From NCBI GenBank assembly GCA_015179125.1, contig WHVA01000230.1, positions 104,598-168,597 of the forward strand: a DNA stretch of 64,000 bases. Reading direction: 5' to 3'. Position 1 is the stretch's first letter. Each line of letters begins with the position of its first letter. The stretch is from Gautieria morchelliformis. Lineage: Eukaryota > Basidiomycota > Agaricomycetes > Gomphales > Gomphaceae. Both the position numbers and the translations under genes were made by a program. The notes beneath the pieces were generated by a model. The model searched no databases. It saw nothing but the letters and a program-made list of their open reading frames with translations, and was not told where the DNA came from. This document shows positions 1 through 64,000 of this stretch, in pieces.

Positions 1-276
1 CCGGCGTAGTCGTAGGCAAGACAGGGCAGAACGTAGTTGTGAGAATCCTGTTTGGAGGAGGCTGGCGAGATGGCGGAATGATCACGAATCATGGTTGGGC
101 TCTTGTTGATAAAACATGGGCACCAGGGCGGACATCAAAAGGGGGATTGAGCAGCGGGGTGGGGTGTGATACACGAATGAATAGGACAACGACAGGACGA
201 CGGTGACGAATGGGGGCGAGTGAAAGGAAAAGTGAAAGGAAGGTCATGTGAGAGGAAGGTAAACGGAGGGCGGGTG

Positions 277-330
277 AAAGGAGCAATCAAAGGAACAATC
301 AAAGGAACAATCAAAGGAACAGTCAAAGGA
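277..330. repeat. 12-bp tandem repeat
   Basis: Four tandem copies of a 12-bp unit (AAAGGAACAATC with single-base variants) followed by a partial fifth. The surrounding 1-380 bp are purine-rich and hold no credible gene. Confidence 0.8.
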
Positions 331-379
331 AAGGTTGGGTCCAGTGGGCATAATAAGCACAGTTGAGCAAACAGGGAGC

Positions 380-592
380 AGAGGAGCACATGCTGCCGTT
401 TGACCTGGTCTCACTCACAACCGAATTCGGTATTGACGGTTAACGACGATTTACCGTGACGGCTCAAGGAAGGAATGACACCACCGATAGCCTCGCTCGA
501 GCGGAGAGGGCGTGTGTGAGCTACCCTGTCGGGTGAGGAGTATCGAAACAGATAACTGGGTGTGTATACAGGTAGGGGTGCGGGGACAGCGG
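380..592 (+). repeat. dispersed repeat R1, copy 1
   Basis: About 210 bp resembling 10001-10216 in the same orientation. Shared blocks include AGAGGAGCAC at the left edge, TATTGACGGTTAAC, and GACACCACCGATAGCCTCGC followed by GTGTGTGAGCTACCCTGT. No coding potential is shared. The second copy lies just outside the LINE insertion site. Confidence 0.75.
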
Positions 593-732
593 CTCAGAGG
601 TTTCGTCCTCCTTCATCGTTCTTGCACGGCATTGTCTTACGTTTCATCGTCCCATGTCATTCTCTCACCCATGCGTCGGGCCTCGATATCGGCCCCCAGC
701 ACCGGTGGGGATCTGTCGTCAATGAACAACCC

Positions 733-1230
733 ATGGCCTTTCAGCATGCGCATGTTGACGAAGGCGCTCTGGACGACTCAGAGTCGAGCAGTAGATCTGA
801 GGGGTCAGCACCCGCGCAGACCAGTCTCACCCACGACATGGCTGGCTCACAAGGAGGACCGCAGGCCTCGTCGTCCGCCATAGCCAAACTACCCTGTGAT
901 CCCGCGCCGCCTCGCAGTCTCTTGTTGAAGGTTCCTACGCCGCGTGAAGATTCTCCACACGAACGTGACGAAGAAGGTAGTATCAGTGGCTATGACACCG
1001 ATACGCCGAACGAGTCTCGCTCGCCGCAGTCCCCAGCCTCTCCCCCTTCATCTGAATCTGCCGCGCGCATCTCCCCTTCCAAACTCTCACAAGCATCGAA
1101 TCAGAAACATGAGCAACCCAGTCAAGTACCAGCTCCAGTGTTATCTGGTCATCGTGGGACAAGCATGGCCTATTCCCAGCGATCTCTTACCACGCAGAAT
1201 CACAGAATAGTATGCGAACCGTCACTGTAG
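733..1230 (+). CDS. hypothetical Ser/Pro/Glu-rich ORF fragment
   Basis: An open frame from ATG 733 encodes a disordered acidic stretch rich in Ser, Pro and Glu with no recognisable domain. It could be the first exon of a larger gene: a GT near 1209 and an AG near 1269 would make a 61-nt intron. Coding-like sequence resumes on the same strand around 1550-1790 but with in-frame stops. I do not recognise the protein, and it may be a pseudogene or chance ORF. Confidence 0.25.
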   Translation: MAFQHAHVDEGALDDSESSSRSEGSAPAQTSLTHDMAGSQGGPQASSSAIAKLPCDPAPPRSLLLKVPTPREDSPHERDEEGSISGYDTDTPNESRSPQSPASPPSSESAARISPSKLSQASNQKHEQPSQVPAPVLSGHRGTSMAYSQRSLTTQNHRIVCEPSL

Positions 1231-3815
1231 CGCCTTCTGGTACGGTGTCGGTCTCTGCGCCATCCATAGACCGAGTCTCGTTACCAGATCCCGCAGCTGA
1301 CGGTCGCATAGCCGTTGCCGAAGAGATGTCCACACGCCGGCCGTCTCCTCATCATCACTGCGCTGTGTCTGCCACAGTACCTGCGCTTGGTCTATGATAC
1401 GCGAAATATGCAGACGAGCGGCCTCGTGCCAAACATTACTTACCCGACCAGGATGAGCTAGGCGCAGACGCGGCAGATCATGGAGGATGAAGCGCATTTG
1501 CGGCAGATTGGCTGGAAGGCGCTGCAAGGCTCTTCGCCTCGCCCTTGCTGCCGACGCTGTCTTTGAGCAGGCCAACGTGCGCCCCCAGGAACCATCGCCC
1601 ACCGCTGGCAAACCCCACGCCCACGACGCTACATGAGGGGACCCCTTCCTCGCCCTCACGACGCTCGCAAACGCGCTGTACACGCACGCGTGCGTCCCCC
1701 CGCTCCTGCGCTTCCCCGCGTGCATGGTGGCGGTGCGTGTAAGGTGGGCGAAGGAGAACCAGTGATTGAACTTGTTCGGAACGAGCTGCGCATGGTGGCG
1801 GTTCTTGTCCATGGTGCGTAGTCTGAACACAGGGAGCACGAGCCGTGGCGCACGGTTGCTGCACAGATGTTCCCCTTCGCATAGACTCTTTTCAGCATTC
1901 AGAACATACTAACATTTGGTTTTTCCAATTACAACGGCGCTAGCCATTATTTACACACTACATTACAGCCTGTGCCAAGCCACTCATCCATCGTTTCTCC
2001 TCGCATCATCTCCTCGTCGCTTCCTTCGCGCTCACTTCTCCTTGCCCCTTTATTTCTTCCAGGTACAGTCCCTCAGTAAGCGTTGTGTTGGCAGGGATGT
2101 GGGTGAGATAGAATGTAAATACACTGAAGAACGAAGCTTGTCTTGTGCTTCAGCAGTTTCATAGTGAACCCAAAGTACTAAATTGCAATCTCACCTGAGT
2201 CCCACTTCCGATCACCATCAGCATGTGACTGATAGCTAAAGACCGGTCGGCGGCCATGCAAACATGCCAATCCGGCCTCGGCAGCAGGTCCGGTTGCCTT
2301 ATTGGGCAATTGAGCGTACACAGGGCAACCACCTAAGGTGGTCACCACGGTTGATGCGGCTGCAGCCCCACTCCCACCCCGTCCCCTCCATCCACAGGGC
2401 CCTCATACATATTCTCCTCTATCTGCGCTGCGGCTTAAGGTACGGCAGCGCAGGGCTCTCCCTTATCTCTTACATGGCTGATGCAGAGATAGCACCCGTC
2501 CCAGTGCTGCTCGTACTATCTCCCGAGGCGGTCCGGTGCAGCACACGTTGCGACACGGCCGTGATCTTGGCCAAACTCCACCCGTACGTGGAGCGGCGCG
2601 GCTTGGAAGGCCTCTCGTCATCCCTGTGAATAGGTAGGTGTCAGCGACTATCTGGTGTGCATGGAGAGCAGCAAGAATTAAAACTACAAATCGAAAAGAA
2701 TGGCAGACGGCGAAAATACTAGAACATAAACGTCTCCACACTCCTCCACGGAATGGGCACGCGAAGGAGGTTGTGCCGTACAGCAAGTGGGGACCGGAGT
2801 ATAACAGGCGCACGGAACGATGGAAACACTAGAAAAGGCAATCAATGGAAGCCTCTAGCGCCAAACTTCGATTGGCAACAGAAGCAAGACAGGGACAGCA
2901 GCAAGTTGGCAAGATCAGGAGGAAGAAGCACAAGAAGTGAAGTAGCCAGGAACCCGAAGCCAGGAACCCGAACTCAGGAACCCGCAGCGAAGCAACGGTA
3001 AAGACGTGGCGCTGTGCGGCCAATATTCATCTCTCAAGCACCAGATGGGTCACGTGGGAGCAACCGGGGGACGTGGCAGAACCTCGGATACGCAGAGCAG
3101 ACAGAACAAGGGCCAGGACAACGGGGTATGAGTCTGCCTCCTCATAGCGTATCCATCCCCTTCATTGACACAACGTTGCCCACTCCCATCCACTACACAC
3201 AGCACGCTACGCTAACGCGGCAGTGCACGTAGACGGACAGGGACCACAGGGTGCGGGCGCGCAGGCGGAGGAGGTAGAGGGCCGACGCAAGGGGAAGAGG
3301 GCCGGAAGAACGGACACAATGGAATGGCAAGGGTATGTTGGCACATGTCGCACATTGTTAAGGTGACGACAGAAAGAAAGAGCGCAGACTCGGAGTAGGC
3401 CATGTACCCAACGGCCTTTCAAGAAGCACGTCTGACCTGAATAGTATGCAGGCATCTCCAAGCAACAAACTGCGACCACAATGAAACAACACGCACGACA
3501 AAGAACGAGGCCGCACTATCTTCCTCCAGCCCCAACCCATCCTCACCCGAATCGCCATTGTCCCACACGGCGGGCGCGCCAATGCCAGACCCGGTGCGGG
3601 CATCATCACTCCCTCCTCCCCCGCACCCGCCTCCAGGCGCGCCGTTGGGTACATGGAGTCGGTAGCACAGGCATGCAGCGGGGCCGTTTTAGGCTGGGAC
3701 TGCTGGCTGTTGTGGGCATGGCTGGGCCGAAGTGAAGGAGGCGGACCCAGGAGGTGAGGTGGTGATGGAATGGTGGGACAAGGGGAGATGGGGACGGGGC
3801 TTTAAAAAGTGGGTT
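1231..3815. other. gene-poor interval
   Basis: Short overlapping ORFs only. Around 1550-1790 the plus strand reads as plausible protein interrupted by TGA codons, which suggests a decayed unidentified gene. At 2327-2341 there is a short perfect inverted repeat (ACCACC...GGTGGT). The rest shows nothing I can assign. Confidence 0.4.
2655..2776 (+). repeat. dispersed repeat R2, copy 1
   Basis: About 120 bp matching 11970-12087 in the same orientation. The best-conserved core is ACGTCTCCACACTCCTCCAC, preceded in both copies by CAAGAATTAAAACT. R1 and R2 occur in the same order on both sides of the LINE. Confidence 0.7.
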
Positions 3816-3827
3816 TGGTGCCGTTTT
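3816..3827. repeat. LINE target-site duplication, 3'-side copy
   Basis: TGGTGCCGTTTT is repeated exactly at 9901-9912. Together with the oligo-A tail this fixes the borders of the LINE insertion. Confidence 0.9.
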
Positions 3828-4096
3828 TCTTTTTTTTTTTTTTCCCATTTTACGTCTTTTGGGGAAGCGCCCTATGTAAGACGGTATGTACAGTTTCCTC
3901 TTTGTTTTTTCCCCTTCTCTCCTTTAGACCTCTGTTCTCTGCTTGTGCTCAAGGGGCTTGGCCCCGAGCGTGTCCGTGCCTTTGTGGGCGAGGTGTAAAT
4001 TTAGTGTCTTCTCTCCTTGCGCCATCTGCCACTTTTTCTTTTCCCCTTGTCCTCTTTTGCCGGTGGTAGTTCGACATTTCCATACTGGTTTTCGAA

Positions 4097-7000
4097 TCAC
4101 TTCGTGTCCTGTATGTACCCGAATAAATGTTCTAGTGCCTTGTGCCCTCCCAATAGTATTCTTGCGGATTTTGCGCCCCTTCTCAACTTTTTCTCCAGCC
4201 TCTCCCTCTGCTTCTTGTACGCCTGGCACTGGAATAGGAAGTGGTGTACTGTCTCCTGTGCACTCCTGCACGCCGGGCACAGGGGCGACTCTGCCTTTCC
4301 TATCTTGTGTAGGTATTTGTTCAGTGGTACGTGTCCCGTCCTTAGCTGCACTAGTAGGCTGGCTTGCTTACGCGGCATGTTCTTCGTGACTTTCGCAAAA
4401 GCTGTTGATGGCATGGTTGGGTCAATCTCGTGTGCTCGCATAGCTCTGGGTGACTTAGCGAAGATTTCTCTCGCTCTCTGCTTCAGGCTCGTGTTGAGCC
4501 TCTGGATCTCCGCTGCTCTGCTTGTTGGCATCATTCCCCGACACTCAATCGGTATGTCTCTCTCCTCGCTGCTTTCCCCTTTTGCCGCCCTCTTCGCCTC
4601 CTCGTCCGCTCTCTCATTCCCTGCTATCCCTTCATGCCCCGGTACCCACCTCATGATGACCTTGACCCCCGGTTGCTGTTGTACCACATTTTGAATTTGC
4701 TCGTGGACTGCGTTGACAAGGTATTGACCTGGGATTGCGCACTCCTTCCTAGTTATCTGTATGGCTGCTTGGTTGTCCAGGGCTATCATGTACTTCCCGC
4801 CCCGCTCTGTGCTCAGCATCTTGGCTCCTAAGGCTGTGCCCGCTAACTCCGCTTCGAATACGGTGTGCTCGCCCTCTGTGCCCATGTGCAGTCTGGCCGT
4901 CTTGCACTCCCTTCCGTTTCTGTACATCATGGCAGCTGCCCCTACTCCGCCCTCTATGCACGACCCGTCTGTGTACACCACCACCCCTGTTCCATCCACC
5001 TCTATTTCTTCCTTAGCTTTTTCTTTGGTTGGAGGGATCCTCGCGCTGAACGCCGGAGCCCATTTGGGCCCAAATATCACCGTGTGGATCTTTTCCATCG
5101 CATCTGGGTTTATCTTGAACGCGTGCATCATCTCATGTAGGGGGGATCTATGTCTCTTGACGTACCTCTTTGCCGCCTTCCTTATTCTCTCTGCTAGCGG
5201 GTGTTCTTGAGGCAAACACGCCAGGTGTACTGCGGCTCTATGTATTGTTTTGGTCACTAGCAACGGGAATGGTAAGAGGTTGGCGTGTGCATCGAGTGTG
5301 TCGGTGGCCGTGGTTCTGAGCGCGCCTGTGATATCTAGCGCTACTTGTCTCTGGATCCTTGCCAGCTTGTTCACGAAGCCCTTGGTACCTTTGGTTCTGC
5401 TCGTTGCTGGCGTGAGGAATACGTCAGCAGCATACAACATTCTCGGTATCGCGACTGTTAGGTAGTATGTCCGCATGTACTTAGCTAGTATTCCCTTTGA
5501 TGGTTTCGCTAGCCTTTTGTACTGTCCGACGTATGCTTCCCCCTTTTTTAGAGCGTAGTTGACATGCTCTTTGAACCTCAGTTCCTGGTACATTATCACC
5601 CCCAGGAATTTATGTGTCACCATGGGCCGCACTTCGTGTCTCCCTATTTTTATGGATGGTCTCGCCATCGGCCTAGTTTTTCTCGGCTTCGCTGGGTCTT
5701 TCTCTCTTCTTCTGGTAAGCCCCATTAACCCAAATTTCTCCACCGCGAACTGGCATTGATGTTGCCCCACCCAGTTGTACACTCCCCTGGGCCTTTTCAT
5801 CATGTCTGTCAACTTTCTAAACGCCTCCGGTAAGTCCTTCCTTCCGCTGTTAGGGTTGTGTCATCGACGAATCCCACACAGCCCTCCCCTCTCTTGTTCT
5901 GCGCGATGTCTATCAGGTCTGCGTTGTAGAATTGATAGGCGATCGCCGAGAGGGGACAGCCCTGATCCATGCCTCGTTCTATGGGTCTGGTCGCTGATGT
6001 GTAGTCATCCAGGCTGACGACTGTGAGTCTGTTCTGGACCTTTCTGCATATCCAATCTGTGTATTCGCGTGGTACTCCTCTCCTGCGCATGTTATGGGTC
6101 AGTCTTTCCAGCACGATGCTGGGAAAAGCCCCCTTTATGTCCAGGTATAGCACCCCTCGCACTCTCCCTCTCCTCCAAGCGTCCTTTGCTTGTCCTACCA
6201 CGAAGTGTATGGCGTCGGTTGTTGTCCTGCCTGGCCTACATCCGAAGTGATTGTCAGGCAGTAATCGGTGCTTTTCTGCCATTTTCACAATGTCTTCTGC
6301 TACGCACGCTGATAACACTTTGCCTAATGTGTCGAGCAAAGCGATCGGCCTGTATGCGCCTGGGGCCGTGTAATCTGCTTTCCCCGGTTTTCGCAGGACT
6401 GTTGTGATGGAGTCCCTCCATACGGCTGGGTACACTTCGAGGTCGAATGTTGCTCGGAAGAGGGGGCCTATGTAGGGTAAGAGCACGTTAATACACTGCT
6501 TTATAAATTCATTTGGGATACCATTTTCCCCTGGCGCTTTGAACCTATTGAGCTTGTCTACTGCTCTCCGTATCTGTCCATCAGTTACCGGCTGATACTC
6601 GAATGCCGGCTTCGGGTACTCGTAATCTGTCGGGATCTGCCCTGGCGCTTCACTTGTTCTGGGGAAAAATGTGTCGAAGAGCATGTTTGTCTTCTGTTCG
6701 TTCGTTTCTGCCACCTCTCTCGTGCCGTTCCTCCTTTGTGCTACCATCGTTGGCGCCCTCGCTAGCCCCCCATCTGATGTGCCTGCTGAGGCATACCTGT
6801 GTGCCGTCCACACCGTTTTCTGGTCTATGTTCGCGAGGAAATCGGCCCAATGTTCCTTCTTCGATTCGTCTATTGCCTCGGTGTAGCTGTTTCTGGCTTG
6901 TCTGTGCTCTTCGTGTGAGGGGTGTGTTGGGTCGTTCCTTGCTGCGTAGGCCCTTCTCCCCAGTCGCCTCGTTTCCTTCCTCTTCTGTGTCAGCTGAAGC

Positions 7001-7988
7001 GACCACCAGTGCTTTATGTATGGCGAAGGTTTGCTCTTCGGTATCAGTTCCTCTGTGGTGTCCTGGATCGCTGTGAAGAGCGCTTCTAGGCGAAGGTGAA
7101 ACTGCATCTGGTTTATCGGGATGGGATCTTCTATAAGCTGCTCTAGTCTTGTTTCCAGTGCTTTGTTGTACGCTTTCCAGTCCACCTGTCTGTAATTGTG
7201 CTTTGGGCTGTGTGTGTTGGCTTCGACTGTAAGATCTATTCTGGTGTCTATGGGATAATGATCGCTTTTTGGTGGACGTTCTTCTGGTACTGTTGTGCAA
7301 GTGATTAGCCTCTCTATCAGCTGATTTGATGCAAACACGTTATCTGTTCTGGTATGGTTCCCCGTGGCCATCGCTTTGAGTGTCGGTATTCCCTTGGGTA
7401 ACGCCATATGCATGTCGTGTTCCACCATGGCATCCAAGAGTACCTGTGCCTCGTTGAGGTTGGCCCTGGTGAACAGATGCGAATTGTGGAGCTCGTCCCA
7501 CAGGGGGTGGTGTCTGTTGAAATCCCCCAGCCACAGCATTCCCCCTGCTTCCCGTCCCTGTGTGACTCCTTCCGCTGCTTTTTCTTGTACGTGCTTACGC
7601 ACCGCCCTAATGCTGTCTGATCGCGTGCAGTCTTCATATATGTTGTAGATTAGGACATTACCCATATTTGTCTTGATCCTTATTGCCGTGATGTCTGGTG
7701 ACCCGACGTTCATTGCCCCCCATGTGCTCGTCGCTATCTTTTTGTTTATTAATATCATCGATCTTGTTCTTGCCCCTCTGCTCTGGTAGTGTGTCTCCGG
7801 GTACACTGAGTACCAGCTATGTGTGGCCCTAGAATTTCCCAGGAAGTCAAGGTACGGTTCTTGGATAGCAATAATGTCATAATGATCAGGCGAGCACTTA
7901 GCTAGCATTTCCGCCGTTGCCGTGAGTGATTTGTTACATTTTGTTGTCTGATTCTCAAATTGTAGATTCGTTGGTCGTTTTTAGTCAT
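4097..7988 (-). pseudogene. LINE ORF2: endonuclease, reverse transcriptase, RNase H
   Basis: The enzyme would nick target DNA and reverse transcribe the element in place. From the N-terminus: an endonuclease domain (IAIQEP, LGDFNRHHP, SDHYPI), a reverse transcriptase with the catalytic FVDDTT, then an RNase H (YTDGSC, WVPGHEGIAGNERAD), and a C-terminal CPAC...H...C zinc motif. The ATG at 7988-7986 fits the usual LINE ORF2 opening, but the frame is lost near 7935. A second frameshift near 5840 falls in a GGAA repeat just after the RT catalytic motif; loss of one 4-base unit would explain it. The downstream frame is open to 4097, which suggests fairly recent decay. Confidence 0.92.
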
Positions 7989-9755
7989 CGTGGTGATGGG
8001 CGTTGTTGTTTTCGTTGTGCTGTTCTATCTGTGTCTGTTCTCGGTGTGTTCCGATCCCGTAGTCGTCTAGTCGGCTCTGTCATCCTTCCCCTTGTTGTCT
8101 CTCTTGCCATCCCTGGTCCATGTGTCCTACCCGCGGGTTTGCTCCTCATCCCCTGCCCCTTGCGCTTCCTCGGCTTTCCATTCGTCCCCTCCTCGTTGGG
8201 TTTTCTAGTTCTGTCTGTCGCTCTTCGTCTCCTCTTTCTCTTGTCTGCCTTCTCGTGTGGGCTTCCACCTCGGCTGCTCTCCACCTCCTTTCTTCCTGTT
8301 CCCTGACTTGTTTCAGCAGGTCTCCTGCGTCCACTGCTCTCTCCGCCTCGCCTTGTTGCTCCCAGGTCCAGGGGTTTTCGTCGGGGAAAAATCGGTATGT
8401 GTGTTCCGGGTCACTTTTTTCTGCCTTCTCGCATGCCGCTCTGAAGACTGGGCACGTTGTGTCCCATGATGCGTGGCCCATCGTGTCGCAGTTTATGCAT
8501 TTGAACTTGCTCGGGTCATCCTCCTCGCAGTCTGCTGTCTTATGTTCTCCTCCGCACGTTCCGCATCTGTCTTGGCTTTCGCAGTCGGCCGCCAGGTGTT
8601 GCGCATTGTACTTCTGGCACTTTAGACATCTTCGGGGTTCTCTTTTCATCCTTCTAGCCCATGTTCTTTTCCCTGCTATGACGAGGCCGTCCCGTATGCA
8701 TTGGTTTGCCGCCTCCGTGATGGATAGCTTTGCGATGTGATGTGGGTGGACCTCTGTCCTGTCATTCTCCTGTGTGGGGGCTTTATCCAGCGGGTGGATA
8801 TCAGCGTGTTGGTGGGTAGCTTTGAGTCTCGCTCAATCTTCCTCATCTCCGACATTGCGTCAGGCAAGTGGTTTAGTGGTACATATTCGACTATTACTGA
8901 GAACGCTCGATCTTTTATGGTAGCAGATCCGCTGAATTTGCTTAAGAAGGTTCGTCTGTTGTCCTGGACCCATTTTGCTGCGCTTTCTGTTTCGAGGTCG
9001 AATATTATCCCCCCGTTGGCTAATTTCTTGGCCCCGATGAACACTATGTCGGTGCGCTCTTGGTCTTCTTCTAAATTGTTGATCACTTCATTTGCCTTGG
9101 CCACCAGCTCTTGTTATGTCAAGCTGGTGAGCGTGTTTTGCTCACCCTGTGTGTCTGCGTCTATCAGTATCTGTCTAGCCTTCGCTTTCGCCTTCGCTAA
9201 GTTGTGCAGGTGTGATAACGGTACGTTACCTCTGAGCACAGCTGCATACGTTACTGCTCTCGTTCCGCATTCCCCCTCTTGTAGACTCTGCTGCCTCATG
9301 CTATTCAGATGCTCAATAACGTTTCCGGATCCTTCCATAGCCGCCTTTGTGTTCTCTGCAGCCTCCTTTGCTTCATCTGTTGCTCTTTGGATCTTATAGA
9401 GGGTTTGTTCGAGGTTTTTCTCGACATGCCTCATCACCGCTACTCCCACCGTTCTCGCTGCCTCTTCCATCATTAGAACTGCCACCGCCCTCACTCCTTC
9501 TTGCAGAGTTTTGCCGCTGACGTTGTACGCTAGGGACAGCAGCATGTAGCTGAGATGTTCTGTGGATAGTGGGTCTTCCTTCTCGTAGTACCCGTGCTTG
9601 TCCAGGTGCTGTCTCGCTTGCTCTCTCGTGCGGATGGATGTGTTGGGTTCTAGCAGCAGTTCTGCTCTGGTCTTTTTGCTAGCCTGCTGAGTGGTGCTCG
9701 CTCTCGTTCGGCCTTGTGACGTGGCCAGCACTTGTGGTTCGACGCTCTGGGGCAT
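7985..9755 (-). pseudogene. LINE ORF1, gag-like zinc-knuckle protein
   Basis: ORF1 should bind the element RNA and form the ribonucleoprotein. The start is taken at the ATG at 9755-9753, because the ATG at 10010 lies outside the element. The N-terminal half is helical and charged. The C-terminal part holds knuckles beginning CLKCQ, CGTCGGEH and CINC (about 8620-8480). Lesions: an in-frame TAA at 9116-9114, then a frame change in a run of five G (plus strand 8776-8780) where one more base would restore the gag frame. The knuckle frame stops at 8146, but another frame continues Arg-rich to a TGA at 7987-7985 that overlaps the ORF2 ATG as ATGA. Whether ORF1 truly ends at 8146 or 7985 is uncertain. 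Confidence 0.85.
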
Positions 9756-9900
9756 CGTTTTGGTCACTTCTTCTTTTGGAGGAAGCTGGATGCTATCGCC
9801 GACTGTTGTCAGCGATGAGCTGGAGGTGTTTTTGTGAGCGTGTGGCTCGGAATTGGGTGTTTTGGGATTTTGGGTGTGGTGGTAGGCGTGAGAAAGCTCC

Positions 9901-9912
9901 TGGTGCCGTTTT
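9901..9912. repeat. LINE target-site duplication, 5'-side copy
   Basis: Exact second copy of TGGTGCCGTTTT (3816-3827). The pre-insertion sequence therefore ran from 3815 through one copy into 9913. Confidence 0.9.
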
Positions 9913-10000
9913 GTAGAAGCAGCAGCGCTGCGGCAGTTTTTTCCTTTTTTTTTTTTTTTCTTCTGGCGCTGATCCCGCGGAGCGCCTTTATACCCCCAAA
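9913..10000. other. T-rich tract and TATA-like motif
   Basis: A T-run around 9939-9959 is followed by a minus-strand GGTATAAAGG at 9994-9985. This looks like a core promoter directed leftwards, but no gene follows it in the pre-insertion sequence that I can identify. Confidence 0.25.
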
Positions 10001-10216
10001 AGAGGAGCACGTGACGCTGTCTGACCTCGTCTCACGAATCTTGTGTATTGACGGTTAACAACAATTTACCGCCATGGCTCTAGGATTAAATGACACCACC
10101 GATAGCCTCGCTCGGGCGGAGTGGACCCGGTGTGTGAGCTACCCTGTTGGGCGGGCCGTGGGGGTATCGAAGCGGAGAGCCGGATGGGTATGCAGGTTCG
10201 GGTGTGGGGGCAGCGG
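10001..10216 (+). repeat. dispersed repeat R1, copy 2
   Basis: Same-orientation partner of 380-592, with substitutions and small indels throughout. A 123-codon ORF starting at 10074 covers it but is not conserved in copy 1, so I do not call it a gene. Confidence 0.75.
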
Positions 10217-13200
10217 GCGAGAAGGTGCGGAGGTTGATAAAGGCAATCTGCTCAGGGCGGGAACGGGGAATATGGGAGGGGCAGTAGGGGCTTGGGCGTC
10301 GTTGGCAGAAGCATGGGCTCAACACGTGAGAGAGAACGGAATGAGGCGGGGTAGAAGAGGCGAGGCCTGCGGGAACATGTGTTGGCGGGGTCGGGAGCGA
10401 CGAGACCAGCCGGCGGAGAGTGGGCTGGTCGGTTGGCTTCGGTAACTCCACGGTAGATCACATTCTCCAGCCTTCAAGAATGATTCTGTCTTTGACGTAG
10501 GCATCGAGGCATTTTCTGGTTTTCCTTATCATTCCTTCAGTCAATGCTTGGCTTACGTTGACCAGAACGGACCGTGGACAAGGGTCAATTCAAGAATATG
10601 CGGGAGGGTGGAACACTTGAAACCTAAGGCATGTGCCTCACCGAAGGCCTCCCTCCAAGCATGTGTCAAATGCAAACTGTTTACGCTCAACACTAACCAC
10701 GCCACGGCCGCATACCTCAGACTCACACCGGGTGGAGTAGGCTGAATTGACTCAGGATTGACTCATCAAGTCCTTGACACACTGAAGCGTACATGTGTCA
10801 TCCATTCTCTCATCCTTCCATCTCATCCTTCCCTCTCATTATCATCCTGTCGTTCTCTCATCTCATCGTCCCACCCCGTCATTCTCCCTTGTCTCAGAGT
10901 CCACGTGGGTGCGAGCGTGGGTGCTCGTCCATACGAGTCGTCCCACTCCTCATTGGCTCGTGTTGTCCTCTCACCGTGTCGTTTCATTCTCTCACCGTCG
11001 CCCGCAACACATCCTCTAGCTCCCGCAACACCCATCAGCACCATTTAACCCTCATCAGGTCTCAACTCCAAGGTCATAGACCTTCATGCTGACAAATTAC
11101 AGGTGGACGTGAAGCAGCCGTCGATGCCGTCGAGCTGGATACCAGGATGGGATGCGATGGTTGGAGAGTGTGGGTGAGCGCTTATACAGAACACGAGATG
11201 GCTTTGGGATGCGAATATGGGAAGGGAGGATGCCCGGCCTGAAGGAACACGGGACCCAAGACATACAATGACACACCCGACACATGGTGTAGATTGCGCA
11301 CTTGCTCTTGCGTTCGACAGGTAGATGTGATGATGTCGTGTGGTGGAGGGGTGGGTGAAGGCGAGAGCAGTGTGTATATTGAGAGGAGTTGCGTGATGTA
11401 ACGGGAGGCAGAACGGGCAAGCGGCATGGAGAGAGACAGGCAAGCAACGAGAACGAGAGAAAAACAGGAAAGGTGGAGTTCCAAGAGGCAGATGGTACGC
11501 ACACGCACACTACCAGGGGCCGGAAAGTGGGAAGAGGGAACAACGGTGGAAGGTGGACGGAGAGTCTCAGGACAGATATACTCTAGGGTCGATAGAAAGG
11601 CTCTAGCAATAGACGGCCATTGAGAATTGCCAGTTACGCACGGGAGCCACGATGACGTGACGCATCTCGACCCCGATCAGGCACGTGCCAACCGATCACG
11701 ATTAGGCCACCCGCACGCAATTACGCCACGCGATCACGATCATGCCACACTCATCAATACCTGCCCTGATCGGCGTGTGGAAGTATGGTGCCGTGCGCTC
11801 AGTATATATATATCGGCTACTCAAGCTCGGTGATATAAGAAGCATTTCTGGGTCCCACACCCAGCGACCCAGATCGGCAGGAACAGTCATGTGATGGACA
11901 AAAAATAAATAAATAAATTCAGGAAGGAACAAACCTGAGTGGTACCTGTCGTAGAAGGATCAGCTCGTGCGTGGAGAGGAACAAGAATTAAAACTCAAAA
12001 TAAGAAAGGATGGAAGATGGCGAGAACAATGTAGAACAGAAACGTCTCCACACTCCTCCACGGAGTGAGCACACGAAAAGGTTGCGCGATGATGGTTTCA
12101 GTCCACTGTTGACACATGGGGAAAATGGTGTTTACCGCCTACCCCGCACTGGTGCTCGAGGTCCCTGGGAGCCGAACTTACTGCCATATGGATGGTCAAA
12201 TTTCGTGGCGGTGTCAATGAGGACAGGCCCCCGGTATACTAGTAGCACCGTCTCAGCGCCGATCCTCAGCACTCACACTTCGTGGTCGTGGGTGTCATGT
12301 CTCTTGTCTCTCCACTTTGAAGCTTGAACAGTCGGTTCCAATCCACCTGCCAGAAGATGTCTACGCAGGAACGATGGCAGGCTTTTCCAAGCGTAGGCCA
12401 CAGAGTCGGCCTTGGGGTAAGACAAGTCTCTTTACCAAGTCCAATCGAAGTCATGCTCACGTTGACCCTATGCAGTGTCATGAGGAAAGACTTAACGGTT
12501 ACGGACTCTTATGCCACTCGGTTTATTTCACGACTTCGCACACACAAATTATGACCCGTAATGTCTACTACAACGATCTCTATTCACGATTATCCTAACG
12601 ACCTATCTCTCTCACTATCTAACCTCACCCCAAGCACCACGAGATACATATGCACACACCCGAGTCATCGAGACACGAGACGACACCACAGACACACACC
12701 GATACTCACCGAGTCGAGTCGAGACCAACATATTACTCCCGAGCACCTATATCCATATCACGAGTCAAGTCGAGGCACGAGCACTGTTGACGAGCCGAGT
12801 ACCAGGATGGAACGAGTCGATCACGCATCACGATCAGGGCACGCGACATATATTTTCCATTACCCTCGAGCCGCACACATTATTCCTACCCAGTCCCTCC
12901 TACCATCCCGCCTCATCCTTCGAGCCACCACATAAGGATGTTCAGTCCTGCCTCATGTCCAGGCCAGACCGAACAGGCGATCCGCAGCACGGATGTACGG
13001 TAGCGGCGGTATGTACGCACCTATCATACACACCATTCCACTATTCCCATTGTTCATCCCCACGTACCGAGACCCCTATCCGAGTAGCTATAAGTAGTAC
13101 GCAGTGTATGACTGAAGATTAACGAACACGAACCTTTCTGATTTTTTCCATTTGACTTCGAGTTATTAGTTGAACTTCGAGCTATATTCACCTCTTGTGA

Positions 13201-13240
13201 TCTATATCTAACTCGGACTCGAGCAATAGGCCGCATCCTC
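10217..13240. other. low-complexity, gene-poor interval
   Basis: Pyrimidine-rich stretches (10790-11010), CGAGTC-rich stretches (12700-12800), clustered GATCACGAT motifs (11690-11750) and repeat R2. Open frames here are short and reflect base composition. I see no supportable gene. Confidence 0.5.
11970..12087 (+). repeat. dispersed repeat R2, copy 2
   Basis: Partner of 2655-2776 (core ACGTCTCCACACTCCTCCAC). It lies about 1.95 kb right of R1 copy 2. In copy 1 the R1-R2 distance is about 2.3 kb, so both pairs keep order and orientation. Confidence 0.7.
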
Positions 13241-13269
13241 AATCTATTTGAAAACTTATCCTTCTGTCA

Positions 13270-13890
13270 CGCAGCTCGTTGCTTCAGCCGGCCTTGTCTC
13301 TGCCCTGTCAACGTTCGCCTTTCTGTCCTACATTGGGGTCAGTCAGCTGCTGTCTTTGCATCGTGGGCTGGCTGATCAGCGCCATGTAGTGGAACGCGTA
13401 TTCGGCGGGCAACAAATCGAAACCGTTCTGCCGTGGCCTTCGTACATTTACATTATCGTCCCTGGGTTGGTATTTGATATCTTTAGTCGTAAGTGATTTT
13501 TTGCAAGGTACGCCCCACCATAAGATTGGTAGTCTTGCCTCATTCGGTCCGTCAAGGGGTGGCATTTGCGCTCAATTTTGACTGGGCAGCAAAAGGTATG
13601 ATGGATGACAGGATAATATGCATGATACAGGGAGTGGTGTCACAAATCGGTGACCTAGGAGCAGCCATTTGGTCCACCGCGATTGCATTTCACACGTTTT
13701 GGTTGACGGTCAACCAAGCATGCTGCGTTGTCCTGTGTCATCTTAGCTTGCTTCACAAGCAACTTTCCTCACACCGTCTCTGACACGTGCCTACCTTAGG
13801 CTTCTTTTCCTAATCAAACAGCCACACCGCTGGAGTGTCCTGGGTGTTCTTGTTGCCGGGTGGTCGATATCACTGCAGGAAGACACCCCC
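13270..13890 (+). pseudogene. GPCR-like seven-helix receptor, N-terminal half
   Basis: Plus-strand exons encode hydrophobic segments typical of fungal seven-helix receptors of the glucose/cAMP-receptor-like group. A first helix (about 13275-13340) ends FAFLSYIG. After one or more introns, a segment near 13615-13720 carries the hallmark C-x-x-QG...Q-x-G-D followed by a helix ending AFHTFWL. A further helix-like piece runs to about 13890. The continuation resembles the segment starting near 17060, so the receptor gene seems split by about 3.1 kb. Exon borders are approximate and the first start codon is not certain. Confidence 0.5.
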
Positions 13891-14529
13891 TGAAAATCAG
13901 TACAATTGGCGCCTGGAGAATCAGTTCATAAGGGACTGCTAAGAAGTTCAAAAGGAGCTTGGAACAGGCTACCTTAAGTTTTTCCTCCGATCAGCACAGG
14001 CTGAAATTCAGTAGTGATCATGAACATTTTAGCGCATTTTGTGGCTTGCTGGCAGCGGTCTTAGCATGGTATTCAAGTGCTTTTGGGACTTGTATATAGC
14101 CACAAATGAACTTTATTTCAGGTCATAAATACAGGGCGGGCTATTGCATAGCAAAGCGTAGGCGCGAACATCGAGTACAGAATAGAGAGAAAACTCATAG
14201 CTAGACGGCAATAATCGGGTGTCCAAAGTCGAGCATGCAGAGTCAAGCATCATTGTCAAATGTTCCAGGAATCGAAGTGAGTAGGGAGTGGAGATGGGCC
14301 GACTTGATCTCTTTCCAGAAATTCAGCCTCCTAATGAAATATTATGGTCAAATCATGCTGTAAGAAATGGTACGAACTTGAACCCACTGCAGCAGACCCG
14401 CCAAGGTCGCCACTCCCACTCTCCGACAGTACTCGTTTCTCGAAATGAATACGCAGATGGACAACCGATACGATGTTACTTCTTAACATCTGCACCCACC
14501 GGAATAAACAATCTATGGATGGGATAGAA

Positions 14530-15246
14530 CGATAAGCCAAATCTGCATACAAGGTAACTTGAGTGACAATTCAGTGACGACTGCTGGGACACGTACATAT
14601 AGTGCTACCAGATCAATGTGAGCGCAGGCCACAGAGAAATTCCCAACAATATGGCCCTGTCGACATGAGTGAGTTAAATAGGACAAATGCCAAAAAACTA
14701 CAAACCCGAATGCCAATAATAAGTGAGGCGACACCCTGCATCAGAGAAATCTGGACATGTCTTAGAACAATGTGAGTTGACGAGAAGCATATACGCACCG
14801 CAGCAATGAGGCTAGCGAGCAACCAGGATTTGCTCAATGAACAGATTCGGTAACAGAAGAACCACTGTACAATGACGGAAATGACTGCACTCATCATCAG
14901 GCCATAGGATGCGGAGATGTACGCGTTGGAAAGCTTGATCAGGTTGCCGTATCCAGCACAAAACCGATATCACGCATCAACCCCACAGAGAATTGTCTGT
15001 ACTGTCTCAAAGATGAATACAGTGTAAACTGAGCCATAGAAGGGAGTGAGGTTTGTGACCCAACGAATCCAAGAGAAGGATGTATACCAAGTCATTTGAA
15101 CACTCGCTTATCCGAAGGGAAGCAAAGGTAATAAATATCTGCATGGCATAAGTGGTTGGTGCAGCCTTGAAGGGAAGAGGCGCAGGCTTACAGACTTGTA
15201 CAGGGAGAACGCCAAACAATGTCCAGTCGAGCAGCATTCCGAACAT
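14530..15246 (-). pseudogene. DUF6534-type membrane protein, degenerate
   Basis: Minus-strand pieces match the pattern of the large agaricomycete DUF6534 family of multi-helix membrane proteins of unknown function. In order: a start with WTLFGVLPVQ, ETVQTILCGVDA, AGYGNLIKLSN, and VIVQWFFCYRI followed by LSKSWLLASLIAA. A 63-nt intron follows, then GVASLIIGI. The codon after GVDA is TGA (14972-14970) where the family has an aromatic residue, usually Trp. The early exon also shows a frame break. The gene therefore looks inactive. It lies between the two halves of the GPCR-like gene, on the opposite strand. Confidence 0.6.
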
Positions 15247-15620
15247 CTAAACAAAGGGTTGGGTCATTAGGAGGATGTCCGAATAATAGGATTGACGTAC
15301 AAGAGACGACGTTCTGAGGTTCATATGTCGAGCAGGGAATATATCGAGAGCAATTCGAGTGTGGCGAAAAACGGAGATCGTGTCGGCAATTGAGGAGCGA
15401 GATGAAAGAAAGTCTGGGATGCATTCTGACAACGAAGAGGCAATGGTGAGTGGATACAGTAGGTTCACGCATGCAGAGACTGTGAGAGTGAATCATGGCG
15501 GAAAAGGTGAGAGTGCGAGGGGTGGTTTGGGTGAGGAAGATGAGAGTGCGGGGAAAGAACGCGCTTATATAAGCCTGCGGAAATCGAAATGACATGAGCC
15601 TTGTTTTCTAGTCCCGCACA

Positions 15621-15914
15621 GTGCATTTTAGTCCTACACCAGGCCTATCATCCATGGCAGGGCTCTGCGTACCCTCTTGCACCAAGGAACTCGGACGAGC
15701 TCAATGTCGACATCACTGGAAGTGGGTGCAAGCTGCACTAGGCCGTGCAAGCGACTCGTCGGATGCTAGTAGTGCCAATAGAGATCTGGATGCCGACAGG
15801 CACTTCGACTCAATTCCCGGGGAATTCTATCAAGATGATGGTTCCCCGGTTCAACGTCAGATCTCATCTCCGGTACTAACAGCTCAGACACATTCCCACG
15901 CTCCCCAAGGATAA
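15621..15914 (+). CDS. hypothetical Cys/His-containing ORF
   Basis: A 97-codon open frame opens with a short Cys-rich segment (LCVPSCTKEL) followed by HWKWVQ and an Asp/Ser-rich tail. It resembles the start of lineage-specific fungal proteins of unknown role, but I cannot name a family. No convincing downstream exon was found before 16100. Confidence 0.25.
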   Translation: MHFSPTPGLSSMAGLCVPSCTKELGRAQCRHHWKWVQAALGRASDSSDASSANRDLDADRHFDSIPGEFYQDDGSPVQRQISSPVLTAQTHSHAPQG

Positions 15915-17040
15915 TACCAACACTGAGGCTCTCTAGTGAAGTCTACTCAGTATTCTAAGAGGCTGTACTCGACTTTAGTTGAAACCTGGAAATGTTGAGG
16001 ACTTAGGCATCGACGATATCATACCCCCCTTCCAGCTCAGTGACTCAAGCGCGCGTGAGTACAATTACCTTTAGCTTAAATGGGAGCAACTAACGTCCCT
16101 GCGCAAATTAGTGGCGTTCCAGCAGGGACTTCCGTATCATACCGGCTGGAATATCAGTCTAACATCCCCATCGGTCGGTAGGCCTCTAGACTTCCCAGAA
16201 AGGCGAAAACTGCCGTAGCGAGTTAGCAGCGTGCCGACTTTGGATATTGGATGTGTGGTGAGCTTGCTTTGACCTTCATAAATGTCACAGATGTCCGAAA
16301 ACAGCATAGCATTCGAAGATGCCATGTGCATGCTAGCTTCCCCTGATAACAAGATGACCGTGTACTAGTGGAACAGCGATCATGCTCTACATGTAGACTA
16401 GGTTTGTATGGCTGTTCGAGCCATGTGAACAGACTTGGTGGTATACTTACACAGTCATCATATCTATGCTCCACTGATATCGGCACTGGACTCGCATGAA
16501 GCTTCCAGTCGAGTGCCCATGGTTCTGCTCATCTTTGTTCTGAATCGCGAGCTTCAGGATATTTCACCGGCCAACCTGCTTTATAAACGCGACCTCTGAG
16601 TAGCTGGTACCCTCTGCTCCAACTCGGCCCCCTCTGACGCTCATTCTGCCAAAGTGCACTCGCACGATGCTCACACTCCCGCACTCAAATTCTCCCATTC
16701 CAGTGCTCGCCCTCTGGACTCGGACTCGGACTCCCGCACTCGCACTCGCACTCGCACTTGGTTGCATTGGTAGGGAATGCGTCGTGGGTCAAGTTCAATG
16801 TGGGAGCAAGTGGGGGATCATCGACCGAAGTGGCAGTTTTTCTTGTACAGTTGATGCGGTAGACGACGAGGAATAGGTAAACAGCGGTTTACCTTCACTA
16901 GTTCTTGTGTATACAAATAAAATGTATTTTACTTTGTGTACATTGAAATTTTTGTACCTTGATACAAGTCCTAATCCAAGCCTAGGATCAGTACCTCAGC
17001 TTTTGATTATGTTGAAAATTTTGGGGGCGCCTGGCAAGTG
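15915..17040. other. gene remnants and microsatellite
   Basis: Minus-strand sequence around 16150-16350 ends in TLLTRYGSF, faintly like DUF6533 membrane proteins, but is too short to call. A CTCGCA/CTCGGA hexamer microsatellite lies at about 16718-16757. The rest shows nothing assignable. Confidence 0.35.
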
Positions 17041-17054
17041 CAAAAAGGAGCGTG

Positions 17055-17890
17055 TCAGCGGCGTTGGCTTGAAAAGCGCTGGTATACAGCGCCTATTGTT
17101 TCTACAGTGGCGATGCTGATAGTTGCCCCCATCCTTGGACCGACAGTAATCCAGACACCCGCCCGCGGGTCGTTTTACGGACTCAGCGGTGCATGGTGCT
17201 GGATTGGGACAGGATACAGTGCAGAACGACTGATATTTCTTTACGTCAGTATTTTGCACTGTTCTGATATGTCCGCTGTATATACCCTGATTTGTTGTAC
17301 TGACTTATTCATAGGGCTGGGTCTTCGCAGCTCTCGGTTCATCATTCATCATATACAGTACGCCGCTCTTGCACTGTTCGTCGCGCACATACGACCATTC
17401 ATTATGCGATCAGCACTCATTTCACTACGCTTCTCCGGTTTCATCACTTATGATAATGCTGGAAAAGTCTGATTTCACTTCCGTCGTCCGCCTCCCCTTT
17501 ATTTGTCTGCATCACAAGTTTCTTTGCCCACAAGGCAATGTCCTGCATATGAAAAGCCTCGCGAGATGGGAAGACTTCATCGTGCCAACTTGGTCATGGG
17601 TGAAAGCCGTCTGGCATCGACCTACCTTGGCAGCATCAGGGAGTCCATAGTATACGAGAGTTCCTTAGTACCTGCAACAAATGCGCAGTTGAAACGAGTT
17701 GCCCACCGGATCATGTGGTATCCTGTGTGTGAGTAATATAATTACTGTATGCCCTGTTTCTCATGCATGGACATGGAATAGTATACGCTGTGGTGGTGAT
17801 ACCCGTTTTGGTATGCCGAATGGGTGTATCGGCTGGCTGGGAGCCACCATTCGGTCTTTTGGTCTTCGCCGGTATATGTTTCAGAAGTAG
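17055..17890 (+). pseudogene. GPCR-like receptor, C-terminal half
   Basis: Begins with WLEKRWYTAPIV, then a helix ending ILGPTVI, then the diagnostic GSFYGLSGAWCWI...ERLIFLYV of the fungal receptor family. An intron of about 80 nt leads to a helix beginning GWVFAALGSSFIIYS. Later pieces include HRIMWYPV, an intron, and IVYAVVVIPVL with FAGICFRSSG near 17880, matching the last helices. The region between helices (about 17370-17690) does not stay open in one frame. It is probably the other half of 13270-13890. Confidence 0.55.
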
Positions 17891-18690
17891 TGGTAAGTAT
17901 CTTCATTATTATTCTGTGCTTGTATCAAGAGTCACCCTTGACGCTTAAGGCCTATCAAATACAATATTATTCCTCACTACACGGAAGAACTTCAACAAGG
18001 AAATAATGCTCCTGCCTCAGGGATCCATATCACCACCCAACAAGTCACCATGCATGATAATTCGACATCCAACGACGGGGAGATCGAATTAGAGCCTATT
18101 AAATCCCCCGGCTCTCAACTTGCATCCCCCTCACTACCAATATCCCCGTGATCCTCTACAGTGGACACACTCCGAAAGGTTTTCAGTCGGGTGGGGAGGA
18201 GAGTGTACTGTTCATTGACCGAGGCGGGGATAAGTATAAGTCCTCAGGGGGATAAAAGAGTACAGTACTGATCCCCGGTGAAAGAGGTTATGCTGGGATC
18301 GGACGCTGTCAGACGCAAAATCTGCAAACTGCGCTAATCGGGCAGTATCTGCTCTCAAATCTGCGTATTTGGTAAACCCACTCGAAAAACTGAAATCCAG
18401 CTACCTGAAATGACTGGGACTGTGACTTGGGGACTAACATTTGTAAAATTTCGTAAAATCTACTTTGCTTTTGCTAGCTTTTGCTGTGCCCGTACTTTGC
18501 TCGCTTGTAATCAGTGCAGCAACTATAAGAATCAATGAAAAAAAATGTTTGGCGCCAGAAAAACCCCAAGCAATTGATCACGACAAGTACCAATACCCCA
18601 ACAGAAGGAAAATCACATATATGCAGCGCTAAGGCTCTTTCTTTCTCTCCTCTCGCCACATCCCCCATTTCTTCCATCCCCCCATCAACG
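17891..18690. other. no recognisable gene
   Basis: AT-rich intergenic-looking DNA without a supportable ORF, RNA gene or clear repeat. Confidence 0.4.
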
Positions 18691-19029
18691 TTCAACCATG
18701 GTCTTGCCCACCACCCTCCTCTGTATCTCCCCATTAGAGCTGCCCACAAGATACCCATTCAGCTGAGAGCCTGGTCCAGCGCTCCCCACACACGTTCACA
18801 TCAACATCGCTGTCCTCCCTCCATGCACCGTCACCCAGCAGCGCACCTGCACAGCTGCAGCCGAGGATGCAGCCCGCCCATCGCGCCCGCTGCGGCGTGC
18901 AAGCTTCCCGACAGTGGCCTTGCTTCTTCGCGTGGCAGGCTGAGTCCCGATATCCCCAATCCCAGTGCCCCCAACAAGCTGGTAGCCAGTCGTGGTGTTG
19001 ACGTGCCCGCCTGCACCCGTACCCATGCA

Positions 19030-19345
19030 CAGGTCAAGGTTTGGATATGGACACGCGTCCGGGGCCGCAGGGTGATCGAGCACTTCCCGTACACATACAG
19101 CCCACCGATACCACGCCACTGATGGAGACTCATTCCAGACGTACCGTGGGGACAAAGTCAAGCATCAGCGAACGTCGAGGGGTGAGCATTTTTCCTCGAC
19201 ATAATTATTTTGACCATATCGTAGTTAACGCTATCGTTCAGCTTGCGATCAGTGCAGAAAGACCAAAACCAGGTGCGACCATTCAGGTAACAGCTCTGTG
19301 CTGTGTCGCAGCTGCTTTCTGTCTGGCTATGGTGAGTGGTCAGCC
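19030..19345 (+). pseudogene. Zn2Cys6 transcription factor, DNA-binding domain remnant
   Basis: One exon reads SFQTYRGDKVKHQRTSR up to about 19185. A 60-nt intron (GTGAGC...TTCAG) follows, then CDQCRKTKTRCDHS and CRSC, the start of a fungal Zn(II)2Cys6 binuclear cluster (C-x2-C-x6-C...C-x2-C). Such proteins are nuclear transcription factors. In the same frame upstream there is a TGA near 19080. No activation or middle-homology domain follows: after about 19335 the sequence is non-coding. I call it a truncated relic. Confidence 0.6.
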
Positions 19346-20199
19346 TTAATCAGAGGCATGCACCGTTAACAGCCCTTGCGTAGACTGCACGTTTTTCGGT
19401 GATTACGGCTGTTTGTCATATTTGATGACAAGCGGCAGACAGACACTGCTAGAATCTGTTTTGTAGCCGGTTGCTAATAATAGATATATCCCTATATGCT
19501 CTAATCTGCTTTCAGTAAAATTTCTAAATCTGTGCTGGTCTGTTTGTGTGAGAATACTATTTTAACAGATTTGCGCAGATTGAGCTGCGCAAAACGGTAG
19601 TTTCCCGGTGCTCACGCTCTGCTCTCAGCTGCTATTGTCTCACTTATCTGCTCTGGCCGGACTTTTTTTGAGGGAGCAGATCTTTCCCGACGCCGACAGA
19701 TGCCAGCACAACTGCTTTTCACCGGGACTGATCGTTTAGTGTGTACTATAGATGTATATTCTTCTGCCATTGGCTGTGCTAATTGAATTCCATACCTCTG
19801 TACCCAGTCAATATTTCATGTGCCTGCTAAGCATGCGATTGAATAATGTACCGGAAGCAGTGCACTGGCCGATCAAATCAATAGAATGGAGAAACCATGT
19901 AAGTACATGGCATGCAATGTGACACGGTTACTGTAGGACAGTCAACTAGTACAAGTAGAGCCTTTGTGGTAGATTTGAGTATATACATGGATAATAGTAT
20001 GACACTCAGCTAAAAATAAGGAAAATGAATAATGTCTCCTGGGAATGCAATTCTGTCTCCGCCAAACAGCCTGGTGTCATGGCGCGTTGAGGGCACCCCA
20101 GCCACAGGAAGCCATCGTCCATGGACACATCACTGACGCGTCCATGGACACTTAACCCTATGAGACCATAAGGGTCCATAGGAGCCATTTCCAACCACC
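19346..20199. other. no recognisable gene
   Basis: AT-rich interval with short CTGCGCA-type inverted motifs near 19570-19600. No open frame worth calling. Confidence 0.4.
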
Positions 20200-20581
20200 A
20201 TGTCTTCCGCGCCGCAGAAACTGCTCCAGACTCCATCTATCCCCCTCGCTGTTCAAGGAGGTGACCAACATGCCCTGCCTACATCCACACTTGACGCAAA
20301 ACGTCATATCAAAGCTAATGTAAGTGCCTTAGTTGCTCCACACCGCCGCCTTTGCTGAACACTCGCGCCTCCCCCTTTTCAGCTCATGATATACCCTCCT
20401 CCTTCTTGGATCTCACTCGCACATTTTGATGTGTTCTTCTGGCTGCTCGCATCACAGCTAAGGTGAGTGCATCGTTGCTCCACAACACCGCCTTCGCTGA
20501 ACACTCGCATCTCCTCCTTTGCCGTTCGTGGACACGTACAGCTACGTCAGCGGCAATAAATCTTTCACTGGGTTTTGGTGA
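20200..20581 (+). CDS. small spliced hypothetical gene (79 aa)
   Basis: Three exons give a continuous 240-nt frame: 20200-20319 (MSSAPQKLLQTPS...), 20383-20462 (MIYPPPSWISLAHFDVFFWL...) and 20542-20581, ending in TGA. Splice sites are GTAAGT...TTTCAG and GTGAGT...GTACAG. The protein has a short hydrophobic aromatic segment in exon 2 and no known domain. The two introns share a diverged block around GTTGCTCCACA and GCTGAACACTCGC, so one seems to be a duplicate of the other. Function unknown; the perfect frame closure is the main support. Confidence 0.35.
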
Positions 20582-20816
20582 ATCGGCACGCGGGACCATA
20601 TCAGGATGGAGGGGTGTGGCCTGGCCTGGTCTGCGGTGGGAAGGCAGCGGCGAGGAGGGACATCCGTATTTCGCAATGGATCCTATATTCCACTGTACAT
20701 AACTGGCTCAAAACTAACAATTTTGATAAAGCATGGTACTACTAGCAAAAAATACAGATGGTTCAGTCTGCTATCAAGAGATAAAGATATGTGCGGCATT
20801 ATCACATTGCGATACC

Positions 20817-21712
20817 TCAACCTATGACGATCACCTCATTTCCCTCCTCATCTATAAAGCTTGGCAATTCACCGTCAGGGCAGAAGACGACTCCAATGTC
20901 TTCCTCCTCTTTTACTCCCGGCCTCCCATATTCACGCGGATCAACACTCTTTCCCTTCAACAAATCGGCCTGCTCAACCGCAACTTCACCGATGACTGGA
21001 AAGTGAACAACACCACAAATACAGCTCTGTAAGATGGTTTCCATTGCTTGGGTCCACGAGACGCCATCCCGTTGTTGCACCATAGCGACAGTGATGAGCG
21101 GCGCGAGAACATGTCTAAAAAAGACATTCCTATCCATCGGCTCAATGCAAGCCTTCACAACTGGATCATTCTCATCAGGATAGAGCTCATTTAGCTTCTT
21201 GATAATGAATTCCAAGCCCTGTTCGCCAAAACTTATAAAGGAAATAATGAATGTCAGTAAGCATGTCACGTTACCAAGCCTGTGAACTTACTATCCCGCA
21301 CTTCGAAGATATCCCTGTCCACTTAAGTATACATTAAATGGGATATGTGGAGTATTGACAATAGCTGGATCATTGGCAGCAAATGCCTCTTGAACCTCCA
21401 TGTAACCCTCAAGAGATTTTGCATGTGCTATTGCTTGACGGCAGTGGTCTCGGAGCGATACTATGGTATGTTCAAACCAGTTGATATCCAATGTAGTTGG
21501 CCAATGTTCCTTATGGCCTTGAGTCATTTCGGGATGCGTCTCCACTGTGTGAAGCCGGCAGACCATTTTGATGTACGTGTCGTAGTATTCCTCACTAATC
21601 TGAATCTCACCGCTTTCATATGACAGACTTAAATTGACTAGTTCTTGAAGCCGTGAGGAGCATTTGACAGGTAGGCGTGCATCGCAATATATACAGTCCA
21701 GGTGTGGTTCAG
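20817..21712 (-). pseudogene. split gene, C-terminal RTC4-like domain exons
   Basis: Exon 21712-21292 encodes CIYCDARLP, a Cys/His segment (CRLHTVETHPE), the WPTTLDI motif and ends GYLRSAG. A 60-nt intron (21291-21232) follows, then exon 21231-20817 begins with FGEQGLEFI and contains HVLAPLITVAMVQQRDG and ends at TGA 20819-20817. This matches the RTC4-like domain, named from a yeast protein genetically linked to telomere capping. In mushrooms the domain is expanded and its role is unknown. These two exons are intact; the copia insertion lies in the intron just upstream. Confidence 0.65.
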
Positions 21713-21750
21713 CTGTACGTTTGTTGTAGTTTATTAGAATATAAAAGACC

Positions 21751-21755
21751 TCAGA
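21751..21755. repeat. copia target-site duplication, left copy
   Basis: TCAGA directly abuts the left LTR and is repeated at 27013-27017. Confidence 0.9.
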
Positions 21756-22252
21756 TGTTGAGGACAGGAATTATAGGCAGTAGGAATGGACTTCTTGCTC
21801 AAAAGAATAGACTAGAAATTAATTCACTCTCTCAGTGAATTTAGTTGTCACTATAAATATATTATACACTACCTAGAAATTAATTCACTACAGAGGATTT
21901 CTAGGTCAATAAATCGAAAGAATGCTAGACTAATTTACTTGCCTCTCTCAGTGAATTTAGTTGTCACTGAGAGAGGGGGAAATTGTTTCACTGCGCATGT
22001 ACTACTATCCGGCCCTTTAGCGCCCAAGAGCTCGCGCGTCGAAGTCATTTCAGACTCCGCTGGGTGCAGCCGCTTGTGAAAGTAGGAATAACAAAATGAA
22101 ATAGAGAAACAGGGAGTGAGTGGAAAATTTCGAAAATCACCAGAGAAATGGATGCATGATACAAGAACAACATGAGAAGAAATTGAGAAAGCACACAACA
22201 AATTGGATATATTATGCTTGATTTTGGTGCAGGAGCATCAATGCACCCAACA
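21756..22252 (-). repeat. copia 3' LTR
   Basis: 497 bp, identical by eye to 26516-27012. It contains internal short repeats (CTCTCAGTGAATTTAGTTGT appears twice). On the minus strand this is the 3' LTR. Confidence 0.95.
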
Positions 22253-22262
22253 CGCCCCCTCA
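22253..22262 (-). other. copia polypurine tract
   Basis: Minus strand reads GAGGGGGCG immediately before the 3' LTR, the expected place for the plus-strand DNA primer. Confidence 0.6.
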
Positions 22263-22265
22263 AGC

Positions 22266-25200
22266 TTAATATATTCCGATTTGCTCGTTGAGGATCTTCA
22301 CTCTAGGACTAGAAAGTCCTTTGGTGAGGATATCTGCCAACATTTGTTCGGTTGGCAAATAAACGAGCTTGGCTTGTTGATTTTTGATTATATCTCGAAG
22401 GAAATATAATCTGATGTCGAAATGTTTGGTTCTCGTGTGTTGTTGAGTGCCATATGTGATGGCAATGGCTGATTGATTGTCTGAATAAATTTTGATGGGT
22501 CTGTTCAGTGGTTGGAATATTTCAGAAATAAAATGGCGCATCCAGAGAGCTTCTTTGCCCGCATGGGTCAGGGCGACGAATTCGGCTTCAGTTGATGAGA
22601 GGGCTACTATCGACTGTTTCTGGCAACTCCATGAAACAGTGCCTCCATCAATCTGAAATAAGTATGCCGAATACGAACGCCTATGACTCTGTGAACCCCA
22701 ATCTGCATCTGAGTACCCCATCAAGCCGTCTCGATTTCTTCCAAGTGTGAGCTTGTAATGCTTCGTGCCTTTCAAATATTTGAAGACACGTTTGACTGCA
22801 TTCCAATGTGTGCCACCTGGATTTTCGAGGAATTGCGAAAGCAATGACACCGCAAATGCAATGTCAGGTCGAGTGGCTACAGCTGCCCACATCAGTGATC
22901 CTATAGCTTGCCTGTACGGAAATTTCGACATGGCTTTCTTGCCTCTCTCTGTAGAAGGACATTGGTCTTTAGATAATTTTACGGCTGGATCAAGAGGCGT
23001 AGCGTAAGTCTTTGCATCTTCGAGATTAAATTTTTTGATGATCTTCTCGATGTATGCAGGTTGTGAAATTGCAATAGTTTTCTTCTGCCAGTCTCTTTCG
23101 ATTTTGAGATTCAATAGCCAATGAATCTCGCCTAGATCTTTCATACTGAAGACCTGAGCAAGATCTCGTTTGACTTCGTCCAGGACTGACTGATTCTCAG
23201 CTGTGATGGTGAGATCATCCACAGCTGTTGCAATGATCACATGCCCCTTTCCGCCACGTCTATAAAATACAGCCCCATCTGTGGCTGACGTAGTGAATCC
23301 TAATTTGTGGAATTCACCACTTAGACGTTTATACCATTCCCTTCCAGATTGTTTGAGGCCATAGAGTGCTTTCTTCAGAAGTAGCACTTCGTCTTTGTCT
23401 CCAGACTCATATCCATACGGCTGCTTCATGTAAATAGGTTCAGGCAGTGTAGCATTGAGGTATGCATAGTCCACGTCCATTTGATGGATAGGCCAGTCAT
23501 TCCTAGCAGCAATGGCGCATATGATCCGTAGGGAGGATAACCGAGCAACAGGTGAGTATGTCTCATCATAGTCGACTCCAAACTTCTATGTGAAGCCTTG
23601 GGCGACCATTCTTGATTTAGGCATTATTGGTTTCCCTTCTGGATTACGCTTCCAAAGGTAGACCCATTTATTACCGACAATATTGGCTCCAGGAGGTGGT
23701 TTGGCTCGTTCCCACACTCCCTTGTCGATTAGGGCCTCATACTCTTTGTCCATTGATTTCTTCCATATAGGATTATTCAGAGCTTCGTCTGCATTGCTAG
23801 GTTCAATTTGACTCAAATCCGGCGCCTTGTTATTGTTTTGACCGTCGGTTAGAAACGCACTGATGGCACACTCATAGCTACTGATGCCATCAATCTCGGA
23901 GGATAATTCTTGGTCGAATAAAACTTCTTTATGGTCCTCAACGTCCTCGTAAGCTAGCGTAGTCATATGTGCGCCAGCTTGTCTCTGGGTTTGAGATCTT
24001 GTTACGGGACCTGATGGGGCCGGCTGCACTTGTTGTTGACGGATCCTTTCGCTTCTCCTTATCGGTTCAGCTTCTCTAGGTCTGTCATCAACTCCCTGAA
24101 TAGGTTGCAGCTTTTCAAGATATTCCTCTGGTGCATTTTCATCAATTTCTTCGATCTTTGCCTCTTCGCTGACTAAGCGACCGGGTACAGGCACTGATGC
24201 CGGAATGGCCTTCTTCTCCTCTCTAGACGTAGGTAGCTTAGATTCCTCAATAGAAATGATTGGGATCTTTCCCTTCTTCATCTCTGAATCAAACACAACG
24301 TTCCGTTCGACAGAAACTTTGTGCGAGTCAGGCCAATAAATATAATGACCATGGCTCTGCGCAGAAATTCCTATCCACCGAGCTCTCTTGGCACGAGCTT
24401 CCAATTTATCTCCCTGAGTGACCTTAACATAGACTTCAGTTCCCCACGCGTGAATGTCTTTGAGATTCGGTTTCTCATGGTGGATCATCTCGTAGGGCGT
24501 TTTATCCGGTAGAGCTCTTGTGTGCGTCCTGTTCCTAAGATAATTGGCATGCTGTATTGCATAGCCCCATAATATCTTAGGAAGGCCTGATTCTAACAGC
24601 ATGGCAGGAGTTCTCTCAGTGAGAGTTCGGTTCAGACGTTTGGCAACACCATTAGACTCTGGTGTGTCGTGTACCGTCAACTGATGCTTCGTGCCTTGTT
24701 TGGCTAGATGCTGTTCGAATTCAGAGTTCGTATACTCGCCCCCTCGATCAGAAACAAGTGCCTTGATGTGTACATTTCTCTGTCGAAGCATTAAAGCCTC
24801 ATAGAGCTTGTACTTTGAGAATGCTTCTGATTTGTTCGCCATGAGATAGATCACCGATTCTCTTGAGTAATCATCGATAAAGGAGACATAATATGACTTC
24901 TTATCGATCGTGAGGTGTCTTGCAGGTCCCCAGACATCAGAATAAATTCTGTCACTGAATTTTGATGTTCGGTCTCTGGGTTCTCGAGGAAGAGGTTTGC
25001 GTGCAATCTTGGCCTGAATACACGCATCGCAGACAATTCTATCGCCTATGGAGCTCAGTTCAATGCCCAATATCATGCCATGATTTAATAGATGTTGTAG
25101 GGACTTCTGTGAGATGTGCCCCATTTTTTGATGAATTTCCATAGCAGACAAACACATATGGGCTTGAGCACTTGGTGACTGGAGGTCTAGTCGATATAAA

Positions 25201-26510
25201 CCATTGACCTTCGGTGCTTGCATCAATACCTTTCCAGTAGCGTTAGATATTGTGCATTTCTGGCCACCGAGTCGAATGTCGTAGCCAGCATCATCGCACC
25301 GACCGATCGAGACGAGGGTAGCAGCAATTTTTGGAGCATAATATGTATCTTGCAACGTGACTTCTACTGTTTTATCTCCAACCTTATTGGATAATACAAG
25401 CAGTCCTGAACCGAAGGCATCAAAAGTGCCTTTGTTGGCTGCTCGGATAGTCCTCGGCTGTGAGAATTGACAGTAGTTCCTCAATAAATTTTTGTGAGGA
25501 GTCATATGCGATGTCGTTCCGGTGTCGAGTATAACTATAACTCCTGAGGATGTGCTCAGATTGAAATTAGAGCACTCGTCAAAATTGGTGAAGGCAAGAT
25601 GCCCATCACCACTTTCCTCAGAAGAGGACTCTTCTTCGGCAACATTCGCTTTTGCTTTACCCTTCTTCTTCTTCTTGGCTTTGGCTTTTTTCTTCTGACG
25701 TGGTCCTTGACCTTCTTTACCACCTCCTTTAGCCCAGCAATTTTCGATAGAATGTCCAGGCTTTTTGCAGTTGGTGCATATATGCGCCTTCTGCCCCTTC
25801 TGGTCCTTCTTAGTAGATGAACCAATAAACACCTGCTCTTCTTGCGGGAGTGTTTTCTTCCTGTCATACTGAGCCTTTAGTACCCTAATAATATTATCAG
25901 GGACCAATGGCATCCCGCATTCTTCAAGCGAAGTGGTAAGGGCATTCATGACTGCCTCATAGGATGGTGGAAGTGACGCAAGGATGATGTCCATAAATTC
26001 TTCTTCGGAAACTCTGGCTCCCATCTCATTAAGACGAGCATATAGGTCTTGGGCCTTGTCCAAATGATCTCTCAAGTCTCCATCCTCAGGACATCTCATA
26101 CTGCGGAGTTGTCTCTGCAGGCTGGTGAGGACCATCTTGGGCTTTTTGGTCATCTCATTGACCAGTGCATCCCAAGTCTCTTTTGCTGTCTTCTGCTTCT
26201 GTAGCATCAGGGCTAATGACTCTGACACTGAGACGATGATTTGGGTCTTGGCTTGTCCTTCTCTAGCAAGGTATCTCTCCAGCTTCTCCTCAGCCTTATC
26301 CATCTGAGTTTCCTCAGCTTCTGTAAGAATATGGCCTGGGGGCATAACTGGAGGATCAGGAGGTCGAGTGACTCTCCCTTCTACATGCTTGAGTAGATTT
26401 TTGGACTCGAAATAGCTGATGAGAGTGGCTCGCCACAATGGCCAATTACTTCCATCAGTAGCAAGCTTCTCAACACCCAATAGCTTCTCAGAAGTGTCTC
26501 CGGGGCCCAT
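22266..26510 (-). pseudogene. copia gag-pol polyprotein with one amber codon
   Basis: A 1,414-codon frame interrupted once, by TAG at 23588-23586, within GFT*KFGVDY at the start of the reverse transcriptase, where copia elements normally have Gln. Gag is followed by a CCHC knuckle (CTNCKKPGHSIENC), a protease site ILDTGTTSHM, and an integrase zinc region HQKMGH...CDAC. The integrase has its two Asp (YSDVWGP, VSDRGGEY), but the position 36 residues after the second Asp reads Lys (NGVAKRLNR) instead of the catalytic Glu. The RT has AVDDLT. RNase H has YSDADW, STEAEF and YSDNQSA. Start ATG 26510-26508 lies inside the primer-binding site. Confidence 0.95.
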
Positions 26511-26515
26511 AACCC
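26502..26515 (-). other. copia primer-binding site
   Basis: Minus strand reads GGGTTATGGGCCCC directly after the 5' LTR. This is complementary, with one wobble position, to the anticodon-loop half of initiator tRNA-Met, the internal-tRNA priming known for Drosophila copia. The gag ATG is embedded in it. Confidence 0.65.
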
Positions 26516-27012
26516 TGTTGAGGACAGGAATTATAGGCAGTAGGAATGGACTTCTTGCTCAAAAGAATAGACTAGAAATTAATTCACTCTCTCAGTGAAT
26601 TTAGTTGTCACTATAAATATATTATACACTACCTAGAAATTAATTCACTACAGAGGATTTCTAGGTCAATAAATCGAAAGAATGCTAGACTAATTTACTT
26701 GCCTCTCTCAGTGAATTTAGTTGTCACTGAGAGAGGGGGAAATTGTTTCACTGCGCATGTACTACTATCCGGCCCTTTAGCGCCCAAGAGCTCGCGCGTC
26801 GAAGTCATTTCAGACTCCGCTGGGTGCAGCCGCTTGTGAAAGTAGGAATAACAAAATGAAATAGAGAAACAGGGAGTGAGTGGAAAATTTCGAAAATCAC
26901 CAGAGAAATGGATGCATGATACAAGAACAACATGAGAAGAAATTGAGAAAGCACACAACAAATTGGATATATTATGCTTGATTTTGGTGCAGGAGCATCA
27001 ATGCACCCAACA
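26516..27012 (-). repeat. copia 5' LTR
   Basis: 497 bp, TGTTG...CAACA, the same as 21756-22252. It would carry the promoter of the element; transcription runs leftwards. Confidence 0.95.
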
Positions 27013-27017
27013 TCAGA
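27013..27017. repeat. copia target-site duplication, right copy
   Basis: TCAGA, matching 21751-21755. The host intron donor GTGAGT (minus 27022-27017) overlaps it. Confidence 0.9.
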
Positions 27018-27022
27018 CTCAC

Positions 27023-28055
27023 TGGCAGCATCATCCGGTGCAGAATTAGGACATTTGTCTAGCCTTGTATTGCACTGTTCTTCTCCAAGCTCAAGGTCAG
27101 ATGCGCTGCAGTGATCATTCGAAGGACAGTCAATTCACGGGTAGTTTACCACTGATCTTACGCACTTGTTGTTCCTTAGCTCCTTCCCATCCCGACCTCA
27201 CAATCTCTTCCCAGTAACTTGTGCTTCAAAGAACATCCAATGCACTGCGTCACTGTCACCCTTGTCTAAAAAATCGATGTACAACTCTTTGTAAGACTTC
27301 TTCACGGTTTCAAGTATCTGTTGTTTGTTCCTAAGTGTCTCCTGCACACACTTGGTCCCAAAAACCCCCAGGAATGCATCATTCTGTAGAAAAAACCTGA
27401 CTTATGAAGTGTTTCCAGTTCCTCAAGGCCGTCCACAATCACTTTGATGGCCAGCGGCGTTTTGAACTCAGCACTATAGCGTTCTCTTTGGATGAAGCTG
27501 GCACGCTGCTAATATTGGATGTTGAAGAGCCCATGCTAGCATTAGATGTCGAAGAGGCCATGCTAGTGTTAGATGTCTGAGCTGTAGTGACTGGTGAGGG
27601 AGAAGGAGGATATGAAGAGAAGCGTTGGAGATCCTGAGCATGCGTAGTTAAAGCTTGGCTGGCACAAGACAATGGGGAGCAAGATGAGTCTTCCCATGCC
27701 ATTTGAGACTTAGCTGATTGAGTATGCATCTGCGATCCATCGACCTTCTGAACTTTTTTCAACGGAGATGCAACAACTTCACCCTTGCGTTTCCCAACTC
27801 TCAGTGCCTTACCTCCAGGCTGACATATAAGCTCTTCTTCCAAATCCAGACAATCCGCCTTGTTAACATCAAAATGTCGATACAGAAGGCGTTGCTCAGG
27901 AATGACTTGCCAACTGGTGTCCAGTTGATGTAGACACCATTCTCCTTTCAAGTAGACCCAGACAAGCAAAGCTTCATTAAGGCCCATGATCGCTTTCAGA
28001 TCGAATGTAGCCGTTTTGATAGATGCAATGCACATGTAGGATGTGCATAATCGAA
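27023..28055 (-). pseudogene. split gene, middle exons
   Basis: From the Helitron border the frame reads IRLCTSYM...ATFDLKAIMGL, LLVWVYLKGEWCLHQLD, EQRLLYRHF and CLDLEEEL, then a Ser/Thr-rich linker to about 27439. Coding continues in other frames (LEELETLHK, NDAFLGVFGTKCVQ, then WEEIVRSGWEGAKEQQ) with at least one apparent frame break near 27200, and ends at 27023 with the donor GTGAGT of the copia-filled intron. The open frame and conserved-looking composition support a real gene. The breaks suggest decay or introns I could not place. Confidence 0.6.
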
Positions 28056-28392
28056 TTCCTATAGGTGAAAGTAGCACGGTGGGAGGTTGTGGGCGCGCTT
28101 ACAAATAATATTACGTAAAACTTATGTCATTCCTATAGGTGAAAGCGGCTCGGTGGGTTGTGGGCGTCGAGCTTATGTCAGCTTTTAGGTCATCAGTTTG
28201 TCAGCAGAGCGCGCGAGCGGTGCAGCCGCGAGCCAAGAACGCTGCGCAGCATGGTCACGTGACCGTTTGCGTTCCAAATGAGGTCAGCGGCGAGCGGCGC
28301 AGCCGCAAGAGAACGCTGCGCAGTGGTCACGTGACCCGTTCGCGACCAGAGCGCACATATGCGAGTGTGGTCCGTGCACGACACGCGCGCAC

Positions 28393-28402
28393 GGTATAAA
28401 GG
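28393..28402 (+). promoter_or_regulatory. TATA box of H1
   Basis: GGTATAAAGG followed about 30 bp downstream by a sequence (GGAACGCTAGGAACCTGCCC) that is conserved in H2 after its own TATA box. Confidence 0.5.
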
Positions 28403-28439
28403 CCGAACGGTAAGGAGGGAACGCTAGGAACCTGCCCAA

Positions 28440-28570
28440 CCGGCGATTCCTCTGTCTGCTGTCTGCCATGTGCTCTGTCTGCTCTGTCTGCTCTGTCTGC
28501 TCTGTGCTCTGTGCTGTCTGCTCTGTGCTCTGTCCGCTGTCTGCTCTGTGCCCTGTCTGCTGTCTCCTCC
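28440..28570 (+). repeat. CTCTGTCTG microsatellite in H1
   Basis: Imperfect repeats of CTGTCTGCTCTG length 5-9; the equivalent stretch in H2 is about 31700-31810. It is followed by a candidate splice donor (ATTGGTAGGT). Confidence 0.7.
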
Positions 28571-28799
28571 TTTAGCTGGCTGCCTGTCTATTGCTTGGCT
28601 GACTTTCTATTGGTAGGTAATATCTTTTGTTTAATGCATTGCCATGTATTTTATTTTATTTGTGTTTGTAATTTTATTAGTTCTTTTTTTTTTCATCATA
28701 GTATTGTCACATGTGCATTATATTTTGGTGATTTCTTTCGAAAATAGATTTAAATACCATCCAAAGACTGCTAAAGAAAATGTATTTTAATATCAATAT

Positions 28800-29370
28800 T
28801 TTTCAGGTTTTTTTTCGAAAATAGACATCAATAAGTTCCCTCTAAAATTAATGAGATTCTGCTTTTAAATGGTTTGTTTTATTGTTTTAATTACTGTAAA
28901 GCCACTTACCAGCCACCCCTCTCTGGCTATACTGGTGGCTGGCTTACTATGGCTTTGGCTGGGCTCTGGGTTTCTCTGTCAGTCTCTGGGCTTCTCTGGC
29001 TTTGGCTGGGTATTAATAACAGCCTCTGCTTCAATGTACTGTACTTTTTTGACATTTTTTCGCAGATAGATGTCAATAAATTATCCTGACTTTGTGAAAA
29101 TTGTCAGCTTAAATGTACAGCGCATTTTTTTGACATTTTTCAAAAATAGATAATCTTGACTCTGCTAAAATTAATAACAACTTCAGCTTAAATGTACTGG
29201 ACATTCATTTTGACATTTTTTGAAAAATAGATAATCCTGACTTTGCTAAAATTAATGACAGCAGCTGCTTAAATATGGCTTCCTTTACTATTGTATTTAT
29301 GTCTGTATATGTCACAAAATAGATATTGATACATGTCCCTGAGTTTGCGAAAAGTTAATGATAAGTAACA
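28800..29370 (+). repeat. about 85-bp AT-rich tandem repeats in H1
   Basis: Repeated blocks contain TTTTTTGACATTTTT, GAAAAATAGATAATCCTGAC and TTTGCTAAAATTAATGAC. The same family recurs at 32030-32600 and 32900-33310 in H2. Confidence 0.7.
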
Positions 29371-29399
29371 GCCCCTGCTCGCTTCACTTTGAAGCCCTT

Positions 29400-30145
29400 G
29401 GGGATGTGCTACACATGCCATTGGGACATGCTATGCATGCTATACTTGAGGGGCATGCTACACACACTAACATGCATGCTATGCATGGGGACACACACGC
29501 TATGCTTGGGGACACCCATGTTATGCGTGGAGACACGCATGTTATGCATGGGGACAAGCATGGTGTGCATGGGGATGTGCACACTATATGTGGGGACACA
29601 CTATGCTTGGGGGACATGGTACAAACAAGGGACACACTACAGGGGAATACACTACAAACACGGGACATTCTACACAAGCTATACTTGGGGGACACGCTAC
29701 AAACAAAGGACATGCTATGCACACTATACTTGGGGGACATGTTATGCATTGGGGACACACTTTGCACACTATACTTGAGGGAGACGCTACACACACTACA
29801 TGCAGGGACATGCTACACATGTGGACACGCTATGCATGGGGGACACACATGCTATAATTTAGGGACACACTATGTCTGGGCACATGCTACAAACCAGGGA
29901 CATGCTACACACAAAATACTTGAGGGACATGTTATGCATGTGGGACATGCCATGCACACTGTACTGCATGTGGGGACACACTACATATGGAGACATGCTC
30001 CATGTGGAGACACACTACGCACACTATGCTTTGGGACACACTACGTGTGGGGACATGCCACATGTGAGGATGCAATACGTGTGAGGACAGATAAAGTGTG
30101 ATGACACACTACAGGCAAGGACACACTACATGTGAGGTAGGGGAC
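29400..30145 (+). repeat. GGGACACACTA minisatellite in H1
   Basis: Dozens of variants of GGGGACACGCTATGCATG-like units of about 15-30 bp. All six frames appear falsely open because the units lack stops. H2 has related arrays at 32710-32890 and 33310-33620. Confidence 0.75.
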
Positions 30146-30639
30146 ATGAGACATGGGAGAAATGTGTAGAGTCATTACCTGTTATGTATCAGGTTTGGAT
30201 CTAAAAGGACTGCAGCTCCAACTTATATGTTGCACCCCCAACTATCATCCTAAGTATTCTGGAGATCTGAGATTGGAAGTTGGAAGAGGTTGAGTATTGT
30301 AACTGAAGTAGTAAGGGTTCAAGAATTGAGTTAAGTTGGATATGAGAAATCAAGTTGGAAGACGGAGGTCAGAGAGACAGAGGCCTTGCAGGTCTAATAA
30401 CCGGAGACAGTGCAAAGGGAGTGACATATCAAAGTCGATTATCTGATTGCTGAACAGAGGCACACATGACTGGGTTTTATACAAAGAGCTGAGACAACAT
30501 GTCAGAAGGTAGAGGTAAGCAATTCCAGTGCAAGTAACTAGAATAAAAGTACCTAATGCGAAACAAGAGGAACTACAAGGGGGTGCAGTGTAGAACTAAG
30601 AACAATAGGCAAAAGACCAAGGGTCTAATTGGTAGTGGA

Positions 30640-31390
30640 ACAAATGGAACTCCTGACGCTCTGGACTTGCTGTGCTGAGGGTCAAGTATGGAATGCTGGT
30701 GAAAAGAGTCATTAGGGGAAATATGTGAAGAACAAGGGGATCACAAGGTTGAAGTGCAGACATTGTGGAATAGAGTCAGAGGTGCGGGGGTACCGGAGTT
30801 GGTTGAGCATGGTCATAACATTACCTACCTTGATGTGTTATTTAGAGTTACTTTCAATCAATAAGAAGGGTTTTACTTATCTGAATGAAAATTTCTTATC
30901 CGAATGTGTTTGACTTATCCCAAGTTTGATTCACCCAATGCGTTTGACCTTACCGATGCATTTGACTTGCACCCCCATGCAAAGTGTGGGTACCCACCTA
31001 GGGAATTGATAGCGGAACAAATGGAACTCCTGATGCTCCGGAATTGCTATGTTAAGGGTTAAGTAAGGAAGGCTGGTGAATAGAGTCATAAGGGGAAGTA
31101 TGTGAATAGGAAAGAACAAGGAGATCAAAAGGTCGAAGTGTGGACATTGCGGAATAGAGTCAGAGGAGGTGCAGAGGTACCAGAGTTGGTCAAGCAGCAT
31201 GGTCATAACATTACCTACCTCAATGTGTTACTTAGAGCTACTTTTAATCAATAAGATGCATTTTACTTATCTGAATGTGTTTGAATTATCCCAAGTTTGA
31301 TTTACCCAAGGTGTTTGACTTTGCTGATGTGTTTGACCTTACCGAGGCGTTTGACTTGCACCCCCGCGCGAAGCGCGGGTATCCACCTAG
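30640..31390 (+). repeat. tandem duplication of the Helitron 3' tail
   Basis: Two diverged copies of about 370-390 bp (roughly 30635-31001 and 31002-31390). Each runs from GGAACAAATGGAACTCCTGA through CATGGTCATAACATTACCTA to a terminal hairpin and CTAG. Confidence 0.8.
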
Positions 31391-31644
31391 TCTAAGAGTT
31401 AAACGCGCTCAGTGGGTTGTGGGCGCTGCTGACCAGTGCTTGGTCACCAGTTTGTCAGCGCAGCGCGCGAGCGGCGCAGCCGCGAGCCCCTGGCCCTATC
31501 ACCGGTTTACGCCGGTCTGCCGGCTCCAGGGCTCTCTCTTTAGGTCAGCGGCGAGCGGCGCAGCCGCGAGTATGAACGCTGGTCAGCGGTCACGTGACCC
31601 GTTCGCGACAGCGTATGAGCATGGTCCGTGCACGACGCGCGCAC

Positions 31645-31654
31645 GGTATAAAGG
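31645..31654 (+). promoter_or_regulatory. TATA box of H2
   Basis: GGTATAAAGG in the same context as the H1 copy. Confidence 0.5.
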
Positions 31655-33309
31655 CCGCACGGTAAGGAGGGAACGCTAGGAACCTGCCCCACCGGCGATT
31701 CCTCTGTCCGCTGTCTGCTCTGTGCTCTGTCTGCTCTGTGCTCTGTCTGCTCTGTGCTCTGTGCTCTGTGTTCTGTCCACTGTCTGCTCTGTGCTCTGTC
31801 TGCTGTCTCCTCCTTTAGCTGGCTGCCTGTCTATTGCTTGGCTGGCCCTCTATTGGTAGGTAATATGTTTTTTTTTATGCATTGCCATGTATTTTATTTT
31901 ATTTGTAGTGGTAATTTTATTGTTTTTTTTTTTCATCATAGTATTGTCACATGTGCATTATATTTTTGTGATTTTTTTCGAAAATAGTTTTAAATAACAT
32001 CCAAAGACTGCTGAAAAAAATGTATTTTAATATCAATATTTTTCAGGGTTTTTTCGAAAATTGACATCAATAAGTTTCCTCTAAAATCAATGACAATAGA
32101 TTCTGCTTTTAAATGTGGTTTGTTTTATTGTTTTATTTACTGTAAAGCTGCTTACCAGGCACTCCTCTCTGGCTATACTGGTGGCTGGCTTACTATGGCT
32201 TTGGCTGGGCTCTGGGTTTGTCTGTCAGTCTCTGGGCTTCTCTGGCTTTGGCTGGGCATTAATAACAGCTTCTGCTTCAATGTACTGTACTTTTTTGACA
32301 TTTTTTCGCAGATATATGTCAATAAATTATCCTGACTTTATGCAAATTGACAACAGCTCCAGCTTAAATGTACAGTGCATTTTTTTGACAGATTTCGAAA
32401 AATAGATAATCCTAACTTTGCTAAAATTAATAACAGCTTCAGCTTACATGTACTGGACAGTTTTTTGACACGAAAAATAGATAATCCTATAATCCTGACT
32501 TTGCTAAAATTAATGAGCAGCTGCTTAAATATGGTTTCCTTTACTATTTTATTTATGTCTGTAAAATAGATATTGATACATGTCCCTGAGTTTGCTAAAA
32601 GTTAATGATAAGTAAAAGCCTCTGCTTGCAATTATATCTCTAATATTCATTGTAAACCCTCTGTCATTTACTTATTTTGCTTGCATATACAATAATTTCA
32701 CTTTGAGGCCCTTGGGGATATGCTACACTTGGGGGATGCATGTTATTCATGGGGCACTACGCATGGGGGACAAGCTATACTCAGAGGACAAACAAGGGAC
32801 ATGCTACACACACTATACTTGAGGGATATGCTATGCACACTATACTTGGGGACACACTACATGTGAGGACATGCCATGTGTGAGGACACACCTTATATAT
32901 CCTTTAAATTTTTCGATATTTTTTCGCAAATAGACATCAATAAATAAAACTTGCTAACCTCAATAACACTTAAATATCCTGTACATTTTTTTGACATTTT
33001 TTCGAAATGGATCTCAGTAACTTCTTTGCTCAAGTTAATAACAACTTCTGTTTTAATGTAGTGTGTTTTTTTTTTATCTTTTTTTGAAAAATAAATATAG
33101 ATATCAATGAATTATCCTGACTTTGCTAAAATTAATACCAGCTTCAGGTTACATGTACTGTACATTTTTTGACATTTTTTTAAAAGGTAGATATCAATAA
33201 ATTATCCAGGCTTTGCTAAAATTAATGACAACAGCTGCTTAAATGTGGTTTCTTTTGCTATTTTATTTATGTCTATATATGTCACAAAATAGATACTGAT
33301 ACATGTCCC

Positions 33310-33620
33310 TGATATGTGTGAGGACATGTTACGTGTGAGGACATGTTACGTGTGAGGACATGTTACCTGTGAGGACATGTTACGTGTGAGGACACACTAC
33401 CTGTGGGGACACATTACATGTGAGGACACATTATGTGTGAGGACACGCTACCTGTAAGGACACGTTATGTGTGGAGACACGCTACCTGTGAGGACACACT
33501 ACCTGTGAGGACATGTTACGTTTGGGGACACACTACCTGTGAGGACACATTACGTGTGGGGACATGCTACCTGTGAGGACACACTACCTGTGAGGACACG
33601 TTATGTGTGAGGACATGCTA
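33310..33620 (+). repeat. GTGAGGACA minisatellite in H2
   Basis: Around 17 tandem units of 17-20 bp, typified by ACGTGTGAGGACATGTT, immediately upstream of a coding-like stretch. Confidence 0.8.
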
Positions 33621-33756
33621 TCCAACTGCACTTTGGGTCTTCCCCCATTTCTGATTTTGGTATTGTTTCTGGTTCTGTGAGAGTGTCGTCATCGGAGGAT
33701 CAGCTGGCATATCCATATAACCACATTGTCAAAATTCAGGATCCCCAAGATCACTA

Positions 33757-33957
33757 TTGGATCTATTTCACAATGCACAAGCTTTGAAACCTGTGGATTA
33801 TGACAATAGGCGCAATCTTATAATCTCTGATGATTCAGTCAAGACCATTACCACTTTCATGTCTAGAGTCGCTGGGAGGGCCAGCCCAGAGGTCGAGAGA
33901 GAGCTCTGCATGTTCGGCTGTTCCTTGGGTGCATACATGATTCATGATACTATATGA
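33757..33957 (+). CDS. coding-like fragment inside H2
   Basis: A 66-codon open frame (LFHNAQALKPVDYDNRRN..., VAGRASPEVERELCMF) with normal amino-acid composition, set in otherwise repetitive AT-rich DNA and absent from H1. It may be a captured piece of a host gene, as Helitrons often carry. I do not recognise the protein; upstream sequence from about 33615 may belong to it. Confidence 0.3.
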   Translation: MDLFHNAQALKPVDYDNRRNLIISDDSVKTITTFMSRVAGRASPEVERELCMFGCSLGAYMIHDTI

Positions 33958-34465
33958 ACAGGGATATATTTTGCATGATCCTATTTACCCCAATGCACTT
34001 GACCTTACTGATTCACTTGACCTTACTGATGCATTTGACCTTACCAAGGCGCTTGACCTACACCCCCGCGCAAAGCGCGGGTACCCACCTAGTAGTAATC
34101 AAAAAGTGAATCGCGCCCGTAACGGTGGTTGTGGGTGTCGCTTATGTCATGATTGGTCAGCTTAGTCAGCCAACCAATCGCGAGCCGGCGCCACTTCCCA
34201 GCCCAATCGCGAGCGAGCGGCGCAGCCGCGAGCCCCGGTCCAGACCGAGGACCGGCAACCGGTGCAGAACCAGTTGCCGGTCTAGCGCTGGGTGAGCTGG
34301 CAAACGCTGCGCAGCCGCTCCCACCCCCTCTTCCCTCCTCCCACCATCATCATTCCCTCCTCCCACCATCCCTGGCCCTCTCATCCCTGGCCCTCTATCT
34401 CTTAGTGCTACTGTGCTTTATTGGTGAGTTTCTCTTTTATCATTGTAATGTGTGATCTCTCTGAC

Positions 34466-34560
34466 ACACTTTTATTTTTATTTTTATTTTTATTTTTTAT
34501 TTTTAATTATTATTATATTTATTTTATTATTTAATTGATATTTTATTATTTGTAATCATT
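34466..34560 (+). repeat. TTTTTA-rich microsatellite
   Basis: Tandem TTTTTA units grading into TTATTATT, in the leader region of H3, after a candidate splice donor (TTATTGGTGAGT, near 34420). Confidence 0.8.
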
Positions 34561-34570
34561 CCTATTTATT

Positions 34571-34920
34571 TTCGCTTTTTTTTAGCTTTTTTAGGCTCTA
34601 TTCAGGCCTCTCTGCCCCATCCTTCCTGTGATTCCTCTATCCTGGTGTGTCTTTTTGATGTTTATTATGTTATTATTGCTGATAACAATTTTGCTTTTTT
34701 TAGCCTTTTTAGGCTCTATTCAGGCCTCTGCCCTGTCCATCCGTCCTGTGATTTCTCTATCCTGGTATGTCTTTTTGAGGTTTATTATGTTATTATTGCT
34801 GATAACAATTTCGCTTTTTTTAGCCTTTTTAGGCTCTTTCAGGCCTCTCTGCCCTGTCCATCCTTCCTGTGTGATTCCTCTATCCTGGTGTGTTTTGTGC
34901 TCCTGTTTCTGCTTTTTAGG
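34571..34920 (+). repeat. 119-bp tandem repeat (three copies)
   Basis: Units start near 34571, 34690 and 34810. Each holds TTTTAGCCTTTTTAGGCTC, CCTGTGATT and TTATTATTGCTGATAACAAT. They lie in the untranslated leader or an intron of the H3 gene. Confidence 0.85.
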
Positions 34921-35086
34921 TATTAATATTAAGGTCAGTTGCTCTGCTGTCCCTCTGGTAAATATTGTCATTTCATTTCACTTTTTTGGCCTATTTTAAA
35001 TAGAGGTCAATAGATTCCCCTGAGTTTGCCTTGGTCTGCTTGCAATGTAAGTCTGATATTGACAGCTTGATTCTCTCTCTACTCTT

Positions 35087-38000
35087 ATGCCTGCATTTCT
35101 CAGGAATCCATCTACTCCAGAGAGTAACCGTCAGCAGGAGCGTGCACAGGCGAGGGAGGCCCGGGGGGTAATGACACCACTCACTGAACGGAGAGAGCGT
35201 ATCAGAGATCGGGACCGGTCACCCCCTCCACCCCCACCTTTTGCCATCCCTCACCCTCCTCCTGGAAGCAATGTTGCCGATCCTTTTCAACAATCTGTTG
35301 CTGGGCCGCCACGCCCTCCCACACTTGCACCATCCTCATGTCAACAGCCACCACACCCTCCCGTGCTTGCACCATCATCACATCAACAACCTGTTGCTGG
35401 GCCATCACGCCCTCCCATTCTTGCACCATCGTCACGTCAACAGCCTGTTGCTGGGCCATCGCGCCCTCCCATGCTTGCACCATCGTCACGTCAACAACCT
35501 GTTGCTGGGCCATCACTCCCTCCCCCACTTGCACCATCATCACGTCAACAGCCTGTTGCTGGGCCATCACGCCCTCCTATGCTTGCACCATCGTCACGTC
35601 AACAACCTGTTGCTGGGCCATCACTCCCTCCCCCACTTGCACCATCGTCACATCAACAACCTGTTGCTGGGCCGTCACGCCCTCCCACACTTGCACCATC
35701 ATCACGTCAACAACCTGTTGCTGGGCCATCACATCCTCCTGATCCCAGTCCCAGAGTGCAGGTGGCAGCCCTCCTTGCTCAGAGAGCAGCTCTCCCTCGG
35801 TTACAGCCCGTGAGAAGAAATCAGCCAGACCCTGTACAGCCAGCACCTGTAGTAGGTTCTGCATTTATTGCAGACTTGCGTGCTCAGGCAGATCAGCAGG
35901 CTGCTATATTGCAGCAATTGGATAGACGTAGACGGGGGCTAATCCTCCTGTTGTGGGTTCTGCAGGAGTGGCAGCATTGCGGGCCCAGGCTAATGCAATC
36001 AGGCAAGAGGAAGATGCAATTCTCAGACCTCCATTGGTACCACCTCATCCACCACCACCTCCCAATCCTCAGCCACTCCCTGCACCTCCTCAGCCACTCC
36101 CTGCACCTCAGCTGCCTCCTCCACTCCCCATACCTCGGCAACGTCCCCAGCGACCTCGGCGCGGTGCTCAGCGACCTCCTCCTATTCCACTAGGTCGCTC
36201 TCAAATAATTGAGGCAGATGTGCAGCCTCATGATCTGGGTCCCATGGAAGTGGCCTGTCCTAAATGTGGAGCATTGCACTGGTTTGCAGAGCGTCTGCAA
36301 AGCTCTACAAATGCGGAGGACCGTTTTGGTGATTGCTGTATAAAAGGAAAGGTGGAGCTTCCAAAGCTGCCAGCGCCCCCTCAGCCTTTGAGACGGCTCT
36401 TAGAAGGCCAAGACCCTGAGGCAAAAGAGTTTCGCCAGAATATCAGGCAGTATAATGCTGCGTTTGCATTCACTTCCTTGGGGGCCAACTTTGATAAAGA
36501 TTTGCTTCGGGCGGGTCGTGGTCCATATGTCCTCAAGCTACAGGGTGAACTGTATCATCTTCATGGCTCTCTCCTCCCAGACCATGAACCGGATACAACA
36601 TATGCCCAGCTTTACATATATGATCCAGCATTGGCTTTGGCAAAGAGGAAGACACGTAACCCAGGTCTGTCTCCAACTGTCATGGGAGACTTGCAGGAAA
36701 TGCTCCTGGTCTGCAATCCTCATGTCGCCATATATAAACAAGCAGCTGAGAGGCTCAGAGATCAGGGACAGAATGGTGAGATCCAGGCAAGGCTCACATA
36801 CAGGGAACACAGGGATCCTAGGAGGTATAATATCCCTACTGCAGATGAGATTGCAGTGGTTCTTCCTGGAGATGGCATCGTCCCTGAACCTAGGGATATT
36901 ATTGTCCAGCTCAAAGGTGGAGCTTTCGAAAGGGTATCCGTTATGAATCCAAACTATGCCTCTCTTCACTATGTCTTGCTCTTTCCCAGGGCAGAGTTGG
37001 GATGGAAACCAGGTATTCCTTATCGTGACCCAGAGGGTGCTCAGGAGGCCAACCCAAACAGACGGGGGCAGGTCACCCAAATTCAGTACCATTCATTTCG
37101 TCTCTTCCAGAGGAGAGATGAACCTACAACACTCCTGCGTGCTGGCAAGTTATTCCAGCAGTACATTGTAGACTGTTGGGCCACTGCGGAGCAAAGCAGG
37201 CTGAGGTGGATCAGGACAAATCAACACACTTTGCGTGCTGAGGTGTATAACCAGATGGTGGATGCGTTTAATCGCAATGACAATGACAGAGATGCAAACA
37301 GCTTGGGCACAAAATCCATTCTGCCTGCCACATTTCAAGGAGGGACACGGGACATGCAGCAAAACCTGCAGAACTCTCTGGCCATTTCAAGGAAGTTTGG
37401 TGTGGCCGATCTCTTTATTACAATGACTGCCAATCCCAAGTGGCAGGAGATATTGAATGCATTGTTACCTGGACAATCACCTCAGGACAGACCTGACTTG
37501 GTGTCACGGGTGTTCCATCTCAAAAAGAAATACCTCATTGACTTGATCGTCAAGGAAAAGATTTTTGGGGAAACCGTTGCTCGCGTCCACACCATTGAAT
37601 TCCAGAAAAGGGGACTCCCACACATGCATATTCTTATCTGGTTTGCAAGAGATTCCAAGATCAGGCATCCACATGAGGTGGATTCTATGATTTCGGCAGA
37701 GTTCCCTGATCCAGAGACACATCCTGTCCTCTACCAGTTGGTCTGTGACCTGATGACACATGGTCCCTGTGGAGAAATGAATCGAGACGCACCCTGCATG
37801 GAAAATGGCAAGTGCAACAAAAACTTCCCAAAGCCCTTCTGTGAGGAAACCAGTCTGAATGAGGATGGATATCCAAAATATCGTCGTCGCAATGATGGAA
37901 GGCAGCACAATGTCAGGGGCAACATGCTGGACAACAGATGGGTTGTTCCATACTCTCCTCTGCTCTTGCTCAAACTCCTGTGTCACATCAACGCTGAACT

Positions 38001-40370
38001 CACCATCAATGTGAGGTGTATCAAGTATATCCACAAGTATCTCTACAAGGGCCATGATCGGACCACGATGGAGTTGGGTCTCAGCAAGGATGAAATTAAG
38101 CAGTACCTGGACGCTCGCTATGTCAGTGCTCATGAGGCCTGTTGGAGGTTGCTGGAGCGGGAAATCCACACCCAGGTGCCTGCAGTCATGGCACTGCCAG
38201 TCCATGAAAAGGACCACCACACGATCATCTTTGATCCCAATGAGGATGTGGACAACATCCTCATTAGGGCTGAGGCAAAAAAGACACCGCTCATGGCTTA
38301 CTTTGAGGCCAATGATATGTACCCTGAAGCACGTGATCTGCTCTATGTGGAGTTTCCTGAGCAGTTTACCTGGCAATCAGAGGAAAAGGTATGGACACCA
38401 CGCCAAGGAGGTTATAGCATCGGTCGCCTTCACTTTGCAAGCCCTAAATCAGGAGAGAGATTTTTTGTGCGCACTCTCCTCACAGTGGTCAAGGGGGCTA
38501 GATCCTTTGAGGAGCTTAGGTCAGTGGATGGCATACAATATGCTACTTACAAGGAGGCCTGTCGTGCAAGGGGACTTCTGGATGATGATCAGGAGCTGAG
38601 GTTGTGTCTCCAGGAAGCCAGTGCCATGAAAACAGGTGCTCAGCTGAGACATCTCTTTGCCACCATCCTTGGCCATTGCAATCCATCGCAGCCTGGCAGA
38701 CTATGGGACGGCTTCAAGGAGCACATATGTGATGATCTCAGACATCAGCTCCAAATCAGACACCGTATGCATGATCCACAGGATGATCAGGTTTATGATT
38801 TCGGCCTCTTTCTCTTGGATAAAATCCTCCAGCAGGGTGGAATGTCCTTGAGCAGCTTTGATGATATGCCTCGGGTGGCAGGCGAGTGGGAGGCCCTCAT
38901 TGGAAACAGGTTCATAGCTGAGCAGAGGGACTATGACCCTGTTGAAGAGAGGGAAAAGGCTGATGAGGAGGTTCCCAAGCTGAATATGGGGCAAAGGTCT
39001 GCGCATGATCAGATATTACGGTCGGCACTGACCAAAGATGCTGGGGCAAACCTGACGGACAAATGTTTTTCGTCACTGGCTCAGGTGGTGCAGGGAAATC
39101 GTTCATGTGGAACACTCTAATCCACTCCTGTAGAGCGGAGAGCCTCATTGTGATTGCAGTAGCCTCATCTGCAATGGCTGCACTTATCCTCACTAAGGGT
39201 ACAACCTCTCATAGCATGCTTGGAATTCCCATTCCTGTCCATGAGCGCTCTCTCTCCTCCATCAGAAAGAACTCTGACAAGGCTGACATGCTGAGAAAGG
39301 CCAGTCTCCTCATCTGGGATGAGGCTGCAATGCAGCATCGCCATGCCATAGAGGCCATTGACAGGACACTGAGGGATTTCCTTGACCAGCATGACCGACC
39401 CTTTGGTGGCATCACAGTCGCATTTGGAGGTGACTTTCAGCAGACTCTCCCAATTGTCCCTAAAGGCTCCAAGGAGGATATCGTGGGAGCTACCCTTCAG
39501 AAGTCATATCTGTGGCCAAAGATCAAGGTCCTCCATCTGACAGAGAACATGCGGGTGAGAAATGACCCTGACAGAGCCAGATTTGCAGAATGGCTGCAGA
39601 ATGTGGGCCAGGGAAAGGATCTCCCACTGGATCATACCCTCTCACTCCCTCAACACATGGTTTGTGGCCCTGGAATTGAAGATCTGATCCAGGAAATATA
39701 CCCTGGCATTGGCAATCCAGTCCCTGCCCGGGATGATTACTTTTTGGAGCGGGCCATCCTCTGTGCCAGAAACACTGAGGTCAATGAGATCAATTCCATG
39801 GTGTTTAGGGAGTTTCCAGGTGATGCTCAGGTCTTGCACTGTGCAAATTCCATTACAGAATCCGATGATGCAGATAGGTATCCTGCAGAGTATCTGAATT
39901 CCATAGAGATGGGCAGTCTTCCTCCTGCTCGCTTGGAAGTCAAGCCTGGAGTGCCTCTGATGCTGTTGCGCAATTTGGATCAGAGGCAAGGACTATGCAA
40001 TGGGACAAGGCTGCGGTTGGTGAGGATGAACATTAGAGTGTTGGAGGTCAGGATCATCTCGGGTCCACGTGCAGGAAATATTGCTTTCATCCCCAGGATC
40101 ATCATTAAGCCATCAGAGGGAGAATTGCCATTTGTGCTGCAAAGGAGGCAGTTTCCAGTGCGTTTGGCATTTGCAATGACTATCAACAAGTCTCAGGGAC
40201 AGTCTTTGGGTACGGTTGGGCTGGACCTGAGATATCCAGTGTTTGGACATGGTCAATTGTATGTTGGTGTATCAAGGGGGACCAACTGGAACAGGGTTAA
40301 GGTCTTGCTTGAGGAGGGTGTGCAAACCACAAATATTGTATATGAAGATGTATTGCTTAGAGCTCCTTGA
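35087..40370 (+). pseudogene. Helitron RepHel protein with two frameshifts
   Basis: The protein would nick and unwind element DNA for rolling-circle transposition. A Pro/Ser-rich N-terminus with eight 18-aa repeats is followed by a zinc segment (CPKCGALHW...CC), the Rep HUH motif (GLPHMHILIWF), the two-tyrosine motif (KYIHKYLYKGHD) and a Pif1-family helicase: Walker A GSGGAGKS, LIWDEAAM, FGGDFQQTLP, LTENMR and TINKSQGQSLG. The frame shifts at a run of five G (35934-35938) and again near 39055, directly before Walker A. Adding one base at each would reunite about 1,700 codons. No other stops were seen, so the copy is young or the indels are sequence errors. Confidence 0.92.
35310..35745 (+). 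repeat. 54-bp coding minisatellite
   Basis: Eight units of 54 bp encode variants of LAPSSRQQPVAGPSRPPM in the N-terminus of the Helitron protein. The unit length is a multiple of three and other frames also lack stops, which produces misleading His- and Thr-rich ORFs. Confidence 0.9.
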
Positions 40371-40503
40371 ACTGTAACATTCACTTCCCTGATACAATTT
40401 ACTTAGTATTTACTTAGTATACTTTTTCTTGATGCAAGTTTTTATTGTCTCAATGCCTGTGAATTTACTGATGCATTTGACCTTACCGATGCATTTGACC
40501 TAA

Positions 40504-40534
40504 ACCCCCGCGCGAAGTGCGGGTACCCACCTAG
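40504..40534 (+). other. Helitron 3' terminal hairpin and CTAG
   Basis: The stem CCCGC/GCGGG with a short loop is followed by TACCCACCTAG. The same arrangement ends at 31001, 31390 and 34092. Each is preceded by 17-18-bp repeats of the type TTTGACCTTACCGATGCA. Confidence 0.85.
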
Positions 40535-40728
40535 TGATGAATGGCTTGCCAGGCTAATTGTGTGTCGATAAACAACTTCTTAGTCATAAAGTTTCGTAAA
40601 GCAGTACAACTTATTACCTTCGAATACCAGATTAAATTATGAGACTGCTGAACCAACATGATATTATTTTGAAGTTCTTGTGTATGAAGACGACGGTCTT
40701 GTGCAATCAAAGTTGCAAGGTCACGTTG
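40535..40728 (-). pseudogene. split gene, fragment between Helitron and DNA transposon
   Basis: Exon 40728-40618 reads QRDLATLIAQDRRLHTQELQ... and ends SHNLIWYSK. A 64-nt intron (40617-40554, GTAATAAG...AATTAG) follows. Exon 40553-40535 reads PGKPFI and runs into the Helitron border, beyond which the frame resumes at 28055 with IRLCTSYM. The fragment is in frame with the exon beyond the DNA transposon (50343 onwards). Length and phase agree at both joins. Confidence 0.75.
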
Positions 40729-40736
40729 CTGGGTAC
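40729..40736. repeat. 8-bp target-site duplication, left copy
   Basis: CTGGGTAC, repeated at 50343-50350 outside the opposite terminal inverted repeat. Confidence 0.9.
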
Positions 40737-41139
40737 CACCTGTACGGCACCAAACTGTAATCTAGTTAGACGCACACCCCACATGTGTGGTCTAAGTCTA
40801 ACTAGCAAATTCCTCGTGGTAGGTCTATTCCGTAGTTTATTCCGCGAAACTGTGTCCAGGTAGTTCCCTTGACCTGTATAGCCCTGTGGTCCCCTGCTGT
40901 GTGTGTCTGTACGGCACTGTCCGCCGTCAAACTCCGCCACCACACGGCCTCTGGCTCAAACCACATATGCTCGTTGTCGCTGACGGCGAGCACAACATTG
41001 TCTTTATAAATAATTACCCAGACATAAAAAATATATCACAAATATGCTAAAAATCAGGAGATGACAAATATAGCTAGTTCGTCGTTCCGTCCTAAGCATC
41101 GATCCCGTGCTCGCCGTCTGCAACGGCGAGCAGGCCGTC
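40737..41139 (+). repeat. left terminal inverted repeat (403 bp)
   Basis: Inverted copy of 49940-50342 with a handful of substitutions and no length difference. It contains a hairpin CTAGTTAGAC...GTCTAACTAG at about 40762-40805 and two 25-bp palindromes at 40968-40992 and 41108-41132. A third, diverged palindrome lies just inside, at 41241-41265. Confidence 0.93.
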
Positions 41140-41265
41140 TACTTCATAAATAAATAGCCAGATAATAAAAAAATACCATAATTTTCTTAGGAATTCAGGG
41201 ACCTTGAATATAGAATTAGGTGGCATAAGCTCCAATCCTGTGCTCGTCATTGCAGACGGGGAGCA

Positions 41266-43361
41266 GGCCGTCTACCTCAAAACTAAATAGTCAGATAATA
41301 ATAAAATACCATAATTTTCCTAAAAATTCAGACCTTAAATATCAAATTACGTGGAGTCGAAAGCACAATCGTTCCGAGGAATGATGCATTGATGTGTGCG
41401 GCACCCAAAACCAGCAGAAAATCAATAAAAATTCAATTTCAAATATGAAATTACAGGGACTTGTCCCAAATAGGATTCCAAATGACGAAGGCAGTAAGAA
41501 CCTGCCTCGCTGTCTCTTATTGTTAGTCCTCGCTGATAGAAGCCTGAGAAGCCTCAGGCTGTTTATTACCAGTAGTTTCTTTCTTTTTCGGAGCAGCCTC
41601 AAAGCTACGAGCTATGGTAGGTATTGTGGGCTTGTAGTCATGCAACATATACCAGCTAGTAACGCTACATCTTCTTTATAATGTGCATCGTTCACGAATT
41701 AATAGGGATGCCAAAGCACTCACGGCATGTTGGCCAAAGGTATGTTCACATCTTCAATGCTTGATGTTTCTGACGGTTTAAGTTGTCTGCTTTTGCGCAT
41801 GGGGTCGCTGAACACTATGACCTATGACTCCTCTCGCTGTATCAGCCCTGAAATTTTATTCCGATGTCCCATCATCCATGGCAGCACGTAGTTTCCTTTG
41901 CAGGGCAGATTTCTACCCATGGTCCACTCACAGAGGGTGCAACCTGTCAGAGAGGTTGACATTGGAGGCGGAGGGCATAGAAGTAAAGCAGATGCAGGTC
42001 CCCTGTGGCGAGTATGGGTGGTTTCCTGAGAGTATCGATTTGAAAGTGGAAGAATAATATGTTGTCTGGCAAATGCGTGTACTTCTGAGTGACAGCACGC
42101 AAGCCGACTCGCCTGACTGCGTTTTCTGCATGTAATGGAAAATGGTGCTTCTGATATATGCGCCTCCACTTATGGTAAGTCTGGAGGCGTCAAGTCATGA
42201 AGCAACTAAGTTGTAAAATCGATCCGCACAGCGTAGGATGAAACACCCTGCCAATACATCAGGCTAGGTTGAACCACCAGAAAATCAGCCACCTCACTGC
42301 TGTGAATTTAAATCAGTTTGACTGTTCGAGTCGATATCATAAGTCCGGTCCCTTGCTAGCTTGGACGTACTATTGTAACCTTAGCACTGTGCCTGTAACT
42401 AATTGCCATGCATCAATTTATTGGCATGTATTCTTCACTGGTTTTGAACCATATCTAGGTCCTATATGTCATCTGTACTAAGTGGTATCTGCGTATCTGC
42501 AGTGTTTCGTACCCCGTCTGGTGTTTACTGTAAAAGTTCGTTTTCCAACTGCAATAGCGCTCCCATTCACGACGCCACAGCGATGACGACGTTGGACGAA
42601 GAGGCAGACTCAAGCAGAACCACAAGGACTGACTTGGTGCTTGGCCTCTTCTTTCCACACGTTGCAGCGCCGTTCCACTGCTTGGCTTCAAGTATATTTC
42701 TTGCCCTTGCTTTTGAAGCTGCCTCTCTGCTTCTTCCACAGTTCTTTGCCTCTTGTTAGAATTACTGTTCGCCTTGGACTCCGAGTTGGAGTCAGCAAGT
42801 CTGATTCAGAAGCTGCTGCAATCGCGCCGCCTCAACGCGGGAAACAGGCCCCTCGCGCCGCTGACTACATACCTTCAGCGGCGTGAGGGATCCCCAGGTG
42901 GTGGGTCGGCGTTGCATTTGCCAGCACAGTCAGTGTGATCGCTGCTGGAGGCGGAAAAAATGTAGCACGGGGGAGATATTCCCCACCCTGGCCGGCATCC
43001 ATCAGGAAAAACCGCATTTGCCCGAGAGCCCGGACCTATATTTATCGGCTCGGCCGCGGTGTATATTTCGACCGCCCGCTCTCACGTGTGCTCCTATCTA
43101 TAGGTTCGTCGGGCATGCCTTCATAGCGCGGGAGTGACCCCATACCCCCAGCCCTGCTCACTATAGTCTCCATTGCGCGCCCATGAGGCTATGGTGGCCT
43201 GGCAGCGACGATAGCTGGTGCTCCCCGGGGCGCCTGGGCCCCCATGGAAGCTCGCTCTTCTGTCCGACACAGATGCTACAAGTCAACCAACATGTACTAC
43301 TAGTTGACCAGTAGTACAATTCAACTGAACTTTGCCAAACTTAACTTGAATAGTCATTGAA
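41266..43361. other. left cargo of the DNA transposon, no recognised gene
   Basis: Short ORFs on both strands without known motifs. A minus-strand stretch near 42760-42620 (EEAERQLQKQGQEIYLKPS) looks coding but is isolated. The part next to the transposase, 43050-43300, is CG-rich with CTATGG and ATAGCGCG motifs like those on the far side near 49190-49330. Confidence 0.4.
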
Positions 43362-46300
43362 CTAATCATTAAAAAACTGGTAAGTATACAAATCTGTGAA
43401 CTCGCTAACATAAAACTGCTTGGAACGCTCCAATGAATTCTCTGTAGTCATGGTACGATCAATCTTTTCGCCAAATCGAGGTATTAAATGGCAGCTGCGG
43501 CGAATCGATTGGACGCTCACGACGGCCGCATGGCCTTTGCCTTGGGTGGGTGACACGGTGTACATGTCTACACCAGTGGATGGTTGTCGAAACTCGGTAT
43601 ACCATTCAACGTACACGAGTGGGTGCGGGTATTCGATGTGAGAGGGCAGCCGGAAGATCATCCGTACTCGCCCGACGCGATAACCTAAGTGGGTGAGCGA
43701 TTCCGTACACACAGAGTTATGCATCGGGACTCACCTAATGCACCAGTCTCTTGCGCATTCGTGCCATAATGGATCAGCACTGTATCGAAGTGTTCTGGGA
43801 CTTCAGGGGTCCTGCCGCGGCGTGGCACTCGGGGCGTAGCTCGGACGACATCTTTGATCACGGTATCATCAATTTGTTGGATTGAACGGAGCATAAAGCT
43901 AATGCGTTTATACACGGGGAGCCGTGTATAAACACTGAGATCCAAGGTACACCTGGGAAGGTTAAACCTGAGGAAAGCAGTCAGCGCAGGGATAAACTCG
44001 GGTGCGCCGAATTCATTGATAATCCTCGACACGCTGGTGTTCGGGAAGCCGGGACGTTTAGCAATGTGGTATGTTCGGCCCACTGTGTCCTCTGGTCCAC
44101 TTGCTGATGCTGGCGGTGCGGCAGTTGACGCTGGGATGAAACGCACCAAACGGCCAAGATTTTCCTCGCAATCTTCGTCATCCACATCAGGTTCATCTGG
44201 GGAGTGAGATGATAGGAAGCTGCCGAAGGAATGGATTTTTTCTTGTCTAGTAAGCCATCTGGTCATCTGGATTATGAAGTCCTTACGACTGCTGGCGCGG
44301 TAACCAACTTTAGAGAAGTCGATGTGCAGTCTCTCTGGCAATTCGGTGTTGAAGCCATCGGCGGTCCCCCGAGACATGATAGACTCAACATAGTGTTCTA
44401 TCATGTGTAGCTTGGGAATTTGAAAATGTTCTCGAATCTTGCTGTGTACGAAAGCTTCTTTGTAACGGTGGAAGCGGTCGAGGGCATCTTGGAGGCAGTT
44501 CAAGGTGGTAGTCGTGTGTGAGGGATATTGTGACAGGTAAACAAAATCCAGGACAGCCCGTGCCGCCTTGAGAGCTTGAGGTGGGAGCGCACCGGCCATC
44601 AAGCCCACGAACACTTTCTCCATATTCTTGTACTCCGTGCCTGACCACTGGCTGATGCTTGAGATTCCCTTCTTGAAGTGACGGACACTGGGGTGACTCG
44701 GGACAGCCTGGAAACGTGCATCAGTTTCAGGGTGAGTGGCTACCTTCATGCACCAGGAGCACAAATGGTCCTTGAATACTCCTTTGTGCAATTGGTGTAG
44801 GATGTCAGGGGTCAAGCAGCGGAAAATATCACAGTGAGGGAGAATTTCCCAGAATGGCTGCCTGACCTCACGGATGCCCACGTCGTCACGGGGACCAGCC
44901 TTATCAGCACTGTTGGTGACGATGTGTTGCATGTGATCTTCCGGACATCGAAAAAGGGTGCCAGGGTCGTCTGCGAAAATGGTGGCAAGTGGGTCCCCAC
45001 GATCCTCAGGGTAGCACTTGCAGATGGGACACCAGTTTTCTTTGACACAAGCAACAAGGGCCTGCTCCGGAAAATCGGCAACATAAGCAGCAAGAATCGG
45101 GAATACCTTTCGGATGCCACCATCTGCGCAAAGAATGTCTACTCCACTCGCACCGGCAACGACCATCCGTGAGAGGATGGTGCGCATACAGTAGTGGAAA
45201 AGTTGCCACCCCTGGGCCTTGCGTGTGCCAGCGGAGAAACACTTCAGCTTGGATATCGGGAGATATCCAAGGAGGATGTTTGCACGTGCGGACACTTTGC
45301 GACGCGTGGCCTTTGGGATGTTCCCAATCGTCAGATACACAGGCCACGCCACCTTGTCCCCACTGAACTGGGAGAGCCGCGTCTTGTCTGAGGCCAGGAT
45401 GACAGGGCATATTGTGGCCCCGGCAGGGAGTTTGGACTGTGATTCCAGCAAGGGTGAGCTCTCAGGACCTTTATCATGATCATTGGACTTGCCTGGAGAT
45501 CCCACCACCAATTGGCCATCCACATCTCGTTGTATATGCGTTCGGTCCTTTTTTTATCCTCGAAGACACGTTCTGGCACATAATGGAGCGAGTCGCGGAA
45601 GGCGGGGTTGCCCATGAGTTCACAGACGCATTCGACTGGATCCCTGTAGAACAATTCAAGTTCTTCTGTCATATATTCCCCATTCGCATCCTTGACATCG
45701 CCATGCACCGTGATTGTTTCACAAAGAAACTCTGGTCCGCCGGTGAGCAGTGCGTCGACCTTGTTGAGAAGTGTGCGCTTGTCGGTGAAAGAAGTCTGCG
45801 TGCGTGTTGTCATCTAGACAGAGGTGAGTTCGTTGTTGGGCTGCGAGCCTATGGGAACTCAACTCACTATTGGCAGTTTGAGAAGTTTGTCCATGTGGTT
45901 AAAACTCATACCACTGGTCATGAGTGTCTGCGCAAGCTCCCATTCATCCTGATCCACAAATGGCTCGTAAAGCGACTGCTCAGGGTCGTACCGCATTTCG
46001 TGAAGGAGGTCGAAACGAGTGGTCCCGTGTCCATGGACCTCACCTGCCGGTCCAGGAAATGCCTCCACATTCCTGGGGGTTCGTGGAGCAGGTCGCGTCA
46101 CATCTGGTCGGTTTGGAGAGATGGAGGAAGCAAGGTCAGCTTCGATCATGGGGTGTGAGGTGGAATCTTCATCCATGTCCATCATGGGATGATCCAGCTT
46201 GTCCAACATGACGTCCATGGCCTCACTCTGCCACCCAGCAGATGGCTCATCGTCGCGTGGATGTGCTTCCGGATCAGATGGGTCGTACATGCGCACTGGG

Positions 46301-46419
46301 CGCCGGGCTAGTGCCGCCTGATGGGCGTTCTTGCATGGTGTGCGATGGGCAAGGTGCAGGCGAACACCTTGCCGGGTAGGGAGAACCTTGAAGCAGTATG
46401 GGCAGCATATTAGAGGCAT
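43362..46419 (-). CDS. Plavaka-family transposase
   Basis: It would excise and insert the element as a nuclear DDE-type transposase. Exons: 46419-45868 (C2H2-like CCPYC...H...H, then WELAQTLMTSGMS), 45813-45493 (FYRDPVECVCELMGNP, YNEMWMANWWWDLQ), 45436-43735 and 43684-43362. The third exon carries the family core: [80 protein letters not shown], and FNTELPERLHIDFSK. The last exon ends YQFFND*. Introns are 54, 56 and 50 nt; the second uses a GC donor. No stop or frameshift was seen, so this may be functional. An in-frame ATG at 46518 is an alternative start. Confidence 0.9.
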
Positions 46420-46518
46420 GCGAGCGTGTTGTTGCACATGCGCAAGACAGCGTTTCCTTGCCCACAGGGCTTGTTTGGTCATGCAGCCCGAGGGACTCGG
46501 GCACGTGACCCATATCAA

Positions 46519-46616
46519 CGTTGTTGATGTTTACCAACACCACCATATCTTAAGAAGGAATTGCATAGGGTTCTTGATATGCGATTCCTTCTTTCCCCAC
46601 GCTCATCAACCCAACC
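46519..46616. promoter_or_regulatory. shared divergent promoter region
   Basis: About 100-200 bp separate the start of the transposase (minus) from the start of the companion gene (plus), so regulation is probably shared. No clear TATA box is visible. Confidence 0.35.
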
Positions 46617-48944
46617 ATGCCTCGCCAATCAATCCACACACAACCACGTAATGTAAGCCATTATTCACCTCTTCTACGTCCCCTCATGTCTCATTTATGT
46701 CAACGTCCCTCATGTCTCATTTATGTCAACGTCCCTCATGTCTCATTTATGTCAACGTCCCTCATGTCTCATTTATGTCATGCACCTCGTGCACCAGTTC
46801 GCACAGCCGCTCAACAGGGACACGAGCATCCAGTCCAACATGGGAGTTTCTCTGTCCCACCCGCTAGCTCGGCCCATCACTGGCGACCTTCAAGGGCCTC
46901 CCGAGTCAAGAGGCAAACGCGCCGACCGCCATATCTCCCAGAAAGGGCAAGACATGCGTAAGTAACGACCCCTGTCACGTGTTCCTTTACCGTCCGCTCA
47001 CACATCCGTCAGGGGAGCAATTAGAAGCATCCAGGCTCCGCCGAGAGAAGCTTGCCAATGCTCGGCAGCGCAAGGAGCACCAGCAAGACGTCACGAAGGA
47101 GCCCCGAGCCTCCCAATCATCACGACCTTCCAAGAGGAAGGTCATGATAGAGGACTCAGACCCTGACACAGATTCAGAGTCCCATGCACGCAAAAGGCGA
47201 CCCCTTCCGTGTGTCCATGACGATGACGAGGAACGCGCCATGAATGTCGATATTGATGACAATGGCATCGATCAACCTCATGCGTTCAATGATGAGCTCA
47301 GTGTCCAGGCCGGCAACGCCTCGGAAACCTCTGATATTCATTCTGAGGGTGCACCTGAGTCCTCAACGGAATCGGAGGAGGACGAGCTTGAACTCGTCCC
47401 TCCTACTGGTAATTCTCCTATCCTCATGTTATGTACTGCCTAATTCCTGCACTCCCAGTATCTACCAAAGCCCCATCAGGACGACACCATGTTCAGTTCT
47501 CTTCGGTCACCGTGACCCTGCCAACAAAAGCGAAGGTACCTACGGGGAACCCCACCCCCAAGCGCACGATGGCCCCGGTGCCACCACTTCGCTCGATCAT
47601 GAACACGCGATCGCCAGGCCTGCATGATCACCAATCGCTGGAACTGAGCTCCTCAACTGGTATGCCCAGTTCCCCCTCTGTTCACGCAGCCCACCGTCAG
47701 CCCATTTACTCATTGTTCACGTTCATCTCACACTGCTCAGGGCTATCCACAGGGACCCGTGGGGTCACGATGGGCGAAAGGCCCGCAAGTGTTAGGCATG
47801 CACCAGGTTCACACATGGTGCACACACAACAGCACACACCACCGTCCGAGCCAGAAGCCCCCCCTAACCGGTTGCCTCCGGTCGTCCGCCGAACCAGCAC
47901 CCCCATTCCAGGACGCCGTTCTAAGGTGAAACTCACGGATTTCGATGCTGAGTACCATGCAACGATCAACCTCGCATGCCGGTTCTACCGGGTCATTCTG
48001 TGCACAGAGGACCCTTTCCCACTTGATCATGACCAAGACGGGTACCTTCGCGAGGCCTGGTCCCTCGCGTGCAAGGAGCACCAGGTAGAACTTGGAGTAG
48101 ACAGTGCAGCGTTTAACCTTGTGAGTACACATTTGACCACGCTATCACTCCCGGTTACCCTTGTGCCCGTAGATCAGGCAACGTGGCAGTCAGGTCCGCG
48201 GTGAGGTCAAGCGCAACGCACGACCTGTCGCCACCTTGCACTACGGCTTCAGCTCTAGCCCGGATAGTGCACACCGGAGCCAGATGGCCACCCTAGCCCA
48301 GACACTCACCAACAAGCATACCCTGGTATACCGGGTATGTTTATATGTTAGTCCAGTATCCTCACTAACCTATTATCAGGATCATGAGGCCCGCAAAGGC
48401 CTTTTTGAGACCCCCTGCCTCATCCACATTCTGCAAACCCAATGGTTTGCCGACCCTCATGATGAAGGTGTGGCTTTCCATCTCTACTTCAACCCCATTC
48501 CTCTGCCAACCATGGCCCTCGTGTTCATGGCCGTGAGTCCATTCCTATACCTGAATACGAACGGCCATGCTGACTCAGTGTACAGATTGAAAACTGCATC
48601 GACGAGTGGAAGGACGGCCAGTTGAAGCCCGTGGACTTCACTGAAAAATCACACCGCGAAAAGTACCTGGCCCATCTCACGAACCTCAAGGGATGGAGGG
48701 GACACGTGCAAGGCAAGCATCTGCTGGCGCACATGCAGCAACGCTTACATGACGAGGCACGGTGAGTATTCTCTCCAGATAACATATTGACCCTGTTATT
48801 CAAGTTGTTTCTAGCACCCATTCGGGGGCTGGCGTGCTTCAGGAGGAGGGACAGCTATCTGGGCTTACGAATGATGATTTCGACGAGGCCGCGCGGGAGG
48901 CAGCAGGGGATTCAGAAGAGGAGCGCGAGGCGGCCCATGCGTAA
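46617..48944 (+). CDS. DUF6532-type companion gene of the transposon
   Basis: About seven exons. ATG 46617 opens MPRQSIHTQP, with an intron at 46648. Next come a basic and acidic disordered part (EQLEASRLRREKLANARQR, then DSDPDTDSES and an EEDELE cluster) and a Pro/Ser linker. The folded C-terminal half includes LACRFYRVILCTEDPFPLD, REAWSLAC, ETPCLIHILQTQWFAD, YFNPIPLPTMALVFMA, IENCIDEWKDGQ and LKGWRGHVQGKHLLAHMQ, the pattern of DUF6532, a fungal domain of unknown function often found next to such transposases. It ends EEEREAAHA* at 48944. Exon borders in the first half are approximate. Confidence 0.65.
46683..46786 (+). repeat. 26-bp minisatellite (four copies)
   Basis: Units of CTCATGTCTCATTTATGTCA plus AACGTCC begin at 46683, 46709, 46735 and 46761 (the last is incomplete). 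They lie in the first intron of the companion gene. Confidence 0.9.
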
Positions 48945-49939
48945 GTGGCGCATATTGCCCCAGGGGTTAGACTCAGGCGGCAGTCCCCAAAGAGAGAAGC
49001 AGATAGTCTTACATGTACGACTGATCCCCTATAGATTACATGCAAATGATATCCAAATCATATTTTGTGCTGTGTCCGCTATGTCAATTCACTGCGAAGC
49101 AGGGTTTCGAAAACAGCGCAGGCTACCTGACACCCCTCTGTGTATATAGTGCCTGTATCGCTATTGTGCGCTATGAATTCCTCCCCCGATAGCTCTCCAG
49201 CACGTGTAGGGCAGAGTACCTAGCGCTATGGGGGCGCTATGGGGGGATAAGCTCGCCCTATGGTGCGCTATGGGGGGATATGAACAGGTACGGGGAGGCT
49301 ATGCCGCGGTTCATATACCGGGGTAGCCATTCGCTCTATGTGCACTATTTTGCCTATGAAATCCTATCTATACATTGCTTTTTTTCCTGATGTCCGCCTG
49401 CGCTGTACGTTCCAAGCAACCATATGATGACGTCTGAATAAGGGATATTCTCATGTCAATTCCCCCTCGGCCGGCTCATTGTTGGCTCCGGATGCGACAG
49501 CTGAGTGTAACAACCACCAAATTTCTATAAGTAACCACTGAGATTGAACCGACTGGTAGCAGCCATGGCAGTTATCAACCCTCGCATTCTGTTCAACAGC
49601 TATCCTGAGGGCTATCCAGGAGAGACCACCATATATGACATACTCAGAAGATTGATCTCAACGTGACATCTCTCAATGGCAGCGAGCTTAACAAAGTTCT
49701 TGCCCGTGCCGCACACATCATTCGACGCCACGTAATTCAATATTCAAGGTACCTGATTTTTCAGGGAATTTTTATTATTATCTGGCAACTTATTTATGAA
49801 GTAGATGGCCTGCTCGCCGTTGCAGATGGCGAGCACGGGATCGGCGCTCTGGTACGGAATGACGAACTAAACCATATTCGTCATCTCCTAATTTTTAGAA
49901 TATTTGTGATATATTTTTATTATCTGGGTATTTAGTTTT
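48945..49939. other. right cargo of the DNA transposon
   Basis: A cluster of GCGCTATGGGGG-type motifs at 49228-49280 and further CTATG motifs to 49340, then AT-rich DNA. The innermost of the three right-hand palindromes is at 49811-49835. No gene. Confidence 0.45.
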
Positions 49940-50342
49940 GACGGCCTGCTCGCCGTTGCAAACGGCGAGCACGGGATCGGCGCTTAGGACGGAACGACGA
50001 ACTAGCTATATTTGTCATCTCCTGATTTTTAGCATATTTGTGATATATTTTTTATGTCTGGGTAATTATTTATAAAGACAATGTTGTGCTCGTCGTCAGC
50101 GACGACGAGCATATGTGGTTTGAGCCAGAGGCCGTGTGGTGGCGGAGTTTGACGGCGGACGGTGCCGTACAGACACACACAGCAGGGGACCACAGGGCTA
50201 TACAGGTCAAGGGAACTACCTGGACACAGTTTCGCGGAATAAACTACGGAATAGACCTACCACGAGGAATTTGCTAGTTAGACTTAGACCACACATGTGG
50301 GGTGTGCGTCTAACTAGATTACAGTTTGGTGCCGTACAGGTG
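49940..50342 (-). repeat. right terminal inverted repeat (403 bp)
   Basis: Mirror copy of 40737-41139. Palindromes at 49947-49971 and 50087-50111 correspond to those on the left; the third is outside it at 49811-49835. Confidence 0.93.
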
Positions 50343-50350
50343 CTGGGTAC
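50343..50350. repeat. 8-bp target-site duplication, right copy
   Basis: CTGGGTAC, matching 40729-40736. Confidence 0.9.
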
Positions 50351-51066
50351 AGCCCGCTGGCAATGGATTGGCGAGTTGACGGCTAGTGTGGGATCCAGCA
50401 GTATTAGAAGATGAAGGAATAGCAATAGATTGCTGAGCAGAAAGATGCGATGATGGTGCGGATGATACAGATGGTGCAGGCAGAATTGACGCAGATGGAA
50501 CAGATGATGCAGAAGCTGAGGCGATGAAGGCATTGGGTAGACGGCGCTTCTTCAAAGGACACAGTTTCCGATGAGGATTTTCTTCTGCTGCCTGATGGCA
50601 GCACTTGACACATAAAATGTGAGGTTGACAGAACTTGTTACCGCGAGCTATGTGACATGTAGTGCAATTGGAACTTGTTAGCGCAGAGGCAGAAGCATTT
50701 TGAACTGACGGCACAGTGGCCTGAGCTCCAGGAGCTTGAGGTTGCACCAACGGGACTCCAGGAGTAGGTGCCATTCAGTGGTGGACATGGATGGCATTGC
50801 ATTTGTTGCACTAGCATGACATGAACAGTGAGTTATTCTCATAATAAAGACACGTACATTCTGATATACTTTCCCCCTAATCTTGGATGTTGGTGATTCC
50901 AATATACTTGGGATCCCTAACTGACCTCCACATCTGAAAGCCTCCCCAGTTTTTTTGCGTGGACAAAGCTGTCTGACATCAACGCGACGACATGGATTTG
51001 TTGGTGAGAGGTTACGGGTGTCCTCTTCGAGGATCGACGGCCTCACAGTAGGGTCAATATTCATCA
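50343..51066 (-). pseudogene. split gene, N-terminal exons
   Basis: The probable start ATG near 51066 gives MNIDPTVRPSILEED, then CPRKKTGEAFRCGG and GKVYQN up to 50858. A 47-nt intron (50857-50811) follows. The next exon opens CNKCNAIHVHH, meets TGA at 50777-50775, and continues in the same frame as MAPTPGVPL... with a Cys cluster (CTTCHIARGNKFC...CVKCCHQ...CPLKK) and a Ser/Gln-rich linker to NPLPAGCTQ at the transposon border. The TGA may be a disabling mutation, or translation may start at the ATG that follows it. Confidence 0.65.
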
Positions 51067-51424
51067 CACCTATGGCGAGGTGTTGGTAGCTGCCACAAAA
51101 AAAAAAATAATAATATAGCCTAAAACGCAAGTAGTCACTGTGACACATTGTTTTGGCATAACGGACCATGCGCTAGTGTCATCGTGAATCCCCCAACAGG
51201 GTCAGCAAGCATAATCTCCATTGAATCCATTCTGGTGGCATTATGCTTCCTACTCGCCGGAACTGCTCGAAAGTCAGCGCTCGGGGGTTAAGTCCAAGCT
51301 GGAAAAGGTCAAACTGGAAAAAGTAAAACAAGCTTGAGGGACCGTTGCATGAGGGTGAAATGTATGTTTGTACTTATCTATCGCATACGACGTGCTGACT
51401 ATGTATATCAACTTTAAGGCCTAC

Positions 51425-51900
51425 GCCAGACGATTTGGAGAAACTACCCCAGCACGTTAACTTGAACGCCAATATCACTGCCCGGCATGTCCCATTCCAT
51501 ACTTCATAACGTGATGCGCAACAACTAGTCAGTTTTAGGATCCAAAACCCTCTCGCTGGCATTCCTTGCAAGAAACTACTCGCAAATGTTGACGAGTTTG
51601 CTCGCGAAAGGGGTATGGAGGACATCCTACCTATTCTTTGGAAAGGCGCGCTTGTAGCTCAAAACCCCCCTGATTTCGAGTCCATCGTCGAACTGGAACC
51701 CGCCGAACGTGAAGCTTTGCAGAACGAGGTTTTGCACAAATGGCGTCAGCCCCGCGCATTGTACCTGGCGGTAGTCCTCTGCTAGCTGCTGTTCAGTATG
51801 TAGTGGATATTGTGTCACTTTATCTTCTCATCTTCCCTTTCAAGGGGGTGGGATCGAGACAGGACTGTACACGTATTTGATGATCAGAAGAGGTAAAAAC
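51425..51900 (+). pseudogene. MFS sugar-transporter N-terminal fragment
   Basis: Plus-strand sequence reads DDLEKLPQHVNLNANI, then NPLAGIPCKKLLANVDEFA, MEDILPILWKGALVAQNPPD, FESIVELEPAERE and KWRQPRALYLAVVLC. After a 47-nt intron it reaches QGWDRDRT. This is the cytosolic N-terminus and first helix of basidiomycete major-facilitator sugar transporters, where QGWDQTG normally opens the first loop. There is a TAG just after VVLC, an indel near 51500, and nothing of the remaining eleven helices. It is a truncated relic on the strand opposite its neighbours. Confidence 0.65.
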
Positions 51901-51921
51901 ATATGTTATTCCAGTTCAACA

Positions 51922-54240
51922 CTAGTTGGCTCCCAACAATTCCTCACGTGGAATGAAGTAAGGCGCCTGTCCCTTCTCCTCCAGTTCTGAGTGGTCTGAG
52001 CATATGGAGATGTTCCTGCCTCTGATCATCTCATCAAGAAAGAAGTTATATCAATCTACCCTCATTCCCTGACAATCCGCAAGAACCCCCTGAACCACAC
52101 ATTGGTCTGTTCTGCTGCCGATGAATTGAACACCCAGGAGCCATCAGAATTCATCAGGTCAGTGAAGAGAGCAGGGTGGCAGTTCTGCATGCACCATTTG
52201 TCCCCTTTCTTGTGCTTACACTTGTAATGAAAAACATCGACAGGCAGCGCAGACTTGCTGAAGTAAGTGTCCTTTTCAGCGGCAAGCATGGCACTGATAC
52301 GGCAGTTAAAATCCATCCACAAGACCTCTGGTAAGGATTTCTTTGTTGGAAGTAGACCGCACCAAAAGTTCTATGTGACAAAACATTAATGACTTACATA
52401 CCGATTGATTACCACTCACTCGCACCCCATTTGGTCCTTCTGAGCCATAAAATGTGGCACGTCCCAGAATGACACCGCATGATGCCACGCAAAGTTCTTC
52501 ATTGTGTGTACGCTTGCATCCAAAACGTGCACGTACCCTGGAATCTGCTTGTTTGACATCTACATCTGCTGGGGGCACCTCTTGGGAAAAACTAGAAGCC
52601 GGCATGATGCCAACTTCACCCAAGTCAGTTACCACAACCTCTTCATCCTGTAGCCCAGCCCCTTCACTTCCTGCATAGTCAATGCCTATATCACTTGCAA
52701 GCAACGTGTCTGGATGAAAGTCTTCCGGAAGCGAATTAGTAGGCTGCAATGTTTTGGTACGCTCGAGTTGGGACTTCAGCTGAAACATTGCTTTACCCAT
52801 GAGGTTGTGGTAGTCTTCACATGCGTGATGCTCAGCCGTTGTGCAGGTCTTGAATCCAGGTGTAACAGGGTCAGTGCAATTAAGCACAGCACACTGGTTA
52901 GCTTGGTATTCATGTGCTTCACAATAGATTGAGCGACCGTTAGGTAGTGGGTTTTTGCATTCAATATCACCGGCACAGCAGGGATGTCCGAGAGTGACAC
53001 CATCAGTGACCACCGATCGTATCCCATCTACGATGACAATTTAACAGGCGTTGAGAATAGAAAAGCACAGCTCACAGCTGATCCCATTGGCATCTTTAGA
53101 GACATGTGTGCACTTCTCACATGCATGATTCCAATGCTCCTACCCAACTCCCATCATACGATCATTGCATGCTTCAAGAGCGGGACGAAGGCGATCTGCT
53201 TGACTTGAGCACTGGTGAGGGATTTGTAATACATCCGAGCGTGCAGTAAGGTCAAGGAGGAGGGAATGGATATAAAATGTGTTCCAGACATCTTCAGAGT
53301 AGCATGTTAGCTTGACCTTCCAATATCGTGGCAAGAGATTCTTGATGGTTGGAGACAGAAACGCTTGATTAAATATTCTGGCGCAATTCGTAGCTGAAGT
53401 CCTAACGGAAGTTGATGATTATTGAGCATTCACATTACCTTAGGACTTACCAAGCTGAATTCATCATGGTAGCAAAGATTTCACAAACAGAAGATTGAAA
53501 GAAGAATTTTTGGGACACCTGGATAACGTCAGGGACACCCGAGGAGTAAGAGTGTAATGATGCTTGTGCATGAACACGGTAGTTGTGGTGATATATTGTA
53601 TGACAAACTCACAATAACCTTCAGTATTATTGTATACTAAAAATGTGTAACTCACTTCAGCAGTAGAATGAAGTTGTATAGCATGGCATCAGTCCATATT
53701 CTTTTGTCAGTAACGTTGCAGCATATGTACTGGGTTCTATAAGTTCACGAGCATGAGCCCACTGGGGTGTACTTCCATAATGCTGACATTCTGGATCAAT
53801 GCAGACACGATGCGGTGGAAAGAATTCATAATAGGCTGCAAGCGATATGTTAAATACAGGCAGCGAACCACTCGGTCAGATTTACCTATGCTATGAGCCG
53901 GACCATGCTTTAGAAACAAAGGTAGAAGTGAATTTGATCGCTGGAATTGAGGCTCTCTAGAATCGGTGGCCTTGGTCCAAGCCATATGCTTCCAAGTAAG
54001 CCAGATATATTTTACCGTTTCGGTGTCCAGCCCCAGCACATCACATATAAAATTGTGCACAGAAATTGGCAGTGCATCTGGGGGACCAATGTAATCGTAA
54101 GGCTGGTTCCATTTTATTCGCTCGCGAAGGTGTTGGATAGGTCGACGAATGTAATAAGCTGTTCAAAGCTGACAGCTTGAAGGAGACCGAGGTTGACACT
54201 AAGCAGTGAAAAAAGTGTCGACATATCGCTAGAGTAGATA
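51922..54240 (-). pseudogene. KDZ-associated CxC5/CxC6 cysteine-cluster gene
   Basis: A multi-exon minus-strand gene related to proteins annotated as cysteine clusters associated with KDZ transposases. In order: YDYIGPPDALPISVHNFI, LLPLFLKHGPAH, FHRIVSALIQN-type Cys/His segment, LPRYWKVKLTCYSEDVWNTFYIHSLL, HACEKC, VVTDGVTLGHPCC, NCTDPVTPGFKTC, FWCGLLPTKKSLPEV, VFHYKCKHKKGDKWC, FNSSAAEQTNVWF and NFFLDEMI near the end. TAG 53142-53140 replaces the expected Gln in GVG*EHWNHAC, and the exon near 53640 is broken. The 5' end is cut by the copia LTR at 54251. The catalytic KDZ transposase itself is not in the window. Confidence 0.7.
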
Positions 54241-54250
54241 TATACAAACA

Positions 54251-54472
54251 GTGTTAGTAATCGGGACGATGACACGGCCGAGGCAGAGCCGGCACGCATT
54301 TAGCCGGAGGTTCGAGATCGCTCTCGACCCCGGGTTGCTGGTGCACAGGCATCGCATCGGCACAGCAGCTCGAAGAGATTGGTAATATAGGAACATCATA
54401 ATTAGTATATAAGGACAGATGATCTCGTACAGATCATAGAATATCAGATCATTATATCTCCTTCGTCCCACA
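54251..54472 (+). repeat. 5' LTR of truncated copia
   Basis: 222 bp, beginning TGTTAGTAATCGGG and ending CGTCCCACA, with a TATA-like ATATAAGGAC near 54410. Confidence 0.75.
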
Positions 54473-54551
54473 GGTTATGGGCCCCGCGCATAACTAAACT
54501 ACTACAAATCTAACTACGCTCCATACTCCAATAACTCAATACCGATCAACG

Positions 54552-55898
54552 ATGTCGAGTAGCAATAACACGTACAAGATCGATCCCTTGAACGGGGATA
54601 ATTACGCGGCGTGGCGCCGGCGGCTCGAGTGGATACTCGATGACTCAGATCTGTGGAACGTGGCTATCGGCAGGGAGACGGAACCGAGACCGGCAGATGC
54701 CGACAACGTCACTGCGACCGAACAGCAGGAGATCGACGATTGGAGAAGGAAGGACAAGAAGGCTAGAAAAGAGATTTGCCTCAGAGTTGCCGATGAACAA
54801 CTAGTTTACATCAATCAGACGATGTCTGCGTTTGCTGTATGGACTAGTCTACAAGAAATATTCGAATCTAAGGGAGCAGTGGGGATTGTAAATCTCCGAA
54901 GAGATTTCTTCCGGACGCTTGCCGAGGACGGCGCAAACATGGAGGAGCACGTACGCAAGCTCCGCGGCATCCAACAGGAATTGAATGCGCGGGGGCATTA
55001 CATCAGTGACACCGAGTTCTCGAACACGTTGCTGACGTCATTACCAGATTCTTGGTCGGCGTTTATTACGGCAGTAAACGCCAGTGGAGCCGGGACAACA
55101 GCTGATATATTAATAGCTCGGGTCCTCGATGAGGATCGAGCACGGAAAGCTGGATTGGCACGGCAGACGGCGCTTAAGGCGCAACAACGTCACAGGACCA
55201 GGAAAGATGACTCAGGAGCAACAAAGGGAAAGTGCCGAAATTGCGGCAAGAAGGGTCATTACGTGAAGGACTGTTGGGCGAAAGGTGGCGGCAAGGAGGG
55301 CCAAGCACCGAAATGGTTCAAATCAGGGAACAAAGAAACAGTCAAACAAGCAGAAGAAAAGGACTTCGCATTTGTATCTAAGGAGGTAGCATACAGTGCT
55401 ATATCCGCATCCGACTGGTTAGCCGATTCAGCGGCAACAACACACATAGCTAGAAGCCGAAATGATTTCGCTAGCTATGCCGAGGAACCATCAGAAATCG
55501 AAGGAATTTCACCCGGTGCGGTACTACATACACAAGGCCGAGGCACTATATACATGGAATTCAAGATCGGTGCCAAGACGAACACGATCGAACTACGTGA
55601 CGTCAAGCATGCACCGGATGCGCCGAACAACCTTATCAGCGTAGGGCGTTTAACTGATAAGGGCAACACGGCCACATTTTCAGGCACCGGCGTCGAATTC
55701 AAATCACGCGCCGGAGTTACCTTCGCACAGGGACAGAAGCGTGGGCGGCTATTCTGTATGAAGGCACGGGTCACTCGATCAGTCGAGGCACGGGACTTTG
55801 CCGCAGCGGCAAAAGGACGGTCATGGGACAAATGGCACAGGATACTAGGGCACGTCAATATAAACTCCATAAGAACACTAGTGGACCAAGGTGTGGTC
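54552..55898 (+). CDS. copia gag-protease, C-terminally truncated
   Basis: Starts MSSSNNTYKIDPLNGDNYAAWR, a gag N-terminus of the UBN2/DUF4219 type. It has a zinc knuckle CRNCGKKGHYVKDC at about 55233-55274, a protease site WLADSAATTHIA, and the pre-integrase motif WHRILGHVNINSI, then ends at the deletion junction. The frame is intact to that point and happens to run on through 55935-56183, so a fused ORF of 543 codons exists. The tail after about residue 449 is not copia. Confidence 0.85.
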
Positions 55899-55934
55899 CC
55901 AGTGCTTTTTAGCCTTGTAGGGGCCAGACATACT

Positions 55935-58917
55935 ATGGCCTCTGAGATGTGGGACAATCTATTTGATGTGCTTATAGCACTGAGTAAGAAAACATGTAAG
56001 TTTAATAAGCTGTCATATTATATCATTTATTTAATCTCTATCATAGGGATATGCTTGGATGAAGAGATGGTTGAGAAAATCCTCTGTGTGGAGGGTTGGG
56101 AGAATGATGTCAAACTTGCAAGATGGATAGTATCCTTTATGGAAGAGTGCAGATTTAGGAGTAAGTACCTGTTGATACTTTAAAGGATGTTCTTAAAGCA
56201 TGTGACTATTATTGACCTAGATAAAAGAATGGAAAGTAGAATGATAAAGCCATTAGAAAGAGGGTTGGTAGGGAATATCTCAGAAGTGACCTTGTCATCA
56301 CTCCAAATGTTAAGGTGGCTTCTAAATGGGAGTGAGATATAATATCTTTGAGCTAATATATTGGCAACTAATATTTTTGAAGGTGTATACAGGAATGATT
56401 ACCTGCAAGTATTTTTCAAAGAAAATGATTGCACAATGATATCCTTCCTTCAAAGCAAACTGACTTGTGATGATGTGGATATACAATGCCAGGCCTTGAA
56501 AGTCTTAGCAGCTTCTATAGCTCACCGTGGGTATCATCTTTTGAATTATGACACATGCTTAGAGATGCCCAGTGAACCTTTGTAACCTAATCATCAATCC
56601 TGATATGATATGTACCATCCAAGGGTTACTGGCTAGCGAAGAGGATATTGTCCAATGCGAGGCCTTAGACACCCTAGTAGCTTCTATGCAACATGGTGAG
56701 ACCTCTGCATAAATTACATCACATACTTACAGATGCACAGGTGATCTTTATGATCTAATTTCTATGCCTGGGATAATTTCTGCCATGCACGACAAGCTGA
56801 GAGCTGATGATTGGAGAGTTCAGATACGGGTTTTGGACACCTTAGTAGCTTGTTTGGATTACAGTGAGCATCCCCTTGTGAATTATAACCCATGCTTATA
56901 GATACACAGATCACCTCCATACCCTGATTTTTACCAGTGAAACAATATCTATTATCCAAGGGTTACTGCCTGATGCAAATGAGAATGTCCAATGCAAGGT
57001 CTTGTGTACCCTAGTAGCTTTTATGAATCACAGTGAGACCTCTGCATAAATTATATCATATACTTACAGGGGCACAGGTAATCTTTATGATCTAATTTTC
57101 ACTCCTGGCATGATTTCTGTGATTTATTGCAAGCTGAGAAGTGAAGATTCACTGGTTCAGAGATTGGCTTTCAAAGCTATCGAAGCTATGGCTCACAGTG
57201 AGTATCTCCTTGTTAATTATAACCCATGCTTATAGGAACACAGATGACCTCCATAGTCTGGTTTTTACCCTAATACAATATCTACTATCCAAGGGTGGCT
57301 AGCTGATAAAGTTGAGAATGTTCAATAGAACACCTTGTCTATCCTAGAAGCATCTATGGATCACAGTGAGACCTCTGCATAAATTATATCACATACTTAC
57401 AGATGCACAGGTAATATTCATGATCTAATTTTCACTCCTGGCATGATTTCTGCAATTCACAATAACTTAAGAGCTGAACATTGGATAGTTCGGATACGGG
57501 CTTTGAAAACCCTAGCAGCTTCTTTGGATCACAGTGAGTAACCTCTTTTGAATTATAACACATACTTACCGGTACATAGATAACCTCCATGCTCTGATTT
57601 TTAACCCTGATATGATACCTACTATCCAAGAGTTACTGGCTGATGAAAACGAGCATGTTAAATGTGAAGCCTTAGCCACCCTAGTAGCTTCTATGGATCA
57701 CAGTGAGACCTCTGCATAAATTATATCACATGCTTACAGATGCACAGGTAATCTTTATGATCTAATTTCTATGCCTGATATAATTTCTGCCATGCACAAT
57801 CAGCTGAGAGCTAAATATCAGAGTGTTCAGATATCAGCTTTGAAAACCTTAGTAGCTTCTTTGCATCACAGTCAGTATCTCTTTTTGAATTATAACATGT
57901 ACTTACAGGTACATAGGTAACCCCCATGCTCTGATTCTTACCCCTGATATGATACCTACTATCCAAGGCCTACTGGCTGATGAAGATGAGCTTGTTCAAT
58001 GTGAGGCCTTAGCCACCCTAGTAGCTTCTCTGCATCACAGTGAGACCTCTGCATAAACTATATCACATACTTACAGATGCACAGGTGATCTTTATGATCT
58101 AATTTCGATTCCTGGTATAATTTCTGCCATTGACAAGAAGCTGAGAGCTGCAAACATTTGGATTCGGATGTCAGCTTTGGAAACCTTAGGAGCTTATTTG
58201 CAACACAGTGAGTATCCCCTTTTGAATTATCACACATACTTACAGGTACATAGTTAACCCCCATGCTCTGATTTTAAACCCTGATATGATACCTACTATC
58301 CAAGAGTTACTGGCTGATGCAAATGAGAATGTCCAGTACAAGGCCTACACCCTAGTAGCTTCTATGGATCACAGTGAGACCTCTGAATAAACTATATCAC
58401 ATACTTACAGATGCATAGGCGCTCATTATGAGCTACTTTTTACTCCTGGCATAATTTCTACCATTCACAGCAAGTTGAGAGATAAAGATTGGCAAGTTCA
58501 GATCCAAGCTTTGAAAACCCTCATAGCTTCTTTGAATAACAGTGAGGCTCCCCTTGTGAATCATAACACATGCTTACAGGTACATAGATGACCTCCATAC
58601 TCTGATTTTCAACCCTGATATGGTATCCACTATTCAAGGGCTTTTGGCTGACAAACATGAGGATGTCCGATGTCAGGTTTTGAAAACCTTGGAAGCTGTC
58701 ATACCTCATAGTGAGTTCCCTCCTCCAAATTGTCACATAGGCTCACATGTTCAAAGATGACCTTTGTGGGCGTATTATCAATGACACCCTGATTTTCGAC
58801 ATCCAGGCTATGCAAAATGATCCTTATAAGAATGTCAGGTTGCAGGCTGCAACAACATTCAATCTTGTTTCTGATTACCTTGGTCTGTCCTTCCATTCCT
58901 CCCTCTTCCACACATGA
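55935..58917 (+). CDS. ARM/HEAT-repeat protein with one repeat per exon
   Basis: Eighteen exons. Exons 1-4 (55935-55995, 56047-56160, 56221-56331, 56383-56526) encode MASEMWDNLFDVLIALSKK and a helical N-terminus. Then come thirteen repeat exons starting at 56573, 56741, 56910, 57078, 57244, 57411, 57580, 57748, 57917, 58085, 58254, 58419 and 58588, and a last exon 58757-58917. Almost every repeat exon is exactly 123 nt (41 codons) and every intron is phase 1. Two types alternate: NLYDLIFTPGMISAI...LRA...RALKTLAASLDH and NLHALIFNPDMIPTIQ-LLAD...CEALATLVASMDH. Such repeats form two- to three-helix superhelices that bind proteins; the partner is unknown. Exon 57244-57365 is 122 nt with a TAG, so it must be skipped or the gene is inactive. 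Confidence 0.75.
56573..58710 (+). repeat. 334-337-bp tandem exon-pair array
   Basis: Equivalent points of the first exon type fall at 56741, 57078, 57411, 57748, 58085 and 58419. Each period holds two exons of about 123 nt and two introns of 45 and 46 nt. The two intron types are themselves conserved (GTGAGACCTCTGCATAAA and GAATTATAACACATACTTAC cores). Confidence 0.92.
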
Positions 58918-59726
58918 CTGAGAGTTTTATTTCCATATATTTGTTGCCACCATGTTCCTGAATTTGACTGGGGTAATATGTAAGTATTTGTTTTATCGTT
59001 TAATATTCCTAAAGCACATTATCAATCCAGAGCTAGCCATCCGTCAGCAGAGGGAGCTTAACAGCTTAACCAGTTTGATCGAAGTTGCTACGTCATAATC
59101 AAAGATGTTGCTTCTGCCATTTGTTATTGTTCGAATTGTACTAGTTGAGGAATAAGCCATTCCCCTTGGTTTTGGTTTACATGCCACTGTTGCGCACTTC
59201 GAGTTGTCAAGTTTACCTCACACAGTCCCGGCCTCCGCACACGCGCCCCCCATAGTGGCAGTATGTTAGTAAAGGGGACTGATGAAAATATCATGTCAAT
59301 TCCATGTGCTCTCGATCGAGTGTCTGACACGAACAGTACTGCATTGGCATGGTCGAGCTGCAGCAATTAGTTCGCGTAGCCCTGTATGCGCTCAGACCGT
59401 CACTCAAATTCCACGTCCACATTTTGTCCATGCAATGCTACATGGAGTACGTACATGTATTTCCCACAATGACCCATAATGCATGCCCAGAATGTGCTCG
59501 GATATAGCACCCAGCCTTCAGCCTCCAGTCTCCATATCACGCCACAGGGTCATAGCAGCAACCCCACATTGCTCTGAATGCTGCTGTAGCACCGCTCTCC
59601 TTGACACTTGGGTCGTGGAACATCCCGGGTATCGACGCCGTCAGATGCTTTCACAGGAGACTGTAGGCAGTCCACGTGGATGTAGCCGTCGTGCAGACAA
59701 TACACAGCGCCGGGCCATGATGATGA
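58918..59726. other. no recognisable gene
   Basis: Intergenic-looking sequence with ORFs under 85 codons and no known motif. Confidence 0.4.
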
Positions 59727-59920
59727 GCTGACCTGGAGGTGGCTCGGGAAATGGTATAGACCTAGCGGTAAATGTGCGCAGAGAGGCGGTGAAACCGGTA
59801 TGTCATGGTCCTGTTCTGACAGCAAACAGCTTCTGAGGCACCGATTCGGACGTTACAGCGAAAAGTATGCGGGAGTCCCTTGGACACACTTACACTCGAA
59901 GGTCCACATGGCAACAATGT
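59727..59920 (+). repeat. dispersed repeat R3, copy 1
   Basis: About 190 bp similar to 61405-61590 in the same orientation. Shared blocks: CTGGAGGTGGC, GCAGAGAGGCGGTGAAACCG, CAGCTTCTGAGGCACCGA and TCGGACGTTACAGCGAA. Confidence 0.8.
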
Positions 59921-60144
59921 ACCTGACTTAGCTGTGAAACCTAGTGTTTTCTGGGCTCGGGCTGGGCTCAAAAGCCTGGGCTTGGGGTCGGCCTGAAGGG
60001 ACCCGGGCTCGTCGAATTCCAAGCCCTGCCTTGGAAACAGGGCCGGGCCAGGTGTGGAAAGTCGTCGAAGGGGACGCCGCACAGGCATACAATTTGTTAC
60101 TTGTAATTAGTATTACAATAAATCAGATGGCAGAATGGCCTCAC

Positions 60145-61205
60145 GGGATGATAGTACCTGTTGCACCGGGGTCAGTGCTGAGGGTCGGGAAGGGAATTGC
60201 ATAGCCGCCACCTCAACGTCAGTCTGTTTCTGGGTGGTGGGGAAGCTACATAAATTATTAGATGAGAAAATGGTGTGACAGGGAGAAATACATACGTCGC
60301 TGGGTTTCCGGAGGCAGGCATGGGGTCAAGAATGACTTCAGAGCAGTCAACCAACTTGTATGGGTTCTGACCAATCACGGCGAGCTTAGCTATAACATCT
60401 TTGAAGGCATTGGACATCTTTTCTTGCTCATTGACGAAGCCTTGCCACGTGCAAGGTGTGTGGGGGTCACGAGCGATGAGGAAGTCGGTTGGAGACGCAT
60501 CTCTCCCACATTCACCCCAGAACCCCAAGGAAGGGGAGTCAAGGCCTCGCCTGAAAATTCAAATTAGATACGGCAAAGCATCAAGGAAAGCTAAACTGAC
60601 TGGTGTTGTTTGGAGTTCCGGGGAATCCAGTACCCTTGAGCGAAACCTCGAGGAAAACTTGAGTGTCTAAGGTGGAAGGCGTCGAGTCGAAGGGAACAGC
60701 CTTGATTGAGGGGTCAACGTGATCTGATCTCGCAATGAAGTGGGACGCAGCGGCGAATTGAATCAGGTCGCCTGCAGATACCTGGGTGTGGTTGTGGAGG
60801 GGGTAAGTAGCTCAAGACTGTCAGAAATCCTGAGGTCTGCGTGGAAATTCAGCTCGACGTTGGGTAAAATAAGCATAGAACCGTCGGCACCTCCACCAGC
60901 TGGGAGCTCCCGATACCTTAGGGCTGGCGAGAATCTGATGGCGTCGTCTGAAAGAGAAGAATATCAGAGTAAGTAAATGTACACCACCGTTGTCTGGGAA
61001 TGGACCGACGGAAACTGAGACGAACTGCCTCATGAGTGTTCTCACCGCACTGGTGTGAAAAACTAAACAATTGATCAGCTAACTGAGCTGCGCAACCTGG
61101 AAGCAACACCTTACGCATTATTTTGCAGGTCGTCGCGAAGGACGAAACACGGGCAGCAAGCAGAATGGGAAGCTACATTGCCATCTGGACCCTTGACACG
61201 GCCAG
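60145..61205 (-). pseudogene. class II (ligninolytic-type) peroxidase, internally deleted
   Basis: Related enzymes are secreted heme peroxidases (manganese, lignin or generic type). Minus-strand exons read VKGPDGNVASHSACC and FVLRDDLQNN, then after an intron CGENTHEAVRLSF with the distal His codon split by an intron before DAIRFSPAL, then GGGADGSMLI and LNFHADL. AGDLIQFAAA is then joined directly to SHFIARSDHVDP (proximal heme His) and FDSTPSTLDTQVFLEV, and finally LIARDPHTPCTWQGFVN and KLVDCSEV. About 60 residues between AGDLIQFA and the proximal His are absent, and the frame breaks before AGDLIQ. No signal peptide exon was found. Lineage within class II cannot be told because the metal-site region is incomplete. 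Confidence 0.8.
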
Positions 61206-61404
61206 TGGTCGCGGCATGACTTGGGTGGATGGTTGAAAAAACAGTTGGGAAATTTTCACCTATTCAAAACCTTTTTTGTAGCTACAGTTAACTCTTTTGG
61301 ACTTTGCAGACGACGATCCACCTTGGCGCCCAAAGCCCGGGTTCTGAAAACAAAGCCGAGTTGGAGGCCTGGCTCGGCTCGGCTCGGGCTCAGCCCGGAA
61401 ACTC

Positions 61405-61590
61405 TACTGACTGGAGGTGGCCCGGGAAAAGGGCAGAGAGGCGGTGAAACCGGTATGTCATGATCCTCCTCTGACAGCGCACAGCTTCTGAGGCACCGAC
61501 TCGGACGTTACAGCGAAGAGTGACCTCAGGCGGCACGCGGGAGTCCCTGGGACACACCTACACAGTCCTCGAAGGTCCAGCTCATCCCAC
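61405..61590 (+). repeat. dispersed repeat R3, copy 2
   Basis: Partner of 59727-59920. The two copies bracket the peroxidase pseudogene. Adjoining GGCTCGGGCT-rich stretches occur at 59950-60010 and 61370-61400. Confidence 0.8.
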
Positions 61591-61803
61591 ATGGTAAATA
61601 TCTACCCGACTTGGTTAGCTGTAGTTTGAATCATGCAACAAAAACACTCAAATTCCCATTCCTGGCGTATGACTTGCAGGAACGCCATCGCAGCCAGTGG
61701 ATTATTAAGGTGATCCGGAAGCCGCCACGTATCCGTCCAGGGCAGCGCGGGAAAACACCACGTCAATAATTATGTACCAGTTCGTCTCCATGTCACAACC
61801 ATC

Positions 61804-63080
61804 ATGACTACCTCCCTCGACCACCTCAAACAGTCCGGCACCGTCGTCGTATCCGACTCTGGCGACTTCGAGTGTGAGCCTTTCGCCGAAGGTTACGTTG
61901 ATGATAATGAAGGCCTGATTATGAGCTTGCATAGCCATCGATGTCTACAAACCTCAAGATGCGACGACGAACCCGAGGTAGGCATCAAGTCTCCCGACGT
62001 ATTCGAGAGGCCCATAGCGCAATAGTTTGCTCCTCGCTGCGGCGAACAAGCCCGCCTACGCTCACCTAATCGACGAGGCTATTCAGCATGCCAAGAAGTC
62101 AAGTGCAAACGTGGAGACTCAAGCTAACGTCGCTGTTGACCGTCTTGTTCGTCGTACTGTCTTGCGTTCATATGCAGCGCCATCCTGATCATGGGGTTTT
62201 TTTTTAGCTCGTGGGTTTTGGCAAAGAAATCCTCAAGATTATCCCCGGTCGCGTTTCCACAGAAGTCGACGCTCGTCTCTCCTTCGATAAAGAAGGCACC
62301 AAGGCCAAGGTGAACGGCATTCATTCATACTCTCGCAAAAACATTTGTCAATCTAACTCCACCTCGCACAGGCCAAAGAGCTCATCGCGCTCTACGAGTC
62401 GATCGGTGTGAAGAAGGAACGTGTTCTGATCAAGATCGCGTCGACGTGGGAGGGAATTCAGGCAGCCCGCGAGCTCGAGCGTGATCACGGCATCCACTGT
62501 AACCTCACCCTGCTCTTCGGCTTCGCCCAGGCCGTCGCGTGCGCCGAGGCGGGCGTCACGCTCATCTCGCCCTTCGTCGGCCGCATTTTGGATTGGTACA
62601 AGAAGAACCAGCCCGGGAAGCCTTACGAGGGCGACGATGACCCCGGGGTGCAGTCTGTGAAGAAAATATTTAACTATTACAAGCAGCACGGATATAAGAC
62701 GATCGTCATGGGTGCTTCCTTCCGTAATGTAAGTAAGGCGCTTGGGTGGTGTGAGGCGGGATCTGGGATCTTTGCTGACGAGATGCGTGCATAGACTGGC
62801 GAGATCAAGGCGCTGGCGGGTGTGGACTTCCTGACCATCTCCCCGTCATTACTCGATGAACTACAAAAGTCAACCGTCCCCGTGCCCAACAAACTCGACG
62901 CCCGCCGCTGCCAAGGCTAACCCGATCCCTAAAGTCTCTTACGTGGACGACGAACCCGAGTTCCGTTGGGCACTTCTCCAGGATCAGATGGCATTTGACA
63001 AGCTGCACGAGGGGATCAAGAAGTTCGCGGAGGACGGCGCGACGCTCAAGGAGATACTGAGGAAAAAGCTGACGGCGTAA
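61804..63080 (+). CDS. TAL1: transaldolase
   Basis: Cytosolic pentose-phosphate enzyme that transfers a dihydroxyacetone unit between sugar phosphates. Six exons: 61804-61873, 61935-61977, 62026-62146, 62208-62309, 62372-62728 and 62795-63080; introns are 48-66 nt, the third with a weak GTTCGT donor. The protein (325 aa expected, normal length) opens [15 protein letters not shown], then [30 protein letters not shown], the Schiff-base Lys in [31 protein letters not shown] and [13 protein letters not shown], and ends [11 protein letters not shown]...ILRKKLTA. The last exon has one extra base near 62905 (GCCCGCCGCTGCC), which would end the protein early at 62926. An assembly error or a fresh mutation are both possible. 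The gene symbol follows the yeast name. Confidence 0.92.
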
Positions 63081-64000
63081 AACGAGATAATAAGTAGGTG
63101 GGTGGAGTGAGTGGGCCGCATGGCAGAGGTTTATAAAGTACATCAGACAACATTTCTATAGACTTGTACTATGTTCAGATCGGTAGCAAATATAAAGTAT
63201 AGGTGGTCTCTGTAGATGTCGTTTACGCTGATAAACCATACGCATATCGAAACTAGTGACTGCATCTTGCGCACGCCTTCGGTGCGGCAAAGAGGGAATC
63301 ATTGGCATATGTTTTCCTGGTCCAGAGCTTGAGTTCAACTTTAGGAACTGCAGTAATGATTATTACCAGAGCGAGCGCCCTGTGGAAGTGTGTTGATGAT
63401 ACTCGTCGCCGATCTACAGATGTGTTGAGGTGAATCACCCGTATATGCTACAGATCTTGAAAACCGTGTCAGCCGTTTCTTCCTCATTCGCACTTAAGAG
63501 GTGCGCTGTGAAACCCTCTCTACACCAAATATCTAATAAAAATTCAGTGGCACTATGCACTTGGACATTCTTCGACTGTTTCCTAAATATCCAGGATGAG
63601 GTCGAGCTCGTTTGGATTGCCCCAATAGCGTCCCAAAGTTCAGGTCCTGGTCTATCAGTATTGCCCCCTTATATACACCCCTTGGGGCATATGGTATGTA
63701 TCTATCCAAAATTTGTTCTCCTGTCGTAAGGGCCATACTAACGAGATTCTGGCGGCGCGAGTAAGCCTTGCAGCCAGTTCGGTCGGTGGAGAAGGGCATG
63801 ATGTTAGCATTCCTTGTATCAGTAAAGATACATAATACGTGACTGTCAAGGGGTATACTAAGTTTTCTGGGCAGTGAGGGATGCTGAAGTTGGAAGTGGA
63901 AGTGGAAGTCAGTGATTCAGAGTTTTAAGTATCGTGTCTGGGCCTTTGCTGCGTGTCGGCGTTGGCATGCGTCATAGGAGCGGAGCGTACTACATTACGT
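63081..64000. other. downstream region, no recognisable gene
   Basis: Minus-strand ORFs at 63253-63438 and 63533-63799 look weakly coding (one has a short hydrophobic run ALVIIITAV), but neither shows a family motif or clear splice partners. Confidence 0.35.

What the first reader, a model, noticed from the sequence alone, without database searches (positions are those of the whole stretch)
20817..51066. One gene torn into a 30-kb array by three different transposons
Minus-strand fragments at 51066-50343, 40728-40535, 28055-27023 and 21712-20817 join into one gene when three inserts are removed. Taking out the 9.6-kb DNA transposon plus one CTGGGTAC copy joins ...AGCTQ to QRDLATLI in frame. 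Taking out 28056-40534 joins PGKPFI to IRLCTSYM in frame at an A|T site. Taking out the copia and one TCAGA leaves a normal 48-nt intron (5310 minus 5262). Three independent length and phase checks agree, which is strong internal evidence that all three landed in the same gene.
Basis: partly seen in the sequence, partly recalled or inferred. Interest (0 to 1): 0.9.

Follow-up and report, generated by a model that had tools for sequence, protein, structure and literature searches.

The report
Transposon gene shredded by later transposons
Four scattered fragments in a fungal genome are one gene split by later mobile elements; the gene itself very likely belongs to an older, poorly described two-gene mobile element, so the pile-up is ordinary but the older element is worth a look.

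Summary
Searched apart, all four fragments match in the same order and strand in 13 of 24 related contigs of this genome; the first junction fits to the base in 10 of the 14 contigs matching both sides, the second within 6 bases in 12 of 16. The interpretation needs three corrections. (1) The "9.6-kb DNA transposon" is two elements: a PlavakaB (43000-49392) nested in a defective KDZ-family element (40737-50342, 8-bp duplication). (2) The 28056-40534 insert holds four Helitron 3' ends: a head-to-tail array. (3) The torn gene is very likely no ordinary host gene. Its relatives pair with a CxC6 cysteine-cluster gene: 20 of 30 genome-wide RTC4-domain matches lie within 8 kb of a CxC6 match, all 20 convergent, 0.34 expected; none of 50 canonical KDZ loci has either neighbour. 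But the eight strongest RTC4 matches are unpaired. Two such units have related ends and 7-8-bp duplications. In the window the CxC6 partner is decayed and head-to-tail with the torn gene. So: nested transposons inside an old two-gene DNA transposon. Nesting is ordinary; the CxC6 plus RTC4-like pairing was not found in the papers I could search.

The parts
50351..51064 (-). Fragment A of the torn gene (5' exons; includes a Cys-rich stretch CTTCHIARGNKFC..C..C)
   Evidence: tblastn to relatives; 96% identical 404-bp copy of part of it on contig C653; no Pfam match at E up to 1
40535..40736 (-). Fragment B of the torn gene
   Evidence: tblastn to relatives between A and C
27018..28055 (-). Fragment C of the torn gene (exons near 28053-27448 and 27386-27023)
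   Evidence: tblastn to relatives; its DNA (27100-28000) matches only itself in this genome
20817..21755 (-). Fragment D of the torn gene, with weak RTC4-like domain at its 3' end
   Evidence: Pfam PF14474 E 0.0018, 18.8 bits, below the 23.7-bit cut-off; relatives
40737..50342 (.). Outer DNA element: 403-nt terminal inverted repeats, 8-bp duplication CTGGGTAC (40729-40736 and 50343-50350); KDZ-family derivative
   Evidence: 11 of the 40 listed matches to its end lie within 9 kb of a canonical KDZ domain, 0.29 expected
43000..49392 (.). PlavakaB element nested inside the outer element: CATCAGG..CCTGATG ends, 2-bp duplication TC, transposase ORF 45553-43685 (-)
   Evidence: PF18759 E 4.4e-87; ends and duplication from a scan of four end patterns; a 99.9% identical stretch on C190 stops at the 43000 end; the 49392 end was not checked against another copy
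28056..40534 (+). Helitron array: 3' ends at 31001, 31390, 34092 and 40534; Rep/helicase frames 35932-39120 and 39009-40370; 5' start TTCC at 28056 and again at 28130
   Evidence: Helitron_like_N E 2.1e-59 and PIF1 E 7.7e-67
21756..27012 (-). Copia retrotransposon in an intron: LTRs 21756-22252 and 26516-27012 identical, TSD TCAGA
   Evidence: 40 LTR matches at 99-100% listed, two of them its own, a lower bound
51925..54162 (-). Decayed CxC6-type gene (candidate transposase of the old element), with a frame change and an in-frame stop near its 3' end
   Evidence: PF18721 E 7.1e-21; tblastn; frames
20105..20165 (+). Sequence like the CxC6-unit end, CAGGAAGCC..CCATGGAC..CCATGGAC..AACCCTATGA, about 650-710 bases beyond the gene's stop
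   Evidence: partner end not found
54498..56183 (+). Frame of a second copia element (gag part) beside the start of the CxC6 remnant
   Evidence: PF14223 E 1.1e-31

Best explanation
Fragments A-D are one gene, the second (companion) gene of an old two-gene DNA transposon whose other gene encodes a CxC6 cysteine-cluster protein. After this copy became inactive, or as it did, a defective KDZ element entered an exon (later receiving a PlavakaB of its own), Helitrons entered another exon and form a head-to-tail array there, and a copia retrotransposon entered an intron. Shown: the fragments form one gene family; the insert boundaries; the CxC6 pairing of most relatives; decay of the CxC6 partner here. 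Inferred: that the CxC6 protein is the transposase (conserved WMD..NC, VDVFHY.CKH and AEQTN.W stretches resemble a DDE-type core by eye only), and that the companion, with Cys-rich parts and a weak RTC4-like end, is an accessory DNA- or chromatin-binding protein. The order of the three sites is unknown, except that the PlavakaB postdates its KDZ host and the copia is very young.
For: Colinear relatives. Insert signatures. 20 of 30 RTC4 matches within 8 kb of a CxC6 match, 20 of 20 convergent, about 0.34 pairs expected; near-identical copies are counted separately. 15 of 24 fragment-C relatives lie within 8 kb of CxC6, all 15 convergent. 0 of 50 merged canonical KDZ loci have RTC4 or CxC6 within 8 kb. 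Ends: gene-side CAGAAAGGCCCGGCCGTTCGCAACTCGTCCATGGA and CxC6-side GAGAACGACCCGGCCGTTCACAACTCGTCCATGGA, with duplications AGAGTTTG (C1011) and CGAGTTT (C312). The window has CxC6 upstream of the gene and a similar end beyond its stop.
Against: In the window CxC6 and the gene are head-to-tail, not convergent as in the scored relatives, and only one end was found, so membership of this copy in one intact unit is not proven. The RTC4 match of the window gene is below Pfam's cut-off; 15 of the 30 genome matches reach it, and only 6 of those 15 are paired with CxC6; the eight strongest RTC4 matches are all unpaired. 66 of 86 CxC6 matches have no RTC4 match within 8 kb. 9 of 24 fragment-C relatives lack CxC6 within 8 kb, among them the best match, C366 (nearest 11,966 bases). 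Profile comparison of the CxC6 core with KDZ from this genome was not significant (E 0.41), and two core pieces had no Pfam match at E up to 5. Evidence of constraint on the companion gene is weak: dN/dS 0.38-0.47 in five pairs but 0.54-0.99 in four others; among four comparisons of MITE-bearing copies 0.69, 1.40 and two without a ratio; out-of-frame controls 0.60-0.86; up to five in-frame stops in a compared copy.
Confidence: 0.8

Rival explanations
1. A conserved host gene of an RTC4-like family was hit by transposons; CxC6 elements merely sit near its duplicated copies.
For: 10 of 30 RTC4 matches, including the eight strongest (best C582, E 8.8e-13), have no CxC6 within 8 kb; the window copy is not convergent with its CxC6 neighbour.
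Against: Paired copies share unit ends, two with duplications, are dispersed and repeated, and the pairing far exceeds chance. C582 is not among the matches of fragments A, C or D.
Confidence: 0.14
2. The fragments are separate gene pieces brought together by Helitron capture or rearrangement, not one gene.
For: Helitrons can capture gene pieces (recalled), and a 404-bp piece of A lies alone on C653.
Against: Order, strand and spacing in uninterrupted relatives; target duplications at two of three sites.
Confidence: 0.03
3. Assembly error joined unrelated repeats into this array.
For: 1113 contigs, repeat-rich.
Against: Each insert has exact biological boundaries (duplications, LTR pair, Helitron ends), which mis-joins would not produce.
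Confidence: 0.03

Closest known systems
CxC5/CxC6 6.8-kb insert that breaks MSH4 in sporeless Pleurotus ostreatus (PMC7641404; passages and one section read)
   Same: Repeated CxC6-encoding unit of similar size (C312 and C1011 units here about 6.3 and 6.7 kb), no canonical KDZ transposase nearby
   Different: In the parts I read, no RTC4-like partner, inverted ends or target duplication is reported, and a copia role is suspected
Kyakuja and Zisupton (KDZ) transposons with TET/JBP companion genes (PMC12730594; outline, passages and section 3.2 read)
   Same: DNA transposons with an extra gene; 7-bp (Kyakuja) or 8-bp (Zisupton) duplications; CA..TG ends in Kyakuja
   Different: Here the companion is RTC4-like, and no canonical KDZ domain lies within 8 kb of the CxC6 matches
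Cryptococcus KDZ1-KDZ3 (PMC12810828; passages read)
   Same: Long inverted ends (139-241 bp) and 4-8-bp duplications, like the outer element 40737-50342
   Different: No KDZ transposase was seen in the outer element here, which carries a PlavakaB instead
PlavakaB (PMC12730594, section 3.2)
   Same: CATCA..TGATG ends, 2-bp duplication, Plavaka transposase
   Different: None noted; an ordinary copy, nested
Helitron head-to-tail arrays (recalled from the literature)
   Same: 3' hairpin plus CTAG, next unit starts directly after it, A|T target
   Different: 5' end reads TTCC here rather than TC

Membership tests
RTC4-like domain family (PF14474) | Match above the curated Pfam cut-off | tested here: not met
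   Window fragment 18.8 bits against 23.7; its relative on C113 reaches 27.6 bits
CxC6 unit (old host element) | CxC6 domain gene next to the torn gene | tested here: met
   PF18721 E 7.1e-21 at 52309-53040
CxC6 unit (old host element) | Convergent orientation of the two genes | tested here: not met
   Both on the minus strand in the window; 20 of 20 RTC4-CxC6 pairs elsewhere convergent
CxC6 unit (old host element) | Related inverted ends with 7-8-bp duplication | tested here: inconclusive
   One similar end at 20105, the other not found; relatives C1011 and C312 meet it
KDZ transposase superfamily (for the CxC6 gene) | KDZ catalytic domain PF18758 | tested here: not met
   No Pfam match in two core pieces at E up to 5; 0 of 86 CxC6 hits have KDZ within 8 kb
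KDZ derivative (outer element 40737-50342) | Terminal repeats shared with KDZ-bearing elements and 8-bp duplication | tested here: met
   8-bp TTCCCGAG at the C138 copy, but no matching duplication at the C251 pair
PlavakaB | Plavaka domain, CATCA..TGATG ends, 2-3-bp duplication | tested here: met
Helitron | Rep and helicase domains, 3' hairpin and CTRR, A|T site without duplication | tested here: met
Helitron | 5' end TC (recalled) | tested here: not met
   Start reads TTCC after the A of the target, here and in other copies
Ty1/copia | LTR pair, gag-integrase-RVT_2 order, 5-bp duplication | tested here: met

The most novel reading that the evidence does not exclude
CxC6-encoding units with an RTC4-like companion gene form a separate group of fungal DNA transposons with their own transposase (the CxC6 protein), which would explain the unclassified CxC6 insert that makes Pleurotus ostreatus sporeless.
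Probability: 0.45. Interest if true: 0.6.

Novelty: new variant of a known kind. Interest (0 to 1): 0.42.

Why it matters
Nested transposons are common, so the torn gene is ordinary in itself. The host unit is the useful part: it suggests that CxC6 cysteine-cluster genes, so far described as "associated with KDZ" or left unclassified, mark a two-gene DNA transposon with an RTC4-like partner. That gives a concrete hypothesis for the element that broke MSH4 in a commercial mushroom, and warns that some RTC4-like genes annotated in mushrooms may be transposon genes.

Tried and rejected
Separate-gene, Helitron-capture and mis-assembly readings were rejected on colinearity and exact boundaries. The idea that the 9.6-kb element is one Plavaka making 8-bp duplications was rejected: a near-identical Plavaka stretch on C190 ends at 42998-43000, inside it. 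Homology of the CxC6 core to KDZ by profile comparison: not significant. A matching second end for the window unit: blastn of 51065-61000 against 10001-20816 gave only short matches. A pattern search for the CxC6-side ends printed nothing; they were then found by comparing near-identical units. dN/dS on relatives: suggestive only. An allelic empty site in the same assembly: not found; the fragment-C DNA matched only itself and the transaldolase end of the window proved to be repeated. Structure prediction was not run: single-exon pieces without an alignment would model poorly, and the tool's list of admitted loci does not name genome search. Literature: RTC4 with KDZ, 0 papers; RTC4-like domain, 0 papers; RTC4, transpos, Agaricomycetes (two of three), none of the 20 listed of 185 holds RTC4; CxC6 searches gave the Pleurotus work and one later paper that concerns the same commercial strain, seen in the listing only; the 2014 KDZ paper was not held, so its content was not seen.

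Full report
The window lies in an unnamed 122-Mb genome of 1113 contigs.

Is it one gene? I searched the fragments apart. Besides itself, fragment C has 24 matches in the genome at E 0.01 or better, D (exon 21755-21294) has 20 and A (50774-50349) has 4. Loci were held for 24 contigs. Stitching them and running tblastn with all stop-free pieces gave A, B, C and D in the same order on one strand in 13 of 24 contigs. For A-B, expected and observed spacing are equal in 10 of 14 contigs that match both; C418 and C113 (21 nt shorter), C827 (68 longer) and C405 (83 longer) differ. For B-C the difference is 0-6 nt in 12 of 16 contigs and 11 nt in four. Many of these contigs are 94-99% copies of each other, so the counts overstate independence. 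At C-D, 48 nt with intron-type borders remain (by eye), and three relatives inspected by eye have an intron-like stretch there.

What are the inserts? Copia: 497-nt identical LTRs and TCAGA duplications; gag, integrase and reverse transcriptase domains; 40 LTR matches of 99-100% listed, two of them its own, a lower bound. With no difference in 497 sites it is very young. Helitron block 28056-40534: Rep and helicase domains, 3' hairpin and CTAG at 40534, and further 3' ends at 31001, 31390 and 34092. Among 13 5' starts printed from the 11 best other loci, 8 follow the CTAG end of another Helitron directly, one lies two bases after such an end, and four do not. So the block is an array, whether built by repeated insertion or in one event. 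Outer DNA element 40737-50342: 403-nt inverted repeats and an 8-bp duplication; a copy on C138 has 8-bp TTCCCGAG, while the C251 pair of ends shows no matching duplication. Inside it, 43000-49392 has CATCAGG ends and a TC duplication; a stretch on C190, 99.9% identical over 708 nt, stops at the 43000 end. Canonical KDZ domains lie within 9 kb of 11 of the 40 listed matches to the outer end, 0.29 expected. Hence a PlavakaB nested in a KDZ derivative, in line with published PlavakaB features (PMC12730594, section 3.2 read) and with 8-bp KDZ duplications (PMC12810828, passages).

What is the torn gene? The window's D fragment matches RTC4 weakly (E 0.0018, below cut-off). Genome-wide, 30 RTC4 matches (E up to 0.1) and 86 CxC6 matches (E up to 0.01) were listed. 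Of the 30, 20 lie within 8 kb of a CxC6 match and all 20 are convergent; 0.34 pairs are expected. Of the 24 fragment-C relatives, 15 lie within 8 kb of CxC6, all convergent. None of 50 merged KDZ loci has RTC4 or CxC6 within 8 kb. Against this: the eight strongest RTC4 matches are unpaired, 6 of the 15 above the Pfam cut-off are paired, and 66 of 86 CxC6 matches have no RTC4 match within 8 kb. Some unpaired ones may be true host RTC4 genes or units whose companion is too diverged or lost; I did not test which. The C1011 and C312 units end in similar inverted sequences and are flanked by AGAGTTTG and CGAGTTT. For the others inspected (C378, which shares C1011's flanks, and C271, C418, C113, C156, C827, C819) no separate duplication was established, because an end was missing, altered or not held. 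In the window a CxC6 gene runs from 54162 to 51925 on the minus strand and is decayed; a sequence like the unit end lies at 20105. The two genes are head-to-tail here, unlike the relatives, and the far end is missing, perhaps lost at the second copia near 54498. I therefore read the torn gene as the companion gene of an old, rearranged CxC6 unit.

How it may work. By eye the CxC6 proteins share WMD..NC, VDVFHY.CKH and AEQTN.W stretches, which I take as a DDE-type core; profile comparison with four KDZ sequences of this genome was not significant and Pfam gave nothing in two core pieces, so this is inference. The companion's role is unknown; Cys-rich parts and the RTC4-like end suggest a DNA- or chromatin-binding helper. 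Nine relatives carry an insert of about 400 nt, self-complementary in the blastn comparison, in this gene (read only in C1011), yet several of those copies are repeated, so the companion may be dispensable in cis; five of the nine share flanks outside the unit, which for those five points to larger duplications instead. In C319 a related Helitron sits about 90-100 nt from the window's Helitron site in the same exon. dN/dS values are 0.38-0.47 in five pairs and 0.54-0.99 in four, with 0.69, 1.40 and two undefined within the insert-bearing group and out-of-frame controls of 0.60-0.86: suggestive at most.

Literature. Pleurotus ostreatus carries 44 to nearly 60 CxC5/CxC6 regions, one in a 6,792-bp insert that breaks MSH4, with no KDZ transposase nearby (PMC7641404, passages and one section read). 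I found no paper with both RTC4 and KDZ or with the phrase RTC4-like domain. The library omits most subscription papers and the 2014 KDZ paper was not held, so novelty is provisional.

The CxC6 plus RTC4-like unit behind it is the part of interest.

Noticed in passing
window 62100-63900: A transaldolase-like region (PF00923) at the right end is repeated: besides itself, five near full-length copies at 95-99% and several partial ones in the genome.
   Followed up: no
C1011, C169, C208, C378, C994, C155, C478, C476, C1079: A palindromic insert of about 400 nt interrupts the D exon of nine relatives; in C1011, the only copy read, it is 403 nt with TTA on both sides.
   Followed up: partly
L029 (C319): A related Helitron interrupts the same exon about 90-100 nt from the window's Helitron site.
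   Followed up: no
L043 (C653:18147): An isolated 404-bp piece, 96% identical to window 50599-51002; no other fragment of the gene matches the held stretch.
   Followed up: no
L058-L066: Helitron 5' ends directly follow the 3' ends of other Helitrons in 8 of 13 starts inspected.
   Followed up: partly
window 4100-7980: Frames of a non-LTR retrotransposon (endonuclease, RVT_1, RNase H) on the minus strand.
   Followed up: no
window 56492-58715: A tandem array with a period near 337 bases.
   Followed up: no
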